This document shows positions 1-64,000 of a stretch of DNA of 64,000 nucleotides, piece by piece. The position numbers were made by a program, and so were the translations under genes. How positions within the stretch are numbered: position 1 is the first letter of the stretch; each line of letters starts with the position of its first letter. Location of the stretch: the NCBI GenBank assembly GCA_021845465.1, contig JAKBRL010000001.1, positions 18,361-82,360 on the forward strand, given 5' to 3'. The notes beneath the pieces were generated by a model, which saw only the letters and a program-made list of their open reading frames with translations, was not told the DNA's origin and made no database searches. Origin of the DNA: Microcaldota archaeon (GTDB taxonomy: Archaea > Micrarchaeota > Micrarchaeia > Micrarchaeales > CABMGC01).

Positions 1-117
1 TATTGCAAGTAGGCTTGCAGCAATAGGCCTCTTTTTGCTTTCCTGTGTTGTGGGTTGCTCTGAGTTTTCAGCCGGTGGATTCTTGTTCCTTCGCTTTCTT
101 GATGAAGACGTTGCCAT
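1..117 (-). CDS. N-terminal fragment of a putative membrane protein (partial)
   Basis: An open frame begins with ATG at 115-117 and runs off the left edge of the window (39 codons seen). The first 28 or so residues are polar and basic, rich in Ser, Arg, Lys, Asn and Pro. They are followed by KKRPIAASLLAI, which looks like the start of a hydrophobic segment. This suggests a cytoplasmic basic tail leading into a membrane helix. The gene follows mcm on the same strand after 74 bp. No family can be named from this piece, and the membrane call is inference. Confidence 0.5.
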   Translation of the reverse strand, partial: MATSSSRKRRNKNPPAENSEQPTTQESKKRPIAASLLAI

Positions 118-191
118 TTTATCTTATAGCTTTAGAAAGAAATAATTTAAAAACTATTCTAATTTTCAGATGAAAGAGAGTTAGCAGATAA

Positions 192-2255
192 TTATTCATC
201 CTCCCTTCTGACAATCTTTACTATGCCTCCCCTCGGGGTGAAAATATCTCCGCTGCGCTCCAGTTCGCTCAGGTACCTGGTTGTTGTTGCGCGGTCTATT
301 CCCTGCTTCTCTGCTTCTGATAGAAGGTCGACTATTTTTGCTATGCCTTCATTAGACTCTTCCTGAAGTTTCTTTATTATGGACATTATTGAATTTATCT
401 TATTTACTTTTTCCCTGGGCATTCCTGTCAATAAGGCATCTATATCCTTCCTTCCACCTCTGTCAACTGCTAATGTATTAAGCATGTATTCAAAGAGAGA
501 GATCCCTAACTGTGCGTCCTTTTCTTCTATTATGTCTGAAAGCCGCGATTTTGCGCTTGATTCTGATAGGCGGACTAGGCCCTCTATCTGCCTTGGAGTT
601 ATAGGAGTAGCGCCGCTCTTTATGCCGATCTTCCTGAGCTCCACATAATACTCAGAGATCCTATTCGAGGCTTCCGGGCTTAGCCTTGGCCTTATGTTCT
701 TTTTTGCGTATGCAACATATTTTCTAAGTAGATCGTGATTGAGGGGAGGAGTCTCCACTTGTTCATAATCAGATAGATCTGCCAGTTGTGCACCTGCTGC
801 ACTATGCTGCATTAGGATATGACTTGCTATCTGTTTGTCCTTTTCCTCATCAAGATTATCCTTTATAGGGAATATGAGATCGAATCTGGAGAGAAGCGTT
901 GGAGGAATGTCGAACTGATCAGCAGGATATGCATTAGGATCAAATCTTCCGTATTTTGGATTTGCGGCTGCAAGTATTGTGGTTTTGGTATTGAATCTTG
1001 CGACTATTCCTGCTTTAGCAACGCTGATGGTTTGGGATTCCATTGCCTCCAGCAGTGAGGATTTGTCTTCGTCACTGACCTTGTCGAATTCGTCTATTGA
1101 GACTTCGCCTCCTGAACCTAAGACTAATGCTCCTGCTTTTAAGACCCATCCTCCTTCTGCGAATTCATCCTTTTCTGCGGCCGCAGTAAGCCCTGCTGAT
1201 GTTGTTGATTTTCCACTTACATATATGCCTTTGGGCACGAGCGCTGTTACAGATTGCAGAAGTCTTGTCTTAGCTGAACCTGGGTCACCTATGAGAAGCA
1301 TGTGTATATCACTTCTTATAGGCGCTCCGTCTACTAATTTTTTGTCAGGAGTTCCGCCGAATAATGCAAGTGCCAATGCCTTCTTTATCTCGTCGTAGCC
1401 GAATATTGAAGGAGCTATGGATTTGGAAATCTTTTCAAATATCTCCGGGTCTTTGGACAATGTCTTTATCTCGTTCTCCTCTTCTTTTGAGATTTCAAGG
1501 TCGGTAAACTCCTTCTGTTTATGCTCTATGGAAACAGCATCAAATAACATTGAGTAAAGCATCTTGTCTTCTTTGCCTTTTGAGGATTTTCTTGGCCTTA
1601 TTCTGAGAATCCCGGTTATATCTATCCTGTCTCCAGGTGTTACAGTATTTACAAGATCGTCTTCAAGCCAGACCTCCAACTGCCATGTCGGAGTGCTTCC
1701 CTTTAGCTTTTCCAGGGGATCCTGTACAGCTATCTTTTGAAGATTTGTGAAATGTGATTCGTTATTATCTTGTTTCAATGATCGTCTCTTGCATTGAGGA
1801 CATATTTCTATTGCAGTATCCCTCTCCATCTTTATTTTTATTGTTGTGCCACAGAACGTGCACTTGAATACGCCTATTGAGACCTTCGGTATTATCTCAG
1901 AGCGCTTTACTGGGAGGGAATCCAGAGTTAACATCTTTCCTATGTATTCGGAGCCTACATCCTGTATGAGAGGCGCGCCTTCAATGCCATAAAACCTTGC
2001 ATATACATTTTCTTTCGCTTCAGGATTAGGATTAAGCTTTGCCAAAGCCGCATTTGCAGCTGGGAGTATGCTATCGGGATTGTTTATCATTTCGAGTGCA
2101 AGTTCATGATCTATTTTCTCCAGGTCTTTTATATTGACCATGATGCTTCTTGTTTTCGGATAGCCTATATACATATCATTTATTTTTTCAGTGTAATATT
2201 CATTGAAAAACTCGAGGAATTTGTCACTTAGTTCTGCTGCTGCTATTTCGTCCAT
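192..2255 (-). CDS. mcm: MCM replicative DNA helicase
   Basis: This is the archaeal minichromosome maintenance helicase, a homohexamer that unwinds DNA ahead of the replication fork together with GINS (a GINS subunit is at 52386). Its 687 residues have the normal layout. An N-terminal zinc site is formed by C132/C135 and C152/C155. Walker A (GDPGSAKT) is at 323-330, followed by a Walker B ending in SIDEFDK and the arginine-finger SRFD segment. A C-terminal winged-helix region ends near TPRGGIVK. No intein is present. The start is supported by a strong GGAGGAGGT ribosome site just upstream. It is divergent from metG. Confidence 0.97.
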   Translation of the reverse strand: MDEIAAAELSDKFLEFFNEYYTEKINDMYIGYPKTRSIMVNIKDLEKIDHELALEMINNPDSILPAANAALAKLNPNPEAKENVYARFYGIEGAPLIQDVGSEYIGKMLTLDSLPVKRSEIIPKVSIGVFKCTFCGTTIKIKMERDTAIEICPQCKRRSLKQDNNESHFTNLQKIAVQDPLEKLKGSTPTWQLEVWLEDDLVNTVTPGDRIDITGILRIRPRKSSKGKEDKMLYSMLFDAVSIEHKQKEFTDLEISKEEENEIKTLSKDPEIFEKISKSIAPSIFGYDEIKKALALALFGGTPDKKLVDGAPIRSDIHMLLIGDPGSAKTRLLQSVTALVPKGIYVSGKSTTSAGLTAAAEKDEFAEGGWVLKAGALVLGSGGEVSIDEFDKVSDEDKSSLLEAMESQTISVAKAGIVARFNTKTTILAAANPKYGRFDPNAYPADQFDIPPTLLSRFDLIFPIKDNLDEEKDKQIASHILMQHSAAGAQLADLSDYEQVETPPLNHDLLRKYVAYAKKNIRPRLSPEASNRISEYYVELRKIGIKSGATPITPRQIEGLVRLSESSAKSRLSDIIEEKDAQLGISLFEYMLNTLAVDRGGRKDIDALLTGMPREKVNKINSIMSIIKKLQEESNEGIAKIVDLLSEAEKQGIDRATTTRYLSELERSGDIFTPRGGIVKIVRREDE

Positions 2256-2343
2256 ACCTCCTCCTCTTAGGAAAATTATATAACTTCTAAAGAATTAAAA
2301 ATAATGCATGAAAAAGATATTAGTGGAAGTTCCGGTGTAATTC

Positions 2344-3828
2344 TTGGAAAAATTTTATATAACGTCATCTATACCCTATGTAAACGCTTCGCCGCATATC
2401 GGCCATGCGCTCGAGTATACACAGACCGATGTAATTGCGAGGTATCACTCCCTTTTGGGAGAAGATGTGACATTGGGTACAGGAACCGATGAGAATAGCC
2501 TGAAGAATGTCAGGGCAGCTGAACTTCGCAGTATATCTACAGCGCAGCTCTGTGCTGAAAATTCTGAAGTTTTCAGGAATCTTTTGAAACGGATGAATGT
2601 CTTAAAGGGGCCTTTCGTGAGGTCTTCAGTAAAGGAAGAGCATTGGGCGGGAGTATACAAGATCTGGGAGACCTGCAAGAAGAATGGAGATATCTATAGT
2701 AAGAAATATAGAGGACTTTATTGCGTAGGATGTGAGGCGTTTTATACTGAAGGAGAGCTAATAGACGGCAAATGCCCTAACCATAATACCAGGCCTGAGG
2801 AAATCGAGGAGGAGAATTATTTCTTCAGGCTTTCCAGATATCAGGAAAAGATAGAAGAGATAATTAGATCCGGAGAGTATATGATACTCCCGCAGGAGAG
2901 AAAGAATGAGATATTGAGTTTTATAGACTCAGGGCTTGAGGATTTCAGTATTTCAAGATCGGTAAGCAGAGCCCATGGGTGGGGTATACCCATACCTGGG
3001 GATCAGGGGCAGATTTTTTATGTATGGTTTGACGCTCTTGCAGTATATCTTACATCTGCAGGATATGGAAAGAATGAGGAAGAGTTCAAACGGCTCTGGC
3101 CTGCGGATGTGCATGTCATAGGCAAGGATATTATAAGATTTCATGCGGTTTATTGGCCAGCCATGCTTCTTTCTGCCGGATTGGCTCTTCCTAAAAAACT
3201 CTTTGTGCACGGATTTCTTACGGTTGAAGGCAAAAAGATGAGCAAATCGCTTGGAAATGTGATAAGCCCGTTTGAGATTATGGACAAATACGGCGCGGAT
3301 GGCATGCGTTATTACCTAATCAGGGACATTTCAACTTTTGGAGATGGGAATTTTTCACAGGAAGGCATTAAAGACAGATATAACAAGGAACTGGTTGGGG
3401 ATCTTGGAAATCTGGTAAATAGGGTTCTTACCATTGCTGAGAGAAGTGGTAAAACTGTTTTTGAAGGAAAAATTGAACTTTCGGAAAATTTGCATCTTGA
3501 TGATATCTTAAAAAATATGAATGAGTGTAATCTCCATGAAGCACTGGAGAAGATCATGGAGTTCGTTAGAAGCTGCAATGCCTATGTAAACATTAAGGAA
3601 CCGTGGAAAAAGAGCGGAGCTGAGCTTGATTCTGTACTTTATAACCTGCTGGAAGCGCTCAGGATATCTGCCATACTTCTGCACCCTTTCATACCAGAAA
3701 CAGCAGAGAAAATATTAGCCAAAATAGGCGTTGACACCGGAACTTTCAGAATTCAAGACTGCAGCTTCAGGAAGAAATTCGCAGGAAACCTGAGCAGAGG
3801 CGAGCTTCTTTTCAGAAAGATTGAGTAG
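2344..3828 (+). CDS. metG: Methionyl-tRNA synthetase, bacterial-like
   Basis: It charges tRNA-Met, including the initiator tRNA encoded at 52119. The class I signatures are PHIGHA near residue 17 and KKMSKS near residue 299. A knuckle with CVGC and later CPNH interrupts the catalytic domain. The 494-aa length, one knuckle, and the HGWGIPIPGD segment fit the bacterial/organellar MetRS type better than the archaeal one, so ancient transfer is possible (inference). There is no C-terminal dimerisation domain. The start is TTG, preceded by GGTG 6-9 nt upstream; no ATG gives the conserved KFYITSSIPYVN start. The 88-bp gap to mcm holds both promoters. Confidence 0.95.
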   Translation: MEKFYITSSIPYVNASPHIGHALEYTQTDVIARYHSLLGEDVTLGTGTDENSLKNVRAAELRSISTAQLCAENSEVFRNLLKRMNVLKGPFVRSSVKEEHWAGVYKIWETCKKNGDIYSKKYRGLYCVGCEAFYTEGELIDGKCPNHNTRPEEIEEENYFFRLSRYQEKIEEIIRSGEYMILPQERKNEILSFIDSGLEDFSISRSVSRAHGWGIPIPGDQGQIFYVWFDALAVYLTSAGYGKNEEEFKRLWPADVHVIGKDIIRFHAVYWPAMLLSAGLALPKKLFVHGFLTVEGKKMSKSLGNVISPFEIMDKYGADGMRYYLIRDISTFGDGNFSQEGIKDRYNKELVGDLGNLVNRVLTIAERSGKTVFEGKIELSENLHLDDILKNMNECNLHEALEKIMEFVRSCNAYVNIKEPWKKSGAELDSVLYNLLEALRISAILLHPFIPETAEKILAKIGVDTGTFRIQDCSFRKKFAGNLSRGELLFRKIE

Positions 3829-3852
3829 TAAATTGCAGTGCATCATAAGTTG

Positions 3853-4608
3853 TTACATACGCAATACTTTTCTCATCTCGTTTTCCGTTATCATAATACG
3901 AGACGGTTTATGACTGAAATTTTTTGCAGTTATTGTGAATAGAGGAGATTCTGATTCTGCAATTACGGAGTGCGGAGTTTCAGGATTTACAGTTATGATT
4001 CCTGAATCTACTGCCTTATTTAGCATTAGTTTTTGGGCCTCCAGCCATATGACACTGGCTCTGCCCATGCTTACATAGGTTTTGGTTTCTGGACAGGCAT
4101 GGAAATCTTGTATAAATGGCTCTTTTTCCATGTAAAATTCTACAGATGATCTATCAGTGTTTATCGATTTCCCAGTAAGAGCCAGTCCTATGGGTGATTT
4201 ATTGGTAAATATTTTGCTATTGTTTAGTTCGAGCAAGAAGAGGAACGAATTTCCATGAAGCCTAATTTCATAGTGTGTATTTGGGGGGAGCGTAGCCATC
4301 TTTACCCTTTCTAGTATTCCTTCTGAATGATTCAACCTCCATGAGACAGAGAGAAAATCATTGGATATTGCAACAGTATAAGAATATTCAGATGCTCTTG
4401 CTCTAATCATTCCTTGCGGGGTGTTTACTATGGAAAGACTCATATCTTCGCCACAGGAATGCCTTAGAAAGTGGCCATAGCTAGGCAGGGAGATCACCTT
4501 AGGAGGCGATGATTTTACAGATGACACGGAGGGAGTGATATAGGGCCTTAGAACCCCACATAGGATATCCAACTCCCTCCCTGTTATCGCTCTTTTGCTT
4601 GAGTGCAT
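3853..4608 (-). CDS. Hypothetical protein, 251 aa
   Basis: I do not recognise a family. The predicted protein is 251 residues, soluble, with no membrane segment, signal peptide or cysteine cluster. Alternating polar/hydrophobic stretches through the middle suggest mostly beta structure. The N-terminal 25 residues (RAITGRELDILCGVLRPY) look helical. Expression is supported by a GTGAT ribosome site 5 nt before the ATG and an AT-rich TATA-like stretch at 4661-4682. It is convergent with metG (24 bp between ends) and stands alone. Its coding reality is fairly safe; its function is unknown. Confidence 0.7.
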   Translation of the reverse strand: MHSSKRAITGRELDILCGVLRPYITPSVSSVKSSPPKVISLPSYGHFLRHSCGEDMSLSIVNTPQGMIRARASEYSYTVAISNDFLSVSWRLNHSEGILERVKMATLPPNTHYEIRLHGNSFLFLLELNNSKIFTNKSPIGLALTGKSINTDRSSVEFYMEKEPFIQDFHACPETKTYVSMGRASVIWLEAQKLMLNKAVDSGIITVNPETPHSVIAESESPLFTITAKNFSHKPSRIMITENEMRKVLRM

Positions 4609-4738
4609 TAGAAATCACTGGATTTTCAGATTATAAGATATAATCATACTAAGTAATACTTTATCATATTAATATAAATTAGGATAGGGTAAAATTAGGT
4701 TTTTACCATATCCGAAAACGTTGTTATGGCATGAATCT

Positions 4739-5647
4739 TCAAGACCTGCCTATAGAATTAACAACTTTGGCGAGGAGCTTGAGACTTCCTTCTATGTTTT
4801 TGGATTCGAGCGGATACCACGGGCTGGAAAAAGCATAGCCGAAAAGTTTTCCTTCCGCAGCGAGCTTTGGGAATATGTTCTTTTCAAGAGTTATATGGTT
4901 TGATTTTTCTCTTTCGATTGTATCGAATATGGATTGGTTGAATATGTAGACTCCTGCGCTTATGAGTTTCCCTTTCTCGTCGGTCGGTTTTTCCAGGAAG
5001 CTTGTCACCTTAAATCCATCAAGTTTTGTAACTCCGAAGCCAGTTGTTATATCCGCAGGATAAAGCGCAATCGTTATTTCTGCCTTGGTGGAAATATGCT
5101 GCTTATACATGTCTTGCAGGTTAATCTTAAAGATGTTGTCCCCATTTATTACAAAAAAAGGCGAAGCGCCTACAAGGCCTTTTGCAAGATCTATTGCATT
5201 GGCAGTTCCCTTTGGTGAATCTTCTTTTATATAATTTATTTTAACTCCGAAGAGAGAGCCATCGCCAAAATATCTGGTTATCTTCTCTCCGCCTCTGCCT
5301 ATTGCTATAAGTATATCAGTTATCTCGTTTCTTTTCAGCTCTTTTACAACGTATTCCAGTATGGGCCTTTCATTTACCATCAGCATGGGTTTCGGAACCC
5401 CTGCCTGCTGCTTTGTGTTGACCGTTTCTCCTCCGGCTAGTATTACGGCTTTTTTAGGAGAGGATTGCCCAAGAACTACGCTCAGAAGGCGCTCTATCGC
5501 ATGTGATCTGTTTCGTATGTTGACTCCATCTATGGTTGAATCTAACTCTTTGAGCAATTCAGTATCCAGAGTTATGGTTAGACGCTCTTTCATGGATTTC
5601 TCCGTTATAAAGACTAAGGAATTGGTATTTTTATCTTTATCTGTCAT
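4739..5647 (-). CDS. RHH DNA-binding domain fused to a sugar-nucleotidyltransferase-like domain
   Basis: Residues about 19-60 look like a ribbon-helix-helix (CopG/NikR-type) domain: MKERLTITLDTELLKELD, then RNRSHAIERLL. From residue 66 to the end the protein resembles the NTP_transferase family (glucose-1-phosphate thymidylyl/uridylyltransferases), with AVILAGG, PKPML, FFVINGDN and FLEKP. The usual G-x-G-T-R-L loop after the AGG is replaced by ETVNTKQQ, so the nucleotide-binding arginine is missing and activity is doubtful. The ATG overlaps the add stop codon as ATGA, implying translational coupling. An internal ATG (residue 19, with GGAG upstream) would begin exactly at the RHH domain. It may be a ligand-sensing regulator or an enzyme; which one is open. 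Confidence 0.8.
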   Translation of the reverse strand: MTDKDKNTNSLVFITEKSMKERLTITLDTELLKELDSTIDGVNIRNRSHAIERLLSVVLGQSSPKKAVILAGGETVNTKQQAGVPKPMLMVNERPILEYVVKELKRNEITDILIAIGRGGEKITRYFGDGSLFGVKINYIKEDSPKGTANAIDLAKGLVGASPFFVINGDNIFKINLQDMYKQHISTKAEITIALYPADITTGFGVTKLDGFKVTSFLEKPTDEKGKLISAGVYIFNQSIFDTIEREKSNHITLEKNIFPKLAAEGKLFGYAFSSPWYPLESKNIEGSLKLLAKVVNSIGRS

Positions 5648-6630
5648 TTTATGAAAGACGCTTGAAATGCATTCCGATTCGAGTCTAGAATTTGCTTTTT
5701 TGTAAGGATATTATTTGATATGAGAAAGTCCATTTCGTTTCTGAGGTTTGTCATCAGAAGTTCGGGACCGTCTGTGTTTATAGCGTATTTTATCTTTTCG
5801 GAGTTCAATGCCTTGAAGATCTTCTTCATCTGGGCGAGGTCTTTTATTACACGTGTGTGGAGATTCGAAGTGGGACATATCTCTAGGGTTATTTTTGCGT
5901 CTTTTATCATTTCTATTGCCTTGCCGCTTTTCAGTGCTTGTATGCCATGGCCTATCCTGTCAGGTTCTAGATAGGTTATAGAATCTATCACTGATTGAAA
6001 ATCTTCATTTTCCCCTGCATGCACGGTAAGTCCTAAGCCTTCTTCTTTTGCATGTTTGTATAGCTTTCTGTAGTCAGAATATTTGAATTTGGAACTTATA
6101 GGATCTGCAAGGTCTATTCCTATGATTCCTCTGTGTCTGTATTTTATTGCCTTCTGAACAAGTATCTCGTTTTGCCTGTATGTGAAGGTGTTCTTGTCAA
6201 GGCATATAATTATTCCTGCTTTTATTGGATATTCCATTGATGCTCGATCAAGGCCCCTGGTAGCTGCCATAATAATTTGGTCGAGATCCTGCTCTCCATT
6301 ACGGTTGCGTTTCATCGGATTGAACCTTAATTCAAGCAGAGTTATGTTGTTTTTCCGGTATGCCCCTGCTATTGTCTGATAGATAGCCCTTTCTACAGCA
6401 AGAGGGCTGGATTGTATGAGTTCTGTCCATTTGAATAGTGAAGTGTAGTCTTCCAGGGATTTTACATTTTTGGAATTTACAGTTATCATATCTGCAAATC
6501 TCCAGTAGTCTTTTGTTGGGAGTTTTATTCCTTGGGAGTGGGCTATCTCCCACATTGTTGCAGGATCCACAGATGCACCAAGATGGACATGGAGCTCTGC
6601 TAGTTTTTCTTTCGCATCTATCTGCGTCAT
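5644..6630 (-). CDS. add: Adenosine deaminase family protein
   Basis: A 328-residue TIM-barrel amidohydrolase of the adenosine/adenine deaminase family. The zinc and catalytic motifs are visible in order: HVHLGAS near the N-terminus, HAGE, GHG, CPTSN and NTDGPE. The canonical forms are HxHLDG and NTDDP, so two positions are changed; substrate preference (adenosine, adenine or another purine) cannot be read from this. It sits in a purine group: the start overlaps the guaB stop as ATGA, and its stop overlaps the next gene in the same way. Together with IMP dehydrogenase and GMP synthase this suggests purine salvage towards guanine nucleotides. Confidence 0.85.
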   Translation of the reverse strand: MTQIDAKEKLAELHVHLGASVDPATMWEIAHSQGIKLPTKDYWRFADMITVNSKNVKSLEDYTSLFKWTELIQSSPLAVERAIYQTIAGAYRKNNITLLELRFNPMKRNRNGEQDLDQIIMAATRGLDRASMEYPIKAGIIICLDKNTFTYRQNEILVQKAIKYRHRGIIGIDLADPISSKFKYSDYRKLYKHAKEEGLGLTVHAGENEDFQSVIDSITYLEPDRIGHGIQALKSGKAIEMIKDAKITLEICPTSNLHTRVIKDLAQMKKIFKALNSEKIKYAINTDGPELLMTNLRNEMDFLISNNILTKKQILDSNRNAFQASFIK

Positions 6631-7724
6631 TCTACTCCCTTTTTCTCTTCCTTCGGCCTTATTATTGCAAAATTAGCCTTTGCTCCCATTTCGTAGACGT
6701 TTCTTGCTCCTACATATCCCATTGAAGTTTTAAGCGCTGAGGTGAGCTTCTCTACCATATCGCTTACAGGGCCTTCTGATTCTACATGTATTTTTATTCC
6801 TTCGGCGATGTCTTTTCCTTTTCCTGAATCCTGATAGCGGTCAAGCGCTGCACGCTTGGCTCTTGCCTCACTGCTTCCCATTCCCCAGTATACCTTGTAT
6901 TGCTTGCCGTCTTTTTCTATTTTTTGTCCTGGGCTTTCATCACAGCGTGCTAACATGTTGCCCAGCATAACAAATGAGGCTCCCAACCCGAAAGATATCG
7001 CTATGTCTCTTGGCTTGCGTATTCCACCATCTGCAATTATCGGTATTGAAAGTTTCAGTTTTCTTAGAGCGGAGGTAGCCTCTTCCAGAGCAAAAGGGAC
7101 AGGAGAGCCTACCCCAGTCACATCAGTAGTAGTGCATATGGAGCCTCCGCCCATTCCGACTTTTATTCCGGATATGTTTTGAGAGCCTATTTCCTTTACC
7201 GCATGTAGTATTCCTTGCTCTGTGCCTAAATTTCCTATTACTATCTTTTTTCCTGTAGATTGGATTATCTTTTTAACAGCTTCGAATATCTTTTGATTGT
7301 GGAAGCTAGCAACATCAGTAAATAATATGTCGGCTTCTTCTGCTATTGCTATTGCGCGCTCCACTTCTGAAGAGATAGCTACACCTACTGCGAGCCTGCC
7401 TTTCATGTCTTTCGTAGCATTTGGATTATTTTCAGGAATTTTGAATGACTTGACTTTCCGAAGCATCTCTAATGCCTCTTCAGTACTGCAATTCCGATGT
7501 ATTACACCAAGGCCACCGCTGAGACCTAGGGCTATGGCCATTTCAGGACCTGTTACAGTATCCATCGCCGCGGAGAGAAAAGGGGATTTTAAAATAATCC
7601 CGTCAAGCGAAGAAGAAGAATCTATATCTTTCGGGCTCATTTGTGCATATCCTGGAAGCATTAGAAGTTCATCAAAAGAGTATGCCTTTTTGCAATTCCC
7701 AAGTTTGCTTTCGTCTATTTCCAT
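6627..7724 (-). CDS. guaB: IMP dehydrogenase without CBS domains
   Basis: It oxidises IMP to XMP, the committed step to GMP. The catalytic loop GGGSICTTT places the nucleophilic cysteine at residue 197, and the flap carries the Arg-Tyr pair (R296, Y297) typical of IMPDH rather than GMP reductase. At 365 aa the tandem CBS regulatory insert of standard ~485-aa enzymes is absent: the barrel runs straight through. It heads the guaB-add-nucleotidyltransferase group. A TATA-like CCATATAAATATT lies about 25-30 bp before the ATG, with no ribosome site, so the message is probably leaderless. Confidence 0.92.
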   Translation of the reverse strand: MEIDESKLGNCKKAYSFDELLMLPGYAQMSPKDIDSSSSLDGIILKSPFLSAAMDTVTGPEMAIALGLSGGLGVIHRNCSTEEALEMLRKVKSFKIPENNPNATKDMKGRLAVGVAISSEVERAIAIAEEADILFTDVASFHNQKIFEAVKKIIQSTGKKIVIGNLGTEQGILHAVKEIGSQNISGIKVGMGGGSICTTTDVTGVGSPVPFALEEATSALRKLKLSIPIIADGGIRKPRDIAISFGLGASFVMLGNMLARCDESPGQKIEKDGKQYKVYWGMGSSEARAKRAALDRYQDSGKGKDIAEGIKIHVESEGPVSDMVEKLTSALKTSMGYVGARNVYEMGAKANFAIIRPKEEKKGVE

Positions 7725-7798
7725 ATGGCTTATACGTAGACAATATTTATATGGGTTTTCTGGCCTTTCCAGAATTTTACTACCAGCGTATGTTTAAG

Positions 7799-9343
7799 CT
7801 ATTCCCACTCGATTGTTGATGGAGGTTTGTTGGTTATGTCATATACAACACGTACAACGGATGGTATCTCGGCAGTTATTCTTCCTGATATCTTTTCAAG
7901 TATTTCATAAGGAATTGCAGAGAAATTGGCAGTCATGGCCTCCCTGCTTTCGACTGCCCTTAATGCAATTACATTCCCATATGCTCTTGAATCTCCCTTG
8001 ACGCCTGTGCTTTTTGTTCCGGTGACGACAGCAAAATACTGCCATGGCCTTTCTTTTATTGGGATTTTTTCAATTTCGGAACAGAATATGGCATCTGCTT
8101 TTTTAAGTATTTTTACTTCCTCTGCTGTTATTTTCCCCATTATCCTTACTGCAAGCCCGGGTCCTGGGAATGGCTGTCTGTAAACCATTTCTTCTGGAAT
8201 GCCGATTTTTTTTGCTAGCCGCCTTACTTCATCTTTGTATAAATCCCTTAATGGCTCTACAATTTTCTTGAATTTGGAGTCAGAGGGTATTCCTCCGACA
8301 TTATGGTGGGTCTTTATAATGCTTGAATTCTTTGAATGGCCTGACTCAATCCTGTCAGGATATATGGTGCCCTGTATAAGGAATTCTGCCTTGTGTTTTT
8401 TTGCCTCTGCCTCAAAGATACGGATAAATTCTCTTCCTATTATCTTTCTTTTTCTTTCAGGATCTTTCACATTTTTTAATTCGGCAAGGAATTTCTCTCC
8501 CGCATTTATGCTTATGAGATTAATGTTTAGCTTTTTGGCCATCTCTGAGATCTTTTCTGGCTCTCCCTCACGCATAAGACCTGTGTCAACAAACACGGCT
8601 GTGAGACGGTCCCCTATCGCCTTTGAGGCTATTGTTGCGGCGGTGGTAGAGTCTATTCCACCACTAAGAGCCATTATGGCACGACCACTTCCTATTTCCT
8701 TTTTTACATTGTTTATGTATTGTATTACATTTTTCTCCGCGTTCCATTCTTTCTTGCATTTGCATATTCCGAAAATAAAGTTTGAGAGTATTTTTGAACC
8801 GTTTTTGGTGTGCGCGACTTCAGGATGCCATTGTATCCCGAATATCTTTCTTTTTTTGTCTTCATATGCTGCTATCTTGCAATTTGTACTGCTTGCAGTA
8901 ATCGAGATGCTTTCAGGAAGTCTTGTTACACTATCGCCATGGCTCATCCATACCTCTTCATTGGTTTTTAGGCCTTTTAGTATGTCGCCTGTTTTCATTA
9001 TTTTCGCTGTGGCGTTTCCGTATTCCTGCTTTTCAGTTTTTTCGACTCTGCCTCCGATATAATCTGCAAGAAGCTGATGCCCGTAGCATATTCCAAGTAT
9101 TGGAATTCCGGATTCAAGAATTTCTTTGTCCATTTTTGGAGAGTCTGGGGAGTAAATGCTTAGAGGTCCCCCAGATAATATTATGCCTTTTATATTCATA
9201 TTTTCCTTCATTGACATAAGCTCCTTTTTGCTTATGTCATATGGTACTATTTCGGAATAGACGCCCATTTCCCGTATGCGCCTTCCTATTAGGTGGCAGT
9301 ATTGGCCTCCAAAATCAATTATAAGAATAGTGTCAGTTACCAT
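7799..9343 (-). CDS. guaA: GMP synthase (glutamine-hydrolysing), fused two-domain form
   Basis: It converts XMP to GMP using glutamine and ATP. Residues 1-~200 are a class I glutamine amidotransferase with the nucleophile in GICYGHQ and the His/Glu in WHPEV. The ATP-pyrophosphatase domain follows, with the PP-loop ALSGGIDST near residue 225, and then the C-terminal dimerisation domain ending in TNKPPSTIEWE. Many archaea encode the two halves as separate genes; this is the fused bacterial/eukaryotic arrangement. It lies 74 bp upstream of guaB on the same strand. A TTTATTAAAA box about 25 bp before the ATG and no ribosome site point to leaderless translation. Confidence 0.95.
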   Translation of the reverse strand: MVTDTILIIDFGGQYCHLIGRRIREMGVYSEIVPYDISKKELMSMKENMNIKGIILSGGPLSIYSPDSPKMDKEILESGIPILGICYGHQLLADYIGGRVEKTEKQEYGNATAKIMKTGDILKGLKTNEEVWMSHGDSVTRLPESISITASSTNCKIAAYEDKKRKIFGIQWHPEVAHTKNGSKILSNFIFGICKCKKEWNAEKNVIQYINNVKKEIGSGRAIMALSGGIDSTTAATIASKAIGDRLTAVFVDTGLMREGEPEKISEMAKKLNINLISINAGEKFLAELKNVKDPERKRKIIGREFIRIFEAEAKKHKAEFLIQGTIYPDRIESGHSKNSSIIKTHHNVGGIPSDSKFKKIVEPLRDLYKDEVRRLAKKIGIPEEMVYRQPFPGPGLAVRIMGKITAEEVKILKKADAIFCSEIEKIPIKERPWQYFAVVTGTKSTGVKGDSRAYGNVIALRAVESREAMTANFSAIPYEILEKISGRITAEIPSVVRVVYDITNKPPSTIEWE

Positions 9344-9431
9344 GATAGATTAGTGTTGAAATGTTTTAATAAACATTAGGTATTGGTATGGGTTTTGTAG
9401 TTTTGCTGTCATCCGGTTTTTAGTCGAGAAT

Positions 9432-10709
9432 CTACAGTATTTTAGAGAGCCTCACAGCTGCGAAAGGAATCAGCATTTCTTCTGGACTCAGTCCTCCGTG
9501 CACTCCTACATAGTGCCATTCGGATTCTTTCAGGTGTTTATACCATACGGCTCTTCCCGAGTATGGAAGTATGAGAAGATTGCCTACCCTTGACTTGAAT
9601 TTTTTGTTTGGCTTTTCATTGCCGAAGAGAGTCTTTATAACCGAATCGTTGAGCTTGACTACCTTTGCGGTTTTTGAGAGTTTTTTCGATAGGAAAGCAT
9701 AGGCTTCTTCAAGCTTTTCTGGTTTTATGTGCATGAATACATCTCTTGGGCCGCCATAAGGGAGTATAGGCTTTCCGTTTCTTCCTAAATCGTAATAACT
9801 ATTTAGTTTCTTATATTTGTTGAGATACAAGACGTTCTCTGGCTTTATAGAAGTATGGCCGTGGTCTGCTGTTATTATCAGAAGGGTTTCTGATGCGGTT
9901 TTTTTGGAGAGCTTGCTAAGGAAACCGTCTTCGAGAGAGTGAGATATGGATAGTATCTCGGCTTCTGATTCTTCAGTATGGGAACCGTACGCATGGGCCA
10001 GTGAATCTATACCGTTTAGGTATACGTAAAAATATGATCTATCTTTTTCATTCTCGAGGATCCTCCTTAACTTTATTGCAAAATCCGAATTTTTTATATG
10101 GGTTTCACTTGTTTTTTTTGAACTGAATTGTTTGTTGTATTCTGAAGATGCTATTCTGGAATCTAGTAGCGTGTATGTATTCACTTTTGATTTTTTTGCA
10201 TTGCCGTATATAGTTATGCCACTGTATAGAATTTTTGGATTCTCTTTTCCCTTTAGAGACTCGTTCGTAAGGGAGGTGAATGGAAGCGTATTTATTATCT
10301 GGTCTATTTCATCAAAATATAATGTCCATTCGATAAGACCATGCTCCTTTGGAGTAAGGCCTGAATTTATAGTAGTTATAGAAGCCGCAGTTGTGGAGGG
10401 GAAACCGCTTGTTATAGGCGCAAATATCCCATTATCTGCAACTTTCCTGAAGAAGGAAGCATATTCAAGTGATTTGAGGAACATGTCGTAGCCGAAGCCG
10501 TCTAGAAGCAGAACGACTATTTTCTTTATGTTTTTTGTATCTATGTGTTTGATTATGGATTTGTCGAGGGTTTTGCCTACAGGTTTTGCCCCTAATAGAT
10601 CAAGCGCGGTGTTTGACACATTTGCGAGGGAGTATCCATCATACAAAGGGTAGACGATTCCGTTTTTCTCCGAGCCGCAGACATGTTTTTCTACGTCTTT
10701 GAGTAACAT
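9432..10709 (-). CDS. Alkaline-phosphatase-fold phosphodiesterase, copy 1
   Basis: A type I phosphodiesterase/nucleotide pyrophosphatase-like hydrolase. Metal-site motifs are LLLDGFGYD, the nucleophile segment GFPSTTA, HGLIEW, DSLAHAYG, ADHGHT and a final HGGLSPEEM. The substrate is unknown. The frame stays open to an ATG at 10760, but a TATA box (10744-10750) lies inside that extension and the paralogue at 10822-12090 begins at the equivalent of ATG 10709, so I start it there. N-terminal residues 1-105 are almost identical to copy 2, while the middle is divergent. No signal peptide, so it is probably cytoplasmic. Confidence 0.85.
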   Translation of the reverse strand: MLLKDVEKHVCGSEKNGIVYPLYDGYSLANVSNTALDLLGAKPVGKTLDKSIIKHIDTKNIKKIVVLLLDGFGYDMFLKSLEYASFFRKVADNGIFAPITSGFPSTTAASITTINSGLTPKEHGLIEWTLYFDEIDQIINTLPFTSLTNESLKGKENPKILYSGITIYGNAKKSKVNTYTLLDSRIASSEYNKQFSSKKTSETHIKNSDFAIKLRRILENEKDRSYFYVYLNGIDSLAHAYGSHTEESEAEILSISHSLEDGFLSKLSKKTASETLLIITADHGHTSIKPENVLYLNKYKKLNSYYDLGRNGKPILPYGGPRDVFMHIKPEKLEEAYAFLSKKLSKTAKVVKLNDSVIKTLFGNEKPNKKFKSRVGNLLILPYSGRAVWYKHLKESEWHYVGVHGGLSPEEMLIPFAAVRLSKIL

Positions 10710-10821
10710 GTAGCCATCTCTTCTGATTTTATACTTGAGATTATTTATATGTGAGTCCATTCTACAGATTTCAGAAATAATGCAATAAAAATTCGGATTT
10801 TAGGATTTTGGAATTAGTATG

Positions 10822-12090
10822 TTATAGGATTTTGGAGAGCCTTACAGCTGCGAAAGGAATCAGCATTTCTTCTGGGCTCAGTCCTCCGTGCACCCCTATG
10901 TTTCTTTCTTTATGCCCTTTCTCGTGTTGATACCATACAGATTTTCCAGTATATGGAAGTATGAGAAGATTTCCGGCTCTTTTTAGAAATTTTTTATTTT
11001 CATTGCTGCTTAACAGTCTATCTGATTCGGAGGCATCTGTCAGCTTGACTACCTTTGCAGTTTTTGAGAGTTTTTTCGATAGGAAAGCATAGGCTTCTTC
11101 AAGCTTTTCTGGTTTTATGTGCATGAATACATATCTTGGGCTTCCTATTGGTGGTATTGGTTTTTTGTTTTTGTCTAATTTATAATAATTATTGAGCTTT
11201 TTAAATTTGTTAAGATAGATTGTTTTTTTAGGGTATATTCTAATATGGCCGTGGTCTGCTGTTATTATCAGAAGGGTTTCTGATGCGGTTTTTTTGGAAA
11301 GCTTGCTAAGGAAACTAGATTCAAGGGCATTTGATATGAGAGAAATCTCGGCTTCTGATGCTTCAGAATGTGGTCCGTGTATGTGGGTAATTGTATCTAT
11401 CCCATTTAGATATGCAAAGAAATAGGATTTTTCTTTTTCATTCTCAAGGATTTCTCTTAGCTTTATTGCAAAATCTGAATCCTTTACATGATATATGCTT
11501 TTCCTTTTTGACCTGAATGACTGGTTATAGTCAGTTTTATCGATTTGATAATCGATGAGTGTGTATGGATGGATTCCTGACTTTTTAAAATTCCCAAATA
11601 CGGTAGATTTTGTATGGAATATATCTTGGCTGAGCATTCTACTTCTTTTGTCTTTATTATGATTTAAGACATTTATTATCTGGTTTGAAGTTTCAGAGTA
11701 AAAAATCCAGGAGAGGATGCCGTGATTGGTAGGGACCTCTCCGGTGTTCATAGTAGTTATTGAAACTGCAGTTGAAGAGGGGAAACCGCTTGTTATAGGC
11801 GCAAATATCCCATTATCTGCAACTTTCCTGAAGAAGGAAGCATATTCAAGTGATTTGAGGAACATGTCGTAGCCGAAGCCGTCTAGAAGCAGAACTACTA
11901 TTTTCTTTATGTTTTTTGTATCTATGTGTTTGATTATGGATTTGTCGAGGGTTTTGCCTACAGGTTTTGCCCCTAATATATAAAGCGCAGTGTTTGGCAC
12001 GTTTACGAGGGAGTATCCATCATACAAAGGGTAGACGATTCCGTTTTTCTCCGAGCCGCAGACATGTTTTTCTACGTCTTTGAGTAACAT
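10822..12090 (-). CDS. Alkaline-phosphatase-fold phosphodiesterase, copy 2
   Basis: Paralogue of the preceding gene with the same motif order: LLLDGFGYD, GFPSSTA, HGILSW, DTITHIHG, ADHGHI and HGGLSPEEM. Sequence is close to identical to copy 1 at the N-terminus, around ADHGH, around HIKPEKLEEAYAF and at the C-terminus, but not between, which suggests gene conversion. In the nucleophile segment STT is changed to SST; by alignment to NPP enzymes the conserved Thr is the last one, so activity is probably kept. It begins 36 bp after rpoA2 and may be the last gene of the RNA polymerase operon. Confidence 0.85.
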   Translation of the reverse strand: MLLKDVEKHVCGSEKNGIVYPLYDGYSLVNVPNTALYILGAKPVGKTLDKSIIKHIDTKNIKKIVVLLLDGFGYDMFLKSLEYASFFRKVADNGIFAPITSGFPSSTAVSITTMNTGEVPTNHGILSWIFYSETSNQIINVLNHNKDKRSRMLSQDIFHTKSTVFGNFKKSGIHPYTLIDYQIDKTDYNQSFRSKRKSIYHVKDSDFAIKLREILENEKEKSYFFAYLNGIDTITHIHGPHSEASEAEISLISNALESSFLSKLSKKTASETLLIITADHGHIRIYPKKTIYLNKFKKLNNYYKLDKNKKPIPPIGSPRYVFMHIKPEKLEEAYAFLSKKLSKTAKVVKLTDASESDRLLSSNENKKFLKRAGNLLILPYTGKSVWYQHEKGHKERNIGVHGGLSPEEMLIPFAAVRLSKIL

Positions 12091-12126
12091 ATAGCCATCT
12101 GTTCTTATGCAATCTCTGTTTTGGAC

Positions 12127-13182
12127 CTATTCTTTGGATTGGGCCGCTGACTTTGATTTTTTTATTTCTTCCTTTTTAACTGCGAGTCTGACCGAACCGG
12201 TACCTATAGGTATCTGTTTTCCTACGAGGATATTTTCAGTTACGCCCCTCATAGGATCTATCTCTCCGAATGAAGCCGCATTTACAAGATGTTTTATTGT
12301 TTCTTCGTATGCAGCCTTGGCAAATACTGAGTTTTTTTGGCCGCTAAGACCATGCCTTCCTACTCCCTTTATGTCTCCAGAGTAAGTCATCGCATCTGCA
12401 ACTAGCATTATATGTCTCTCATCTACGTCTATCTTCTGCTCATCGAGAGTCTTTTTCAGCTCGTTTACAATCGTATTCCTTGCTGCTTCTATTCCGAATA
12501 ATCGGTGCATTGCAAAGACATCGTTCGTATAAAGCCTTGAGCGGTCTATTCCCTCGGTGTCGATTATTCCCTCAATATGGCTTCCTGCTGCCACTATGTA
12601 GAATTCCCCTTCTTTTGTCCTTTGTATTACTGCCTTTCCTGCGCCTTCTATTCCCTGTATGGTCTTGCGCATTATCCTTACGCTTGTCTGCCTTATCTCA
12701 CTTAGATTCTTTGTCTTGAGCTTTACTATTATATTGCCGTCTTCTGATACCTTCGCCTCGACTTCCATTGCCTTTGATAATTTCTGTGCAACATGTGAAG
12801 GAGTAAGATCGTTTGCTACCATAGCCTGCTTGTCCAATATGAATTTTATTGCGCCTTTTGAGAAACTTTCTATTGCTCTTTTGGCTATGTTTCCCATCCT
12901 TACCTCATTTATCGATTTTACTACATGTTCAGCCTTTTCAAAGTTGGATTTTGCCGATGAGTTAAGATAGACATAGGTTATTGGGGTCGCAGGTTTCTTC
13001 CTTGCATCTACCAACTCCACTATTCTTGGAAGTCCGGATGTAGCGATTGTTGCCTCTATTCCTGCGTAGTGAAATGTCCTTAGAATCATTTGGGTTCCTG
13101 GTTCTCCTATCGACTGCGCAGCAAGCATGCCTACAGGTTCTCCATAATTTACTGTGAATTTTTTATTTTTTGATTCTTTCAT
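12127..13182 (-). CDS. rpoA2: DNA-directed RNA polymerase subunit A''
   Basis: It is the C-terminal part of the archaeal largest subunit, including the trigger-loop and jaw/clamp regions. It opens with [21 protein letters not shown] and RTFHYAG, the trigger-loop hallmark. An in-frame ATG exists at 13203, but the start at 13182 is chosen because the ribosome site GAGTGAT ends 3 nt before it; that site contains the rpoA1 stop codon, so the two genes are translationally coupled. The C-terminus ends in a lysine-rich tail. Splitting of A into A' and A'' is normal in archaea. Confidence 0.96.
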
Positions 13183-13186
13183 ACAA

Positions 13187-15784
13187 TCACTCTTCCTCTT
13201 CACTCATCTTTGCAAACTGCACCTTTACCGGATCTATTGCATCTGCACCATAAACAGTCTCGATTATGTTGTTGTTTATATCTCTGACGCTAAGATCTTT
13301 CTTTACATAATAATCCTGGAGGGCATTGGATAGCCTTCTGTATAAGTATCCTGATCTTCCCGTTAGGAGCGCCTTGTATACTTCTGAACCTCTTGAACCT
13401 ACAGCGTGGCTGAAAATATCTATAGGAGAGAGTCCACCGTAATAGTTTGTTATTATGAATCCTCTTGCAGTAGGTCCTACATCTCCTGGCTTTATGTGAG
13501 GGAGGAGCCTGTTTGTGTAATAGCCTCTTTTTATTCTTCCTCCGCTAAGGGTAGCCTGCTGCCCGAGGAACATAGACATCTGTTCCAGGTTAAGTATGCT
13601 TCCTCTTGATCCTGAAAGGGCCATTTCCACTGCGCTGTTGGATTCACTGGAGTGTTTTGCGAGATATTCTCCGGCATTGCTTCTGGCTAAGTTTAGTTCT
13701 GCGATTATCATTCGTTCAAGAGACTCTTTTGGAGTGTAGCCGATCATTGGTTCAAACTTGCCTGTCTTGTACTCTTCTATCATCTTCTCTATCTTACTGA
13801 AGGTATCGCGGAGTATTTTCTCCTTCTCCTCCTCTGTTTTTTTGTCTATTGAGTATTCCTTGACTCCTACAGTGACTCCTGCTAGCGTTACGTAGGCATC
13901 TGAAAGCTTTGATGATACATATATGAATTTCCTAAGCTCTTCGTAGCCGAAATCCATAGCTATCTTTATTGCAAGTCCGTTGTCTCTCCCATAAGTTTCC
14001 TTTGTAACTACCCCTTCGATGAGTTTTCCGTCTTTTATTACGAAAGGACCCATCTTGGTTTTCTGGCTGTAATTAAGCTTTTTAGGTAGAATCATTGAGA
14101 ATATATCTTTTCCTGAATACATACCGTCTTTGTTTGCCTTTGGTAGTTCATATACTCCGCAAATGCCCATAAGATAGCAAGCTAGATCTTTCGTTATGAA
14201 GTTTGTATCCTTTGTAAGTGCGTACATACCGCTGATTCCGTCTTCGCTGTTGGTTATTATTGCTGATCCGTCTCTTGGCGAAAATATCTGGTATTGTACT
14301 TCCATAAGATGCCTTGCTTCAGCCTGTGCTTCTAATGTCTGCGGTACGTGGAGGTTCATTTCGTCTCCGTCGAAGTCTGCGTTGTAAGGTGCAGTTGCAC
14401 AGTAGTTTATCCTGAAAGTCTTTCCAGGAAGAACCTTTATTTTGTGCGCCATTATTGAGACCCTGTGAAGTGAAGGCTGCCTGTTAAACAGTGCTATATC
14501 TCCGTCGATTATCTGCCGCTCCATTATTGTGCCTGGGATTATGCTCTTCATTATCTCTTCTTTGTTTCCTTCCAACACTCTGAGTCTTTTGCCGTCTTGC
14601 AGGATTATATTTAGTATCATAGGGTGTGTAGTTCTCTCCGCAAGCTCCTTTGCAAATTCAAGGTTCCATTGTGTTACATAGAATGGTACGGTGAGTTTTT
14701 CAGCGATCTCTTGAGGCACTCCAACCTCATTTATATCAAGATAAGGATCTACGCTTATTACAGTCCTTGCAGAGTAGTTTACCCTTTTTCCGCTTAGATT
14801 ATACCTGAATCTTCCTTCTTTGCCTTTAAGCCTCTGTGCGAGGGTCTTGAGTGCCCTGCCGCTCCTATGTCTCGCTGGAGGTATTCCTGATGCTTCATTG
14901 TTGAAGTATGCGGTAACGTGATACTGGAGAAGTTCCCAAAGGTCATCTATTATGATCTGGGGCGCTCCGGCATTTATGTTCTGCTCAAGGCGCTGGTTTA
15001 TTCTCATTATGTCTACAAGCTTATGTGTCAAATCGTCTTCAGACCTCTCTCCGGATTCCAGAGTTATTGAAGGCCTTACATTTACAGGAGGCACCAGCAG
15101 AGAGGTTATTATGAGCCATTCAGGTCTTGATCTGTGTGCATCTATGTTTAACAGGCTTAGGTCAGCATCACTTATCTTTGCAAGCATGTCACGTATCTCG
15201 TCGGGCTTGAGCCTTCTGTCTCCTGCCGTAAAATATGTAGGCTGAGAGAACTTGAGCTTTGCCTGTTCCTCATTGCAGTAAGGGCATCTTTTTGTCCTCT
15301 TTACTTTTTTGGCTTTCTGATTTTTTGACTGCTTTGTAAGCTTTGCGTTTGCCTCTTCAGATTCAGCTTCTGTTGCATTTTCAAGTACTACACGCTCTAT
15401 TCCGGAGGCTGCTTCTGGAGCATCTATAGCTTCTATTTTTTTAATGGCTTCTATCTGTTCCTCGTCTAGAAGAATCCTATGGCAATTCATGCATGTTGCC
15501 TGAAGGATCATGTATATTACTTTTGAGAATTCGGAGTGTATGACTGGCTTTACAAGCTCTATGTGCCCGAAATGGCCAGGGCATGTCTTTGCCCTTGCAC
15601 CGCATGTCTTACATATAAGTCCAGGATCGATTATTCCAAGGCGCTGGTCGAGTAGGCCTCCATCTATGGGATAACCGTCTTCATTGTATGTATCTGGAAC
15701 AGTAAGCTTGGCGACGCTCATCTTCTTTACTTCGTCAGGGGAGACTATCCCGAATCGTATATAATTTATTGCTTCGGCTTGCAT
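13187..15784 (-). CDS. rpoA1: DNA-directed RNA polymerase subunit A'
   Basis: N-terminal part of the largest subunit, holding the active-site aspartates in [11 protein letters not shown]. Zinc ligands are seen in [17 protein letters not shown] (clamp) and in the CMNCH...CPYC pair. At 865 aa it is near normal, with a lysine/glutamate-rich insertion around residues 125-165. The ATG follows GGAGTGAT with a 3-nt gap, a textbook case of the ribosome site used across this window. The stop codon lies within the rpoA2 ribosome site. It lies 4 bp after rpoB1. Confidence 0.97.
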
Positions 15785-15788
15785 GTTA

Positions 15789-17609
15789 TCACTCCTTCAT
15801 TTTTATGCTTGGCATTATGTGCATTGACTTTATCTCATCAAGAAGCACTTTGAATGCATAGCTCATTTCCACAGGAACTATCTGGCTATTGCCGTCTATA
15901 GGACATACGTTGACCCTTTTAACATGATCATAATATCCTATCTCTCCACACTCCTTGCAGATCAATACCACAGTCTTGTCTGACTGATCAAGCATTCTCT
16001 CTTTTAGAAGAAGGCTTGCGCCGTGGCCTATCAATGCGTCACGTTCCATCTCGCCGAATCTAAGTGCACCCTGTCGGGCCTTTCCTTCAGTAGGCTGGTG
16101 TGTGAGTATCTGAACCTTTCCTCTGCTTCTTACCTGAATCTTGTTGCTTACCATATGGTAGAGCCTGTTATAGTACACCACTCCGGTGAATATCTTTGAT
16201 TTGAATGGTACGCCTGTTATTCCGTCATAAAGAACTTCGTCTCCGTGTTCATCGAATCCGGTGTTCTTAAGCATATCTCCGTATTCCTTGAGCCGTTCTT
16301 TTCCCTCTCCTGCAAATGCGGTTCCGTCAGTTTGCCTTCCGCTAACTGCGCCGGCCTTACCTGCAAGCATCTCCATAAGATGGCCAAATGTTAATCTTGT
16401 AGGTATTGAGTGTGGGTTTAGAAGCAGATCTGGTACTATTCCTGTTTCTGAGAAAGGCATATCTTCCTGATTTACTATTAGGGCTATGACTCCTTTCTGT
16501 CCGTGCCTGCTTGCAAACTTATCTCCTTTCTCAGGCACCCTCTGGCTTCTTATTCTGACCTTTACAATTTTGGTTGCGCCTGATGTCTCTGTCAGTATTA
16601 CGCTGTCTACCTTTCCTACTTCTCCGGTTTTTAAAGAGGTAGAATCGTCACGCATCTTTTCTTCGAGGCCTCCTGCGCCTATATTTTCTTCTAGGAATCT
16701 TGGAGGTGCAACCTTGCCTATTAGTACATCCCCTTCACTAACTGATACTTCAGGCTCTATGATTCCGTCTTCGCTTAGCTTTGAGTATGCATGTTCTCCC
16801 ATGTATCCGTCTGCCGTTGGGGATGGTATCTTGAATCTGTCTTTCTGCCCGCCTGGATATCTCCTCTCTTCGTCGCTGTAAGATTTGTAGAATATGCTTC
16901 TTCCCATTCCGCGATCTACAGCTGCCTTATTTATCACTATTGCGTCTGCCATATTGTATCCGTAGTAGGTTGAAATTGCAACAACGAAATTCTGTCCTGA
17001 AGGATGGGTATTAAGGCCAGTAGACCTATATGACGCAGTTGTTACTACAGGTATCTGAGGATAATAAAGGAGGTAGCTTCTTGAATCGAAGCGGTGGTTG
17101 AAGTTTGTAGTGAAGAGCCCTTGGGACTGTTTGATAAAGTTGGCGCTCATTGCATGTCGTGCCAGTGCATTATGTTCTGGAAATGGTGAAGTGTTTATGG
17201 TAAGCCCAAATATTGAAGTATAATTAACCTCAATGTGTGTTGTGCTTTCGTTTATATCTTTCTCGCTTAGAGCTACCTGTGCATTCTCCTCCTCCTCAGC
17301 GTCGAGGTATTCCATTATTCCGCTCCTTAGAAGATAGTTGAAGGTTATCTCTTTTCTCTTGAGTTTTGCCATCAATTCCTCTGTCATTTTTGGCTTTCCG
17401 TTTTCTACTATTATGTATGGTTTTCTGAGCCTGCCTCTGTCAGTATTTATATGTATCTCTCCGTTCTTCGCAAAATATGCTATATTGACCTCTCCTGAAA
17501 TCTGTCCTTTTCGCCTAGACTGCCTTACCTCGGTTACGAATTTTACAGGATCTTCTATGAATCCTATTGCTCTGCCATTCAGATGCAAGTATGTTTTTTT
17601 ATTGCTCAT
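15789..17609 (-). CDS. rpoB1: DNA-directed RNA polymerase subunit B' (C-terminal half of B)
   Basis: The C-terminal half of the second-largest subunit, with the hybrid-binding region motifs (GYNMADAIVINK, KGDKFASRHGQKG, and GGLRFGEMERD-like GALRFGEMERD). A zinc ribbon near the C-terminus reads CKECGEIGYY followed by a lone C in VCPID. The gene pair rpoB2/rpoB1 is the split B found in several euryarchaeal and DPANN lineages; the 16-bp gap, own start and lack of overlap argue against a frameshift. It runs between rpoB2 and rpoA1 in the polymerase operon. Confidence 0.96.
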   Translation of the reverse strand: MSNKKTYLHLNGRAIGFIEDPVKFVTEVRQSRRKGQISGEVNIAYFAKNGEIHINTDRGRLRKPYIIVENGKPKMTEELMAKLKRKEITFNYLLRSGIMEYLDAEEEENAQVALSEKDINESTTHIEVNYTSIFGLTINTSPFPEHNALARHAMSANFIKQSQGLFTTNFNHRFDSRSYLLYYPQIPVVTTASYRSTGLNTHPSGQNFVVAISTYYGYNMADAIVINKAAVDRGMGRSIFYKSYSDEERRYPGGQKDRFKIPSPTADGYMGEHAYSKLSEDGIIEPEVSVSEGDVLIGKVAPPRFLEENIGAGGLEEKMRDDSTSLKTGEVGKVDSVILTETSGATKIVKVRIRSQRVPEKGDKFASRHGQKGVIALIVNQEDMPFSETGIVPDLLLNPHSIPTRLTFGHLMEMLAGKAGAVSGRQTDGTAFAGEGKERLKEYGDMLKNTGFDEHGDEVLYDGITGVPFKSKIFTGVVYYNRLYHMVSNKIQVRSRGKVQILTHQPTEGKARQGALRFGEMERDALIGHGASLLLKERMLDQSDKTVVLICKECGEIGYYDHVKRVNVCPIDGNSQIVPVEMSYAFKVLLDEIKSMHIMPSIKMKE

Positions 17610-17625
17610 TCTAAAAACCTTGGTT

Positions 17626-19116
17626 TTACATGGGTTCTATCTTCCCAAGAGACCTTATGCTCTTTTCTACACTTTCCTCTTCTGCGCCTACAGTTACCTT
17701 GGACATAAGCGCAAGGTACTTGGTAAGACCTACTTCCTGGCCTTCAGGGCTTTCAGAAGGACATATTTTGCCCCATTGAGTTCCGTGTACATCCCTTGCC
17801 TTGAAATGTGGGTGCTTCTTTGCAAGAGGTGATTTTACCCTTCTCAAATGTGCATACGTACTTATCAGATTTGTTCTGTCGAGAACCTGCGATACTCCAG
17901 TCTGCCCTGCAACCCATGTTCCTGTTCCCATAGCATAAGCTATCTTCTCTGTTAGTGTGTCTGGACTTATTATTGATTGTATTGAAAGCCTCCTTCCTCT
18001 AGCTGACATTCTTTCAACCTGATACTTTATCTCTTTCAGGAAGAACCTGAATGCGTATGCAAAGAGCTCTTCCATAAGTTCTCCTGCGAATCTTGTCCTT
18101 TTGTTTGTATAATTGTCTTTGTCATCTTGCTTTACTAATCGGTTTGCGACCATTGTTCCCTTTCTTGACATCTCCAAGAGATACCTTGCCTTCTCTTTCC
18201 TTGATTTTGGATCTGTGCCTATGTGTGGAAGCAGGTAACTGTCAAGCTGCATTTCTGCTCTTCTTATCTGGTATTCGCGTGCCTGGCCTGGTGTTGCCTG
18301 ACGACCTACTTCGAGAAGCGCATCTGCAGGTTGCATTCCTCCGTCCTTGTTTATTTGGCTGAGCTCTAGATTAAGCATCATGTCATTCCTAAAGGAGGGT
18401 AGTTCTGAGGCGTATTCTTTTATGTCTTCAGGCTGCATGCCTAATGCCCTGAGCAGCAGTATCAATTCTATACTCTTGCTTACTGTTGGGAAGTCAACAG
18501 AGAATACTCCCGTAGTATTTCTTGTTACTACACACCTGGCACGGAAGCCCGGAGTAGATGAAAAGACTCTGCTTTTAGTCTCAGTTCCCTTTTTCTCTTT
18601 TGTAGTTATTATACGGTTTGATGCAACATCGTCAAGCCCTATGAGAACTCTCTCGACTCCTTTTATTATAAAATAGCCTCCAGGATCTTCTGGATCTTCG
18701 CCGTTTTCTATCAACTGGGTTTTGGTAAGCGATTTCGTAGGACATAGATTGCTCTTTACCATTATAGGAAGATCTCCTACATACACTTCGCCATATGATG
18801 CTGTCTTTTCTATTCCGCGTATTACAGGCACCACTTCCATGAAGATTGGTGCTGAGTATGTTAGGTTTCTAAGCCTTGCCTCGTTTGGAAGTATATTCCT
18901 TCTGGAGCTGTCTGCTTCTATTACTGAAGGGCTTCCTATCCTTACATTGCCAAGTTTAAGTGCAAAGCCTTCAACACTTGGCTCTATGAGTGTCTGCCCA
19001 CCCATCGCCTTTGGTATCCCGGTATCGAGAAACCTGTTGTAGCTGTCGATCTGATGCTGCACTAATGATGCGGCATTCAAATATGATTCCAATAAAACAT
19101 TACCATCGGACGCCAT
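17626..19116 (-). CDS. rpoB2: DNA-directed RNA polymerase subunit B'' (N-terminal half of B)
   Basis: It carries the protrusion, lobe and fork regions of subunit B. Recognisable segments are QIDSYNRFLDTGIP near the N-terminus, PGGYFIIKGVERVLI, KDNYTNKRTRFAGELMEELF and the fork-loop stretch HGTQWGKICPSESPEG near the C-terminus. The 496-aa length matches the split B'' of methanogens. It follows rpoH after 15 bp on the same strand and precedes rpoB1 by 16 bp. Confidence 0.96.
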   Translation of the reverse strand: MASDGNVLLESYLNAASLVQHQIDSYNRFLDTGIPKAMGGQTLIEPSVEGFALKLGNVRIGSPSVIEADSSRRNILPNEARLRNLTYSAPIFMEVVPVIRGIEKTASYGEVYVGDLPIMVKSNLCPTKSLTKTQLIENGEDPEDPGGYFIIKGVERVLIGLDDVASNRIITTKEKKGTETKSRVFSSTPGFRARCVVTRNTTGVFSVDFPTVSKSIELILLLRALGMQPEDIKEYASELPSFRNDMMLNLELSQINKDGGMQPADALLEVGRQATPGQAREYQIRRAEMQLDSYLLPHIGTDPKSRKEKARYLLEMSRKGTMVANRLVKQDDKDNYTNKRTRFAGELMEELFAYAFRFFLKEIKYQVERMSARGRRLSIQSIISPDTLTEKIAYAMGTGTWVAGQTGVSQVLDRTNLISTYAHLRRVKSPLAKKHPHFKARDVHGTQWGKICPSESPEGQEVGLTKYLALMSKVTVGAEEESVEKSIRSLGKIEPM

Positions 19117-19131
19117 AGATACACCGTTTGC

Positions 19132-19362
19132 TTATACAATAAGCCTGAAGTATTCGTATTCCTGACCGTTGTCTTTTCTGTATATTTTCACTACCTGGTT
19201 CGATTTGCCTCCTATTTTTACTATCTGTGGGTCTTCTGTGGAGATTTTTGGAAGATTCTCCCTTCTCAAAGACATTTTTTCAAGGACTTCTGATGCTTCG
19301 CTCTCTGATAACAGTTTATGCACAGGAACAAATTCATGATCGCGTTTTTCAGCCAAGGACAC
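19132..19362 (-). CDS. rpoH: DNA-directed RNA polymerase subunit H
   Basis: RpoH/Rpb5 C-terminal-domain protein, 76 aa, first gene of the polymerase operon. The HEFVPVHKLLSESEASEVLEK start and the PKISTEDPQIVKIGGKSNQVVKI core match the family (DP and G-x-K-x-G-D/N-like positions). The start codon is GTG (19360-19362), as no ATG lies in the first third of the frame. A TATA box at 19430-19437 predicts a leader of about 40 nt that contains a 12-bp perfect palindrome. Confidence 0.92.
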   Translation of the reverse strand: MSLAEKRDHEFVPVHKLLSESEASEVLEKMSLRRENLPKISTEDPQIVKIGGKSNQVVKIYRKDNGQEYEYFRLIV

Positions 19363-19379
19363 ACCAATAATAGGATATA

Positions 19380-19391
19380 GTTAGCGCTAAC
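19380..19391. repeat. 12-bp perfect palindrome in the rpoH leader
   Basis: GTTAGCGCTAAC is its own reverse complement. It lies 18 bp upstream of the rpoH GTG and roughly 40-50 bp downstream of the TATA box, so in the transcribed leader. It could be a protein operator or form part of an RNA hairpin; chance cannot be excluded for one copy. Confidence 0.4.
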
Positions 19392-19429
19392 CATGCCGGT
19401 ATGCGTATTCTACAATTAGAATAATAATA

Positions 19430-19450
19430 TTTATATAGGTTTTTATATAA
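19430..19450 (-). promoter_or_regulatory. Tandem TATA boxes for the rpoH-rpoB-rpoA operon
   Basis: On the minus strand TATATAAA sits at 19430-19437, with a second TTTATATAAAA at about 19441-19450. Spacing predicts a transcript start near 19405 and a leader of about 40 nt to the rpoH start. Confidence 0.5.
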
Positions 19451-19546
19451 AGTAGGGAGTTTATTCTGAATCGGTAATTAGGCTCGTAGGCAAAGTGTGT
19501 ATCTTTCTACACTTTTTATGAGATAAGTATATGAGTATTGGTTGAA

Positions 19547-20254
19547 TTACCAAAACTTTCTCTTAGGCGCGTCCTGAGGCTTTCCCTCACGTTCTATACT
19601 TATCCTGTATTTGTCAGATGCCACAACACGGCCAACGCCTCTGCAGACATGGCATGCTTTTTCGAATACCTTCCCTCTTCCCCCGCATCTGTCACATATT
19701 GAAACCATGCGAATTACTCCGAAAGGAGTATTCTGCTGTATGTTCCTTCTTCCAGTTCCATTGCATGCAGTACATTTTATCTGCTTGGAGTCGGGCTCCC
19801 CTCCGCTGCCCCTGCAGTTAGTGCAGATTTTATAATGCTGCACTGAGAACTCCCGATTTATGCCGCGATCCATTTCGTCGAATGAGAAGTATAGGTTAAT
19901 CCCAGTTTGCTCCTGTTCGCTTTGCTGGCCGAACATTTCACCGAAATTGAAGCCTCTGCCTCCAAACATATCCTTGATGAAATCTTCAGGATTGAAGCCC
20001 CGGAAGATATCTTCCTCTGAGAACCTCTCGTTAAAACCTTCTGCCCCGTATGCATCGTAGGTCTTCCTTTTTTCAGGGTCGCTTAGAACAGCATAGGCGG
20101 TATTTATCTCCTTGAATTTCTCTTCGGCTTCTTTGGATTTGTTCCTATCCGGATGAAATTTCAGTGCAAGCTCACGATATGCTCGTTTTATCTCTTCCTG
20201 AGATGCTGTTTTCTTAACTCCAAGAATGTCGTAATAATCTCGCACCGAAATCAA
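19547..20254 (-). CDS. dnaJ: DnaJ (Hsp40), short form lacking the C-terminal domain
   Basis: Co-chaperone that stimulates DnaK ATPase. The J domain has HPD at residues 34-36, followed by a G/F-rich linker ([13 protein letters not shown]) and the four CxxCxGxG zinc repeats between about residues 143 and 212. The protein stops at 235 aa, about 140 residues short of ordinary DnaJ: C-terminal domain II and the dimerisation helix are missing. Only 184 bp separate its stop from rpoH, so the missing part cannot be hidden by a simple frameshift. The start is TTG, 8 bp after dnaK; a GTG at codon 4 is the alternative. Confidence 0.93.
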
Positions 20255-20262
20255 AACCTTTT

Positions 20263-22098
20263 TTAAGACGGCGAAGGTCCTGCTTCGCTGGCTTCAGGAC
20301 CTGGACCTGCTGACTGGTTGGGATCGGGTTCCTCTCCGCTGCCTTGTGACTCGTTTCCGGAGCCGTACATGCTTGTGCCTATCTCCTTGAGTGCGTCATT
20401 CAGCTTTTCATACCTCTCTTTTATTTCGGAGATATCATCTTTTTTTAATGACTCTTCAAGGTCTTCCTTTGCCTTCTCTACCGTTTCATATATTTCGGCA
20501 GGAATTTTTTCCTTGAACTCTTTCAAGGATCTCTCAGTGCTGTATACCAGAGAATCTGCCATGTTTTTAGTCTCTGCCTTTTCAAATTCCTCTTTGTCCT
20601 GTGTGGCGTATGCCTCGGCTTCTTTCATCTTCTTTTCAAGGTCTTCCTTGCTCATTTTCTGCGGAGCTATTATCTGTGTCTTCTGCTCCTTTCCGGTGGC
20701 CTTGTCCTTTGCGGATACGTGGATAATTCCATTAGAATCTATATCAAAGGTTACCTCTATCTGAGGAGTGCCGCGTGGAGCAGGTGGGATTCCGGTAAGC
20801 TGGAATCGCCCTAAAGAAATGTTGTATTTTGCCATCTTATTTTCTCCCTGCAGAATATGTATGTCTACAGCAGGCTGATTGTCAGACGCTGTTGAGAATA
20901 TCTGGGATTTCTTAACAGGTATGGTGGTATTGCGCTCTATGAGCGGTGTTGATACTCCTCCGAGAGTCTCGAGCCCCAACGTCAATGGAGTGACATCTAA
21001 CAGGAGTATGTCCTTCACCTCTCCTGTAAGCACACCTGCCTGTATTGAAGCTCCGAATGCCACAGCTTCCATAGGATCAACTCCTCTCTCAATCTTCTTT
21101 CCCAGAAGCTGTTCCACATATCTCTGTACTATAGGCATTCTGGTAGGCCCGCCTATGAGTATTACCTTGCTTATGTCCTTAGGCTCCAGCTTGGCGTCCT
21201 TAAGGGCCTGCATCACCGGTTTCGTAGTCTTCTCTACTATCTGTACGACTATATCTTCTAGTTTTGCCCTAGTAAGAGCATATGAAAAATTGAAAGGTTT
21301 CCCGTCTTTTGACACACCTAGGAAAGGCAGGTTTATCTCAGATGAAAGGGTTGTGGATAGCTCTATCTTAGCCTTTTCAGCGGCTTCCTTGAGCCTCTGT
21401 AGGGCCTGCGCATCTTTAGATATGTCAAGACCTTTCTGGGCAATCTCGGATTTGAGGAATTCGGTAATGGCATTGTCCATGTCTGTGCCTCCTAGCTGTG
21501 TATCTCCGCTTGTGGACTTTACCTCAAAGACGCCGTTTCCGAACTCCATTATGGTTACGTCTAGTGTTCCTCCTCCCAAATCATATACAAGTATCTTCAT
21601 TTCCGAGCTCTGCTTGTCTAGTCCATATGCCAATGCTGCGGCTGTAGGTTCATTCACGAGCCTTACAACTTCGAGCCCGGCTATCTCTCCGGCGTCTTTT
21701 GTAGCCTGGCGCTGGTTGTCATTAAAGTATGCAGGTACTGTTATGACTGCTTTCTTTACTTCTTCCCCAAGGAAGGCTTCAGCATCTGATTTTATCTTTT
21801 GTAGGATCATTGCCGAGAGCTCCTGCGGAGTATACTCCTTGCCGAATATCTTGTATTTGAAATCTGTTCCCATCTTTCTCTTGAAGCCTGTTATTGTACC
21901 TTCATAGTTTGCAACTGCCTGCCTCTTTGCAGGCTCTCCTATAAGACGCTGGCCTTCTTTTGTAAATGCTATATAACTCGGGAAGGACTTTCCGTAAAGA
22001 GACATTCCTTCTGCGCTCGGTATGAGCACCGGCCTTCCGCCTTCTAGTACTGCAGCTGCTGAGTTTGAAGTACCCAGGTCTATTCCTATTATTTTCAT
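20263..22098 (-). CDS. dnaK: Chaperone DnaK (Hsp70)
   Basis: ATP-dependent foldase of bacterial type. Seen in order: [10 protein letters not shown] at the N-terminus, [43 protein letters not shown], the [11 protein letters not shown] adenosine motif, the linker [13 protein letters not shown] and a substrate-binding domain. The C-terminus ends in a Gly/Pro/Glu/Ser-rich tail. DnaK is absent from many archaea and was acquired from bacteria in those that have it (established for several groups). It is third in wHTH-grpE-dnaK-dnaJ, 10 bp after grpE. Confidence 0.98.
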
Positions 22099-22108
22099 AT
22101 ATATCTAC

Positions 22109-22675
22109 CTATTTTTTATCAATCTCGTTTTCGTGTTCTTTGCTTTCTCTTTCTCCCTTGTGGTTATGTACTGGCGCCTTTGCAACAACCACCGACGCAG
22201 GCCTCAACATCATGTCTTTCCAGAGATAACCTTTGCGCAAGGTTGCGATTATGGTTCCTTCTTTTTCATTGCTCTCTTTTGTCATCAGGACTTCATGCTT
22301 GTAGGGGTCGAAGATTCCCGTGCTCTCCATCTCGGATAGGCCTTCCTTCTTTAGTATGTCTATGAAGTTTGATAAGACTATTGCTATTCCTTTTCCTTCT
22401 TCTGTGCTCATATCCATGTTCTTTGCTGCAAGCTCAAATTCATCCAATATGGAAAGAAGCTTTCTGGCAAGGTTCATCTTCCCTCTCTGCTCTGAAATTT
22501 CGATTTCTTTATATGTTCTTTTTTTGTAGTTATCGAATTCTGCTGCTAGCCTTAGAAGGCTCTCCCTGAGAACCTCTATGCTCTCTCCGTTCTCGGCTTT
22601 CTTGTTTTCAGACTTATCTTCTTCAGTTTTGTTATTTTCTTTTTTATTATTTTCTTCTTTTTTGTCTTCTGTCAT
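22109..22675 (-). CDS. grpE: GrpE nucleotide-exchange factor
   Basis: Releases ADP from DnaK. It has an acidic/lysine-rich N-terminal tail (about 30 residues of Glu, Lys and Asn), a long coiled coil (LLRLAAEFDNYKKRTYKE) and the C-terminal beta domain with HEVLMTKESNEKEGTI and KGYLWKDMMLRPASVVV. An upstream in-frame ATG exists at 22681, but 22675 has the better spacing from GAGGAGG. The beginning overlaps the end of the regulator gene by 29 bp in another frame, which suggests coupled translation. Confidence 0.93.
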   Translation of the reverse strand: MTEDKKEENNKKENNKTEEDKSENKKAENGESIEVLRESLLRLAAEFDNYKKRTYKEIEISEQRGKMNLARKLLSILDEFELAAKNMDMSTEEGKGIAIVLSNFIDILKKEGLSEMESTGIFDPYKHEVLMTKESNEKEGTIIATLRKGYLWKDMMLRPASVVVAKAPVHNHKGERESKEHENEIDKK

Positions 22676-23075
22676 GCACATCCTCCTCTATTAGCTGGTC
22701 GAGTTGTTGAGCAAATTCTATAAGCCTATTGAATTCATGCAGTATCTCTGACTGCAGTTCCTCCATTGTGCTTTCCATGTCATTTGAGCGCAGATAATAC
22801 TTTCTTCCCTTCCTTATTACGATCCCTGAATAGATGAACCTGTTCAGATGGTATATTACAGTGCTTCTGGGGATGTTGAGCTTTTCTGTAAGTTCTATGC
22901 TTGTTACGCCCTCGCCTTTCATGCTCCCTCCTGCTATTTCTTTGAGCAGGTAGGGTTCTATATCTCCGCTTCCGTTTAGGTCAAATACCTCGCAGAACCA
23001 CTCCAGGAGGCCTTCTTCGTCCCCTCCTGACGGCTTGTTTATTGTCTTTATAACAAGCTTCTCAGTGTTTGTCAT
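22647..23075 (-). CDS. Winged-helix regulator heading the hsp70 operon
   Basis: 142 aa. Residues about 55-95 look like a winged helix-turn-helix: TSIELTEKLNIPRSTVIYHLNRFIYSGIVIRKGRKYYL. A helical, probably coiled-coil C-terminus follows (EELQSEILHEFNRLIEFAQQ), likely for dimerisation. It overlaps grpE and is the first gene of the DnaK operon, so it is probably an autoregulating heat-shock repressor, analogous in role to Phr or HrcA but not identified as either. The promoter region holds TTCAACT-TTT-AGTTGAA, a plausible operator. The ATG appears leaderless with respect to a TATA box at about 23098-23106. Confidence 0.85.
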   Translation of the reverse strand: MTNTEKLVIKTINKPSGGDEEGLLEWFCEVFDLNGSGDIEPYLLKEIAGGSMKGEGVTSIELTEKLNIPRSTVIYHLNRFIYSGIVIRKGRKYYLRSNDMESTMEELQSEILHEFNRLIEFAQQLDQLIEEDVHDRRQKRRK

Positions 23076-23119
23076 GTATTTAGATTATATTGAAATAAAT
23101 ATATATATCTTTGTTTTCT

Positions 23120-23136
23120 TTCAACTTTTAGTTGAA
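23120..23136. promoter_or_regulatory. Palindromic operator candidate upstream of the hsp70 operon
   Basis: TTCAACT-TTT-AGTTGAA is a perfect 7+7 inverted repeat. On the minus strand it begins 4 bp downstream of a TATA box (23141-23150), where a bound repressor would block polymerase. The right half plus flank (TTTTAGTTGAAG, 23126-23137) recurs 29 bp away as TTTTAGTTTGAG (23155-23166), giving a possible second site. Confidence 0.55.
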
Positions 23137-23140
23137 GTTT

Positions 23141-23150
23141 TTATATATAT
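23141..23150 (-). promoter_or_regulatory. Distal TATA box of the hsp70 operon
   Basis: ATATATATAA on the minus strand, directly upstream of the palindrome. A second TATA-like stretch at about 23098-23106 would give a leaderless message starting at the regulator ATG. Which is used cannot be told from sequence. Confidence 0.45.
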
Positions 23151-23195
23151 TGAGTTTTAGTTTGAGATATTGAAGCCGTAAAACAGGACATATAT

Positions 23196-23219
23196 AAGCA
23201 AGGTATATAAGGATTGCTT
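23196..23219. promoter_or_regulatory. Inverted repeat around the TATA box of the KaiC-like gene
   Basis: AAGCAA at 23196-23201 and TTGCTT at 23214-23219 flank GTATATAA, a TATA-box candidate on the plus strand. The arrangement (operator arms on both sides of the TATA box) suggests repression of the 23285 gene. One copy only, so moderate support. Confidence 0.4.
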
Positions 23220-23243
23220 GCGTTGCGGTATATGGGAAAGGGC

Positions 23244-23264
23244 AGTGCGTTTGGGATTCGCACT
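23244..23264 (+). other. Hairpin in the 5' leader of the KaiC-like gene
   Basis: AGTGCG and CGCACT pair around a 9-nt loop, 20 nt before the start codon. It could be a structured leader or a binding site. It does not match a riboswitch class I know. Confidence 0.35.
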
Positions 23265-23284
23265 AAAGCTTAAACGGCGGGGCA

Positions 23285-24031
23285 ATGGATGCTATTCAGA
23301 AAAACTTCACTCTTGCAAGATTGAAAACGGGGATCGATGGGCTCGATAGGTTACTTTGTGGAGGCATACCTGAGAACAGCCAAATGCTCCTCCTTGGGGA
23401 GGCGGGCTCCGGAAAGACTCTACTTTCATTCCAGATCGCTTATGAAGCGGCAAAGGCTGGAATACATTCCACATATTTGACAATTGAGGAAAAGAAAAAA
23501 TCACTGATAGAATTTGCAGAGGAGACTTTTACCTCGCTTTCAGACGTACAGAAACAGATAGACAGTGGCATGCTTCATGTTGAAGAAAAAAAACTGCAGT
23601 ATGTTATAAGGAGCCCTGAGAATATACAGGCAATAGTAGCTGAAATAATAAGGACCGTTGAGGAAAACGGTTCAAAATTTCTGGTTATAGATTCGTTCAG
23701 TCTTCTCAGATCACTATATACCGATGACAGGTCATTCACACGTGGCGTCAATTACATAATAGAGAGCATAAGAAACCAGAATGTGACTAGCCTGATAACA
23801 TTTGAGAATTCAAAACAGAATCCGAATAAGGTACCTGGGCTTCTGGAAGAATCTATGTTCGACGGGGTAGTCAAGGTAGCCAGAAACAACAAGAAAGGAA
23901 GGCTTGAGTATTTTTTAAATGTGGTGAAACTCAGGTATTCTAAATTTATTAATGATGAATGTCGTTTTGAGATAACACCTTCAGGAGTTTTAGTGATGGA
24001 GCAGAGTCAGAAAAAGATATCCCAGGATTAG
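23285..24031 (+). CDS. KaiC-like RecA-superfamily ATPase
   Basis: A single KaiC domain of 248 aa. Walker A is GEAGSGKT (about residues 38-45), followed by YLTIEE with the catalytic-type glutamates; Walker B is in KFLVIDSFSLL. Archaeal single-domain KaiC homologues have mostly unknown roles, often in signalling. There is no second KaiC domain and no recognisable partner beside it. The leader between the TATA box and the ATG contains a hairpin (AGTGCG/CGCACT, 23244-23264), and GGCGGGG precedes the ATG as ribosome site. It is convergent with trpS, 1 bp apart. Confidence 0.88.
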   Translation: MDAIQKNFTLARLKTGIDGLDRLLCGGIPENSQMLLLGEAGSGKTLLSFQIAYEAAKAGIHSTYLTIEEKKKSLIEFAEETFTSLSDVQKQIDSGMLHVEEKKLQYVIRSPENIQAIVAEIIRTVEENGSKFLVIDSFSLLRSLYTDDRSFTRGVNYIIESIRNQNVTSLITFENSKQNPNKVPGLLEESMFDGVVKVARNNKKGRLEYFLNVVKLRYSKFINDECRFEITPSGVLVMEQSQKKISQD

Positions 24032-24032
24032 T

Positions 24033-25154
24033 TTATTTTAACATGAAATCTTCTATCTTGTTTTCGATTCTTGTTCGGTTTTTCCTGTGATTTTCAAGGA
24101 ATTTGTTTATTTTCATGGCTAAGTCTGCCTTGTGCTCTCCGGCAAGAAGGCTTCCCGATCTTTCAGCTTCAAATATTGAAGCAAGTTTTTTGTCATCTGG
24201 CTCGAAGAGGAATTTGTAATATTGGCATACTGAACATTTCTCAGGATCGCCTCCGTGTTTCTTTTGCAGTTCGGCTGTTGGCTGCTGCCCCGTTATGGCC
24301 TTATTTACCTTTTTTACCACTGTTTCCGGAGAATCAGATAAATAAATCGCGTCTTCGGGCTTGCTTGAGGACATCTTCGGGTCTCCTTTTAGGCCGGGTA
24401 GAAATCTGCTGTGTATTATTGCCGGTTTGTAGTAGCCTAGTTTTTCAACAACGTCTCTTGCCACCCTGAAATGTACATCCTGATCAACACCGAGGGGTAC
24501 CAGGCATGGTATCTTCCTGTTTTCTTCTGCCGATTTTATAAATGTGCCAACAGCCTGGAGACTTGTATAGAATATTGCACCTATGTTGGTCTCATTTGAA
24601 AAGCCGAAAGCGTCTTTTATAGTAGAGAAGGTTATTTTTTTGGAGACTCTTACTGCGTGCTTGTATATCTGTGTTGCATTTTCGGTGTCTATGTATATCT
24701 TGGTCTTGCCTGGCTTGAAACCTAGGGCGACTATATCCATTGCATCTTCGTGTGCAAGTTTGTTTATATGGTCAATCGTGAGATTGGGATCGTTTTTTGT
24801 CAGGAATTTTTCTTCATCTGGAATCTGTATGTATACGTCCGCGTCGAATTTTTTCTGTAGCCATTGGGCCATTATAAATGGAATGAGGTGGGCAACTGTC
24901 ATCCTGCCGGAAGGAGCTATTCCAGTATATACATAAAACTTGTTTCCTTTCTCATATTGGTCGAGAAGCCATGATAGCTCACGCTGTGCAAAATAGATCT
25001 TCCTTCGGATTAGATAGTGGGATTCTCCGGCAAGCCGGGTTATCCTCGATTGCATGTCTTCAGTTATAGGCATTATCCCGAAGCGCTTTTCTAAGGTATT
25101 ATAATCTACCTTTCCTTCGACTTTGTATGCGGTCACTTTGAAGTCTTCTTCCAT
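24033..25154 (-). CDS. trpS: Tryptophanyl-tRNA synthetase
   Basis: Class I enzyme charging tRNA-Trp, archaeal/eukaryotic type. It starts MEEDFKVTAYKVEGKVDY, the typical archaeal N-terminus, so the in-frame ATG 17 codons upstream (25205) is not used here. The KMSSS loop is intact in GDPKMSSSKPEDAI. The HIGH-like box is unusual: PSGRMTVAHLIP, where the first His and the Gly of HxGH are replaced by Thr and Ala. Tryptophan-pocket segments (FSTIKDAFGF, LVPLGVDQDVHFR) are present. A CSVCQYYK segment lies near the C-terminus. Confidence 0.93.
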   Translation of the reverse strand: MEEDFKVTAYKVEGKVDYNTLEKRFGIMPITEDMQSRITRLAGESHYLIRRKIYFAQRELSWLLDQYEKGNKFYVYTGIAPSGRMTVAHLIPFIMAQWLQKKFDADVYIQIPDEEKFLTKNDPNLTIDHINKLAHEDAMDIVALGFKPGKTKIYIDTENATQIYKHAVRVSKKITFSTIKDAFGFSNETNIGAIFYTSLQAVGTFIKSAEENRKIPCLVPLGVDQDVHFRVARDVVEKLGYYKPAIIHSRFLPGLKGDPKMSSSKPEDAIYLSDSPETVVKKVNKAITGQQPTAELQKKHGGDPEKCSVCQYYKFLFEPDDKKLASIFEAERSGSLLAGEHKADLAMKINKFLENHRKNRTRIENKIEDFMLK

Positions 25155-25260
25155 ATGATACCATCTGTTAGGTATTTGCCTTACTGCTGCATGATACCTT
25201 TGCAATGCTGCAATAATGCTCTTTACTACTTTGCCGAGAATCTTATTAGATGTTAGGATT

Positions 25261-26604
25261 TTACATCCTTTGCGGGTATAGAGGGAAGGCTCTGCAGAGC
25301 ACTTCGGATCTTTTGCGTAGCTCTTTTAGATTTTTGTTCTCTCTTAGCTCTGCGAATGCTTTTTCAAGATAAGCGTGGCGTTCCTCTCTGTTTTCAGGGA
25401 AAGAATAACCGCGTATTTCTTCCAGCGCGCCTGCAATTATAGATGCTATCTCTTCCATCTCTTTTTCTTTCATGCCTCTTGTTGTTATTGCCGGAGTTCC
25501 CATTCTTATTCCGGTAGGGAAGAATGGCGATGAAGGTTCTGCAGGAATTGTGTTTTTGTTTGTAGTTATTCCTGCTGATTCTAGGGCTTCCTGCGCAAAT
25601 GCTCCGCTTCCTTTTCCGAAAGATCTCAAATCTATAAGAAGAAGATGGTTGTCTGTGCCTCCGGTCACTAGATTTATGCCTTTTGAAGTAAGTGCAGATG
25701 CAAGTGCCTTAGCATTCATGACTACCTGCCTTGAGTATTCTGCGAATTCAGGAGATGATGCCTCAAGCAAGGCTATAGCTATTGCTGCTGTCGTGTGGTC
25801 GTGAGGTCCTCCCTGCATGCCTGGAAATACAGTCTTGTCTATCTTTTCCGCTAACAATGGATCTTTCTTGAGGCCTTTTGCAGTCACCATTATAATTGCG
25901 CCTCTTGGGCCTCTCAGGGTCTTGTGTGTTGTCGTGGTTATGATATCTGCATAGTTGCTTGGGCTTTTGTGGACCCCTGCGACTATCAAGCCTGATATGT
26001 GTGATATGTCTGCTGCAAGATATGCTCCACATTCCTCAGCTATCTTGGAGAATTCTTCAAATGGAAATTCGCGCATATATGCAGTTGAGCCTACCCAGAT
26101 TAATTTTGGCTTGTGTTCGATTGCAAGGCGCCTGGCTTCTTCTATATCTATGAATCCGTCCGGCCTTACGTGGTAAGGTATGCTTTTGAAGATCTTTCCG
26201 GTAACACTTGTCTTAAATCCATGTGTAAGATGTCCTCCGTCCGTTAAATTCTGTCCCATTATAACATCGCCAGGGTTGCATACTGAAAGATAGACTTCCA
26301 GATTTGCAGGAGAACCTGAATACGGCTGTACATTTGCATGCGCTACGCCGAAGAGTTTTTTGGCGCGTTCTATTGCTATCGATTCTATCTTGTCGATGAA
26401 TTGGTTGCCTCCGTAGTATCTGTGCTGAGGATATCCTTCCGAGTATTTATTGGTGAGTATGCTGCCAGAAGCTTCCATAACTGCCTCGCTGGTAAAATTC
26501 TCCGAAGGTATCATTTCAAGGCTGTACTGCTGCCTCCCCCATTCTTGCATAAGCTGTTCGTATATCTCAGGATCCCTGCCTTTAATATGCTCTCCTATTT
26601 TCAT
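25261..26604 (-). CDS. glyA: Serine hydroxymethyltransferase
   Basis: PLP enzyme interconverting serine and glycine with a one-carbon carrier. The PLP-lysine motif is TTTHKTLRGPRGAI. The N-terminus has the family's MIPSENFTSEAVMEASGS and the substrate-loop NKYSEGYPQHRYYGG. The 447-aa length and tight similarity to the bacterial type suggest a bacterial origin (inference). GGTG 5 nt before the ATG is the ribosome site. It is divergent from the ATP-grasp gene, with 54 bp between starts. Confidence 0.96.
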   Translation of the reverse strand: MKIGEHIKGRDPEIYEQLMQEWGRQQYSLEMIPSENFTSEAVMEASGSILTNKYSEGYPQHRYYGGNQFIDKIESIAIERAKKLFGVAHANVQPYSGSPANLEVYLSVCNPGDVIMGQNLTDGGHLTHGFKTSVTGKIFKSIPYHVRPDGFIDIEEARRLAIEHKPKLIWVGSTAYMREFPFEEFSKIAEECGAYLAADISHISGLIVAGVHKSPSNYADIITTTTHKTLRGPRGAIIMVTAKGLKKDPLLAEKIDKTVFPGMQGGPHDHTTAAIAIALLEASSPEFAEYSRQVVMNAKALASALTSKGINLVTGGTDNHLLLIDLRSFGKGSGAFAQEALESAGITTNKNTIPAEPSSPFFPTGIRMGTPAITTRGMKEKEMEEIASIIAGALEEIRGYSFPENREERHAYLEKAFAELRENKNLKELRKRSEVLCRAFPLYPQRM

Positions 26605-26658
26605 AGAAACACCATGAGATTCTTTTAACTTATGTGTTTATATCATATAGGTGGCTTT

Positions 26659-27582
26659 GTGAGGATTGGTATAACAAGTGTCAGCAATGTCTTTGAGGAA
26701 TGGAACTCTAAGGATGTTGCAGATCTTAGGAAAGCCATATCGCTTTCTGGAAATACTCCAGTGATGATATATGCTGATTCGCTCGATGTTGCTCTTGATA
26801 AAAACAGAATAAAGATTACACAATCAAGTGAAAGAGCATCTGGCATGTCTAATGGAAGGGAAGAAATCAATGTAGATGCGGTGTTGTTAAGACACCTTGG
26901 TACAATAAGGGATTATGAGCAGTTTACCTTCAGGCTGTTCGGCGTGAGATCTTTTGAAGAGAGAGGAATTTATGTAATGAATCCTGTAATGAACTGGCTT
27001 TTTGCTACTGACAAATTCGGAGCCCTGTTGAGATTGTCTGCAAATGGGCTTCCTGTGCCTGAGACAGTTGTCAGCGAACATATGTTTGTTGCCTACTCGG
27101 CAGTCAGAAAATTCGGAGAAGCGGTGGTAAAACCGCTGCGGAGCGCAATGGGTTTCGGAGTATTCAGGGTTAATGACCCGGATATTGCAATCCATTCGTT
27201 CAGTACAATGACCAGTATGAACAAGCCGCTATATGTGCAGAAGTATTTTGAGAAAAAGGGAGGAGGGGACTATCGTGCCGTTGTTGTGGGAGGAGAGCTC
27301 GTAGGCACTGAGTTTAGGAAGGGAAAGACATGGAAGAGTAATGTCGCACAAGGAGCAATACCGTTAAAGGTTAAGGCAGATAGTGAGCTTGAGGAGCTTG
27401 CTATACGCTCGTGTGAAGTGCTTGGATTGGATTACGCAGGGATAGACATAGCCGAGACTTCTGAAGGATATCTTATCCTTGAAACAAACCCTACGCTTTC
27501 ATGGCAGGGATTCAAGAAAGCGACTGGAATAAACCCTGCGAAGCTCATAGTTAGAAAGATAATAGAGAAGGCAAAGAATTGA
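26659..27582 (+). CDS. ATP-grasp ligase of the RimK family
   Basis: About 307 aa. It has the ATP-grasp core: FATDKFGALLRLSANGLPVPET, VVKPLRSAMGFGVFRV, the GGGDYRAVVVGGELVGTEFRK strand and ILETNPTLSWQGFKKATG, with the metal-binding Glu/Asn. RimK relatives add amino acids to proteins or cofactors (ribosomal S6, F420, lysine-biosynthesis carrier); the substrate here cannot be told. The start is GTG at 26659, preceded by AGGTGG at a 4-nt gap; the open frame reaches an ATG at 26632, but that has no ribosome site and adds nine unrelated residues. Confidence 0.88.
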   Translation: MRIGITSVSNVFEEWNSKDVADLRKAISLSGNTPVMIYADSLDVALDKNRIKITQSSERASGMSNGREEINVDAVLLRHLGTIRDYEQFTFRLFGVRSFEERGIYVMNPVMNWLFATDKFGALLRLSANGLPVPETVVSEHMFVAYSAVRKFGEAVVKPLRSAMGFGVFRVNDPDIAIHSFSTMTSMNKPLYVQKYFEKKGGGDYRAVVVGGELVGTEFRKGKTWKSNVAQGAIPLKVKADSELEELAIRSCEVLGLDYAGIDIAETSEGYLILETNPTLSWQGFKKATGINPAKLIVRKIIEKAKN

Positions 27583-27587
27583 GATAT

Positions 27588-28646
27588 TTATTCTTCAAAT
27601 TTCTTCTTGCCTATTTTTCTCAACGTTACAAAGATCACCAAGAGTGAGATAAGAGCAACCATTCCTGTAAGTATCGAAAAAGAAGGATCTCTTGGTTTTG
27701 AGATTAGGAATGCCAATGAGAGGAAGGCGCTCATGAACGCGAACAGAGGAGGTATTGCCGGAAGGCCTATCTTATACTTCCTAAGAAGGAAGATGGTGAA
27801 GAGAAGCCCGGCTCCAGCCCCGGTGATTATCATCATACTTATGAATAAGTTTCCTGATATCATGTAAGAGCCTACTGCAAGTGTCATAGGCAGCATTATG
27901 TCGCCGTTGCCTAGCATTATTGCAGATATCGATGGAGTTCCGGATCTCTCTGCAATATATCTCATTTCGGGATTTGGTATCTTTTCAAGGTCCTCTTTTT
28001 TCATCCTCTTTTTTGATTTTGATGGGGAGAGTTCCAGATCTGTGGAGCCTATCATAAATGCAAGGTTTCTCTTTGATGCTTCCTGCGCAAAAGGTATCAT
28101 GAACTTTAGCACGAAAACGGCTAGATAATCATAGACTGCGAATAACCCTATTAGCAGATATAGTGTCAGGAATCCGAAGCCTATGCCTATGTTTGCGCCT
28201 ATGAATATTCCTGCGCCTATGCTTGTTATCAATGTTATGAGATTTCTCATTTTGTTGAATTTTATCTTGTATGCCAGTAATGCGAGTGATATAAAAAGAG
28301 AAATTGCAGATAGGGGAAATATGGCTATAGCCGGGAGTATATCGTTTATCAGTGTCATGAAGAAAAAGAATGAACCGAATATGATTATGTAGGCTTCAAG
28401 AAGCCTGAAGAACATGTTGCCTTTGTAGTATCTCAATACGAGCATTAGCACCAGTATGATTATGATTATGTCTATTATGAACCAGAAAAAGAATGAGACT
28501 GAGCCTCCCTGCTGAGGGGTTGTTGTGTTCGCATATGAATAAGATGGCGAGTATGATGGGATGACTAAAAGAAGGCCTATGAATTGTGCTATTAGGAATA
28601 ATGAAAGTATAAAGATTATCTGCCTAGTTCCTATTTTTCTCTCCAA
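27588..28646 (-). CDS. Presenilin-like GxGD intramembrane aspartyl protease
   Basis: Nine or so predicted membrane helices over 352 aa. The first catalytic aspartate is in the YD motif (D173, in AVYDYLAVF), the second in the GxGD motif (D249, in LGNGDIMLP), and the PAL-type signature is GLPAIPP near 295-300. This matches the archaeal presenilin/signal peptide peptidase homologues (peptidase A22). A basic cytoplasmic loop (PSKSKKRMKKEDLEK) separates the two catalytic segments, as in presenilins. The start codon is TTG, immediately after the stop of a 28-codon upstream frame, with GGTG 6-9 nt before it. Confidence 0.9.
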   Translation of the reverse strand: MERKIGTRQIIFILSLFLIAQFIGLLLVIPSYSPSYSYANTTTPQQGGSVSFFFWFIIDIIIIILVLMLVLRYYKGNMFFRLLEAYIIIFGSFFFFMTLINDILPAIAIFPLSAISLFISLALLAYKIKFNKMRNLITLITSIGAGIFIGANIGIGFGFLTLYLLIGLFAVYDYLAVFVLKFMIPFAQEASKRNLAFMIGSTDLELSPSKSKKRMKKEDLEKIPNPEMRYIAERSGTPSISAIMLGNGDIMLPMTLAVGSYMISGNLFISMMIITGAGAGLLFTIFLLRKYKIGLPAIPPLFAFMSAFLSLAFLISKPRDPSFSILTGMVALISLLVIFVTLRKIGKKKFEE

Positions 28647-28733
28647 TTAAACACCAAGATGCGGTAATATTTCCAAGGGCCTCATGGCACGGGGCAGCAA
28701 TGCTTCGTCTGGAGTGATTTGGATTTTAGACAT
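28647..28733 (-). CDS. Candidate 28-aa microprotein upstream of the presenilin-like gene
   Basis: ATG at 28731-28733 opens a 28-codon frame whose TAA directly abuts the TTG start of the protease (TAATTG), so translation could be coupled. The peptide has no membrane segment and begins MSKIQITPDEALLP. There is no clear ribosome site before its ATG. It may be a leader peptide controlling the protease, a small protein, or chance in a 109-bp gap. Confidence 0.35.
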   Translation of the reverse strand: MSKIQITPDEALLPRAMRPLEILPHLGV

Positions 28734-28755
28734 AATTCTTAGATTCTTGTATGTA

Positions 28756-28998
28756 TCAATCGTAATCAGAATCTGCCAGAATCTCTATTATCTGCCCTTG
28801 TCCCAGCCCAGATGGAAATTTATCAAGTTTTATTACTATGAATGAGTCCTGTATTCCGGAAACAGTGCCTGGCCATACGTGCTCATTTGAATCTACATAT
28901 TGTGCCTTTTTACCTATTAGCGTTTTTATGTCTACAGGTTCCATTGGAGTTGCCAGAAGATTATCTTCATCCAAAGAGGTAACTATTGCGTTTATGAT
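28756..28998 (-). CDS. Small conserved-looking protein, about 80 aa, with a non-standard start
   Basis: The core IGKKAQYVDSNEHVWPGTV and DSFIVIKLDKFPSGLGQGQ alternates like a small beta barrel (Sm-like or KOW-like), but I cannot name it. The first conventional start is a TTG at 28974 with no ribosome site. A GTGAT site at 29002-29006 points, at the usual 3-nt gap, to ATC (28996-28998), with ATA next; an in-frame TAA just upstream blocks further extension. The reading MINAIVTSLDEDNL follows. tRNA-Gly lies about 45 bp upstream on the same strand and may share its transcript. Confidence 0.65.
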   Translation of the reverse strand: MINAIVTSLDEDNLLATPMEPVDIKTLIGKKAQYVDSNEHVWPGTVSGIQDSFIVIKLDKFPSGLGQGQIIEILADSDYD

Positions 28999-29001
28999 AA
29001 A

Positions 29002-29006
29002 ATCAC
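29002..29006 (-). promoter_or_regulatory. Ribosome site GTGAT 3 nt before an ATC codon
   Basis: Reverse strand AAGTGAT-TTT-ATC-ATA. It decides the start of the 80-aa protein, because no ATG, GTG or TTG lies in frame between the upstream TAA and codon 9. Confidence 0.55.
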
Positions 29007-29043
29007 TTTACTATTGGTTCTCAGAATAAATATTTAAATTAAC

Positions 29044-29116
29044 TGCGCCAACCGGGATTTGAACCCGGGCCACGAGCTTGGGAAGCTCGGATCCTACCAG
29101 GCTAGACAATTGGCGC
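29044..29116 (-). tRNA. tRNA-Gly (anticodon CCC)
   Basis: 73 nt. Acceptor arms GCGCCAA and TTGGCGC pair fully. The anticodon stem CGAGC/GCTCG holds the loop TTCCCAA, giving anticodon CCC. The T arm is CCGGG-TTCAAAT-CCCGG. The discriminator is A and no CCA is encoded. No intron is seen. Confidence 0.95.
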
Positions 29117-29134
29117 CTTTTAGTCTGGTTTCTG

Positions 29135-29638
29135 TTATTGATCCTTTTTCTTTTCGTCAAGCATCTTTTTGCCGAGAGCTTCCCTATTTTTAATGTCTTT
29201 CATTACTTTTTCATAATCTTCCTTGCTGAGAACTCTGCCCAGTATGTATTGGGAGTAGTTTATAGATATGCTTGCTATATCAAGTAGGATTGACTGCAGT
29301 TCGCTTGGGCTTATTTTTATTTCGCTTAAAGGCTTGAGTATCTCTATCCCTGCAGGAGCGAAATTGAAGGAGATATTCACAAGAGAGCCTATATCTTTTA
29401 CAAGTGTTGTTACTGCGGCGCTGGTTGTATAGACGTCTTCAAGTTTTATAGGTTCTCTTATTTCACCTACGCAGTATATTACCCCTTGGGATTTGAGAAG
29501 GCGGTTGTTTATCATTTCAGTCATTATAGGCTGGAGATCTTCTTGCTTCTCGCTCTGCATGTCGAAATGCAGCCTTGCAAGTATTCCTCCCTTTGCTATT
29601 GTTTCTTCTGTAAGTTCATCGACTTCTGATTTTCCCAT
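29135..29638 (-). CDS. Hypothetical protein, 167 aa
   Basis: I do not recognise a family. The sequence is soluble, with an N-terminal helix-rich part (EVDELTEETIAKGGILARLHFDMQ), a central alpha/beta stretch with CVGEIREPIKLEDVYTT, and a lysine-rich C-terminal helix. It starts 4 bp after the hisS stop on the same strand and probably shares its transcript. tRNA-Gly follows 18 bp behind its stop. A role linked to translation is only a guess from the neighbours. Confidence 0.7.
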   Translation of the reverse strand: MGKSEVDELTEETIAKGGILARLHFDMQSEKQEDLQPIMTEMINNRLLKSQGVIYCVGEIREPIKLEDVYTTSAAVTTLVKDIGSLVNISFNFAPAGIEILKPLSEIKISPSELQSILLDIASISINYSQYILGRVLSKEDYEKVMKDIKNREALGKKMLDEKKKDQ

Positions 29639-29642
29639 TGGA

Positions 29643-30920
29643 TCAACTTTTTAGCTTAGATATAGCTTCTTCAATATCAAACATTTCTTCTTCTCCGCTT
29701 ATCATGTCTCTGATGCGGATTTTTTTTGAGAGCCGCTCCTGGTTTCCTATTATTGCAACATATTTTATGCGCATTGAATTTACATATTCGAGCTGTTTCG
29801 CAAGGGATCGTTTTGTGACACCAAGATCTGCATATATGCCTGCCTTTCTAAATGTAGATGCTATCTCTATTGCATACTCTTGATTTTCTTCCTTTATATA
29901 TGCTATGTGTATCCTTGAATATGTCTTTAGGAGCTCTGCCCTGTTGAGCAATTCGAACACTCTCGATACTCCAATGGCGCTTCCTACTGCAGGCATGCTG
30001 TTTTTTGAATACATCTCGATTAGATTGTCGTATCTTCCCCCTGACGCTATAGTTGGGAGTCTTTTGCCGTCTTCATATGTTACGAATTCCCAGACACCCC
30101 CAGTATAGTAGTCAAGTCCTCTTGCTAGTGATATGTCGAATTTTATTTTTTCTTCAAGTCCGTTAAGCTTCAACATTCTGAATAGGGATTCGAGACTTTC
30201 CAGGGAGTCTTTTGCTTCCGGGAGCTGGGCGTGGAGCCTTGCCAAGGTCTCCTCGTTTTTCTCATTTGAGGTATTTATGAATGAGATGAGGGAAATGGCA
30301 TCCTCTTTTTCGGTTCCAAGTGATATGAGTTTTTCGATTATTTCGTCTTGGCTTATCTTCTCAAGTTTGTCTATTACCCGTATGGCCTCATTATGCCTCT
30401 GGTCAGGAACCCTGAACTTTCCTAGGATTCTGTCTAGAATCGTTCTGCTGTTTATCAATATACGGTAATCAGTTATGCCTAATTCGCCGAGTGCGAATGC
30501 TATTGGAGAGATCACTTCAGCGTCGCTTATCGGTTCTGAACTCCCTATTATGTCTATATCGGCTTGTATGAATTCACGATTGCGCATTTTTTGTGGTTCG
30601 TCCATACGCCAGACATTTCCGATCTGATATCTTTTGAATGGCAGGGGAAGGTCTTTGTTCATGGCCATAAAGCGCGCTAGAGGTACTGTGAAATCATATC
30701 TGAGCCCTTCCTCCGCCCCTTCTATTTTATATATTTCTTTTTTGGCATCTTCTCCGTATGCTTTTGCATTTAAGGTTGAGAGAAGCTCTATTGCAGGAGT
30801 TGTTATAGGATGGAATCCGAAGCGCTTGAATGCTTCCTCTATTACCAGCATAATTTGTTTTAAGAGTATTGTTTCTCCAGGACTGTAATCCTTTGTGCCG
30901 CGAGGAAGGCTTAATTCCAT
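29643..30920 (-). CDS. hisS: Histidyl-tRNA synthetase
   Basis: Class II enzyme charging tRNA-His. It starts with PRGTKDYSP. Motif 2 is seen around RYDFTVPLARFMA and FQIGNVWR-like YQIGNVWRMDEPQ...REFIQADIDIIG; the histidine signature is ARGLDYYTGGVWEF; motif 3 is ASGGRYDNL. An anticodon-binding domain follows from about residue 335. The 425-aa length is normal. It is cotranscribed with the 167-aa unknown protein. Confidence 0.96.
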   Translation of the reverse strand: MELSLPRGTKDYSPGETILLKQIMLVIEEAFKRFGFHPITTPAIELLSTLNAKAYGEDAKKEIYKIEGAEEGLRYDFTVPLARFMAMNKDLPLPFKRYQIGNVWRMDEPQKMRNREFIQADIDIIGSSEPISDAEVISPIAFALGELGITDYRILINSRTILDRILGKFRVPDQRHNEAIRVIDKLEKISQDEIIEKLISLGTEKEDAISLISFINTSNEKNEETLARLHAQLPEAKDSLESLESLFRMLKLNGLEEKIKFDISLARGLDYYTGGVWEFVTYEDGKRLPTIASGGRYDNLIEMYSKNSMPAVGSAIGVSRVFELLNRAELLKTYSRIHIAYIKEENQEYAIEIASTFRKAGIYADLGVTKRSLAKQLEYVNSMRIKYVAIIGNQERLSKKIRIRDMISGEEEMFDIEEAISKLKS

Positions 30921-30960
30921 TTGTCTACCGTTGTATTCCCTAATGGTAAATTAAGAGAGT

Positions 30961-31275
30961 TCAAAGATTCTTGGTTAGCCAAGATTTGAACATCTCCTTT
31001 GGCATTGCGCCCACTGATGTTGCCTTGACTGCACCATCCTTGAATAACAATACGGAAGGTATGCTCATTATGTTGTATTTTGCTGCTATTTCCTGATTTT
31101 CGTCAGTATTGAGTTTTGCAAACTTTACTTTTCCAGAATATTCTTTTGAGACTTCTTCTATTACAGGAGAAAATATTCTGCACGGACCGCACCATGGCGC
31201 CCAGAAGTCAACTACAACAGGAGTAGTGGATTTCATTACTTCTTTTTCGAAGTCATTTTGATTGAGTTCTATCAT
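30961..31275 (-). CDS. trxA: Thioredoxin
   Basis: 104-aa disulfide reductase. The active site is WAPWCGPCR with cysteines 29 and 32, and the conserved cis-proline is in SIPSVLLF. Standard length, no signal peptide, so cytoplasmic. GGTG precedes the ATG. It lies alone between hisS and the histone gene, which is divergent. Confidence 0.96.
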   Translation of the reverse strand: MIELNQNDFEKEVMKSTTPVVVDFWAPWCGPCRIFSPVIEEVSKEYSGKVKFAKLNTDENQEIAAKYNIMSIPSVLLFKDGAVKATSVGAMPKEMFKSWLTKNL

Positions 31276-31390
31276 TTTCGCACCTTATTATATTCTGCCT
31301 CTTTGGATTTATATATCTTTCAGATGATTATTAATAAGTGATGAGCAATACTTCTGATAAAGGATGATGAAGATCTTGAGTGCTGAATTT

Positions 31391-31606
31391 ATGGCAAGCA
31401 TACCGAAGGCTTCAATAAAGAGATTCGTTAAGAAAAGATTTAAAGCCAATATAACAGACGAAGGAGCCGATGAGATAGTCAAGATACTTGAAGAAAAGGC
31501 AGAGAGGATATCAAAGCACGCAGTAGGCAATGCTAGGAAAGAAAAGAGAGGGAAAGTGACCAAAGCCGATGTGATGAAGTACGTCATAGGAGGCTATGAT
31601 GAGTAA
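31391..31606 (+). CDS. Archaeal histone
   Basis: A single histone fold of 71 aa starting MASIPKASIKRFVKKRF, with the three helices visible (ITDEGADEIVKILEEKAERISKHAVGNARKE) and the closing GKVTKADVMKYVI. It packages chromosomal DNA as dimers and larger stacks. The frame is open to ATGs at 31364/31367, which would add nine residues; I prefer 31391 because the histone family starts a few residues before the first helix. The stop overlaps the next gene's start by 8 bp. Confidence 0.9.
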   Translation: MASIPKASIKRFVKKRFKANITDEGADEIVKILEEKAERISKHAVGNARKEKRGKVTKADVMKYVIGGYDE

Positions 31607-32159
31607 TATTATCACTGCATATCTTAGTCCTGATGGAAGATACAGAACAATGCCATATAAAAAAAACGCAGAAGATAGATTCTGCCTCTCTGAAAAAACA
31701 AGGAAAGGAACCTTGATTACCGAATTCGGTAAGAATGGGAGGATAATAGACCAGATTTATTTGAATGGAGGCGATCCTGAATCTTCTCTCGAGAAGTATC
31801 TAGGGATAAGTTTACATATAGAGAAGAAGGCAAGTTATGATAGAGTCAATGTTTCAGCTTCATGCAGAAAATGTGGATCGCGGGAAAAGATTTACAGAGA
31901 GCTTGACCTCACTCTTATCTCATATGTTGAAAGCGTTCCTGTTGTTCCTATATTCAGGTGTATTGGTTGTGGAAGCAGATTTTATGCTATGGAGATAGAG
32001 TATCTAAATGCTCTTGTATCTAGAAATACTGCTCTGTTCACTGAAGACGAACGCAGGGGTATTGAAAAGGACAGTGAGAGTGCAATAAAGGAACTTAATG
32101 AGTACATAATAAGAATATTTGCGTCAAAAAAGATAATGAGATTGGTATTTGAAGAGTGA
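31599..32159 (+). CDS. Zinc-ribbon protein of unknown function
   Basis: 186 aa. Two CxxC knuckles, CRKCGS and CIGCGS, lie about 40 residues apart and likely bind one zinc. The region before has a beta-rich domain (LSPDGRYRTMPYK) and the C-terminus is a long helix. No family assignment. AGGAGG at 31588-31593 favours ATG 31599 over 31596. It overlaps the histone gene and is followed directly by the PRC-barrel gene, so the three are probably cotranscribed. Confidence 0.75.
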   Translation: MSNIITAYLSPDGRYRTMPYKKNAEDRFCLSEKTRKGTLITEFGKNGRIIDQIYLNGGDPESSLEKYLGISLHIEKKASYDRVNVSASCRKCGSREKIYRELDLTLISYVESVPVVPIFRCIGCGSRFYAMEIEYLNALVSRNTALFTEDERRGIEKDSESAIKELNEYIIRIFASKKIMRLVFEE

Positions 32160-32163
32160 TATA

Positions 32164-32397
32164 ATGATGATTTCTGAACTTTATGGGAAGAGAATAATAT
32201 CGAATGAGGGAAAGAGGCTTGGCGAGGTTAAGGGAGTGATGATAAATTTCGAGGAGGGAGAGATATCACATCTGCTCCTTACGGAGCCCGAGAGACTCAT
32301 CAAAAGCCAAAATCCCAGAACAGATATACAGAAAGGCAGCGTCGCTTACAAAAGAGTCAGGAATATCTCCGAAACGATTATCGTAGGAAAGGAATAG
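32164..32397 (+). CDS. PRC-barrel domain protein
   Basis: A 77-aa single-domain PRC barrel: ISELYGKRIISNEGKRLGEVKGVMINFEEGEI is the typical opening of the fold. Such proteins bind RNA or ribosome-related partners (RimM-like) or sit in signalling complexes; the role here is unknown. The frame is open to a TTG at 32149, but GAGTGAT with a 3-nt gap marks the ATG at 32164. It is third in the histone gene group. Confidence 0.8.
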   Translation: MMISELYGKRIISNEGKRLGEVKGVMINFEEGEISHLLLTEPERLIKSQNPRTDIQKGSVAYKRVRNISETIIVGKE

Positions 32398-32414
32398 AAG
32401 AGTATTTTCTTATT

Positions 32415-32459
32415 CTGGTAAGTAGAGGCAAGCAGTTATAATCTGGTTTTTCTTACCGG
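32415..32459. terminator. Inverted repeat between convergent genes
   Basis: CTGGTAAG and CTTACCGG pair (8 bp with one G-U) across a 29-nt loop between the PRC-barrel gene and rpoP. It could mark transcript ends for both. It has no long T run, so the terminator label is tentative. Confidence 0.3.
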
Positions 32460-32476
32460 AGATGGAGAAGTGAGGG

Positions 32477-32611
32477 TCAATCAGTCTTTACTTCCCTTGC
32501 CATGGAAGATCTCTTCTTTGAAACTACCCTGTAGCCGCAGTATGGACATCTTATGTTGTTTCGTTCCAGCGACTTTATCTCTTTTCCACAGTGAATGCAC
32601 ATGTAGGCCAT
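32477..32611 (-). CDS. rpoP: DNA-directed RNA polymerase subunit P
   Basis: A 44-aa zinc-ribbon subunit (Rpb12 homologue) found by translating the gap. It starts MAYMCIHCGKEI, has the second knuckle in IRCPYCGYR, and ends in a basic stretch. All four ligands are present. It lies downstream of the rpl37ae/exosome operon, where rpoP is found in many archaea. GATGAT lies a few nt before the ATG. Confidence 0.93.
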   Translation of the reverse strand: MAYMCIHCGKEIKSLERNNIRCPYCGYRVVSKKRSSMAREVKTD

Positions 32612-32631
32612 ATCAATCATCAAGCGTAATT

Positions 32632-32991
32632 TTATTTGGTCTTTGCCTTTAACCATTTTGCAAGTTCAACATGAAGGTTGGACTTGCTTGTATCTATTAT
32701 CCTTATATTCATCACGGCTTTGTATTCTTCCTCATTCAGTGTCATTATTGGAGTATACTTAGGCTCTTTTGCGAAATGAATCTCAAGCCAGTGCACCTTT
32801 CCTCTTAGGTAATCCCTTATTATTTCCTCAGTCATAGGTATGGAAGAAAAACTGAATAAGATGCCATTGCACCAGTATAGGGGCATATTGCCCTGCGGAG
32901 TTATTCTCTCCCTGAGAAGATCGTCTTTAGGTACTTCTACCACTTCATGGACTACAAGTTCTTCTATAGGAGAATATGTTATCCTTACCAT
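32632..32991 (-). CDS. Hypothetical protein, 119 aa
   Basis: No family recognised. A soluble alpha/beta protein with ITYSPIEELVVHEVVEVPKDDLL at the start and WLEIHFAKEPKYTP in the middle. It sits between rpl37ae and rpoP in the exosome superoperon, a place where Pcc1 or prefoldin subunits occur in other archaea; it resembles neither. A GATGAT ribosome site lies 3 nt before the ATG. Confidence 0.7.
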   Translation of the reverse strand: MVRITYSPIEELVVHEVVEVPKDDLLRERITPQGNMPLYWCNGILFSFSSIPMTEEIIRDYLRGKVHWLEIHFAKEPKYTPIMTLNEEEYKAVMNIRIIDTSKSNLHVELAKWLKAKTK

Positions 32992-33080
32992 CTTATCATC
33001 TTTTCAATTATAACCTATTTGATGCCTTCTGTTTATAATACATAGGCCTGAACTGATGCCTTGCTGTCTGGGCTTGTCTC

Positions 33081-33317
33081 TCATTCGGAATTTCTTCCCA
33101 GTATTTTGCTTACAGCTTCTCCTGCCGCAGTATGGAAAGAGTACGCTCCTCCGGCATATGTAGCATTGCAGTATTCACAGTGCCATATCCCTGTTCCTTT
33201 TCTCCTTACGGCTTCCTTGCCGCAGGTATTGCAGACATACCTGGCTTTCTGTTGCCTTATTACTGCCTCTTCCCTTTTTCTGAGGCTTACACCATATCGT
33301 ATGCTTTTTTTTGCCAT
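33081..33317 (-). CDS. rpl37ae: 50S ribosomal protein L37Ae (eL43)
   Basis: 78-aa zinc-ribbon ribosomal protein with CNTCG and CEYCN knuckles and the GIWHCEYCNATYAGGAY core that identifies the family. It starts 1 bp after the rrp42 stop (the genes touch), with GAGGAG as ribosome site. L37Ae beside the exosome genes is a standard archaeal gene order. Confidence 0.95.
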   Translation of the reverse strand: MAKKSIRYGVSLRKREEAVIRQQKARYVCNTCGKEAVRRKGTGIWHCEYCNATYAGGAYSFHTAAGEAVSKILGRNSE

Positions 33318-33318
33318 A

Positions 33319-34104
33319 TTAGTCTCCTCTTGTTTTCTGTATTATTCCTCTGAGCTCTTTTGATTTCTCAAATGTATTGTCTACAAACATGTCTATCTCG
33401 TTTGGAAGGAATGATCCGCCGAGACCTTTTTGCATTGCCCTTACAAAATGCTCATCGTTTGCTATTGTCATCCTTGCGTCTGCAAATACCTCCTCGCTTG
33501 CGTTTGTATCGAGAAGTATGGAATTTCCGATTTTTGCATATGTACATGATGTGCTTATATTATTTATAGGCAGCCTTTCCAGATTTCCTTCCCTTATGAC
33601 TTTACCTTCTTCGTACTTAGGCATGCGTGAATTATACAGGGCCGCAACTGCTGCTAGAGCTGAAGAGTCAAAAAGGTTGCCATCATAATTGAGCACGTAT
33701 AAATCTATGAAAACATTCCATGATTTGCCCTCTTCTATGAAGAGTTTTTTTACATCGATTATATTGCCTGCTCTTATTCCGCGATCTACTACCCTGGCTA
33801 GCTCCACTGCATCGGGAGAAGGTGGGCCTGCATCATAGGAATGATGAGCCATTGGAAGGAGCTCCGCACCTGTCATTATGGATCCTTCATCTGGCTTATC
33901 CTTCATAGGTTCTCCTACATCCATCTTTATTCCTACCAGAATTTTTGTGTTGCCCAGGCGTATCTCTGCAGAGCCTTCGGCGTGTGGTATTTTTCCTGTT
34001 TCCAAAGATATCTTCCTGAATGAAAGAAGATTCCTGCCGTCATCCCTTATTCCTTTGGAAAGCCTTTCCTTTAGATACTGTTCTGTTAAAATAGTCGTGT
34101 TCAC
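33319..34104 (-). CDS. rrp42: Exosome subunit Rrp42
   Basis: RNase PH-fold subunit that forms the hexameric exosome ring with Rrp41 and helps bind RNA without itself being catalytic. The 261-aa length and GIRDDGRNLLSFRKISLETG start are typical, as are EGSAEIRLGNTKILVG and ELARVVDRGIRAGNIID. The start codon is GTG (34102-34104). It follows rrp41 after 9 bp. Confidence 0.94.
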   Translation of the reverse strand: MNTTILTEQYLKERLSKGIRDDGRNLLSFRKISLETGKIPHAEGSAEIRLGNTKILVGIKMDVGEPMKDKPDEGSIMTGAELLPMAHHSYDAGPPSPDAVELARVVDRGIRAGNIIDVKKLFIEEGKSWNVFIDLYVLNYDGNLFDSSALAAVAALYNSRMPKYEEGKVIREGNLERLPINNISTSCTYAKIGNSILLDTNASEEVFADARMTIANDEHFVRAMQKGLGGSFLPNEIDMFVDNTFEKSKELRGIIQKTRGD

Positions 34105-34113
34105 ATTCTCGCC

Positions 34114-34839
34114 TTATATTCTTTCTTCTATCTTTTGATAATGCTCAAGAAGCGCATCTTTCTGTGTCTTGGTTATTATCTCTCCTGCTTTTATGACCAT
34201 CTCTATTCCTCTGTGGATCTCTTCTGAGGTGAGTTCACCATCCATTTGAAGAAGATTTATCTCCTTGGTTCTAGGGTTTATTGCTATAGGCATGTCAGCA
34301 GTAGAATAGTTGTCTTCTGTCTTATCCATGTCCAATATCAATGTGTTTTCTGCTTTGCCTACTGACACCGCAAACGGCATGTCCCGCATAGGAATGCCTG
34401 ATGCCGCAAGCGCTACAGATGCACACGTTATTCCTGCCGCACGTGTGCCTCCATCGCTCTGCAATACTTCGATAAATATGTTTATTTCTGTTCCGGGAAA
34501 GAGATCAGTAAGCACCACATTCTCAAATACCTCCTTTGTTACTTTGGATATTTCTATTGCTCTCCTGTTCATTCCAGGTCTGCCGTGTTCTTCCAAAGAT
34601 GAGAAGGGAGCCATGGTATACCTGCATTTTATGACTGCCTTGTTTAAGTCCTGCGTATGTCTAGGTAGAGCCTCTCGTGGGCCATATACTGCAGAAACAA
34701 TCTTGTTGTTTCCCCATTCTATGTATGCTGATCCTGAAGCATTCTTTATAGGGTTGATAGATATTTTGATTTGGCGCATTGTCCCAGGATCCCTGCCGTC
34801 AAGCCGTTTTCCGTTTATTATTAATGTTGGTTTTTCCAT
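34114..34839 (-). CDS. rrp41: Exosome catalytic subunit Rrp41
   Basis: Phosphorolytic 3'-5' exoribonuclease subunit. It has the RNase PH signature: KRLDGRDPGTMRQIKI, GPREALPRHTQ with phosphate-site Arg residues, VLQSDGGTRAAGITCAS and the acidic active-site region LDMDKTEDNYSTADMP. 241 aa, normal. It lies between rrp4 and rrp42 with gaps of 14 and 9 bp. Confidence 0.95.
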   Translation of the reverse strand: MEKPTLIINGKRLDGRDPGTMRQIKISINPIKNASGSAYIEWGNNKIVSAVYGPREALPRHTQDLNKAVIKCRYTMAPFSSLEEHGRPGMNRRAIEISKVTKEVFENVVLTDLFPGTEINIFIEVLQSDGGTRAAGITCASVALAASGIPMRDMPFAVSVGKAENTLILDMDKTEDNYSTADMPIAINPRTKEINLLQMDGELTSEEIHRGIEMVIKAGEIITKTQKDALLEHYQKIEERI

Positions 34840-34853
34840 TTTATCTTCCGTCT

Positions 34854-35459
34854 TTATTCTTTACTTGGAGTTTCAAGCATCTGAGCTATTCTTTCAGTTA
34901 AGCCAGGTATGTGCGACTCGTCCTGTATGCGCATTATGGCTTTTGTTGCAATGTCAGAATCCCCTCCCTTTATCCAGATTAGGCCATTCATGCCTACCGA
35001 TATGCTGGCCTTTGTCTTTTCTGTTATCTGCCTTATCATTGTGTCCTGCTTGCCTAGAAGCCTTGGTACCTTTGAAGGCTTTATCGCTATCACCTTTCCT
35101 CCGAAAAGCACTCTTGGTCTTGATAGTATAACTGTGCCTGTTTTGTCAAGTTCTTTCACAACAGCTTCAATTATATCGCCATTTACCACGCTTGTCTCTG
35201 AGAATTTGGATATAATAAGTCCTTTGTAAGGCGCATTTAAGCCTATTACGTCGGTATTGAGCTTTGCTTCTTCCACTATGCCTACAATTTTCTCTCCTGG
35301 GACAGGGTACCATAATCCTTCCATCGGTATGAATGAATTTTTTTCGTCGTCATACATTCCTATCACAGTAGAGCATGTCTTGCCGTTCTCGACTATAGTG
35401 TGGTCTAGCCTTAGCGGTTTTTCCGCTATTATGTCTCCTGGGAGAACTATTTTCCTCAT
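34854..35459 (-). CDS. rrp4: Exosome RNA-binding cap protein Rrp4
   Basis: Cap subunit with an N-terminal domain (PGDIIAEKPLR), an S1 domain (VVNGDIIEAVVKELDKTGTVILS) and a KH domain (LGKQDTMIRQITEKTKASISVGMNGLIWI). It recruits RNA to the exosome pore. I start at ATG 35459 (MRKIVLPGD), which has AAGTGAT 4 nt before it, and not at the in-frame codon three residues upstream. Confidence 0.94.
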   Translation of the reverse strand: MRKIVLPGDIIAEKPLRLDHTIVENGKTCSTVIGMYDDEKNSFIPMEGLWYPVPGEKIVGIVEEAKLNTDVIGLNAPYKGLIISKFSETSVVNGDIIEAVVKELDKTGTVILSRPRVLFGGKVIAIKPSKVPRLLGKQDTMIRQITEKTKASISVGMNGLIWIKGGDSDIATKAIMRIQDESHIPGLTERIAQMLETPSKE

Positions 35460-35468
35460 TAAAATCAC

Positions 35469-36149
35469 TTAAATTGTGTCTATCTGGGCTTCTCCTTTGG
35501 TAAGCCCGTTTATCTTGTCAAAGAACTCCTGCTTTAGACCTGCAGGGAATTCTACAGAAACTTTGAGAGATCCGTCATTTTGCCACTCCTCTGATTTTAA
35601 CCCGTATTGCTTCAATGTGCCATAGCATCTGTTAGCAAAAGACGCAGGTATGCGGATCTCAAGGTGTGCTGTTGCAAATTTCAGGGGGATTATGGTATTT
35701 ATTTTCTTTATTATGCTGTCTACCTGTTCATTTGCATTCTTGAATGGGTCTATTACAATATGGGCCTGCTCAAGCGCTCCTTCTATTCTTATAGGAGTAT
35801 GTGGCGCGTTGGTTCTTGGATCTATCGAGTTTACTGCTATTATGTTTATTATCTGTTTTCTCTTCTCTTCTACTAATTTGTGTCTCTGTTCAGTGGTTAT
35901 TGGTACGTCCCCTTTTTTCAATATTGTATCTACAATCTTGGCAAGGTCTTCTGTTCCGAATATCTTTTTAATCTTTTCCTGATTCTGGCGCTCTCCCTTA
36001 TTCGCATTCTTGAATATCTCTTCTGCTTCAAGAACAGATAGGGGATCTTTTCGCTTTCCGGTTATGTACTCATAAGCCATATCCGAATCTATGAATATCT
36101 CAAATTCTTCTCCGTTCGTGGAATATTTGGCTATTACTGTTTTTGACAT
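35469..36149 (-). CDS. sdo1: Ribosome maturation protein SDO1 (SBDS family)
   Basis: 226 aa, the archaeal Shwachman-Bodian-Diamond protein that acts in large-subunit maturation. Domain I is seen in VIAKYSTNGEEFEIFIDSD, and the linker in ITTEQRHKLVEEKRKQIINIIAVNSIDPRTNAPH. The C-terminal ferredoxin-like domain carries RIPASFANRCYGTLKQYG. It lies between psmA and rrp4, the common archaeal order. Confidence 0.95.
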   Translation of the reverse strand: MSKTVIAKYSTNGEEFEIFIDSDMAYEYITGKRKDPLSVLEAEEIFKNANKGERQNQEKIKKIFGTEDLAKIVDTILKKGDVPITTEQRHKLVEEKRKQIINIIAVNSIDPRTNAPHTPIRIEGALEQAHIVIDPFKNANEQVDSIIKKINTIIPLKFATAHLEIRIPASFANRCYGTLKQYGLKSEEWQNDGSLKVSVEFPAGLKQEFFDKINGLTKGEAQIDTI

Positions 36150-36154
36150 AGAAT

Positions 36155-36850
36155 CTACAGGTATTTCGCAACTTCTTCAGGAGTTACTACTCGGTAGCCT
36201 TCGCCTTCTTTTATATAGCCTACTTCCATGCTTTCCTGAGGTACTTTTCCTTCTGATACTTTCTTTATTATCTTTGCTCCGAGAGTTATCATCTCTTCTA
36301 CTCGCATGTTGTCCTTGTACTCCTTCACAAGGATTTCAGTGGCTATCTTTTTTCCTGAACCTATTGCTTCAGCTTTGTAACCAAGAATTGATGCTCCAGG
36401 CTCTATCTCATATAATTTAGGCCCGTTGTCTATTCCACCTACCAAGAGTGAGACGGCATAAGGTCGAAGCCCTCCATACTGTGTGGCCTGCATCATATAC
36501 GATGCTATCTCTTCGGTGAGAGACTCGACAGATTTGTCATCATCATAAACAAGTCTGTGGTTTAGCGCTGTGATCCTTGCCCTGTCTATAAGATGAAGGC
36601 CGTCGGCAACAAGGCCGCTGTAGGTAGCCCCCATGTTTGAATCTATCTTGAATACCTTGTGTACTGTAGATTGTATGGCAAGAGGCTCGGTGACTACCTT
36701 GTGTGCAACAAATACCACGCTGTCTTTTCCTGTCATTCCTATGGATGTCGCGCCTTTCCTTACTGCTTCCTTTGCATACTCTACCTGGAATAGTCTGCCG
36801 TCTGGATTGAACATTACACCGCGGTCGTATGCTTGTACATTTGGATACAT
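36155..36850 (-). CDS. psmA: Proteasome subunit alpha
   Basis: Outer-ring subunit of the 20S proteasome, first gene of the exosome superoperon. It has the alpha signature YDRGVMFNPDGRLFQVEYAKEAV that forms the gate, and the C-terminal region with EMITLGAKIIKK. 231 aa, slightly short. AAGTGAT with a 3-nt gap precedes the ATG, and GTTATATAAGC at 36916-36926 is its TATA box. No beta subunit is in the window. Confidence 0.95.
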   Translation of the reverse strand: MYPNVQAYDRGVMFNPDGRLFQVEYAKEAVRKGATSIGMTGKDSVVFVAHKVVTEPLAIQSTVHKVFKIDSNMGATYSGLVADGLHLIDRARITALNHRLVYDDDKSVESLTEEIASYMMQATQYGGLRPYAVSLLVGGIDNGPKLYEIEPGASILGYKAEAIGSGKKIATEILVKEYKDNMRVEEMITLGAKIIKKVSEGKVPQESMEVGYIKEGEGYRVVTPEEVAKYL

Positions 36851-36915
36851 AATATCACTTAATATAATTAGCAGATTTGCTATGTTTTAGGATAATCTAA
36901 TTTTAATCATTAAAA

Positions 36916-36926
36916 GCTTATATAAC
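36916..36926 (-). promoter_or_regulatory. TATA box of psmA and the exosome superoperon
   Basis: GTTATATAAGC on the minus strand, predicting a start near 36892 and a leader of about 40 nt that carries the GTGAT ribosome site. Confidence 0.5.
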
Positions 36927-36993
36927 TATCTGGTTCAGAGAAAAAGCCGAAGCTGTACAGTTTGGATGCCTCTCTGCCTTATGGTATGATTTT

Positions 36994-37182
36994 TCAGGAG
37001 TTTATGCTCAAAGCATAAGTGCCATTTGCTGTTATGCCTAGTTTTTTGGCAAGCTCTGACTTTTCCGAATTGAGTATCACTACATATCCGCTCCATTTTA
37101 CAGTCATGTCAGATGATCCGCATATGGGGCAGACATCTCCCTGGGCTATTATTACCCTGCATTTTTTGCATGCTTTTTCCAT
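36994..37182 (-). CDS. spt4: Transcription elongation factor Spt4 (RpoE'')
   Basis: 62-aa zinc protein (CKKCRVI, CPICGSS) that binds Spt5 and promotes processive transcription. The segment WSGYVVILNSEKSELAKKLGI is characteristic. It lies 5 bp after rpoE', the conserved order in archaea. GAAGTGAT with a 4-nt gap precedes the ATG. Confidence 0.94.
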   Translation of the reverse strand: MEKACKKCRVIIAQGDVCPICGSSDMTVKWSGYVVILNSEKSELAKKLGITANGTYALSINS

Positions 37183-37187
37183 TTATA

Positions 37188-37787
37188 TCACTTCTTTCCT
37201 TTAGGTTTTGATTGTGCTCCTCCCCTTCGTGGGCCTCTTTCCCTTGGTTTTATAGGTTCCTTTATCCATTCGTATTTTCCAAGTCCTTCAGGCCTCATTG
37301 TCAGAGCAATCTTAGTGTCTTTTATGTTGTTCTTAAGGCTTATTGTGGATACCTTTGTATAAACCACATCTCCTTTCTTTAGAGTTCTTCCGCTGTTTCT
37401 TAAAACAAATGCGGCTGATTTCCTGTCGTGGGTTATGAAGTCGTTGGTTATCTGCGAGAGGTGTACTAGCCCGTCTATAGGACCAAGCCTTACGAAACAC
37501 CCGAAATCTACGAGTTCAGATATCTCACCCATAAGGATTTCGCCTACTTCTATGTTAAATGCTAACATGTCGAAAGTAACCTGATGGTGTGTTGAAGGGT
37601 CTCCAGGCATTATGAAGCCGTCACTTATATCCCTTACATTGAATACTGCCAGCACGACGCCGAAATCCTTCTCCATGAGGCGCTCATGTCTCTTTCTTAG
37701 TATCGTTTCTGCGGCTTTTTGAAGATCTTCTCCGAAGTGTGTTGGGGGTATGTTTATCGTATCTTTTATAGTGTATACATAGAACAT
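37188..37787 (-). CDS. rpoE1: DNA-directed RNA polymerase subunit E' (Rpo7)
   Basis: Stalk subunit of the polymerase (Rpb7 homologue). It has an N-terminal RNP-like part (MFYVYTIKDTINIPPTHFGED) and an S1 domain (VGEILMGEISELVDFGCFVRLG). The C-terminus ends in a Lys/Arg/Pro/Gly-rich tail (about 15 residues) not usual for the family. It is followed by spt4 and preceded by the PIN gene with 57 bp between. Confidence 0.95.
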   Translation of the reverse strand: MFYVYTIKDTINIPPTHFGEDLQKAAETILRKRHERLMEKDFGVVLAVFNVRDISDGFIMPGDPSTHHQVTFDMLAFNIEVGEILMGEISELVDFGCFVRLGPIDGLVHLSQITNDFITHDRKSAAFVLRNSGRTLKKGDVVYTKVSTISLKNNIKDTKIALTMRPEGLGKYEWIKEPIKPRERGPRRGGAQSKPKGKK

Positions 37788-37844
37788 AGGATTGCCTCTG
37801 AGGTTAATATTCGTTTTAGATATTGGGAGTTATATTTATTAATA

Positions 37845-38216
37845 CTATCGCAGGTTCCTGTTTTCCCCTAATGTCAGTGCAACTATGCCTTGCGCCCGGA
37901 GTCTGCGCCGCAGTTCTGTATCGTTTGTGCAGACTTTTGCCTCTTTCGACTTAACAGCATGGCATAATATCCAGTCGTCAACATGGCCTTCGGAGCGGAT
38001 TATAGATATTTTTTTGCCCTGCATAAGCTGCAATGCTACAGCTGCGTCCTTGGAGTTTTTTTTCTTTGATTTTTTTAGCTTTTCAAGCTCTGCTACTGTA
38101 CCACTTGCCACTATGATCTCGTGATCTGGAAAGGCTTCGCTTACTATATCGAATGCGTCAGCTTTTATTGAAAGCCCGAAGAGAATCGAGCTTGTGTCTA
38201 TTATTATCTTTTTTAT
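37845..38216 (-). CDS. PIN-domain protein (Fcf1/VapC9-like) with an ATA start
   Basis: 123 aa. The N-terminus KKIIIDTSSILFGL provides the first PIN aspartate, VHVDDWIL-like HVDDWILCHA the central acid pair, and CTNDTELRRRLRAQGI the closing strand. The first conventional start (GTG at 38109-38111) would remove 35 residues including the catalytic first Asp. GAGTGAT lies 3 nt before ATA (38214-38216), and an in-frame TGA fills those 3 nt, so nothing upstream is available. PIN genes of this type lie beside rpoE'/spt4 in many archaea, supporting the call. Confidence 0.82.
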   Translation of the reverse strand: MKKIIIDTSSILFGLSIKADAFDIVSEAFPDHEIIVASGTVAELEKLKKSKKKNSKDAAVALQLMQGKKISIIRSEGHVDDWILCHAVKSKEAKVCTNDTELRRRLRAQGIVALTLGENRNLR

Positions 38217-38219
38217 TCA

Positions 38220-38224
38220 ATCAC
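38220..38224 (-). promoter_or_regulatory. Ribosome site GTGAT 3 nt before an ATA start
   Basis: Reverse strand GAGTGAT-TGA-ATA. The rpoA2 start has the same layout, GAGTGAT-TGT-ATG. A short hairpin (GCCC/GGGC, 38237-38249) lies a little further upstream. Confidence 0.6.
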
Positions 38225-38283
38225 TCTTTAGAATATGCCCAGAAAGGGCTAAATTAATTAAGAGACTATAGGTATTGCTGTTT

Positions 38284-38688
38284 ATGTCACTTGATATGTA
38301 TGCCGAAAGCATGATATATGCGTATGAGCATCCTCAGCATAAGCGCCGGATTGAGAATGCGGACGTTAGCTTCAGCGAAGAGAATATTTCATGTGGAGAC
38401 AAGCTTACAATATACATAAAACTTGACGGCAGGATCATGAGAGAGGTCTCTTTTGACGGGCTTGGATGTGTCGTGTCCATGGGTACTGCAGAGATACTCT
38501 CCGATGAGATGCAGGGCAAGCCGATAGAAGAAGCGCTTGCGTTCGGAAAAGACGAACTCCTTAAATTGATAAATATAGATCCCGGACCAGTAAGGATGCA
38601 CTGTGCGACCCTCTCACTTAGAGCATTAAGAAAGGCACTTTTCCTGCATGAAGGAATTGCACCTGACAGAGAGACAAAGGAGCTTTGA
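38284..38688 (+). CDS. IscU/SufU/NifU-type iron-sulfur scaffold protein
   Basis: 134-aa scaffold for Fe-S cluster assembly. All three ligand cysteines are present: C37 in ISCGDKL with the adjacent Asp39, C62 in GLGCVVSMGTAE, and C107 in MHCATLSL. There is no C-terminal NifU domain. No cysteine desulfurase is near. The frame is open to a TTG at 38275; I prefer ATG 38284 because a TATA-like AAATTAATTAAG about 25-30 bp upstream predicts a leaderless message there. Confidence 0.9.
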   Translation: MSLDMYAESMIYAYEHPQHKRRIENADVSFSEENISCGDKLTIYIKLDGRIMREVSFDGLGCVVSMGTAEILSDEMQGKPIEEALAFGKDELLKLINIDPGPVRMHCATLSLRALRKALFLHEGIAPDRETKEL

Positions 38689-38784
38689 AGTGAGTAAGAA
38701 ACCTGTCTTCTTTTGATTGCAAATAAAAAAATTAGCCTGATGGCTTTTAGACTACTTCCTGTCTTAGGATTCTATTCCTTGGTT

Positions 38785-39090
38785 TCAGGAAAGTATCATT
38801 TCGATCTGTACCGTGTCAGGAACAGGTATTCTCATTACCTGCCTTAATGCAGTATCACTTCCGTCTATCGAAACCAGCCATTTATGGATTCTCATCTGCC
38901 ATCTTTCGTAGGTTTTGGATCCGTCGCCGCAAGGAGTCTTTCTTGTAGTTACCTTTATATTCCTTGTAGGAAGCGGTATGGGACCGTTGCATTTTACTCC
39001 CAGGGATTTTGCTATCTCAGCTATTTGCTTTGCTATGTCCCTTGCCGCTGTCCTGTTCCTGCTTATAAGTTTTATCCTTGCGACTGGCAT
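38785..39090 (-). CDS. rps10: 30S ribosomal protein S10
   Basis: 101-aa uS10: ARIKLISRNRTAARDIAKQI at the start, GPIPLPTRNIKVTTRKTPCG in the loop that binds 16S rRNA, and RIPVPDTVQIEMIL at the end. It lies 5 bp after the EF-1A gene, the conserved archaeal pair. Confidence 0.97.
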   Translation of the reverse strand: MPVARIKLISRNRTAARDIAKQIAEIAKSLGVKCNGPIPLPTRNIKVTTRKTPCGDGSKTYERWQMRIHKWLVSIDGSDTALRQVMRIPVPDTVQIEMILS

Positions 39091-39095
39091 TTAAT

Positions 39096-40364
39096 CTAAG
39101 CCTTCTTTGTTATATCAAGCACTACTCCTGCAGCTACAGTCTGGCCCATGTCCCTTATTGCAAATCTTCCAAGTTGTGGGAAGTCTCCGAACTTCTCTAT
39201 TACTATGGCTCTTGTAGGCTTTATCTTTACTATTGCTACATCACCATTTTTTATGAACTCTGGGTTGACCTGAAGAGTCTGTCCTGTTTTAGGGTCCTTC
39301 TTTTCAACTATCTCAGTTATTGTAGCTGCTATCTGCGCAGTGTGTATGTGGAATACTGGAGTGTATCCTGCGGCTATTGCCTGCGGATGGTTTATCACTA
39401 CTATCTGAGCTGTGAACTCCTGTGCTACTGTAGGAGGGTTGCTTGCTGGACCTACTACGTCGCCTCTCTTGATGTCTTTCTTGTCAACTCCCTTTATGTT
39501 GAAGCCTATATTGTCTCCTGGGCCTGCTTGTGGCATCTGCTGATGATGCATCTCTATTGATTTTACATCAGTCTTTGCACCGCTTGGCATGATTACTATC
39601 TGGTCTCCAGGCTTTATTATGCCTGTTTCAACTCTCCCTACTGGAACGGTTCCGAATCCAGCTATGCTGTATACGTCCTGTATAGGAAGCCTTAATGGTT
39701 TGTCTGTTGGCTTCTTTGGCACCTGGAATGAATCTATTGCCTCCAAAAGTGTAGGTCCGGTATACCAAGGCAGTTTATCTGACTTGCTTGATACGTTTAC
39801 GCCTTCAAGCCCAGAATAAGGTACGAATATTATTTTAGAAACATCGTATCCTACTGATTTGAGAAGTTCGCTTGCCTTTGCTTTTGTCTCTTCGAACTTT
39901 GCCTTGTCATAATTTGCAGCGTCTATCTTGTTAAGTCCTACCACTACCTGTTGTATTCCTAGCACTTTTGCAAGGTATGCGTGCTCTCTTGTCTGTGATT
40001 GAACTCCGTCTGGAGTTGATACTACAAGGACTGCGGCGTCTGCCTGGCTTGCTCCTGTTATCATGTTCTTTACGAAGTCTCTGTGTCCTGGAGCATCAAT
40101 TATAGTGAAATAATATTTAGGGGTCTGGAAGTCTCTGTGCATTATGTCTATTGTTATTCCTCTTTCCCTCTCTTCTTTGAGTTGGTCCATTACGAATGCA
40201 AATTCGAATGTTGCCCTGTTGTACTTCGTTACTTCTTCCTTAATCTTTTTCATATCCTGTTCTGTTACGGCCTTTGTATCGTATAACAATCGTCCTACAG
40301 TAGTTGACTTTCCGTGGTCTATATGTCCTATGAAAATCAGATTCATGTGTGGTTTATCTGCCAT
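39096..40364 (-). CDS. tuf: Translation elongation factor EF-1 alpha (aEF1A)
   Basis: GTPase that delivers aminoacyl-tRNA to the ribosome. G1 is GHIDHGKST near residue 13, G3 is DAPGHRDFV and G4 is NKID. Domains 2 and 3 follow, with [12 protein letters not shown] and [31 protein letters not shown]. 422 aa, typical. GGTGA precedes the ATG, and the TATA box at 40466-40474 gives a leader of about 75 nt. Confidence 0.97.
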
Positions 40365-40465
40365 TCAATTCACCTAGTATTTTTAGTATATATTTGTATT
40401 CTGGCGGCGCAGAAGGAGTATTAACTCTCGTCGTCATTCCAGTTGCTAAGATAATACCAGTTAAC

Positions 40466-40476
40466 ATATATAAAGC
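40466..40476 (-). promoter_or_regulatory. TATA box of the EF-1A/S10 operon
   Basis: GCTTTATATAT on the minus strand with purine-rich GAAAG before it as a possible BRE. A weaker TATA-like stretch closer to the gene (about 40388-40398) is too near for a leadered message. Confidence 0.5.
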
Positions 40477-40610
40477 TTTCTAGGGAGAGTACCCAGTATT
40501 AGACATTATAGCTATGATATAGAGTATGTGTGGCTTTAGATTTGTTTTTTGAGATACTGATGCTTTCGGATTCTTGAAGGATTTTTAAGCATTGGCTTGC
40601 AAAACAATTA

Positions 40611-40880
40611 ATGTGTGGTATGATGGGAGTCAAAAAAGTCGTGAGCGGTGAACTTGATTCTATAAGAAAGGAGAGCCTTAGCAAGATAACTACTTTAATA
40701 ATTACGGCATTTGGGCTTGTGGCTGCGCTTGCGTGGAACAGCGCAATACAGAGCATTTTTTCTAAGATTTTTGGGTCTACTACAGATATGTTTGCATTAT
40801 TGGGATATGCGGTTTTTGTTACTTTGATAGCGGTTATAGTAACAATATACCTCACTAGACTGACGGCTAAACAACAATAA
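40611..40880 (+). CDS. Small two-helix membrane protein, DUF5654-like
   Basis: 89 aa. Two membrane helices: TTLIITAFGLVAALAWNSAIQSIF and LGYAVFVTLIAVIVTIYLT. The ALAWN segment is the mark of the archaeal DUF5654 family, whose function is unknown. A TATA-like TTTTTAAGC about 25 bp before the first ATG suggests leaderless translation; downstream ATGs at 40620 and 40623 are alternatives. Confidence 0.8.
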   Translation: MCGMMGVKKVVSGELDSIRKESLSKITTLIITAFGLVAALAWNSAIQSIFSKIFGSTTDMFALLGYAVFVTLIAVIVTIYLTRLTAKQQ

Positions 40881-40968
40881 TGAAATAGTGTGTCTGTTTC
40901 TTCTTTCTTGTATGGAAGACATACAGAATTCTCATATGAAGGAAAAACATGGATAAAATAAGGATTTA

Positions 40969-41043
40969 CGGGCCCGGTGGGATTTGAACCCACGACTTAT
41001 TGGTTAAGAGCCAACCACTCTGACCGACCTGAGTTACGGGCCC
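40969..41043 (-). tRNA. tRNA-Lys (anticodon CTT)
   Basis: 75 nt. Acceptor arms GGGCCCG/CGGGCCC, anticodon stem GTTGG/CCAAT with loop CTCTTAA (anticodon CTT), T arm GTGGG-TTCAAAT-CCCAC. The discriminator is G and no CCA is encoded. No intron. Confidence 0.95.
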
Positions 41044-41330
41044 GCTTTCTTTAGCGCCTGCGGCGCTGGTGCTTAATAATTCATTTCAGCTTGAATTTAT
41101 ATCTTCTGAATTTTATAGCTTTGCGCTTTTGTCTTTGAAGGTCTTCTCTTTTGTTGATTCTTCAATTGTTTAGACAGCAATAACATAGTAGAATGCCTGC
41201 TCAGGTATTTGATTTTTTGCTTTTGGTTCTGAAATCTTTCTTAATCGAATTTGTCCTCGAAAAATGTCTTCAAAAGCTTTATATGCCTTTATAAGCTATA
41301 GATAAGTATATTTTCAAACGGCCAGATTAT
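41044..41330 (+). promoter_or_regulatory. Gene-free stretch upstream of gyrB
   Basis: 287 bp between tRNA-Lys and gyrB, AT-rich in its right half. It contains a tight hairpin AGCGCC-TGC-GGCGCT (41053-41067) close to the tRNA 5' side. Two TATA-like boxes (about 41278-41285 and 41287-41296) lie before gyrB. No open frame or further RNA gene was found. Confidence 0.45.
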
Positions 41331-43247
41331 ATGTCAGAAGAAACAGAAGAATACAACGCATCAAAAATAGTGGTTCTAGAAGGAGCTCAAGGAATAAGAA
41401 AAAGGCCGGCTATGTACATAGGTTCGACCGGATCTGCCGGAGTGCTTCACCTTCTTTACGAGGTAGTAGATAATGCTGTTGATGAGGCAATAGCAGGATA
41501 TTGCAAGAATATACACATTAGGCTTTTTCAGGAAGAGGGCTTCGATGCCGCCGAAGTTTCAGATGACGGAAGAGGCATACCAGTAGACATAATGCCAAAG
41601 TATAACAAAAACGCTCTTGAGATAATAATGACTACCTTGCATAAAGGGGCAAAATTCAGCGATGAAGTATACAAAATCTCTGGAGGATTGCATGGAGTCG
41701 GGCTTACGGTAGTAAATGCGCTTTCAGTATATACAGAGGTAAAGGTCAGGAAGGAAGGTAGTGAATATTACCAGCGATTTGAAAAGGGGCTTCCTGTAAC
41801 CGGGCTTGAGAAGAGAGGAAATGCAGAGGGCTCTGGTACTACAGTAAGATTTAGGCCTGATCCGGAAATATTTGGCTCACCCAAATTTGACTCTACAACA
41901 CTGAGAGAAAGGCTTTCCGATACAACTTTTCTAAACAGGAATCTCAGGATAATTCTTGTTGATGAGAGATTTGAGCAGAGAGAAGAGACTGTTTTCTACT
42001 CAGAAAACGGTTTAGTCGACTTCATAGGATTTCTTAACAAGGAAAAACAGGTACTTACGCCACCAATATATTCGAAGAGTTCTGGGGAGAGAGCAGAAGT
42101 GGAGTATGTTATACAGTATAATAGCAGTTATGATGAAAGGATCGAGTCGTTTGTCAATACAATTAAGACAACAGGCGGTGGAACTCATGTCAGCGGATTT
42201 CATTCAGGCCTTACCAGGGCTGTGCTTAATTACATATCTAGAAATAAGCTATCGGATAGATATAAAGACCTTAAGATAACAGGGGACGACGTGAGAGAAG
42301 GCCTTTCTGCTGTAGTTTCAGTTAACATGCAGAATCCTGAATTCGAAGGCCAGACAAAGGAAAAATTGGGAAATGGCATAATAAAGAATTTCGTGGAAGC
42401 GGAGGTCTATTCTTTTGTTTCCAGATATTTTGAGGAGCATCCGCAACTGGCCAAGGCAATAATAGAAAAGGCAGTCAATGCGGCAAACGTCAGGGAAAGT
42501 GCCAGGAAGGCAAGGGAAATGGCAAGGAAGCGTAGCATACTTGATGATACTGTCCTTCCTGGAAAACTCGCAGACTGCATAGAAAGCGACCCTGATAAAA
42601 CAGAAATATTCATAGTGGAGGGGCAGAGCGCCGGAGGTTCAAGCAAGGAAGGCAGAGACAGAAATATACAGGCAATACTTCCCCTTAGAGGAAAGATACT
42701 TAATGTGGAAAAGGCAGGATTTGAAAGGATATTTGACAACCTTGAGATAAAGTCAATGATAGCGTCTTTTGGCACTGGCATATCCGAGTCGTTCAACGCC
42801 GAAAAGGTGCGTTACAAAAAAATAATTATAATGAGCGATGCGGATGTCGACGGAAGCCATATCAGGACTCTCCTGCTGACATTCTTTTATAGATATATGA
42901 AGAAACTGATAGAGTTGGGTTATGTCTACATTGCACAGCCACCGCTCTTCAAGGTATCTAAAGGAAAGGAGATAAGCTATCATTACAGTGAAGAGGAATT
43001 GAGTCTTAGAATTAAGGAGCTTGGTGGAAATGTTGATGTGCAGAGGTATAAGGGTCTCGGAGAAATGAATCCGGAACAGCTCTGGGATACAACAATGAAT
43101 CCTGAGCACAGGATACTTAAGAGAGTGACAATAAAGGATGCGCAGATGGCAGACAGTCTTTTTTCAATACTTATGGGAATTGATCCGGCGCAGAGAAGAA
43201 AGTTTCTGCATGACAACGCCGAACAGGTAACGATGCTCGATATATGA
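41331..43247 (+). CDS. gyrB: DNA gyrase subunit B
   Basis: ATPase subunit of the bacterial-type gyrase, which introduces negative supercoils. The GHKL ATPase shows EVVDNAVDEA, DDGRGIP and GGLHGVGLTVVNALS; the transducer Lys is in the QTKEKLGN loop. The TOPRIM domain has IFIVEGQSAGGSSKEGRDR and DADVDGSHIRTLL. At 638 aa it lacks the insert of gammaproteobacteria. It is followed by gyrA after 9 bp. Gyrase in archaea derives from bacteria (established for euryarchaea). Confidence 0.98.
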   Translation: MSEETEEYNASKIVVLEGAQGIRKRPAMYIGSTGSAGVLHLLYEVVDNAVDEAIAGYCKNIHIRLFQEEGFDAAEVSDDGRGIPVDIMPKYNKNALEIIMTTLHKGAKFSDEVYKISGGLHGVGLTVVNALSVYTEVKVRKEGSEYYQRFEKGLPVTGLEKRGNAEGSGTTVRFRPDPEIFGSPKFDSTTLRERLSDTTFLNRNLRIILVDERFEQREETVFYSENGLVDFIGFLNKEKQVLTPPIYSKSSGERAEVEYVIQYNSSYDERIESFVNTIKTTGGGTHVSGFHSGLTRAVLNYISRNKLSDRYKDLKITGDDVREGLSAVVSVNMQNPEFEGQTKEKLGNGIIKNFVEAEVYSFVSRYFEEHPQLAKAIIEKAVNAANVRESARKAREMARKRSILDDTVLPGKLADCIESDPDKTEIFIVEGQSAGGSSKEGRDRNIQAILPLRGKILNVEKAGFERIFDNLEIKSMIASFGTGISESFNAEKVRYKKIIIMSDADVDGSHIRTLLLTFFYRYMKKLIELGYVYIAQPPLFKVSKGKEISYHYSEEELSLRIKELGGNVDVQRYKGLGEMNPEQLWDTTMNPEHRILKRVTIKDAQMADSLFSILMGIDPAQRRKFLHDNAEQVTMLDI

Positions 43248-43256
43248 GATGTTCTG

Positions 43257-45725
43257 ATGCCGAAAACCATTGATGTTGTTTTAGAGGAGGAGCTTAAATC
43301 AAGCTATATCGATTATGCCATGAGCGTGATAATAGGCAGGGCTATACCTGAAGCAAGAGACGGCCTCAAGCCTGCACAGAGGAGAATCCTCTATGCGATG
43401 TACAAGCTTAATAATTTCCATAACCAGCCTACAAAGAAGAGCGCCAGGATTGTCGGAGAAGTTATAGGTAAGTACCACCCACATGGAGACATAGCAGTAT
43501 ACGATACGCTTGTAAGAATGGCGCAGGAATTTTCAATGAATCATACGTTAGTAGAGGGACAGGGAAACTTTGGTTCTATTGATGGGGATCCGGCTGCGGC
43601 GCAGAGGTATACAGAAGTAAGGCTTACTAAAATAGCAGAAGAGGTTCTGGACAGCCTTGAACAGAATACAGTAGATATGGTTCCCAATTTTGACAATACA
43701 GAGGAAGAACCATGGATACTCCCGGGAAAGGTGCCTAATCTTCTGGTAAATGGAGCACAAGGAATAGCCGTAGGTGTTGCCACAAGCATACCTCCGCATA
43801 ATTTGGCTGAGGTTTGTGATGCTATCTCATACAGGCTTAAGAAAAAGGACGCGTCTCCTGAAGAGATCATGGATATAATAAAGGGTCCTGACTTCCCAAC
43901 CGGCGGAGTTGCGGTGATGACTCCGTCAAGCAGCAATGGCTACATACACGGAAGAGGCCAATTAAGGATAAAAGGAAAGGCGACGACAGACAGAGAGAGA
44001 GGGCGCATAACAATAACACACATACCGTACAATGTCAACAAATCGCAACTCATACAGAACATAGCTGCACTTACAAGAGAGAAAAGGCTTACCGGGATAA
44101 GAGACATCAGAGACGAAAGCGACAGAAAGGGAATAAGCATAGTGGTCGAGCTTAAGCAGGGAGAGAATCCGGAACAGGTGCTCAATCAGATTTACAGGCA
44201 CACCCAGATGGAAGTTACTTTCCCTATAATCAACCTTGCAATAGTCGGGAAGAGCCTGAAGAGCCTTAACATACTTCAGCTGATTGATGTTTATATAGAA
44301 TACAGGGAAGAGGTAATTCTCAGGAGGAGCAGATTTGAGCTGGAAGTTGCACAGGATAAACTGCACATTACAGAAGGGCTTATTAAGGCCATACAGAACA
44401 TTGACGGCATAATAGAAACAATAAGGGGAAGTACCGAGGCAAAGGAGGCTAAGCTACGCATTGTCTCAAAGTTCGGGCTTACAGAAAAACAGGCTGATGC
44501 GATACTTGAGATGAGACTTAGCAGGCTTACCAGGCTTGAGGACGAATCGCTTCGCAAAGATAGAGAGGAGCTTGAATTTAGGATAAGATACCATAATGAG
44601 ATAATAAATGACAAGAATAAAATAGACGAGATAATTGAAGAAGATATGAAAGAGCTTAAGAAGAAATATGGAAAACCGCGCAAAACAGAAATAGTGTTTT
44701 CAGAAGGCGGCGCGGAGATGACTGACGAAGACATGATAAGCAACGACAGAGTCACAGTGATACTTACCAATGAGGGCTATGTAAAAAGAATGCCTGCCGG
44801 AAACTACAAGGAGCAGTCTCGTGGAGGAAAAGGCATGATATCCATAAATCTGAAGGAAGGAGACAGCGTAAGGCAGATGATCAATTGCAATAACAAGGAT
44901 TACATAGTATGCATATCCAATACCGGAAGAATATATTGGCTGAAGGCATATCTTATACCCGAAAGCAGCAGATATTCTGAGGGCAGGGCCATAGTTAACC
45001 TGCTAAACCTTGAGAATGAAAAGATAGTAGGGCTTCTTAACATAAAAGAGTTTTCAGATTCTAAGATTGTCTTCCTTACCAAGAAAGGGATGGTCAAAAA
45101 GATGCGTGGTGAACTTTTTTCCCACCCTAGATCTTCTGGGATAAGGGCACTTACTCTCGGAGAAGGAGATGAAATAGCAGACGCTGTAATATATTCGAAT
45201 GATAAATACCTCATAATAGTTACTAAAAATGGCAAGGCAATAAGATTTGATCAGGAATCGTTAAGATTTACAGGGAGGATGTCGATGGGAGTGCGTGGAA
45301 TCAGAATGGTTAATGATGAGCCTGTGAATATCCTTCCTGCGAACGAAGAAGGCAGCATACTTGCAATAACGATAAACGGCTTCGGTAAAATAACTCCAGT
45401 AAAAGAATATAGGCTCCAATCGAGGGGAGGGAAGGGAGTTAGGAACATGAAGATAAACTCAAAGACAGGCAGCGTTTCCAGGTGTATGTTCCTCAGAGGG
45501 GAGAAACATCTGGCGCTCATAAATACCAAAGGAAAGAGCATAACCATACCCATATCATCCATAAGGGTTACAGGCAGGAGTGCCAGTGGAGTAAGGCTTA
45601 TGAGGATGTCCGAAGGAGCGGTGGTGTCTGATGCAATACTCTTTGATGAAGTGAATCCCGATAATGAATCTGGACAGGATGAACCTAATGAACATTTGAG
45701 TAATCCAGAAGAAGGAAGAGGCTAG
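43257..45725 (+). CDS. gyrA: DNA gyrase subunit A
   Basis: Breakage-reunion subunit. The catalytic tyrosine is Y118 in AAAQRYTEVRL, and the N-terminal IGRAIPEARDGLKPAQRRILYAM is standard. The C-terminal pinwheel has a GyrA-box-like QSRGGKG (in place of QRRGG(R/K)G), which recurs once later as LQSRGGKG; one arginine of the box is replaced by serine. The acidic, Asn/Glu-rich tail is short. 822 aa. Confidence 0.98.
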   Translation: MPKTIDVVLEEELKSSYIDYAMSVIIGRAIPEARDGLKPAQRRILYAMYKLNNFHNQPTKKSARIVGEVIGKYHPHGDIAVYDTLVRMAQEFSMNHTLVEGQGNFGSIDGDPAAAQRYTEVRLTKIAEEVLDSLEQNTVDMVPNFDNTEEEPWILPGKVPNLLVNGAQGIAVGVATSIPPHNLAEVCDAISYRLKKKDASPEEIMDIIKGPDFPTGGVAVMTPSSSNGYIHGRGQLRIKGKATTDRERGRITITHIPYNVNKSQLIQNIAALTREKRLTGIRDIRDESDRKGISIVVELKQGENPEQVLNQIYRHTQMEVTFPIINLAIVGKSLKSLNILQLIDVYIEYREEVILRRSRFELEVAQDKLHITEGLIKAIQNIDGIIETIRGSTEAKEAKLRIVSKFGLTEKQADAILEMRLSRLTRLEDESLRKDREELEFRIRYHNEIINDKNKIDEIIEEDMKELKKKYGKPRKTEIVFSEGGAEMTDEDMISNDRVTVILTNEGYVKRMPAGNYKEQSRGGKGMISINLKEGDSVRQMINCNNKDYIVCISNTGRIYWLKAYLIPESSRYSEGRAIVNLLNLENEKIVGLLNIKEFSDSKIVFLTKKGMVKKMRGELFSHPRSSGIRALTLGEGDEIADAVIYSNDKYLIIVTKNGKAIRFDQESLRFTGRMSMGVRGIRMVNDEPVNILPANEEGSILAITINGFGKITPVKEYRLQSRGGKGVRNMKINSKTGSVSRCMFLRGEKHLALINTKGKSITIPISSIRVTGRSASGVRLMRMSEGAVVSDAILFDEVNPDNESGQDEPNEHLSNPEEGRG

Positions 45726-45735
45726 CCTCTTCTGT

Positions 45736-48498
45736 CTACTTCCCAGCAGTTTTCCAGAATTTGCTGTTCTTTATGAAGGTCTTCTGCGCCTCTATTAGGT
45801 CTTTTATGAATTTATCCTTGTCAGGCCTTACCATCCTCAGTAATCTTGAGGCTGTTACTGTCCCTACTCCGTATGTAAGAAGGGCCACAATGGCTCTGTC
45901 GCCATATGCGCTTATCATGCCGGTTTCAGAAATTGCATTAGAGTAGGCCTGGCGGTCTGCTGGGGAAAGTTTTTTGCCTTCCTGTTTTTTCTTCAATGCC
46001 TGTACGTATGCTTCTTCATATATGGAAAGCATGGTGCTTCCACATCTCTTGCATTTTAGTTTTGTATTTTCTGAAAGGTTTATCTTGTGGCTGAATTGGA
46101 GTGAACAAAAAGTACATAATATTACTACCTCTTTTGTAGCGAATTTCTCCTCAAATGCGGCTATTTCCTCTTTGCCTGGGGATATTGCTGATAAAAATTC
46201 CCTGTAGTTTAGAGCCTGGTAGAGGATTTCCCTTGTAAGTGGAGACTCTGTGGTTCTTGTCTCGAATGTTATCGTGCCTTTTCGAATTTTTCCTAGAAAG
46301 TTCCCTACAGTGTGTGAATCGAGGTAGTTTTTCTCCAGGTCTCTTATTGTTTCTTCATATATTAGAGTGCCCTTGTAAAATTCAACAATCCTGTTGGCTG
46401 TATTCTTTGTTATTGCTGCCTTCTTGTCTATAATTCCGGAAAGCTTTGCAATCTGTATAAACTTGTATCTGAAAAGCTCCGATTTCTCTATGAAGGACTT
46501 CATGGTTTCCGAATCTATGTTAATTAGTGTATTGAATACTTTCTGCATGTTTGGAATTTTCATAAGCTGTCTGCAATCTATAAGTATCACATATGGAGTG
46601 GATTTTACATAGGCCCTGTCGTGTACTGAAGTTGCGATTAGGCCGGATATTATTCTGGCGAGATACTCGTTGGCAAGTTTTCCTAGGGGAAGATATACTA
46701 TGATATAATTTTCAAGCTCCTCTATTATTACGTTTTCTTCTTTGAATACGAAATTTTCCCTCTGTTGTTCTGAAAAGACTGAGAGTGCTTTGAGTGTGTT
46801 CCTGTCCAGATTATCTGAAACTTCGGAAGGGTAGTTGAGAAGATTCATAGTTTTCCTTGCTATCTCATATGAAACCGGTATGTCTTCCCCTTCCCAATCC
46901 GGAATTGCCGATTCGAGGTCCTGTGACTGTTCTACAAAGATTGTGTTTTCCTCTATGCTTATAACCTTCCACGGAGTGCCTTTTGTTATAAAGGTGCTGT
47001 TTTGGTCAAGATAACTGTGCACAAATTTTTCATCCAGTGTGGAGATTATGCGGTTTTTTACAGCTTCTCTTACATAAAACCTCGGCGAGTCAGGAATAAC
47101 GCTTATGTTGCCGTAAAAATATTTCCTTGTCCTTGATGAGATTGAAAGTTCTCCTTCCACTGCCTTGAATAGGTGGAGGTCTTCTCCTAGCTTCAATGCC
47201 TCTTCAAATTTTTCATTTTTTAGATTGGAGAATGTTGATGTCCTTAAAAATATTCGTTTTACTGCTTCTGTTTTTATCTTTCCGTGTTCCAGAATCATCG
47301 CGGTTATCTGATTTATCATCACGTCGTATGGACAGTCTTCAATGTTTTTGTTTTCTAAGATGCCTGATTGTGCCGCACTTGCCACTGAGGCCGATTCCGC
47401 TGATTCGAGTATTCCGGATGTGATTATGTGCCCGTTTGACGTTTCGCCTTCTCGGTGTCCTCCTCTGCCTATTCGCTGTATCAAGCGGTCAGGTTGTTTT
47501 GGCGAACCGTATTGTATTACATGATCAACACGGCCTATGTCTATCCCGAGTTCTAATGAGCTAGTCGCTATTATTGCATTTAGTTTGCCTTCCTTGAATG
47601 TGTTTTCTATTTCAATGCGTTCTTGTTTGTCCAGGGAGCTGTGGTGAATGCCTATTGAATTGGTGCCTTCTAATCTGTTCAGGTATATGAGTTTGCTTCC
47701 TAAAGATTCCACAGCCTGCCGCGTATTAGCAAATACTATTGAGGCCCCAGATGTATTTATCAGGTCTGAAATCCGCTCAATTCTTGCAAGCGACTTGTCA
47801 TCTAGTGAAAATGCTTGTGCAAATTCAGGGTGTGGGCGCTGCGGAATTGTTGGCATTTCAATCTTGATGGAGAGTTTTTTTGGTGTCTTGACTTTTATTA
47901 TTTCATACGGACGTTTTCCGAATAGAAAATAGGATACTTTTTCTGGGTCTCCTATGGTTGCGCTTATTCCTATGCGTTGGAACGGGCCTGATATTTCTTC
48001 TATACGCTCCAAGGCAACAGCAAGCTGCGCTCCCCTTTTGTTGTAATATAGTTCATGCGCCTCGTCTATTATTACTGTTTTGATGTTTTGGAGAGAGTGG
48101 CGTAGCCTGGGGGAGAAAAATAGGTTTTGTAGGGTTTCTGGAGTTGTTATCATAAGGCTTGGCGGAGCGGAGGCCTGCTTTGATCGCTCTGTTGTTGTGG
48201 TGTCTCCGTGCCTTGACGCCATGCTTATTCCCATCTCCCCACATAACCAGACCAATCTTTTTTCAAGGTCCCTGTTTAGTGCTCTAAGTGGTGTAACATA
48301 TATTGCACGTATGCCTGGGGCTTCTCTGTTTTTTCCTAGGTTTTCAAGGACAGGAAGGAGTGCTGCTTCCGTTTTTCCGTTGCCGGTAGGCGCAGATATT
48401 ATGCAGTTCTTTCCCTCTTTTATTATAGGAATTGCTAATTTCTGGATCTCGGTAAACGTAGTGAATTTTTCCAGAAATAGTTGATATATGTCTGGCAT
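45736..48498 (-). CDS. lhr: Lhr-type ATP-dependent helicase
   Basis: Superfamily 2 helicase of the large-helicase-related family, 920 aa, implicated in DNA repair and replication-fork processing. Motif I is APTGNGKTEA, Ia TPLRALN, II DEAH (VIIDEAHELYYNKRG), III ISATIG, and the C-terminal RecA lobe has IATSSLELGIDIGRVDHV and QRIGRGGHR. The Lhr-core domains follow. A CxxC...CxxC knuckle near residue 810 (CTFC, CKRC) resembles the zinc site in archaeal Lhr relatives. It is convergent with gyrA, 10 bp apart. Confidence 0.93.
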   Translation of the reverse strand: MPDIYQLFLEKFTTFTEIQKLAIPIIKEGKNCIISAPTGNGKTEAALLPVLENLGKNREAPGIRAIYVTPLRALNRDLEKRLVWLCGEMGISMASRHGDTTTTERSKQASAPPSLMITTPETLQNLFFSPRLRHSLQNIKTVIIDEAHELYYNKRGAQLAVALERIEEISGPFQRIGISATIGDPEKVSYFLFGKRPYEIIKVKTPKKLSIKIEMPTIPQRPHPEFAQAFSLDDKSLARIERISDLINTSGASIVFANTRQAVESLGSKLIYLNRLEGTNSIGIHHSSLDKQERIEIENTFKEGKLNAIIATSSLELGIDIGRVDHVIQYGSPKQPDRLIQRIGRGGHREGETSNGHIITSGILESAESASVASAAQSGILENKNIEDCPYDVMINQITAMILEHGKIKTEAVKRIFLRTSTFSNLKNEKFEEALKLGEDLHLFKAVEGELSISSRTRKYFYGNISVIPDSPRFYVREAVKNRIISTLDEKFVHSYLDQNSTFITKGTPWKVISIEENTIFVEQSQDLESAIPDWEGEDIPVSYEIARKTMNLLNYPSEVSDNLDRNTLKALSVFSEQQRENFVFKEENVIIEELENYIIVYLPLGKLANEYLARIISGLIATSVHDRAYVKSTPYVILIDCRQLMKIPNMQKVFNTLINIDSETMKSFIEKSELFRYKFIQIAKLSGIIDKKAAITKNTANRIVEFYKGTLIYEETIRDLEKNYLDSHTVGNFLGKIRKGTITFETRTTESPLTREILYQALNYREFLSAISPGKEEIAAFEEKFATKEVVILCTFCSLQFSHKINLSENTKLKCKRCGSTMLSIYEEAYVQALKKKQEGKKLSPADRQAYSNAISETGMISAYGDRAIVALLTYGVGTVTASRLLRMVRPDKDKFIKDLIEAQKTFIKNSKFWKTAGK

Positions 48499-48592
48499 AA
48501 ATAGACCATAATTTACTTTGTACGGGATCTCCCGACGCTTTTATGATGCTGTGAATTCTTCAGGCTTGTTTTGAGAAAATTCCCGAATATCA

Positions 48593-50200
48593 TCATATTG
48601 TTATTAGTGCTCCTCCCTGTATTGTGTTTGATGTGTTGTTTTCAGTATAATTCAGTAGAAGGCTAAGCTGCAGGTTTAGGGGTATGGCGTTTATGGTCTT
48701 GCTATTGTTGTAGCATTCTGTTGTTACAAGTGTGGAGGCGCCCACAGCAAGCGTTTTGTTGATAGATGACCCTGGACCAATTCCGGCCATAAAACAGCCA
48801 ATTGAGTTTATCTTGATTGTCTGATTTGCAATGTTTGTTAAATTCAGGGATATTGAACTGTTGGCAAATGTTGGGGTACCACAGGAAACAACCTCGCTGA
48901 AATCACAGGTGTTTGATATTCCCGAGGTGAAGTTTATTGGATCTCCTGGCAGTTTTAGTTTTTGTATCATGCCTATATTGCTGCTTACCTGTTCGAAGGG
49001 ATTTGCTGATGAGTTTGTTATTGAGAATATGCTTATGTTGTATTTGCCGAGATATTCTGTTGTGCGTATGAGGGACACGTTTCCTAAGCTGCCTGTATTT
49101 TGCAACATGTAGACACTGCAGAAAGAGCTCGAATTGAAAGTGTCTGTAAGCCCATAGCAGGTGTGATTTTCAGTAAAATTGTCCCAGAGGACGTAATATG
49201 CAAGGGCATCTTTTCCAGTAACTATGAGCTTTCCGTATCTGGACCATGTATTGTTGTTTTCGTAGAAGTCTGCGAGTGAAACTGTGTTGTTTTGGAATGG
49301 TAGAAGTTTTTTCAGGGTGTTGTTTTCTGAGATCCCTGACGGTGTTTTGCTCAGGATTTCTGCGCACGTTTTGTTTCCTTCCCATGAGAAGGTCTTTATC
49401 CATCCTGAAGAATACCAGCTGCATGTTGTCACGTTTGGCGAAAGCCTTATTAGGGAGATCGGCTGGGTTCCTATCGTTTGGTTGGAAACGGTTAGGTTTT
49501 CGGCCTGTGCCGCTACTCCTATTATTGAGGGTTTGAGGTATCCGTCGAACCATAGGGAAAGCCCGTTCCCGTTATTGTATTCTGCGCCTGCTGTTGAAAT
49601 GTTTTCGATATAACTGCCTCCAATTGTGAAGAGGCGGTCCATGAATAAATTGACTGGGGAGATACTGGAGAGTTTTGTCTGGCTTACACTGTAGTTTTTG
49701 TTTAGATATGAAGAGATCCCATACCCTAAAATTGTCATGTTTGAGGCATAAAAGCCAGTCTGATTTACAGGCAGCATCTTCTGTGGTGCCGCGTTTGCAG
49801 GAGGAAGAACAGTTACCGTTATGCTGGTCGATGCCTGGTTTATGTTGCCATATAATTTTGTAGGGTCTGTCACGGCTGTGAAATTATAACTTCCCGGATT
49901 TCCGAAGGTGTGTGTTATTTTTATTATGGTTCCTTTTCCAGTGGGAAGAGAAATGTTATATATGTCTGTCAGATTTCCATTTAACGACAACCCTACCGGA
50001 AGCCCTTTTACCGCGGGCCCGTTGTTAAGTACCTGTAAATTCAGCGTGGCCTGCTGGTACTGGTATATAGTAGTATTAGATCCGGAAGAGGAGAAGTTTA
50101 GGGATATTGATATTGGAGGGTTGTAGTTTAGTCTCACATAGAGTGCTGCCGCCAGTATTATTACAATAAGTACAATCCAGTAGTATATTTCTTTTTTCAT
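48593..50200 (-). CDS. Membrane-anchored surface protein, unknown
   Basis: 535 aa. One N-terminal membrane helix (YWIVLIVIILAAALYVRL) after a short basic start places the rest outside the cell. The outer part is rich in Asn, Ser and Thr with many N-x-S/T sequons. A CARDB/Ig-like segment lies at about residues 30-130 (QQATLNLQVLNNGPAVKGLPVGLSL is of that type, split here). Cysteines are few and scattered. GGTG precedes the ATG. It follows the 156-aa winged-helix gene after 18 bp and probably shares its transcript. Confidence 0.8.
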   Translation of the reverse strand: MKKEIYYWIVLIVIILAAALYVRLNYNPPISISLNFSSSGSNTTIYQYQQATLNLQVLNNGPAVKGLPVGLSLNGNLTDIYNISLPTGKGTIIKITHTFGNPGSYNFTAVTDPTKLYGNINQASTSITVTVLPPANAAPQKMLPVNQTGFYASNMTILGYGISSYLNKNYSVSQTKLSSISPVNLFMDRLFTIGGSYIENISTAGAEYNNGNGLSLWFDGYLKPSIIGVAAQAENLTVSNQTIGTQPISLIRLSPNVTTCSWYSSGWIKTFSWEGNKTCAEILSKTPSGISENNTLKKLLPFQNNTVSLADFYENNNTWSRYGKLIVTGKDALAYYVLWDNFTENHTCYGLTDTFNSSSFCSVYMLQNTGSLGNVSLIRTTEYLGKYNISIFSITNSSANPFEQVSSNIGMIQKLKLPGDPINFTSGISNTCDFSEVVSCGTPTFANSSISLNLTNIANQTIKINSIGCFMAGIGPGSSINKTLAVGASTLVTTECYNNSKTINAIPLNLQLSLLLNYTENNTSNTIQGGALITI

Positions 50201-50218
50201 TTATGACACCATACAGAT

Positions 50219-50689
50219 TCAGATCATTGCGTTCTTGTTTTTCATTTCTTTTACAACTTCCCCTATTTTTGCGGAAACTTCTTTGTAAAACGAATCGAAA
50301 ACACTCGAAGACCAGTTATATGCGTCAAAACGGTCTCCGGTGGCTGGGTGCTTGAAGCTGAATTTTCCTTCTCCGTTTTCAAGAAAACCCATCTTTTTCA
50401 TGCGGAGTAGATGATATCTGAGTGTTTTTTCATTTATTGGCTTCCATGTTTTGCTTATATATTCGGACATCTCCTTCACTGTTGGGTCCTGTTTCTTGAG
50501 AAACTGGAAGTAAATCATGGAATCTAGAACTGCGAGGGATCCCATTCTTGACTCTCCTGAGTTTATTATGCCTAGGGAAAGTGCAAGCCAGCGGACTGCC
50601 GATCTTCGTGTCTCTACAGCTTCTCGGCTCAGCCTTAGATTCCTTATTGTAAGTTCTTTTTCTATAAGTTCAGCTTCGCTTAGTCCCAG
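50219..50689 (-). CDS. Winged-helix protein with a CTG start
   Basis: 156 aa. The C-terminal half looks like a winged helix: PTVKEMSEYISKTWKPINEKTLRYHLLRMKKMGFLENGEG. The N-terminal part (SREAVETRRSAVRWLALSLGI) is open for 48 codons before the first ATG (50545) and reads as a helical domain. CAGTGAT lies 3 nt before CTG (50687-50689), and an in-frame TAA a few codons further up leaves no ATG, GTG or TTG. It is likely a transcriptional regulator of the downstream surface-protein gene (inference from gene order). A 14-bp palindrome lies just upstream. Confidence 0.72.
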   Translation of the reverse strand: MGLSEAELIEKELTIRNLRLSREAVETRRSAVRWLALSLGIINSGESRMGSLAVLDSMIYFQFLKKQDPTVKEMSEYISKTWKPINEKTLRYHLLRMKKMGFLENGEGKFSFKHPATGDRFDAYNWSSSVFDSFYKEVSAKIGEVVKEMKNKNAMI

Positions 50690-50692
50690 ATG

Positions 50693-50697
50693 ATCAC
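50693..50697 (-). promoter_or_regulatory. Ribosome site GTGAT 3 nt before a CTG start
   Basis: Reverse strand CAGTGAT-CAT-CTG. It decides the start of the 156-aa winged-helix gene, 48 codons upstream of its first ATG. Confidence 0.5.
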
Positions 50698-50724
50698 TGT
50701 TTTGATATTAAAGTTTGGCAGGAT

Positions 50725-50738
50725 AATTATTAATAATT
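50725..50738. promoter_or_regulatory. 14-bp AT-rich palindrome between two winged-helix genes
   Basis: AATTATTAATAATT is a perfect palindrome directly after the stop of the 50740 gene and about 30 bp before the ribosome site of the next. It may be an operator or promoter element; low complexity makes chance quite possible. Confidence 0.35.
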
Positions 50739-50739
50739 G

Positions 50740-51201
50740 TTATGCCTGGCTGGTTTCTTCATTGTTTTCTCTGTTGGGGTTTTGTATTCGGCTGTCTGTT
50801 TTTTTGCTTGTTCTTGGCTTTTGTTTTTCGGTTTTAGCGTTTGCAAATATTAGATTAAGGTCTTCTGCGGTGTCTGTCTCTATCCATGCTTTTATATATG
50901 TAGATATATTCTTCAGGGGGCGGGTGTATCTGTCTGTAAAACTGTATATGTTATTTTCGTGTTTTAGAAGGCCTACAGATACCCCGTAATCAAGATAGCG
51001 TTTCCATGTGGCTGTGGGAAGCACATCAGAGCAGTCTTTTAGCCTGAGTTCTTTTGTGTGTTTTACCGATTCTAGCGCCAATGCGAACCGATATGCCTTT
51101 GTTTCGTTGTCAAAATATATTTTGGCTATTTCCTTGACGCTTGGGCTTTTTAGCTTTTCTCTGAGTGGGGCGTCTTCAAACTCCCAGTATTTTATTGACA
51201 T
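50740..51201 (-). CDS. Winged-helix-like protein with a disordered tail
   Basis: 153 aa from ATG 51201. The middle (PSVKEIAKIYFDNETKAYRFALALESV, spread over two helices, then LLKHENNIYSFTDRY) looks like a winged helix similar in layout to the downstream gene. The last 45 residues are Lys/Glu/Arg/Asn-rich and probably disordered. The frame is open to ATG 51339, but TATA-like boxes at about 51317-51327 and 51347-51357 would start the transcript inside that extension, so I use the shorter form; an intermediate non-standard start is possible. Function unknown, probably regulatory. Confidence 0.65.
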   Translation of the reverse strand: MSIKYWEFEDAPLREKLKSPSVKEIAKIYFDNETKAYRFALALESVKHTKELRLKDCSDVLPTATWKRYLDYGVSVGLLKHENNIYSFTDRYTRPLKNISTYIKAWIETDTAEDLNLIFANAKTEKQKPRTSKKTDSRIQNPNRENNEETSQA

Positions 51202-51395
51202 ACCAACACAGAAGACTACGTTGCTTATGGATATATCCTTTTCGTATGATTTGAGGGTCTGGTTCTTCCGGGTGCTGTGTTCTGTTGGAAGTGTACACCG
51301 GGCCGCTTTTTGGATAAGATATATATACCTAAATAACATAATATGTATTTATAAACAGATTTTCTCTGTCTGCGTTTTGTTCTGGGTCGATAAAT

Positions 51396-52106
51396 ATGTC
51401 TAAAAAATTAGAGGTAAAGGGGAAAAAAAGCAATAAGTTGCCGTCAGGAAAGAAGAGTGCAGGGAAGAAGACGGTTCCTGAAACTAAAAAACCCATAAAG
51501 GCTAAGACAAAGAATAGCACTTCCAGAATAGCGGAACCGGTCCACATAACACACAAAGAAAAGCGATCTGTTGGGGCGCGTGCGGAAAAGGCCACAGAAT
51601 TCAAGGCGCCTCCTCCTGAAATCCTTTCGATTGTAGAAAACGCAATGTGTGATGAGATTTTTGTAGATTATATATCAAAAAACATAGGAAGCCAGGCAAA
51701 CGGGCTTCTTAAAAGGCTTTTGGAGGGCCCACAGAAGGACGAAGCACTCGCAGAAAAAGCCGAAATTAAATTAAACGAGGTTAGAAGATCGCTAAATCTC
51801 CTAAATAGACACGGGATTGTAAGGTATGATGTTAAGAGAGATAACACCGGATGGCTTACTTTCGAATGGCACGTAGATTATGTAGCCTTTTCGGATTTTT
51901 ATAAGACACTGAATAAGAAAACAGAAAGCAGAGGCAGCCCCCTTCCGGAAGGCTGTAATGATTTTTTTGTTTGTGTTGTTTGTTCTAAACAGCAGAGCCT
52001 GGTCTACCCTTTCGATATCGCATATGAGAAGAGTTTTAAATGCAATTGTGGTAAGAATTTAGAAGCAATAACAAGAAAAGCAGCAGAAGAACTTATAAAA
52101 AACTAA
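51396..52106 (+). CDS. tfe: Transcription initiation factor E (TFE alpha) with a lysine-rich N-terminal tail
   Basis: TFE helps open the promoter with TBP and TFB. The winged helix spans about residues 75-150 (YISKNIGSQANGLLKRLLEG and RSLNLLNRHGIVRYDVKRD). The zinc ribbon near the C-terminus is CVVCSKQQ...FKCNCGKN. Unusually, about 70 residues rich in Lys, Ser and Pro (KKSNKLPSGKKSAGKKT) precede the winged helix; ordinary archaeal TFE starts almost at it. Its TATA box is at about 51345-51355. Initiator tRNA lies 12 bp downstream. Confidence 0.9.
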   Translation: MSKKLEVKGKKSNKLPSGKKSAGKKTVPETKKPIKAKTKNSTSRIAEPVHITHKEKRSVGARAEKATEFKAPPPEILSIVENAMCDEIFVDYISKNIGSQANGLLKRLLEGPQKDEALAEKAEIKLNEVRRSLNLLNRHGIVRYDVKRDNTGWLTFEWHVDYVAFSDFYKTLNKKTESRGSPLPEGCNDFFVCVVCSKQQSLVYPFDIAYEKSFKCNCGKNLEAITRKAAEELIKN

Positions 52107-52118
52107 AACTGAGAGAGT

Positions 52119-52193
52119 AGCGGGGTAGGGTAGCTCGGAGTGCCCGCTGGGCTCATAACCCAGAGAACGGTGGTTCAAATCCACTCCCCGCTA
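52119..52193 (+). tRNA. Initiator tRNA-Met (anticodon CAT)
   Basis: 75 nt. Acceptor arms AGCGGGG/CCCCGCT, with the A1-U72 pair of archaeal initiators. The anticodon stem has the three G-C pairs (GGG-CTCATAA-CCC) needed for P-site entry. T arm GTGG-TTCAAAT-CCAC. Discriminator A, no encoded CCA, no intron. Confidence 0.94.
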
Positions 52194-52347
52194 TAACAAT
52201 TTCCAAAACAAAACAAATTTTCAAAAAAAACACTTCCAAAATGTACACCAAGGCCCCAGATTTCCACTATTCGTTTTCTTTTTATATAGTATGTAATTAG
52301 AATATTTTAATAACTGAGTTATATTTAAGAAAAGAACCTGTTAAATA

Positions 52348-52382
52348 TTAGTGGAAATATAGGGTATACCACTAAAGGTGAT
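52348..52382 (+). promoter_or_regulatory. Hairpin and ribosome site before a GTT start (GINS gene)
   Basis: TTAGTGG (52348-52354) pairs with CCACTAA (52369-52375), and TATA-GGG-TATA inside extends the stem. It ends one nt before GGTGAT (52377-52382), which lies 3 nt before GTT at 52386. A TATA box at about 52270-52285 implies a leader of roughly 80 nt. The hairpin may expose the ribosome site and help the weak start codon. Confidence 0.55.
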
Positions 52383-52385
52383 TTC

Positions 52386-52847
52386 GTTTCAACTGAAGAG
52401 ATATTTGCTGTATTAGAAAGAGAACGTAGAACAGGTGAACTCCTGCCGTTGGGTAAAGACTTTTATAATAAAAACAAAAACGAGACAAAAAACCCAGAAA
52501 TGGAAACAGCAGAGAAACAAAAGGAAAACCACGACAAACTCATAGAAGCTCTAAAAGCAAAACGCTTGCAGAAAATACTCACATACATGGCTTATGGAAG
52601 AAGCCTGCCTGATCAGATACCGGAAGAAGAAGAAAGGTTATATATACGTATAAACAATATAATTAAAGAAGAGAAAGCAGGAAACAATAAAACAAAGATA
52701 AAAATAGTATCTGACATGCCGGAACTGGTAACACCTGAAGGAAGGAAAATAGGGCCTTTCGCAAAAGACAGCATAATAGATCTGGAAAGTGAAAAAGAAG
52801 CGGAATTTTTAATAAAGAACAAACTAGGAGAAAAAGTGATTGTATGA
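52386..52847 (+). CDS. GINS complex subunit (Gins51/Gins15 type) with a GTT start
   Basis: 153 aa. A helical A domain is followed by a C-terminal B domain (KIVSDMPELVTPEGRKIGPF), the order of Sld5/Psf1-type subunits; GINS joins MCM at the fork. The first conventional start is TTG 52449, which cuts off IFAVLERERRTGELLPL, the typical GINS N-terminus. GGTGAT-TTC-GTT gives MSTEEIFAVLERE; an in-frame TAA at 52326 and no ATG, GTG or TTG in between leave GTT as the best start. Its stop overlaps the next start as GTATGA. Confidence 0.82.
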   Translation, partial: VSTEEIFAVLERERRTGELLPLGKDFYNKNKNETKNPEMETAEKQKENHDKLIEALKAKRLQKILTYMAYGRSLPDQIPEEEERLYIRINNIIKEEKAGNNKTKIKIVSDMPELVTPEGRKIGPFAKDSIIDLESEKEAEFLIKNKLGEKVIV

Positions 52848-53128
52848 AAATAAGAAGAGAAATCAATATATACTGCCCATACTGCAATGAGCACACGCTC
52901 CACACTGCAAAAATAGCGTCAAAAGGAAAGCAAAGAGGCCTAGGCAAAGCTACAAGAAGGCACAACAGAGTAATAAAAGGATACGTTGGCAGCATAGAAC
53001 CGAAGATTCATCCTAAAAAACTAGGCAAAAGGCAGAAAGTTGTCTTGGAATGCTCCAAGTGTAAAAAATCAGTAGAAAGGGTTTTTGGAGGAAGGACGAA
53101 AAAGAAAATAGAAATAAAAGCAAGATAA
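52844..53128 (+). CDS. rpl44e: 50S ribosomal protein L44e (eL42)
   Basis: 94-aa ribosomal protein with CPYC and CSKC knuckles, GLGKATRRHNRVIKGYVGS in the middle and a basic end. AAGTGAT with a 3-nt gap precedes the ATG, inside the end of the GINS gene. In many archaea the next genes are S27e and aIF2-alpha; here S27e is absent. Confidence 0.96.
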   Translation: MKIRREINIYCPYCNEHTLHTAKIASKGKQRGLGKATRRHNRVIKGYVGSIEPKIHPKKLGKRQKVVLECSKCKKSVERVFGGRTKKKIEIKAR

Positions 53129-53129
53129 A

Positions 53130-53885
53130 ATGCTTATTAAAAAAGAACTTCCGGACGAAAGAGAGCTTGTTTTAGTAAAAATAAGCAAAATCATGCCACA
53201 CGGCGCCTACTGCCAGCTTTTAGAATACGATATCGATGCGTACCTTCCGATATCTGAGATAGCCTCGGGCTGGATAAAAAATATACATGAATTCATAAAA
53301 GAAGGACAGAAAGAAGTGGGGCGTGTAATAACAATAGACAAAAACAAAAGAGCAGTAGATATTTCCTTCAAAAAGGTAACGACAAAAGAAAAGAACGACA
53401 AGGTAAACGAATATAATCTGGAGAAAAGATACGAAAAACTATTCGAACAGGCAATAATAGCAACAAAACTTAACTCAAAAAAGCCAGAGATAATAACAGA
53501 ACTTTCTTCAAAGGTAAACACCTATACTGAAATCATACAGATGTTTATAGACAAGAAAGATACATCTGCGATAATAAAGAACAAACCACTCGAAGATGCA
53601 CTTGCAGATATAGTAAGCAAGAATATCAAACCAAAACGCTACGAAGTCTCATATACTATAGAACTCAGGTCAGTTGATGAAAAAACAGGAATAACCCAAA
53701 TAAAAAAATTACTGGAAGAGATAAAGAACAAAGGGGTTGGGGTTCTCTACCTGGGAGCTCCAAGGTACAGACTCACATCAGAAGACAGCGACTATCCGAA
53801 AGCTGAAAGCAGAATAAAGGAAGCCCAGCGCCTGATAGAGAAACAGAAAAACTTTTCTTACATCATAAAAAGCGACAAGGCATGA
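53130..53885 (+). CDS. eif2a: Translation initiation factor aIF2 subunit alpha
   Basis: 251 aa. An N-terminal S1 domain (LVLVKISKIMPHGAYCQLLEYD, in two parts around ISEIASGWIKNIHEFIKEGQ) is followed by a helical domain and an alpha/beta C-terminal domain that binds the gamma subunit. With beta and gamma it brings initiator tRNA to the ribosome. It starts 1 bp after rpl44e. The usual Nop10 gene does not follow it. Confidence 0.95.
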   Translation: MLIKKELPDERELVLVKISKIMPHGAYCQLLEYDIDAYLPISEIASGWIKNIHEFIKEGQKEVGRVITIDKNKRAVDISFKKVTTKEKNDKVNEYNLEKRYEKLFEQAIIATKLNSKKPEIITELSSKVNTYTEIIQMFIDKKDTSAIIKNKPLEDALADIVSKNIKPKRYEVSYTIELRSVDEKTGITQIKKLLEEIKNKGVGVLYLGAPRYRLTSEDSDYPKAESRIKEAQRLIEKQKNFSYIIKSDKA

Positions 53886-53889
53886 TTAA

Positions 53890-54663
53890 ATGAACAAAAC
53901 AACCATTTATTATAAAAAGAATCTCAAATTCAAAAATCCAATACTCGTTGTAGGCCTGCCTGGAATTGGTAATGTCGGAAGCTTAGTAGGAGAGCATATC
54001 CGCAACGAAACAGACGCAACAAAGGTTGCAACCTTATATTCTCCCTTTTTCCCACACCATGTAATAATGGGCAGGAAAGGAGGCGTAAGGATGGTGAGCA
54101 ACAGGTTCTACCATTTTAAAAACAAGAGCGGCAGAAGCATACTTCTCCTTCTTGGCGACGTTCAGGCAGCATCCCCAAGAGGCCAATATTCGGTAAATGA
54201 AAAAATAATAAAATTCTTCAAATCCCTGGGGGGAAAAACAGCATACACCATAGGCGGGTACAGCATGGGGGCACAATATGTCCAAAAACCAAGAGTTTTT
54301 GGAGTATCAAACAGCAAAGCACTAATTCAAACCCTGTCAAAACAAGGTGTCTCCTTCGGCGAAGTAGGCGGTACTATATGGGGCTCAGCGGGGCTCATAC
54401 CTGCAATGTCAAAAAAATACGATATAGAATCAGCATGTATAATGGGAGAAACCAGCATGCTGGAAATAGATGCAAACGCGGCAAAGTCAGTGCTGGAAGT
54501 AGTTAAAAAGATAATAAACATAGACATAAATATGGAAAACCTTGAAAAGATAAAAACAGAAACAGAAAAGATAATCAGTGACATAGAAAACATATCAAAA
54601 TCTGCCCAAGAAGGACAGCCTGGAGGCAGGCCATCAAACGATATGTTTACCTATATCAGATAA
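53890..54663 (+). CDS. PAC2-family proteasome assembly chaperone
   Basis: 257 aa. The PAC2 fold is marked by PILVVGLPGIGNVGSLVGEH near the N-terminus, FFPHHVIMGRKGGVRMV, LLLLGDVQAASPRGQY and GGYSMGAQYVQKPRVFG. Archaeal members (PbaA/PbaB) assist 20S proteasome assembly. It lies after aIF2-alpha, the usual place. A Glu/Lys-rich helix precedes a short flexible tail. A proteasome alpha gene is at 36155. Confidence 0.9.
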   Translation: MNKTTIYYKKNLKFKNPILVVGLPGIGNVGSLVGEHIRNETDATKVATLYSPFFPHHVIMGRKGGVRMVSNRFYHFKNKSGRSILLLLGDVQAASPRGQYSVNEKIIKFFKSLGGKTAYTIGGYSMGAQYVQKPRVFGVSNSKALIQTLSKQGVSFGEVGGTIWGSAGLIPAMSKKYDIESACIMGETSMLEIDANAAKSVLEVVKKIINIDINMENLEKIKTETEKIISDIENISKSAQEGQPGGRPSNDMFTYIR

Positions 54664-54678
54664 AAACGACTCTAAGAC

Positions 54679-55347
54679 TCAGAGAAGAGTAGCGACCAAG
54701 AGAATGCCTACGGCCGCACCAATTGTTGCGCATGCAAAATTAGAAGTATACTTATTCCCAAAACCCCGTTCTTCAAAATATCCCAACACCGAATCCCCCA
54801 CATCCCCCACCATCCCCGCTACCATGACTATCAACAGCAGCAACATACCCTTACTAAAGGAAAACAGCACAACACCCATTATAAAGGCCCCCAGCGCACC
54901 AGCAGCAAGTCCCAGAAAGGAGACCCCTCCGGATTTTCCTGGCTTTATTCTCTTCAATGTAAGAATATCATAAACTCGGTTGTCGAGTATGCCCACCTCA
55001 CTCGAAAACTTATCTGCGGTTATTGCAGCCACGCTTGCAACATAAGCAACCACAAGCATTTCAGCACTTACGAAGTCCTTATACTCGTTTAAAAAATAAA
55101 TAAAAGATATGATTAGGGGAACCATTCCGTTTGCAAGAACATTTTTCCAGTTACGGGAATGCTCGTATGTCTTCATGGCTATCTTCCGCCTTTTCTTAAA
55201 TCGTGTAACGAGCGCCGAAACAATCAAAAACAGAAGTATCACAAGAAGAAACCAGATGCCTACAGAACCTCCAAAAACAAAGATAAGAAGTCCCATAACT
55301 ACAGCAATAAAAAATCCAAAAAAATCAAGGGTAAGCAGGGTTTTCAA
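54679..55347 (-). CDS. DUF92 membrane protein (VTE6-like)
   Basis: 222 aa with six or so membrane helices. Family marks are RNWKNVLANG, ADKFSSEVGIL, GKSGGVSFLGLAAGALGA and GDVGDSVLGYFEERG. Relatives in plants and bacteria act on isoprenoid phosphates (phytyl-phosphate kinase); the archaeal substrate is unknown. The frame is open to a TTG at 55365, but TAGTGAT lies 3 nt before TTG 55347, and the TATA box (about 55383-55390) puts the transcript start near 55360. It is convergent with the PAC2 gene. Confidence 0.88.
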   Translation of the reverse strand: MKTLLTLDFFGFFIAVVMGLLIFVFGGSVGIWFLLVILLFLIVSALVTRFKKRRKIAMKTYEHSRNWKNVLANGMVPLIISFIYFLNEYKDFVSAEMLVVAYVASVAAITADKFSSEVGILDNRVYDILTLKRIKPGKSGGVSFLGLAAGALGAFIMGVVLFSFSKGMLLLLIVMVAGMVGDVGDSVLGYFEERGFGNKYTSNFACATIGAAVGILLVATLL

Positions 55348-55414
55348 GAGATCACTAAAATTCAAATTTACATTCCAAAAGCTATATAAACCTGGTATTA
55401 CTTAATAATATTAC

Positions 55415-55490
55415 GAATTCTACAGAGGAAGAGTATAACTGGTCGCCTTGCCAGTACACGAAGCGGTACTGGCCTCTTCCTGTATTTTTA
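55415..55490 (+). ncRNA. Candidate small structured RNA upstream of radA
   Basis: An 8-bp perfect hairpin GCCAGTAC-(8 nt)-GTACTGGC (55450-55473) is stacked inside an outer stem, ACAG(AG)GAAGAG at 55422-55433 with CTCTTCCTGT at 55474-55483. A run ATTTTTA follows directly, as in a terminator. TATATAAA at about 55384-55391 is placed to start a transcript near 55415. No box C/D, H/ACA or tRNA features are seen, and no frame runs through it. It could instead be a structured element between divergent genes. Confidence 0.5.
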
Positions 55491-55554
55491 AATATGACAA
55501 CTGATTCCTTATTTATACTTTCGGTACATAATAAATACTATCTATTGTGGTTTG

Positions 55555-56505
55555 ATGGCCAAGGAAAAGAGCATAAAGGAAATCGAGGACCTTCCAGGAG
55601 TAGGTCCAACAATAGCAGAGAAACTACGAGGCACAGGATACGACACACTTGATAAAATAGGGATAGCTTCTCCTCACGAACTCTCCGAGCTTGTGGGCAT
55701 GAGCGTCGAAGCTGCTAAAAAAGCGGTAGACGCAGCAAAACAGGCCACAACCCTAGAATTTAGCACTGGAACCGCACTATACGACGAAAGGAAAACCATA
55801 GGCAGAATAACTACTAACTGCAAGGAACTCAACGAATTATTGGGGGGTGGAGTAGAAGCCAAAGGCATAACTGAAGCTTATGGGAAATTCGCTTCGGGCA
55901 AAACACAGCTGGGTTTCCAGCTTACTGTAAACGCCCAACTTCCGGTAGAGAGCGGAGGCCTCGGTGGAGCAGTCCTATTCATAGACACTGAAGGAACATT
56001 CAGACCGGACAGAATAGAAGCAATAGCAAGTGCATCTTCGATGGATCCCAAAGAGGTCCTTGCGAATATTTTTGTTGTGAGGGCAACAACAACAGAACAA
56101 CAGATACTTTCAATAGAAAAGGCAGACAAGCTAATAAAAGAGCACAATATAAAATTAATAGTAGTAGATTCTTTAATGTCACTTTTCAGATCCGAGTATC
56201 CTGGCCGCGGTGCGCTTGGCGAGCGACAGCAGAAACTAAACAGCCACATACACAAACTCCAACAGCTTGCAGACAACCACAACCTGGCCGTATACATAAC
56301 AAACCAGGTAATGGACAATCCAGGCATTCTTTTTGGAGACCCAACCACTCCGGTAGGAGGAAACATAGTTGCACATGCAGCAACCACCAGGCTATACATG
56401 CGCAAGAGCAAAGAGGACAAAAGGATAATAAGGCTTGTAGACTCACCAAACATGCCTGAAGGCGAAGTAGTAATAAAGATAACTACAAGCGGAATAAGGG
56501 ACTGA
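55555..56505 (+). CDS. radA: DNA repair and recombination protein RadA
   Basis: Archaeal recombinase (Rad51 orthologue) that forms filaments on single-stranded DNA. The N-terminal helix-hairpin-helix domain shows IEDLPGVGPTIAEKLRGTGY. Walker A is GKFASGKT, Walker B LIVVDSLMSLF. The L1/L2 region and MRKSKEDKRIIRLVDSPNMPEGEVV end are typical. 316 aa, no intein. ATG 55555 is used; the TTG one codon before is less likely. Confidence 0.97.
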   Translation: MAKEKSIKEIEDLPGVGPTIAEKLRGTGYDTLDKIGIASPHELSELVGMSVEAAKKAVDAAKQATTLEFSTGTALYDERKTIGRITTNCKELNELLGGGVEAKGITEAYGKFASGKTQLGFQLTVNAQLPVESGGLGGAVLFIDTEGTFRPDRIEAIASASSMDPKEVLANIFVVRATTTEQQILSIEKADKLIKEHNIKLIVVDSLMSLFRSEYPGRGALGERQQKLNSHIHKLQQLADNHNLAVYITNQVMDNPGILFGDPTTPVGGNIVAHAATTRLYMRKSKEDKRIIRLVDSPNMPEGEVVIKITTSGIRD

Positions 56506-56558
56506 ATTTCTCTAATCCCGCTTTCTCCAAATTTCCTTTAACAATGCGAACCGGAAGG

Positions 56559-56579
56559 CCCACACCGTTTACTGGTGGG
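56559..56579 (+). promoter_or_regulatory. Hairpin covering the dphB ribosome site
   Basis: CCCACACC (56559-56566) can pair, with one bulged A, to GGTGGG (56574-56579), which is the ribosome site 2 nt before the dphB ATG. Folding would hide the site. It could control translation, or be without effect at high temperature. Confidence 0.4.
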
Positions 56580-56581
56580 TA

Positions 56582-57379
56582 ATGTCACAGTTCAAAAAGG
56601 CAATATCTATGCTTTCGATAATAGGTCTTGGTTTAGATGTAGGGGACATTTCTTACAAGGGCCTCAAAGCCATAAGAGACGCAGACGCTGTCCTGATGGA
56701 GAATTATACTCTTCCTCTGCCACAAGGATATCTTGATTTTCTCGAAAGGGAGACAGGCAAGAAGATAATTACTATAGACAGGAAAGGACTGGAAGACAAC
56801 GTTGCTCTTACAGTAGAACCTGCCATAGGCTCGAACATGGCTATACTTGTTCCTGGCGATCCGCTTATAGCTACAACACATCACATAATAGCTGAAGCCG
56901 CAAGAAAGACAGGAGCCGAAATCCACATTATTCATTCCTCTTCCATTTTTACTGCAGGAATAGGCGAGAGTGGTCTTGACATATATCGTTTTGGGCCAAC
57001 TACAACTGTCCCTTTCTGGAGCTCCAAATACAAACCAGTTTCATTCGTTGATGTAATTAAAAAAAATCTGGAAAACAATCAACACACTCTTGTGCTTCTG
57101 GATGTTGACGCACATGCAGGTCTGACAATGTCATACTCCGACGCAATAACTCTTATTAAAAAAGCCGAAGAGAAGCGCGGAACAGTAGTTATAGGAAACA
57201 GAAAGATAATAATTCTCTGTGAGATAGGAACGGAAAACCAAAACATTATTTATACTGAAACGGAAAACACAAAACTACAACGCCTTGAAAAACGACTAAT
57301 TTCTAAAAGAACCGCGCTCATAATTCCTGCGGACATGAATTTCGCCGAGAAAGACTTGGTTATGAAATTCGAGCTTTAG
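56582..57379 (+). CDS. dphB: Diphthine synthase
   Basis: SAM-dependent methyltransferase making diphthine on elongation factor 2. The family start is MLSIIGLGLDVGDISYKGLKAI. Other marks are DAVLMENYTLPLP, LVPGDPLIATTH and GEAARKTGAE-like AEAARKTGAEIHIIHSSSI, with YRFGPTTTVPFW. ATG 56582 has a strong ribosome site but adds nine residues; ATG 56609 matches the family length. I keep 56582 because of the GGTGGG. It overlaps the next (-) gene by 20 bp at the 3' end. Confidence 0.93.
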   Translation: MSQFKKAISMLSIIGLGLDVGDISYKGLKAIRDADAVLMENYTLPLPQGYLDFLERETGKKIITIDRKGLEDNVALTVEPAIGSNMAILVPGDPLIATTHHIIAEAARKTGAEIHIIHSSSIFTAGIGESGLDIYRFGPTTTVPFWSSKYKPVSFVDVIKKNLENNQHTLVLLDVDAHAGLTMSYSDAITLIKKAEEKRGTVVIGNRKIIILCEIGTENQNIIYTETENTKLQRLEKRLISKRTALIIPADMNFAEKDLVMKFEL

Positions 57380-58403
57380 GCAACTTCCAATGCCGCATAC
57401 TGTAAACAAGAGCGGCAGAACCAAATCCTTGTACAAACCAAACACTTACTATCCTAAAGAATATTGTTATCGCAGCCGCTACTCCGAAGGTAATACCCAG
57501 GTTTGGGAAAAAAAAGACAAGGTATCCTATAAGAAGTGCATCAGTAACTCCAAGCGTTGCCGGAGCTCCAGTCACTATTCCGAAGAGAAGTGAAGATGAG
57601 AATATGAATATCACGACAGGAAGCTCACTTATCTGAAGGTGTATGCCAAAGGCAAGTATGACAAAGAAGAGAGCAACACCGTTCAGGATTACTGAAGGTA
57701 TAGTAAATACCATAGAATACAGATAGTCAAACCTTCCCAGCTTATTATTTTCCTTAAAATAGAGTTCTCCAACATTCCAGAAACTTCTAAGAAAACGAAA
57801 CCGCGAAAGTTTTTTCCTCATATAATCGAACGGTTTTTTATAATACAAAAAGAGAAAAGGAAGGAGAAGTATGCCAGTTATCACCACCGAAAGCACAAAG
57901 TACCGATGCACAAAAAAAGCAAAAAATATCGCAACAATCCCAAAACCTACAAAATCTGTAAATATGTCCGCAACAACCGCAGGGAAGGTAACTGCAAACC
58001 TGCTTCCTGTAAGTCTGTTTATCGTATAAGAAACGACGCCTCTTCCCCACCTTCCGGGGGTTATGTCCATCGAATACATTGAAAGATATATTACGAAGTT
58101 GTCCCATCTCCTTATCTTTATCTTAAGTGATTTCAGATATCTTTCCCATTTAGGAAAACGCAGCAGATAACCTGCAAATAATACAACAAATGCAGCTCCA
58201 TAATAATAGAGGTTTATCGAATATATTATGTGTAGGAAGTTAATAACGCCTTCATTCAACACTGCAAGAGCCGCTATTATTATAAAAATGCTAAGGCTCA
58301 CCCCCATAACTATGCCAACTATTCTTCTTGCCTTCCTCAGCCTCAATACATAATCCGAGTTTCTTGTGATATCGAGGTTTTTCTCTTCTTTCTTACTTGC
58401 CAT
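57360..58403 (-). CDS. Flippase-like membrane protein (LPG synthase TM / UPF0104 family)
   Basis: 347 aa with eight or so membrane helices. Family signs are RWDNFVIYLSMYSMDITPGRWG and the C-terminal GAPATLGVTDALLIGYLVF. Relatives (AglD-like, MprF TM domain) move or handle lipid-linked groups; the substrate is unknown. The frame is open to ATG 58433, but TATA-like ATAAATATAAATAA at 58434-58448 would start the transcript near 58410, so ATG 58403 (MASKKEEKN) is preferred. Confidence 0.85.
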   Translation of the reverse strand: MASKKEEKNLDITRNSDYVLRLRKARRIVGIVMGVSLSIFIIIAALAVLNEGVINFLHIIYSINLYYYGAAFVVLFAGYLLRFPKWERYLKSLKIKIRRWDNFVIYLSMYSMDITPGRWGRGVVSYTINRLTGSRFAVTFPAVVADIFTDFVGFGIVAIFFAFFVHRYFVLSVVITGILLLPFLFLYYKKPFDYMRKKLSRFRFLRSFWNVGELYFKENNKLGRFDYLYSMVFTIPSVILNGVALFFVILAFGIHLQISELPVVIFIFSSSLLFGIVTGAPATLGVTDALLIGYLVFFFPNLGITFGVAAAITIFFRIVSVWFVQGFGSAALVYSMRHWKLPKARIS

Positions 58404-58433
58404 TGAATAAGCCGAGAAGATATAGGAAAACAT

Positions 58434-58670
58434 TATTTATATTTATGGTAGTTAAAATCCGCACGCGCCCTGTCAGCTTCAAGATAATTTCACTATGCAT
58501 GTTAAACACACTTTACCTCAAAAGTGGCAAACATCCCATACACAGCCCTGCATAAATAACTCCACCTCAGATACAAGTTGAGGACTTTTTATATAAATTC
58601 CCATTTGTTATACAAAGCTCCACGCACACAATAAATATAAAAGCAAGAAAAAATCAATACAAACGTTTAG
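58434..58670. promoter_or_regulatory. Divergent promoter region of the flippase-like gene and endA
   Basis: 237 bp. It holds the TATA box of the (-) gene at its left end, a hairpin CCTCA-(9 nt)-TGAGG at 58565-58583 followed by ACTTTTT, and AATATAAAAGC at about 58633-58646, which would give a nearly leaderless endA message. No open frame of note. The hairpin plus T run looks like a terminator on the plus strand, with no known transcript before it. Confidence 0.4.
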
Positions 58671-59831
58671 ATGATAAGCATACATTACATTTCCAAGGAA
58701 AAAATAACTGTTGAAGATCAATCTACGAAAGACATACTCGAGAGAGGATACATAGGCGAACAGAAGAAAGGCAAGCCTACACAACTTTCAATATTTGAAG
58801 CGCTATATCTTGCCGATGTAAGAAACGCGAAGATATATTATAAAGGCTCAGAACTATCCTTTAATGAACTTGCTGGAAATTTCTGGAAAGAAAAGAAGTT
58901 CATGGCAAAATATCTAACATACAAAGACTGGAGAGACCGGGGGCTTATAATAAAGACCCCGGATACCAAGTACAGAAACCCCCACTCAAATCCCATAAAG
59001 GAGTATCCTTCAAAAAAACTTCGCCTGCACCGATATCATTTCTCAGGAACCTTCTTTATGACTGACTTGGTTACCGTGATAAACCATACAGCCAAAGCAA
59101 AAGAGATTTATGAATCCCTCTGGTTCGGCCAGTATGGATCATACAAAGCCTCAGACCGCGGAAACCTAAACAAACTTGATGTATACGAAACAATGTTCTT
59201 AATTGAAAACGGAATGCTTAGACTAACAAATATTAACAAAAAGAAGCTTACCGAAGAACTAAAAAGCAGACATAGTCATTTTAGTTTGTTATATTCCGTA
59301 TACAAAGACTGGAGGCAAAACGGCTATGTAGTCAAAACAGGCTTCAAGTTTGGAACACACTTCAGGATATATTTTCCAGGAGCAAAACCATTCAAAGCGG
59401 AAAACGGAGACTGGGTGCATTCCAGGCATGTAGTACACGTATTTCCAAGAAGTTCAAGACTACTAATCTCCGAATGGGCAAGGGCTATAAGGGTAGCCCA
59501 TTCGGTAAGGAAGACGTTTATACTTGCATTTCCGGGCAAAAAAAGCAGCAGAAAGACAGAGATCGATTTCATACTCTATCACCGCAAAAACGGGGATTCC
59601 GAAAATCCAAAAGAAGACCCTCCAAGATACGCAATGCTTTCTCTAGGCGAAGAAGAATTTATCGGAGGAGCAGAGCTTGCAAGCGCAATAAAAGAAGCCA
59701 AACGTCGCAAGATAGATCTTATTATTGCAATAGCAGACCGCGAAACGGCAGTAACCTACTATAAAATCAAACAAATAAAATTAAAAGAAAGCAAAGCCGA
59801 ATACTATGAAATAGACTGGATTCAGCCTTGA
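58671..59831 (+). CDS. endA: tRNA-splicing endonuclease, three-unit (epsilon2-like) form
   Basis: Cuts introns at bulge-helix-bulge sites in tRNA precursors. The 386-aa protein reads as three units: an N-terminal half-unit (1-~125, YKDWRDRGLIIKT), a catalytic unit with its own YKDWRQNGYVVKT, and a C-terminal unit (from about 305). The catalytic triad is Y234 (FRIYFPG), H250 (VHSRHVV) and K281 (SVRKTF). This layout, longer than alpha2 enzymes, is the type described from ARMAN archaea, so it is a lineage marker. The domain borders are my estimate. Confidence 0.88.
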   Translation: MISIHYISKEKITVEDQSTKDILERGYIGEQKKGKPTQLSIFEALYLADVRNAKIYYKGSELSFNELAGNFWKEKKFMAKYLTYKDWRDRGLIIKTPDTKYRNPHSNPIKEYPSKKLRLHRYHFSGTFFMTDLVTVINHTAKAKEIYESLWFGQYGSYKASDRGNLNKLDVYETMFLIENGMLRLTNINKKKLTEELKSRHSHFSLLYSVYKDWRQNGYVVKTGFKFGTHFRIYFPGAKPFKAENGDWVHSRHVVHVFPRSSRLLISEWARAIRVAHSVRKTFILAFPGKKSSRKTEIDFILYHRKNGDSENPKEDPPRYAMLSLGEEEFIGGAELASAIKEAKRRKIDLIIAIADRETAVTYYKIKQIKLKESKAEYYEIDWIQP

Positions 59832-59880
59832 TTCATAAAACCTATCAAATGTTCTCATCTTAATCTGGAAACAATTGCAA

Positions 59881-60585
59881 TCAAGAATGATGATGCTCTT
59901 CTTCAATGCGCCTATCTTTAAGATGTTCCTCTTCTACGACTACTTTTTTTATCTCATCAAGATATTCAAAAACAGTGCCTATGAAATATGTTTTATTCAG
60001 GAAGTAATCGGCATCCATTTTTGTTTTGTTATCAAATACCACACGGGCATCAGTCTGGTTGACATTTATGGCATGCGGCTCTAGGGCATACATCTCAGCC
60101 ACTGCCCTAATCTTCTCTTCGGCTTTCTCCAGCTGCGAAACAACCTTTATCTCATAACGAACCTTCTCCCCGGCGAGAGGATTGTTTGCATCGACCATGA
60201 CTCTTCCAGAGTTAACACTTTTCACGGTAGCAATAACTCCATCTATGTCAATCTGCATTCCAGGAATAGGGTCTATGTCTCTTTTTCTGAAGTCTGATAC
60301 AGGCATCATCCTTACAAGGCTCTGGTTTCTCTCCCCGAAAGCGTCTTTAGGCTCAAGATCTAACGTCTTGCTATCTCCTACTTTCATGGTTTTCAAGGCT
60401 TCCCAAAGCGCCTTTATTGCATTATCTCTATTTATCACGACAAGCTGCGGAGCATATCTGATATCCTCCCTATATATTCCTTTCTCTTCTGCAAGTTTTT
60501 TGTCTGTGGTTCTGACCAATTGATTGTCTGCCACTCTCCACAAACTGTAATCTATTTTTAGGAAATCATTATCCTTAAAAGCCAT
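59881..60585 (-). CDS. FKBP-type peptidyl-prolyl isomerase (SlyD-like)
   Basis: 234-aa archaeal long FKBP. The FKBP core is split by an IF (insert-in-flap) domain: DNDFLKIDYSLWRVADNQLV at the start, KTMKVGDSKTLDLEPKDAFGER, and VRMMPVSDF. A C-terminal extension follows, ending in a His/Glu-rich tail (EEHHHS). AAGTGAT with a 3-nt gap marks the ATG. It catalyses proline isomerisation and may act as a chaperone. Confidence 0.92.
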   Translation of the reverse strand: MAFKDNDFLKIDYSLWRVADNQLVRTTDKKLAEEKGIYREDIRYAPQLVVINRDNAIKALWEALKTMKVGDSKTLDLEPKDAFGERNQSLVRMMPVSDFRKRDIDPIPGMQIDIDGVIATVKSVNSGRVMVDANNPLAGEKVRYEIKVVSQLEKAEEKIRAVAEMYALEPHAINVNQTDARVVFDNKTKMDADYFLNKTYFIGTVFEYLDEIKKVVVEEEHLKDRRIEEEHHHS

Positions 60586-60779
60586 GCTATCACTTATGAT
60601 TCTATCTTAAATAAATAGGCACCAAAACATATAATATAATAGCAGAAAGGACTGCAGGCATGCTTGACAAAGCAAGCCAAGCCTTTTCTTAACATGAAAA
60701 TCTAAACCTTATTCAAATGAAGGTTTAAAAGAACATATTCTATTAATAAGAATATACTACCTTTAACTAAGTGTATTAA

Positions 60780-61448
60780 ATGGAAAATCAAAAAAAAGAT
60801 ACCACAGAAAAGAAGACAGATATAAAATCACGGATAAAACGCATTCTCCCCGTGCTCGCAGCAATACTGGTGGCATTATTCTTCATTACTGGATTTTATC
60901 TTTCACCTGGGTCTGTAGGTGTGACACCAACTTCATCAACAACATCCTCCTCAACACCACCACCCACAACATATGGGATCGCCACAACAAACGCCTCAAT
61001 TATCGGATATAACAACACCTTAAACCTGAGCATAGCCTGTTCTAATTCCTCTCTCACAACTATAGTAAACACAAAATTACAGAATACCCTAAACAGACTT
61101 GAAAACAACAATTCAATATATAATTTCTATTCCCTGCCGAATCAAACGCTAATACTCTCAGGAACAATGAACACATCAGATCTCTTCGGTTTTATAAACA
61201 GAAACTTCAATTCAAGCACATTGTCATGCGTCTCCTTTTCAGCTCCGGCAGAGATACTCCTCCCATCAACCCTTAACTTCTACATCTCCGGCAAGACATA
61301 TTCTTTACCTCTACTCCCAAGCCAGCGCCGCTCGCAAATAACCGAAAGCCTAACAAACAACGCGGTACGAACAGTCCAGGTTAGAGTCTCGGCATTGATA
61401 ACCAATAATGGGACAATATACAGTCTCAGTACCTCCAAAATAAAGTGA
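60780..61448 (+). CDS. Membrane-anchored surface protein, Thr/Ser-rich
   Basis: 222 aa. A basic N-terminus and one helix (ILPVLAAILVALFFITGFYL) are followed by a Ser/Thr/Pro linker (TPTSSTTSSSTPPPTT) and an Asn/Ser-rich outer domain with many N-x-S/T sequons and two cysteines. Same general plan as the 48593 protein, but no sequence match seen. No family recognised. It ends 4 bp before gltX and may share a transcript with it. Confidence 0.75.
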   Translation: MENQKKDTTEKKTDIKSRIKRILPVLAAILVALFFITGFYLSPGSVGVTPTSSTTSSSTPPPTTYGIATTNASIIGYNNTLNLSIACSNSSLTTIVNTKLQNTLNRLENNNSIYNFYSLPNQTLILSGTMNTSDLFGFINRNFNSSTLSCVSFSAPAEILLPSTLNFYISGKTYSLPLLPSQRRSQITESLTNNAVRTVQVRVSALITNNGTIYSLSTSKIK

Positions 61449-61452
61449 GCGC

Positions 61453-63174
61453 ATGGCATCTGATGAAGAAATAGCTGAAGAAATCACAAAGGCCACAGTA
61501 AAAAATGCCATAAATTACGGGAAGGCAAGGGAATCAACAGTGCTCAACAGCATTTTATCCAAGTTTCCCGAAATGCGTCCCAAAATAAAAGATTTATCAA
61601 AAAAGATAAGCGCAGAAGTTGCCAGAATAAACAGCCTCAACCCAGAGGAGATAAAAACAGAAGGACTAAAGTATAACGAAGAATTCGCTTCGGAAAGAAA
61701 GGAAAAGATAGAAAAAACATCAAAGCCAAAAATGGTTCTGGAAGGCGCAGAAAATGGAACGTTCGTAACGAGATTTCCTCCGGCCCCCAACGGCTACATG
61801 CATATAGGCCATGCGAAAGCAGTATTTATGGAAAAGGAATTCTCCAGAATATACAACGGGAAGATAAACCTATACTTTGACGACACAAATCCCGAAACAG
61901 ACCGCCAGGAATATGTTGAATCTTTCAAAAAAGATCTAGATTGGCTAAATATAAGTTTTGATGCCGAATACTACGCAAGCGACAACATTGAAAAAATGTA
62001 CTCATTTGCATCCGATTTAATAAAAAAAGGAAAGGCCTATGTGTGTGACTGCCCTTCTGAAGAAATCTCAGAAAAGCGATCCAAGGGAATAGACTGCACA
62101 CATAAAGAAAAGCCCATTGAAAAGAACCTTTCAGGATGGGAAAAAATGCTTAGCGATAAAAACTATCCTGCAATACTCCGCTACAAAGGGGATATAAAAG
62201 ACCAGAATACAGCATTAAGGGACCCAACCCTCTTCCGTGTAAAGCAAAACGCCCATTATCGCCAAGGAGCAAAATACTGGGTATGGCCTACGTACGATTT
62301 TAATACTCCGATAATGGATTCCATGATGGGGGTCACAGATGTCCTCCGAAGCAAAGAATATGAGCTTAGAGACCGCCTCTATTACGAAATACTAGCGGGG
62401 CTGGGACTTAGGCTTCCCAGGCTGCATAGCTTTGCAAGGCTTGAAATAAACGACAACATAACCTCAAAAAGAAAACTTAAGGAGCTTATCAGCAAGAATC
62501 TCCTATGGGGTTTCAACGACCCAAGGCTTGTTACCATAGCTGGCTTAAGGAGAAGAGGGATTCAGCCCAAAGCAATAATGGAGTTTGTTTTGAGATTCGG
62601 AATGAGCAAGACAGACAGCAAAGTAGGGATAGAGATGCTTCTTGCAGAAAACAGAAAACTCATCGATAATAAATCCCCAAGGCTATTCTTTATCAAGGAC
62701 CCGATAAAAATAACCATAACCGGAATACCTGATGCTAAAAGAAAAATAGAAATGAAATCGCACCCTTCCGAAAGTTTAAAGCACCGCAGGTATAATCTCT
62801 CTGACATATTCTTTATAAATTCATATGACGCATTGAATCTTAGAAATGGCGACACCATAAAGCTCAAGGATTCATTTAGCATAAAAATCTGCAATATTGG
62901 AAAAGATAACATAGAAGCAAACTATCTTTCAGAAATTGCGGAAGATGCAGCAAAGATCCCTTGGGTGAATCAGGATAACTATCTTGAGGCTGATCTCTTC
63001 GAGATAGGAAACCTACTGGAGAATGAAAAATTCAACGAAAAAAGCATGCTTTCGACGAAGGGATTCATTGAAAGCTATGCAGGCGGAACAGAAGAAGGCG
63101 GAACGGTCCAATTGGAGCGTATAGGGTTCTTCAAACTGGACAGTAAAGAAAAAATGGCATTCATAGGGATATGA
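61453..63174 (+). CDS. gltX: Glutamyl-tRNA synthetase, archaeal type
   Basis: Charges tRNA-Glu (and tRNA-Gln in archaea without GlnRS). The HIGH box is in RFPPAPNGYMHIGHAKAV, and the KMSKS-equivalent is in NDNITSKRKLKELI, degenerate as is common in archaeal GluRS. WVWPTYDFNTPIMDSMMGVTD is the glutamate-site stretch. The anticodon-binding part is beta-rich, archaeal/GlnRS-like. 573 aa. An N-terminal helical extension (about 100 residues) precedes the catalytic core, as usual in this group. Confidence 0.96.
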   Translation: MASDEEIAEEITKATVKNAINYGKARESTVLNSILSKFPEMRPKIKDLSKKISAEVARINSLNPEEIKTEGLKYNEEFASERKEKIEKTSKPKMVLEGAENGTFVTRFPPAPNGYMHIGHAKAVFMEKEFSRIYNGKINLYFDDTNPETDRQEYVESFKKDLDWLNISFDAEYYASDNIEKMYSFASDLIKKGKAYVCDCPSEEISEKRSKGIDCTHKEKPIEKNLSGWEKMLSDKNYPAILRYKGDIKDQNTALRDPTLFRVKQNAHYRQGAKYWVWPTYDFNTPIMDSMMGVTDVLRSKEYELRDRLYYEILAGLGLRLPRLHSFARLEINDNITSKRKLKELISKNLLWGFNDPRLVTIAGLRRRGIQPKAIMEFVLRFGMSKTDSKVGIEMLLAENRKLIDNKSPRLFFIKDPIKITITGIPDAKRKIEMKSHPSESLKHRRYNLSDIFFINSYDALNLRNGDTIKLKDSFSIKICNIGKDNIEANYLSEIAEDAAKIPWVNQDNYLEADLFEIGNLLENEKFNEKSMLSTKGFIESYAGGTEEGGTVQLERIGFFKLDSKEKMAFIGI

Positions 63175-63196
63175 AACGTAAATATTGGGATATTAA

Positions 63197-63862
63197 ATGG
63201 ATGTGGCAATAAAAAACGAACCTGAAAAACCAGTACTGAAATTCCCAAACAATAATTTCATAAGCAAGGCCCTGCGAAGGGTAGTCAGCGAAGAATGGCA
63301 AAAAATGTCAACAGACCAGAAATTCTCACAAACCCTAAATGAACACGCATCAAGGATGGAGGAAATTCTAGGGAGCTATGATTACGGCGCCATATGCATG
63401 CCAAATATAATTTCAAACTCCAAAAAAATGAACCACAGGGAGCTTATCTCATACCTGTCTCTGGTGGAATCTTTGGGAATAGGATATACTCACTGGTTCG
63501 GAAGCGACTTTGCAAATATCTATCTTGCAGGCTTAACTCTAAAGGCAAGGGATACAAGATCCATCTCCAAATATTTGAACACTTTTCTTACCAGAATGGA
63601 GACAAAAGCCAACTACTTCGAGACAAGGGCCTTAAAAGAAAACAAGACCATAGATGAACTAATTGCCGAATTGGAAAGGAAATCGAAAGGTCCCCTCCGC
63701 TTTTTAAGAAAAGGTGAGATAAACGCATTGAGACGCATGATAAAAATGCGATACGGTTCCAACAAAAGATATCTGTTAAAGAGGGCTAAATACTCTAAAA
63801 TAGTCACAAATGTTAAAAGCCACAAACCTCCTCTTCCTCCTACTCCCTCATCCTTATTCTGA
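63197..63862 (+). CDS. Hypothetical protein, 221 aa
   Basis: No family recognised. A helical protein, rich in Lys and Arg, without membrane segments. Features are HWFGSDFANIYLAGLTLKARDTRSI in the middle (read in two pieces) and a strongly basic C-terminus ending in a Pro-rich tail (KPPLPPTPSS). It follows gltX by 22 bp on the same strand. It overlaps the end of the (-) strand prs gene by 9 bp. Confidence 0.7.
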   Translation: MDVAIKNEPEKPVLKFPNNNFISKALRRVVSEEWQKMSTDQKFSQTLNEHASRMEEILGSYDYGAICMPNIISNSKKMNHRELISYLSLVESLGIGYTHWFGSDFANIYLAGLTLKARDTRSISKYLNTFLTRMETKANYFETRALKENKTIDELIAELERKSKGPLRFLRKGEINALRRMIKMRYGSNKRYLLKRAKYSKIVTNVKSHKPPLPPTPSSLF

Positions 63863-64000
63863 AATCAATACCTCGGCAATCAATCCTGAGATATCAACAA
63901 CATGGCATCTGCTAAAAGGTACTGTATTGCTTCCATAGATTTCAGAAATTCCTGCAGAGACCATTCTTTCATAAGCATTGCCTGCCATTACAAGATGGGA
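63854..64000 (-). CDS. prs: Ribose-phosphate pyrophosphokinase, C-terminal part (partial)
   Basis: The last 48 residues of a gene that continues past the right edge. The frame reads HLVMAGNAYERMVSAGISEI, then YGSNTVPF and VVDISGLIAEVLISE before the stop. This matches the end of PRPP synthetase, in which THAVLSGNALERL-like and VDVSPLIAE-like stretches close the protein. PRPP is needed for the purine salvage genes found at 5644-9343. The call rests on this short end only. Confidence 0.75.
   Translation of the reverse strand, partial: SHLVMAGNAYERMVSAGISEIYGSNTVPFSRCHVVDISGLIAEVLISE

Follow-up and report, generated by a model that had tools for sequence, protein, structure and literature searches.

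Near-cognate codons lying 3 nt downstream of a Shine-Dalgarno (SD) motif very probably serve as real translation starts in a Candidatus Micrarchaeota MAG, with SD pairing setting the P site and the initiator tRNA accepting the codon. Four such sites lie in the window, that is, the whole 64-kb stretch of DNA analysed here, and the odd starts look genuine rather than sequencing errors because they are kept across species for several genes. The window's own genome is called G000 below, and that of a sister species in the same genus G002.

Odd start codons in the window

A scan of the window for every GTGAT-N3-codon with a frame open for at least 50 codons gave 22 sites, including all four that the initial annotation had described (GTT, CTG, ATA and ATC; Table 1). 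As had been claimed, a conventional upstream start is excluded: ATG, GTG and TTG are absent between the in-frame upstream stop and the site in all four genes, the stop being 20, 7, 1 and 4 codons away for GTT, CTG, ATA and ATC, respectively. The first downstream conventional start lies 21, 48, 35 and 8 codons inside, in the same order. The GTG within the SD motif was rejected as a start, being out of frame at a gap of 3 nt in the four genes. The same gap is found in ordinary genes on the list, with ATG in six other frames (32164, 52844, 60585, 36850, 15784 and 13182) and TTG in one (55347). The codons had been described as one base away from ATG or GTG; for GTT this holds with respect to GTG, whereas two bases separate it from ATG. 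Among the 11 odd-start genes of G000 (see below), ten have a codon one base from AUG (ATA, ATC, ATT, CTG or ACG), GINS being the exception.

Table 1. Positions of the odd-start genes, their ribosome-binding sites and related features in the window
Feature	Position	Strand	Basis or remark
PIN-domain protein (PF18477 PIN_9), 123 aa, start ATA 38216-38214	37845..38216	-	Pfam and comparison
PIN gene ribosome-binding site AGTGAT, 3-nt spacer TGA	38217..38225	-	sequence; complementary to ATCAC of 16S 3' end
80-aa conserved protein, family unassigned, start ATC 28998-28996	28756..28998	-	start comparison
80-aa gene ribosome-binding site AGTGAT, spacer TTT	28999..29007	-	AGTGAT-N3 kept in 5 of 6 species
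Conserved winged-helix-like protein, 156 aa, start CTG 50689-50687	50219..50689	-	weak PF08461 match below cut-off
Winged-helix-like gene ribosome-binding site AGTGAT, spacer CAT	50690..50698	-	sequence; AGTGAT kept in G002
GINS subunit, 153 aa, probable start GTT 52386	52386..52847	+	Gins51_C and Gins23 matches, both below cut-off
GINS ribosome-binding site GGTGAT, spacer TTC	52377..52385	+	sequence
Conventional comparison gene, GTGAT-TGT-ATG, 94 aa	52844..53128	+	
tRNA-Met (CAT), judged initiator	52118..52194	+	ARAGORN; GGG/CCC anticodon stem
Initiation factor aIF2 alpha, start ATG in window	53130..53885	+	aligned to G033 protein matching PF07541

Between G000 and G002, substitution is of the coding type from the odd codon onwards. 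From the odd start to the next conventional start, 47 codon changes in six genes were synonymous and 9 nonsynonymous, with base changes at 8 of 280 sites at codon positions 1 and 2 and at 51 of 140 at position 3. The synonymous to nonsynonymous counts were 20 to 0 for the winged-helix-like gene, 8 to 0 for GINS and 10 to 7 for PIN, whose signature is weak. No sharp onset of conservation is seen at the odd codon of the PIN, winged-helix-like and kinase genes, because their leaders are also conserved (3, 2 and 2 mismatches in 36, respectively).

Alternatively, translation might truly begin at a conventional codon inside the frame or a long way upstream, the apparent N-terminus being due to chance. 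Such a codon does lie 8 codons inside the 80-aa gene and an oxidoreductase gene, and distant in-frame ATGs occur upstream of PIN in the congener G003. This explanation is nevertheless highly unlikely, since coding-type substitution begins at the odd codon, an in-frame stop precedes the odd codon by 1 to 20 codons in each of the four window genes, and a downstream start would lose the first strand of PIN and the DEAGRG motif of RNase HII. Indeed, the stop TGA stands immediately upstream of the PIN ATA, position 1 of the Pfam profile aligns to PIN residue 4, and initiation at the conventional codon at +35 would remove the IIIDTS strand, as the initial annotation had argued for the conserved residues of this gene.

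Odd starts in related genomes

In each of the genus's six species the 80-aa gene starts, in a closed frame, at an Ile codon (ATC, ATA or ATT); its starts at 45 named loci comprise 37 ATG, 2 GTG and 6 Ile codons. Pfam (E up to 0.1) and NCBIfam (E up to 0.01) searches with the protein gave no match. For PIN, alignment of the relatives' starts revealed a forced ATA (no conventional start available) in three species of the genus, namely that of the window, G002 and G004; these are the only 3 of 30 homologs examined without a conventional start. PIN of G003 was left out of this count because its ATA, though behind AGTGAT, precedes the aligned start by four codons, with two ATGs in frame still further upstream. 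Besides the window, the winged-helix-like gene has a forced CTG in 2 of 29 relatives examined (29 of 30 after removal of the partial match L108), namely G002 and G028, the latter belonging to a different genus and having GGTGAG ahead of the codon. GGTGAT-N3-GTT of GINS recurs in G002, where the spacer letters differ. The GTT start is common only to G002 and the window, and in G002 it is preceded, five codons away, by an in-frame ATG; GTT is thus a probable start, a weaker case than the other three.

Seven further odd-start candidates were found in 663 kb of G000, so that odd starts amount to 11 of the 612 sampled genes (about 2%), a lower bound. Five of the seven have the same odd codon in G002: an amino-acid-kinase protein (CTG), a HAD protein (ACG), RNase HII (ATC), a Cgi121-like protein (CTG) and a membrane-like protein (ATT). 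The HAD ACG is also present in G003 and G011, and the other 8 of the 12 genomes read have ATG. The kinase CTG of G005 was not counted as forced, an in-frame GTG lying three codons upstream. The remaining two candidates may be errors, because the oxidoreductase has ATA in G000 and ATG in G002, and the ankyrin gene lacks a good match in the part of G002 that was sampled. Conversely, an AlaX-like gene has ATG in G000 and ATA in G002. The start comparison gave hits for 20 of 457 genes in G000, 15 of 281 in G002 and 7 of 218 in G033, the majority of which look like alignment noise and were rejected; only individually inspected hits were retained.

Among the further cases, RNase HII is the clearest, with no available conventional start in 23 of 44 genomes, belonging to 15 genera. 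The odd codons of these 23 are AUA, AUC, AUU and, once, GUU; AUG is the start in just 5 of the 44, and an in-frame conventional codon that may serve as the start lies upstream in 14. The DEAGRG motif begins at residue 7.

These comparisons bear on the possibility that assembly or sequencing errors, or strain variation, altered an ATG or GTG at the four sites. The MAG to which the window belongs consists of 38 contigs, and the odd codons of the oxidoreductase and AlaX-like genes occur in just one of G000 and G002, as errors would. Set against this, the same codon or one of the same class is present in MAGs of other species for the PIN, 80-aa, winged-helix-like, HAD, RNase HII, Cgi121-like, kinase and membrane-like genes, and error is improbable in the extreme as a general account. 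For PIN, the 80-aa gene and the winged-helix-like gene it is refuted by the presence of a codon of this kind at the corresponding position in MAGs of other species; for GINS the evidence falls short of full refutation. The cross-species comparison supports the reading of the initial annotation, in which the ribosome site leads the choice of a start that differs from AUG or GUG by a single base.

Motif excess and initiation machinery

Near-cognate starts at GTGAT-N3 are more frequent than expected by chance. In the sampled sequence of G000 and G002, counting coding edges without an in-frame conventional start upstream, GTGAT was followed at this gap by 26 conventional codons, 8 near-cognates and 1 other codon, the GINS GTT, whereas among the 29 other orderings of its letters the highest near-cognate count was 4 (GATGT, alongside 9 other codons). 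When three congeneric genomes were pooled, the ratio of near-cognate to other codons after GTGAT was 8:1 at gap 3 versus 9:28 at gaps 6–15 (Fisher p = 0.0007), and after GTG[AG]T 12:5 versus 20:47 (p = 0.004). G000 itself shows the largest excess, since the loose motif GTGNN at gap 3 gave 14:7 there, compared with 10:14 in G002, 2:4 in G004 and 2:18 in G033. No near-cognate was found at GTGAT-N3 in G033 (0 of 8) or G004 (0 of 13). Odd starts nonetheless occur in these two genomes: ATA of PIN behind AGTGGT in G004, and ACG of S4 and aIF2 alpha in G033, which look real. L166 (CTG) of G033 is a further candidate. Because a GTG lies upstream in frame in each, the aIF2 alpha genes of G017 (ACG) and G020 (CTG) were not counted.

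The 16S rRNA of G000 ends in ...GATAGATCACCTCA, with whose ATCAC GTGAT pairs at the 3-nt gap, as in SD-led initiation at a fixed distance; the tail GATCACCTC is present in G000, G004 and G033. The tRNA-Met of the window has a GGG/CCC anticodon stem, which we take to mark it as the initiator. It is identical in G000 and G002, and the loop CTCAT occurs in all 31 sequences (the window and 30 loci), which speaks against an altered initiator tRNA as the cause; within the genus, this covers just the window and G002, no match having been found in G001 and G003–G005. Loss of aIF1 was also rejected, SUI1 being present in 59 of 60 genomes, among them every one of the six from the genus; in the congeners inspected, the conserved PDICPKC has an in-frame ATG ahead of it.

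It could be supposed that altered initiation machinery has relaxed start-codon choice broadly, rather than the ribosome site compensating gene by gene. Six different codons are in use, and RNase HII varies among AUA, AUC and AUU with so few AUG starts. Yet only the above small fraction of sampled genes is affected, the tRNA and aIF1 look ordinary where found, and GTG at −8 precedes 18 of the 23 odd RNase HII starts, which are one gene and hence not independent, as opposed to 48 of 350 presumed ordinary G000 starts. We therefore consider broad relaxation unlikely. RNA editing, for which there is precedent in chloroplasts, might restore AUG before translation (ACG to AUG, or AUA to AUI). While compatible with the ACG and ATA cases, a single kind of deamination cannot repair ATC, ATT, CTG or GTT, and A, C and T all occur as third base in the starts of the 80-aa and RNase HII genes; editing is accordingly the faintest of prospects.

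In the favoured mechanism of SD-led near-cognate initiation, the mRNA leader (GTGAT, GTGGT or GGTGNN) would pair with the 16S rRNA 3' end, ...GATCACCTC, placing the codon 3 nt downstream in the P site. Initiation there, despite one mismatch, would presumably fall to the ordinary initiator Met-tRNA (anticodon CAU) as the decoder. The first residue is then most likely methionine, and the odd codon may keep output low.

Relation to known systems

The bacterial gene infC is repressed by IF3, a factor that, to our knowledge, archaea lack. Tentatively, a handful of genes, RNase HII foremost, may keep their non-AUG starts by selection across an order of Micrarchaeota as a translation brake, whose output would depend on the SD duplex and the mismatched codon and so respond to the supply of initiation factors or Met-tRNA, as a possible archaeal counterpart of infC control. 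If the starts are used, gene finders limited to AUG, GUG and UUG would truncate or lose Micrarchaeota N-termini, including the catalytic motif of RNase HII. The odd-start genes would also be a naturally occurring collection in which to study the extent to which SD pairing can replace codon recognition where aIF1 and aIF2 operate, and whether selection acts on weak starts. The titles and abstract openings listed in searches of the open-licence PMC literature contain no report of starts other than AUG, GUG and UUG in Micrarchaeota or DPANN.

As stated in the excerpt available of PMC5472188, infC (IF3) starts at AUU or AUC, off AUG at the third base, and this is kept between distant bacteria. A third-base-deviant start is likewise kept across species here, in the 80-aa gene in all six congeners and in RNase HII over the 15 genera; infC, however, is a single bacterial gene, whereas a gene set is concerned here, also with CTG, ACG and probably GTT. 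The same excerpt describes sigR of Streptomyces, which starts at GTC and was overlooked by annotation. Its start is similarly non-conventional, but it is bacterial and experimentally proven, with no fixed ribosome-site rule described in that excerpt, while the present starts are archaeal. A stronger SD offsets weak GUG and UUG starts, in archaea significantly only for UUG (PMC5622118, in part); the same logic would apply here, although the available portion of that study deals with AUG, GUG and UUG only. The accessible part of a review (PMC7531240) gives AUG, GUG and UUG as the archaeal start codons; none of these is available in the four window genes or the 23 RNase HII genes. Collectively, the 16S tail GATCACCTC, the GGTGAT leader, the CAU initiator tRNA, aIF1 and aIF2 alpha agree with standard archaeal SD-led initiation, from which the present system differs in its codons AUA, AUC, AUU, CUG, ACG and probably GUU.

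Near-cognate codons behind a GTGAT leader

Scanning the window for GTGAT followed by three bases (gap 3, or N3) and a codon opening a frame 50 or more codons long gave 22 sites, among which were recovered all four genes assigned odd starts (near-cognate codons, or GTT for GINS) by the initial annotation. In each of the four, the stretch from the upstream in-frame stop to the odd codon contains neither ATG, GTG nor TTG, which bears out the reported exclusion of a conventional start upstream. The spacing is indeed common to ordinary genes, ATG standing there in six other listed frames and TTG in one; the other eleven sites are mostly within or antisense to longer frames.

Odd starts in the window and in the G000 genome sample, with a G000-G002 codon comparison running from the odd codon as far as the next conventional start
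Gene	Codon	Window position	Strand	Source	Family match	Codon in G002	Same/synonymous/nonsynonymous
PIN	ATA	38216-38214	minus	GTGAT-N3 scan			17/10/7
80-aa protein	ATC	28998-28996	minus	GTGAT-N3 scan			6/1/0
Winged-helix-like protein	CTG	50689-50687	minus	GTGAT-N3 scan			27/20/0
GINS	GTT	52386	plus	GTGAT-N3 scan			12/8/0
Amino-acid kinase	CTG			Genome screens	PF00696	same	2/3/0
HAD	ACG			Genome screens	PF13419	same	20/5/2
RNase HII	ATC			Genome screens	TIGR00729	same	13/0/0 (identical, hence uninformative)
Cgi121-like	CTG			Genome screens	NF011465, below cut-off	same	25/12/6
Membrane-like protein	ATT			Genome screens	by eye	same	11/1/0
Pyridine-nucleotide oxidoreductase	ATA			Genome screens	PF07992	ATG	
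Ankyrin-like protein	ATA			Genome screens	by eye	poor match only in sampled sequence	

The proposed link between GTGAT-N3 and near-cognate codons held against a reordered-motif control. In the window's own genome (G000) and its sister species (G002) together, GTGAT at gap 3 preceded 26 conventional codons, 8 near-cognates and 1 other (the GTT of GINS), against at most 4 near-cognates for each of the remaining 29 letter orders. Near-cognates at this gap numbered 0/13 in the congener G004 and 0/8 in G033, of another genus, and near-cognate:other ratios behind GTGNN were 14:7 (G000), 10:14 (G002), 2:4 (G004) and 2:18 (G033). Two screens of a G000 sample (663,414 bases and 612 closed called genes of a 992-kb, 38-contig MAG) gave seven further candidates; odd-start genes number at least 11/612, a lower bound because the screens were not exhaustive.

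GTGAT and GGTGAT pair with the 16S tail, since the 16S rRNA of G000 ends in ...GATAGATCACCTCA. The 3' end in locus L342 reads ...GCGGATAGATCACCTCA, compared with the usual ...GGTTGGATCACCTCC, and GCGGATAGATCACCTC of the tail is common to G004 and G033. The tRNA-Met (52118-52194) is ordinary, and aIF1 is present in 59/60 genomes.

Odd starts among relatives

The relatives searched were five congeners (G001-G005) and, within the same order, 54 genomes representing 43 additional genera. The G000 search itself matched PIN and the 80-aa gene and gave no match for the winged-helix-like, GINS, tRNA-Met and aIF2 alpha genes, though these are present in window 50222-53885, a region that may be masked in the genome copy searched.

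Judged by sequence comparison, the clearest odd-start case is RNase HII, located outside the window. The gene was found in 60/60 genomes and its start read in 44, leaving out 16; six residues ahead of the DEAGRG motif, 15 genomes have ATA, 14 ATC, 7 ATT and 5 ATG, with GTT, CAA and TCA in single genomes. In 23 genomes of 15 genera, no ATG, GTG or TTG occurs from the in-frame stop to the motif, and in two of them (G011 and G043, of other genera than the window's) a stop codon immediately precedes the ATA. The other genomes comprise 14 with an upstream in-frame conventional codon, five with ATG, and two in which no stop was reached within the 60 bases read. GTG stands at -8 in 18/23 of the forced starts versus 48/350 G000 genes, taken at the first conventional codon close to the coding edge (p = 6e-11, treating as independent 23 starts that, all being of one gene, are not so).

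Aligning the four window starts with relatives upheld three of the proposed cases, PIN, the 80-aa and the winged-helix-like genes sharing odd codons, more firmly than GINS, for which 0/30 relatives lack a conventional start. The 80-aa gene starts with ATC in G000, G002 and G004, ATA in G003 and G005, and ATT in G001; each of these six frames meets a stop upstream before any conventional codon, and AGTGAT-N3 is kept in five. Among 45 titled loci, all Candidatus Micrarchaeota MAGs (two labeled Marsarchaeota), ATG aligns with this start in 37, GTG in 2 and an Ile codon in 6; congeners account for five of the Ile loci, and the sixth (L232, ATA) belongs to a different lineage. For PIN, 3/30 homologs including its own (G000, G002, G004) offer no conventional start as far as codon +5, and each has ATA preceded by AGTGAT or AGTGGT; with the protein counted from the ATA, the Pfam PIN_9 match starts at residue 4. 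Two of 29 winged-helix-like relatives lack a conventional start, both with CTG, behind AGTGAT in G002 and GGTGAG in G028 (another genus); the remaining 27 have an in-frame ATG, GTG or TTG.

Of the four cases, GINS has the least support: G002 keeps GGTGAT-N3-GTT but also has an ATG in frame five codons before it, and indels distinguish the two leaders. A TAGTGGAA-like box at window 52340-52360, some 20-45 nt ahead of the GINS start, is apparent in many of the 30 relatives too and resembles a conserved promoter or leader element. The tRNA-Met is followed in succession by GINS, a 94-aa protein and aIF2 alpha (52118-53885); tRNA, GINS and aIF2 alpha are likewise near each other in relatives, G002 and G033 among them.

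Among the other genes, HAD has ACG in G000, G002, G003 and G011, and ATG in the other 8 of the 12 starts read (29 genomes matched). Ribosomal protein S4 of G033 appears to start with ACG, preceded by GAGGTGTT-TGA; of ten relatives read, nine have ATG and one TTG at the aligned start, with GTGAT-N3 preceding it in eight. The aIF2 alpha of G033 has ACG with a stop immediately upstream; in this single-contig genome, L162 and L165 (aIF2 alpha and S4) both appear ACG-started. A gene that by eye resembles AlaX reads ATA in G002 (L138) at the position where G000 (L035) has ATG.

Coding signature ahead of the conventional starts

Over the winged-helix-like, GINS, PIN, 80-aa, kinase and HAD genes, G000 and G002 showed 47 synonymous and 9 nonsynonymous codon changes, with base differences at 8/280 first and second versus 51/140 third positions. 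This synonymous-heavy pattern from the odd codon would not be expected if translation began only downstream, at the conventional codon. The simple coding picture is complicated by the conserved leaders of PIN, the winged-helix-like gene and the kinase, which differ at only 3, 2 and 2 of 36 bases (-45 to -10) and are not read in frame because stops intervene. Window 38217-38280, a short stretch separating PIN from a divergently oriented gene at 38275 (by eye IscU/NifU-like), is also well conserved between G000 and G002, and is perhaps a promoter shared by the two genes.

Start selection and known systems

Constant across the cases are the Shine-Dalgarno (SD) core and, in most, the 3-nt gap, while the codon varies (AUA, AUC, AUU, CUG, ACG, GUU); AAG and AGG are absent from the listed odd starts. 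Such constancy is expected if SD pairing with the 16S tail sets the P site and the initiator tRNA tolerates one codon mismatch. The mismatch may be selected as a translational brake: in both RNase HII and the 80-aa gene, AUH persists across many species, though AUG is one step away. Simple tolerance without selection is also possible, because AUG occurs in the RNase HII of five genomes.

A search of the open-licence PMC literature found no report of SD-placed near-cognate starts of this kind. In the sources cited, archaeal start codons are AUG, GUG and UUG (review PMC7531240), stronger SD sites accompany GUG and UUG (PMC5622118), bacterial non-conventional starts include ATT/ATC of infC and GTC of sigR (PMC5472188), and in the P. 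abyssi leader GGAGGUGAUUUAAAUG four bases follow GUGAU (PMC6237735).
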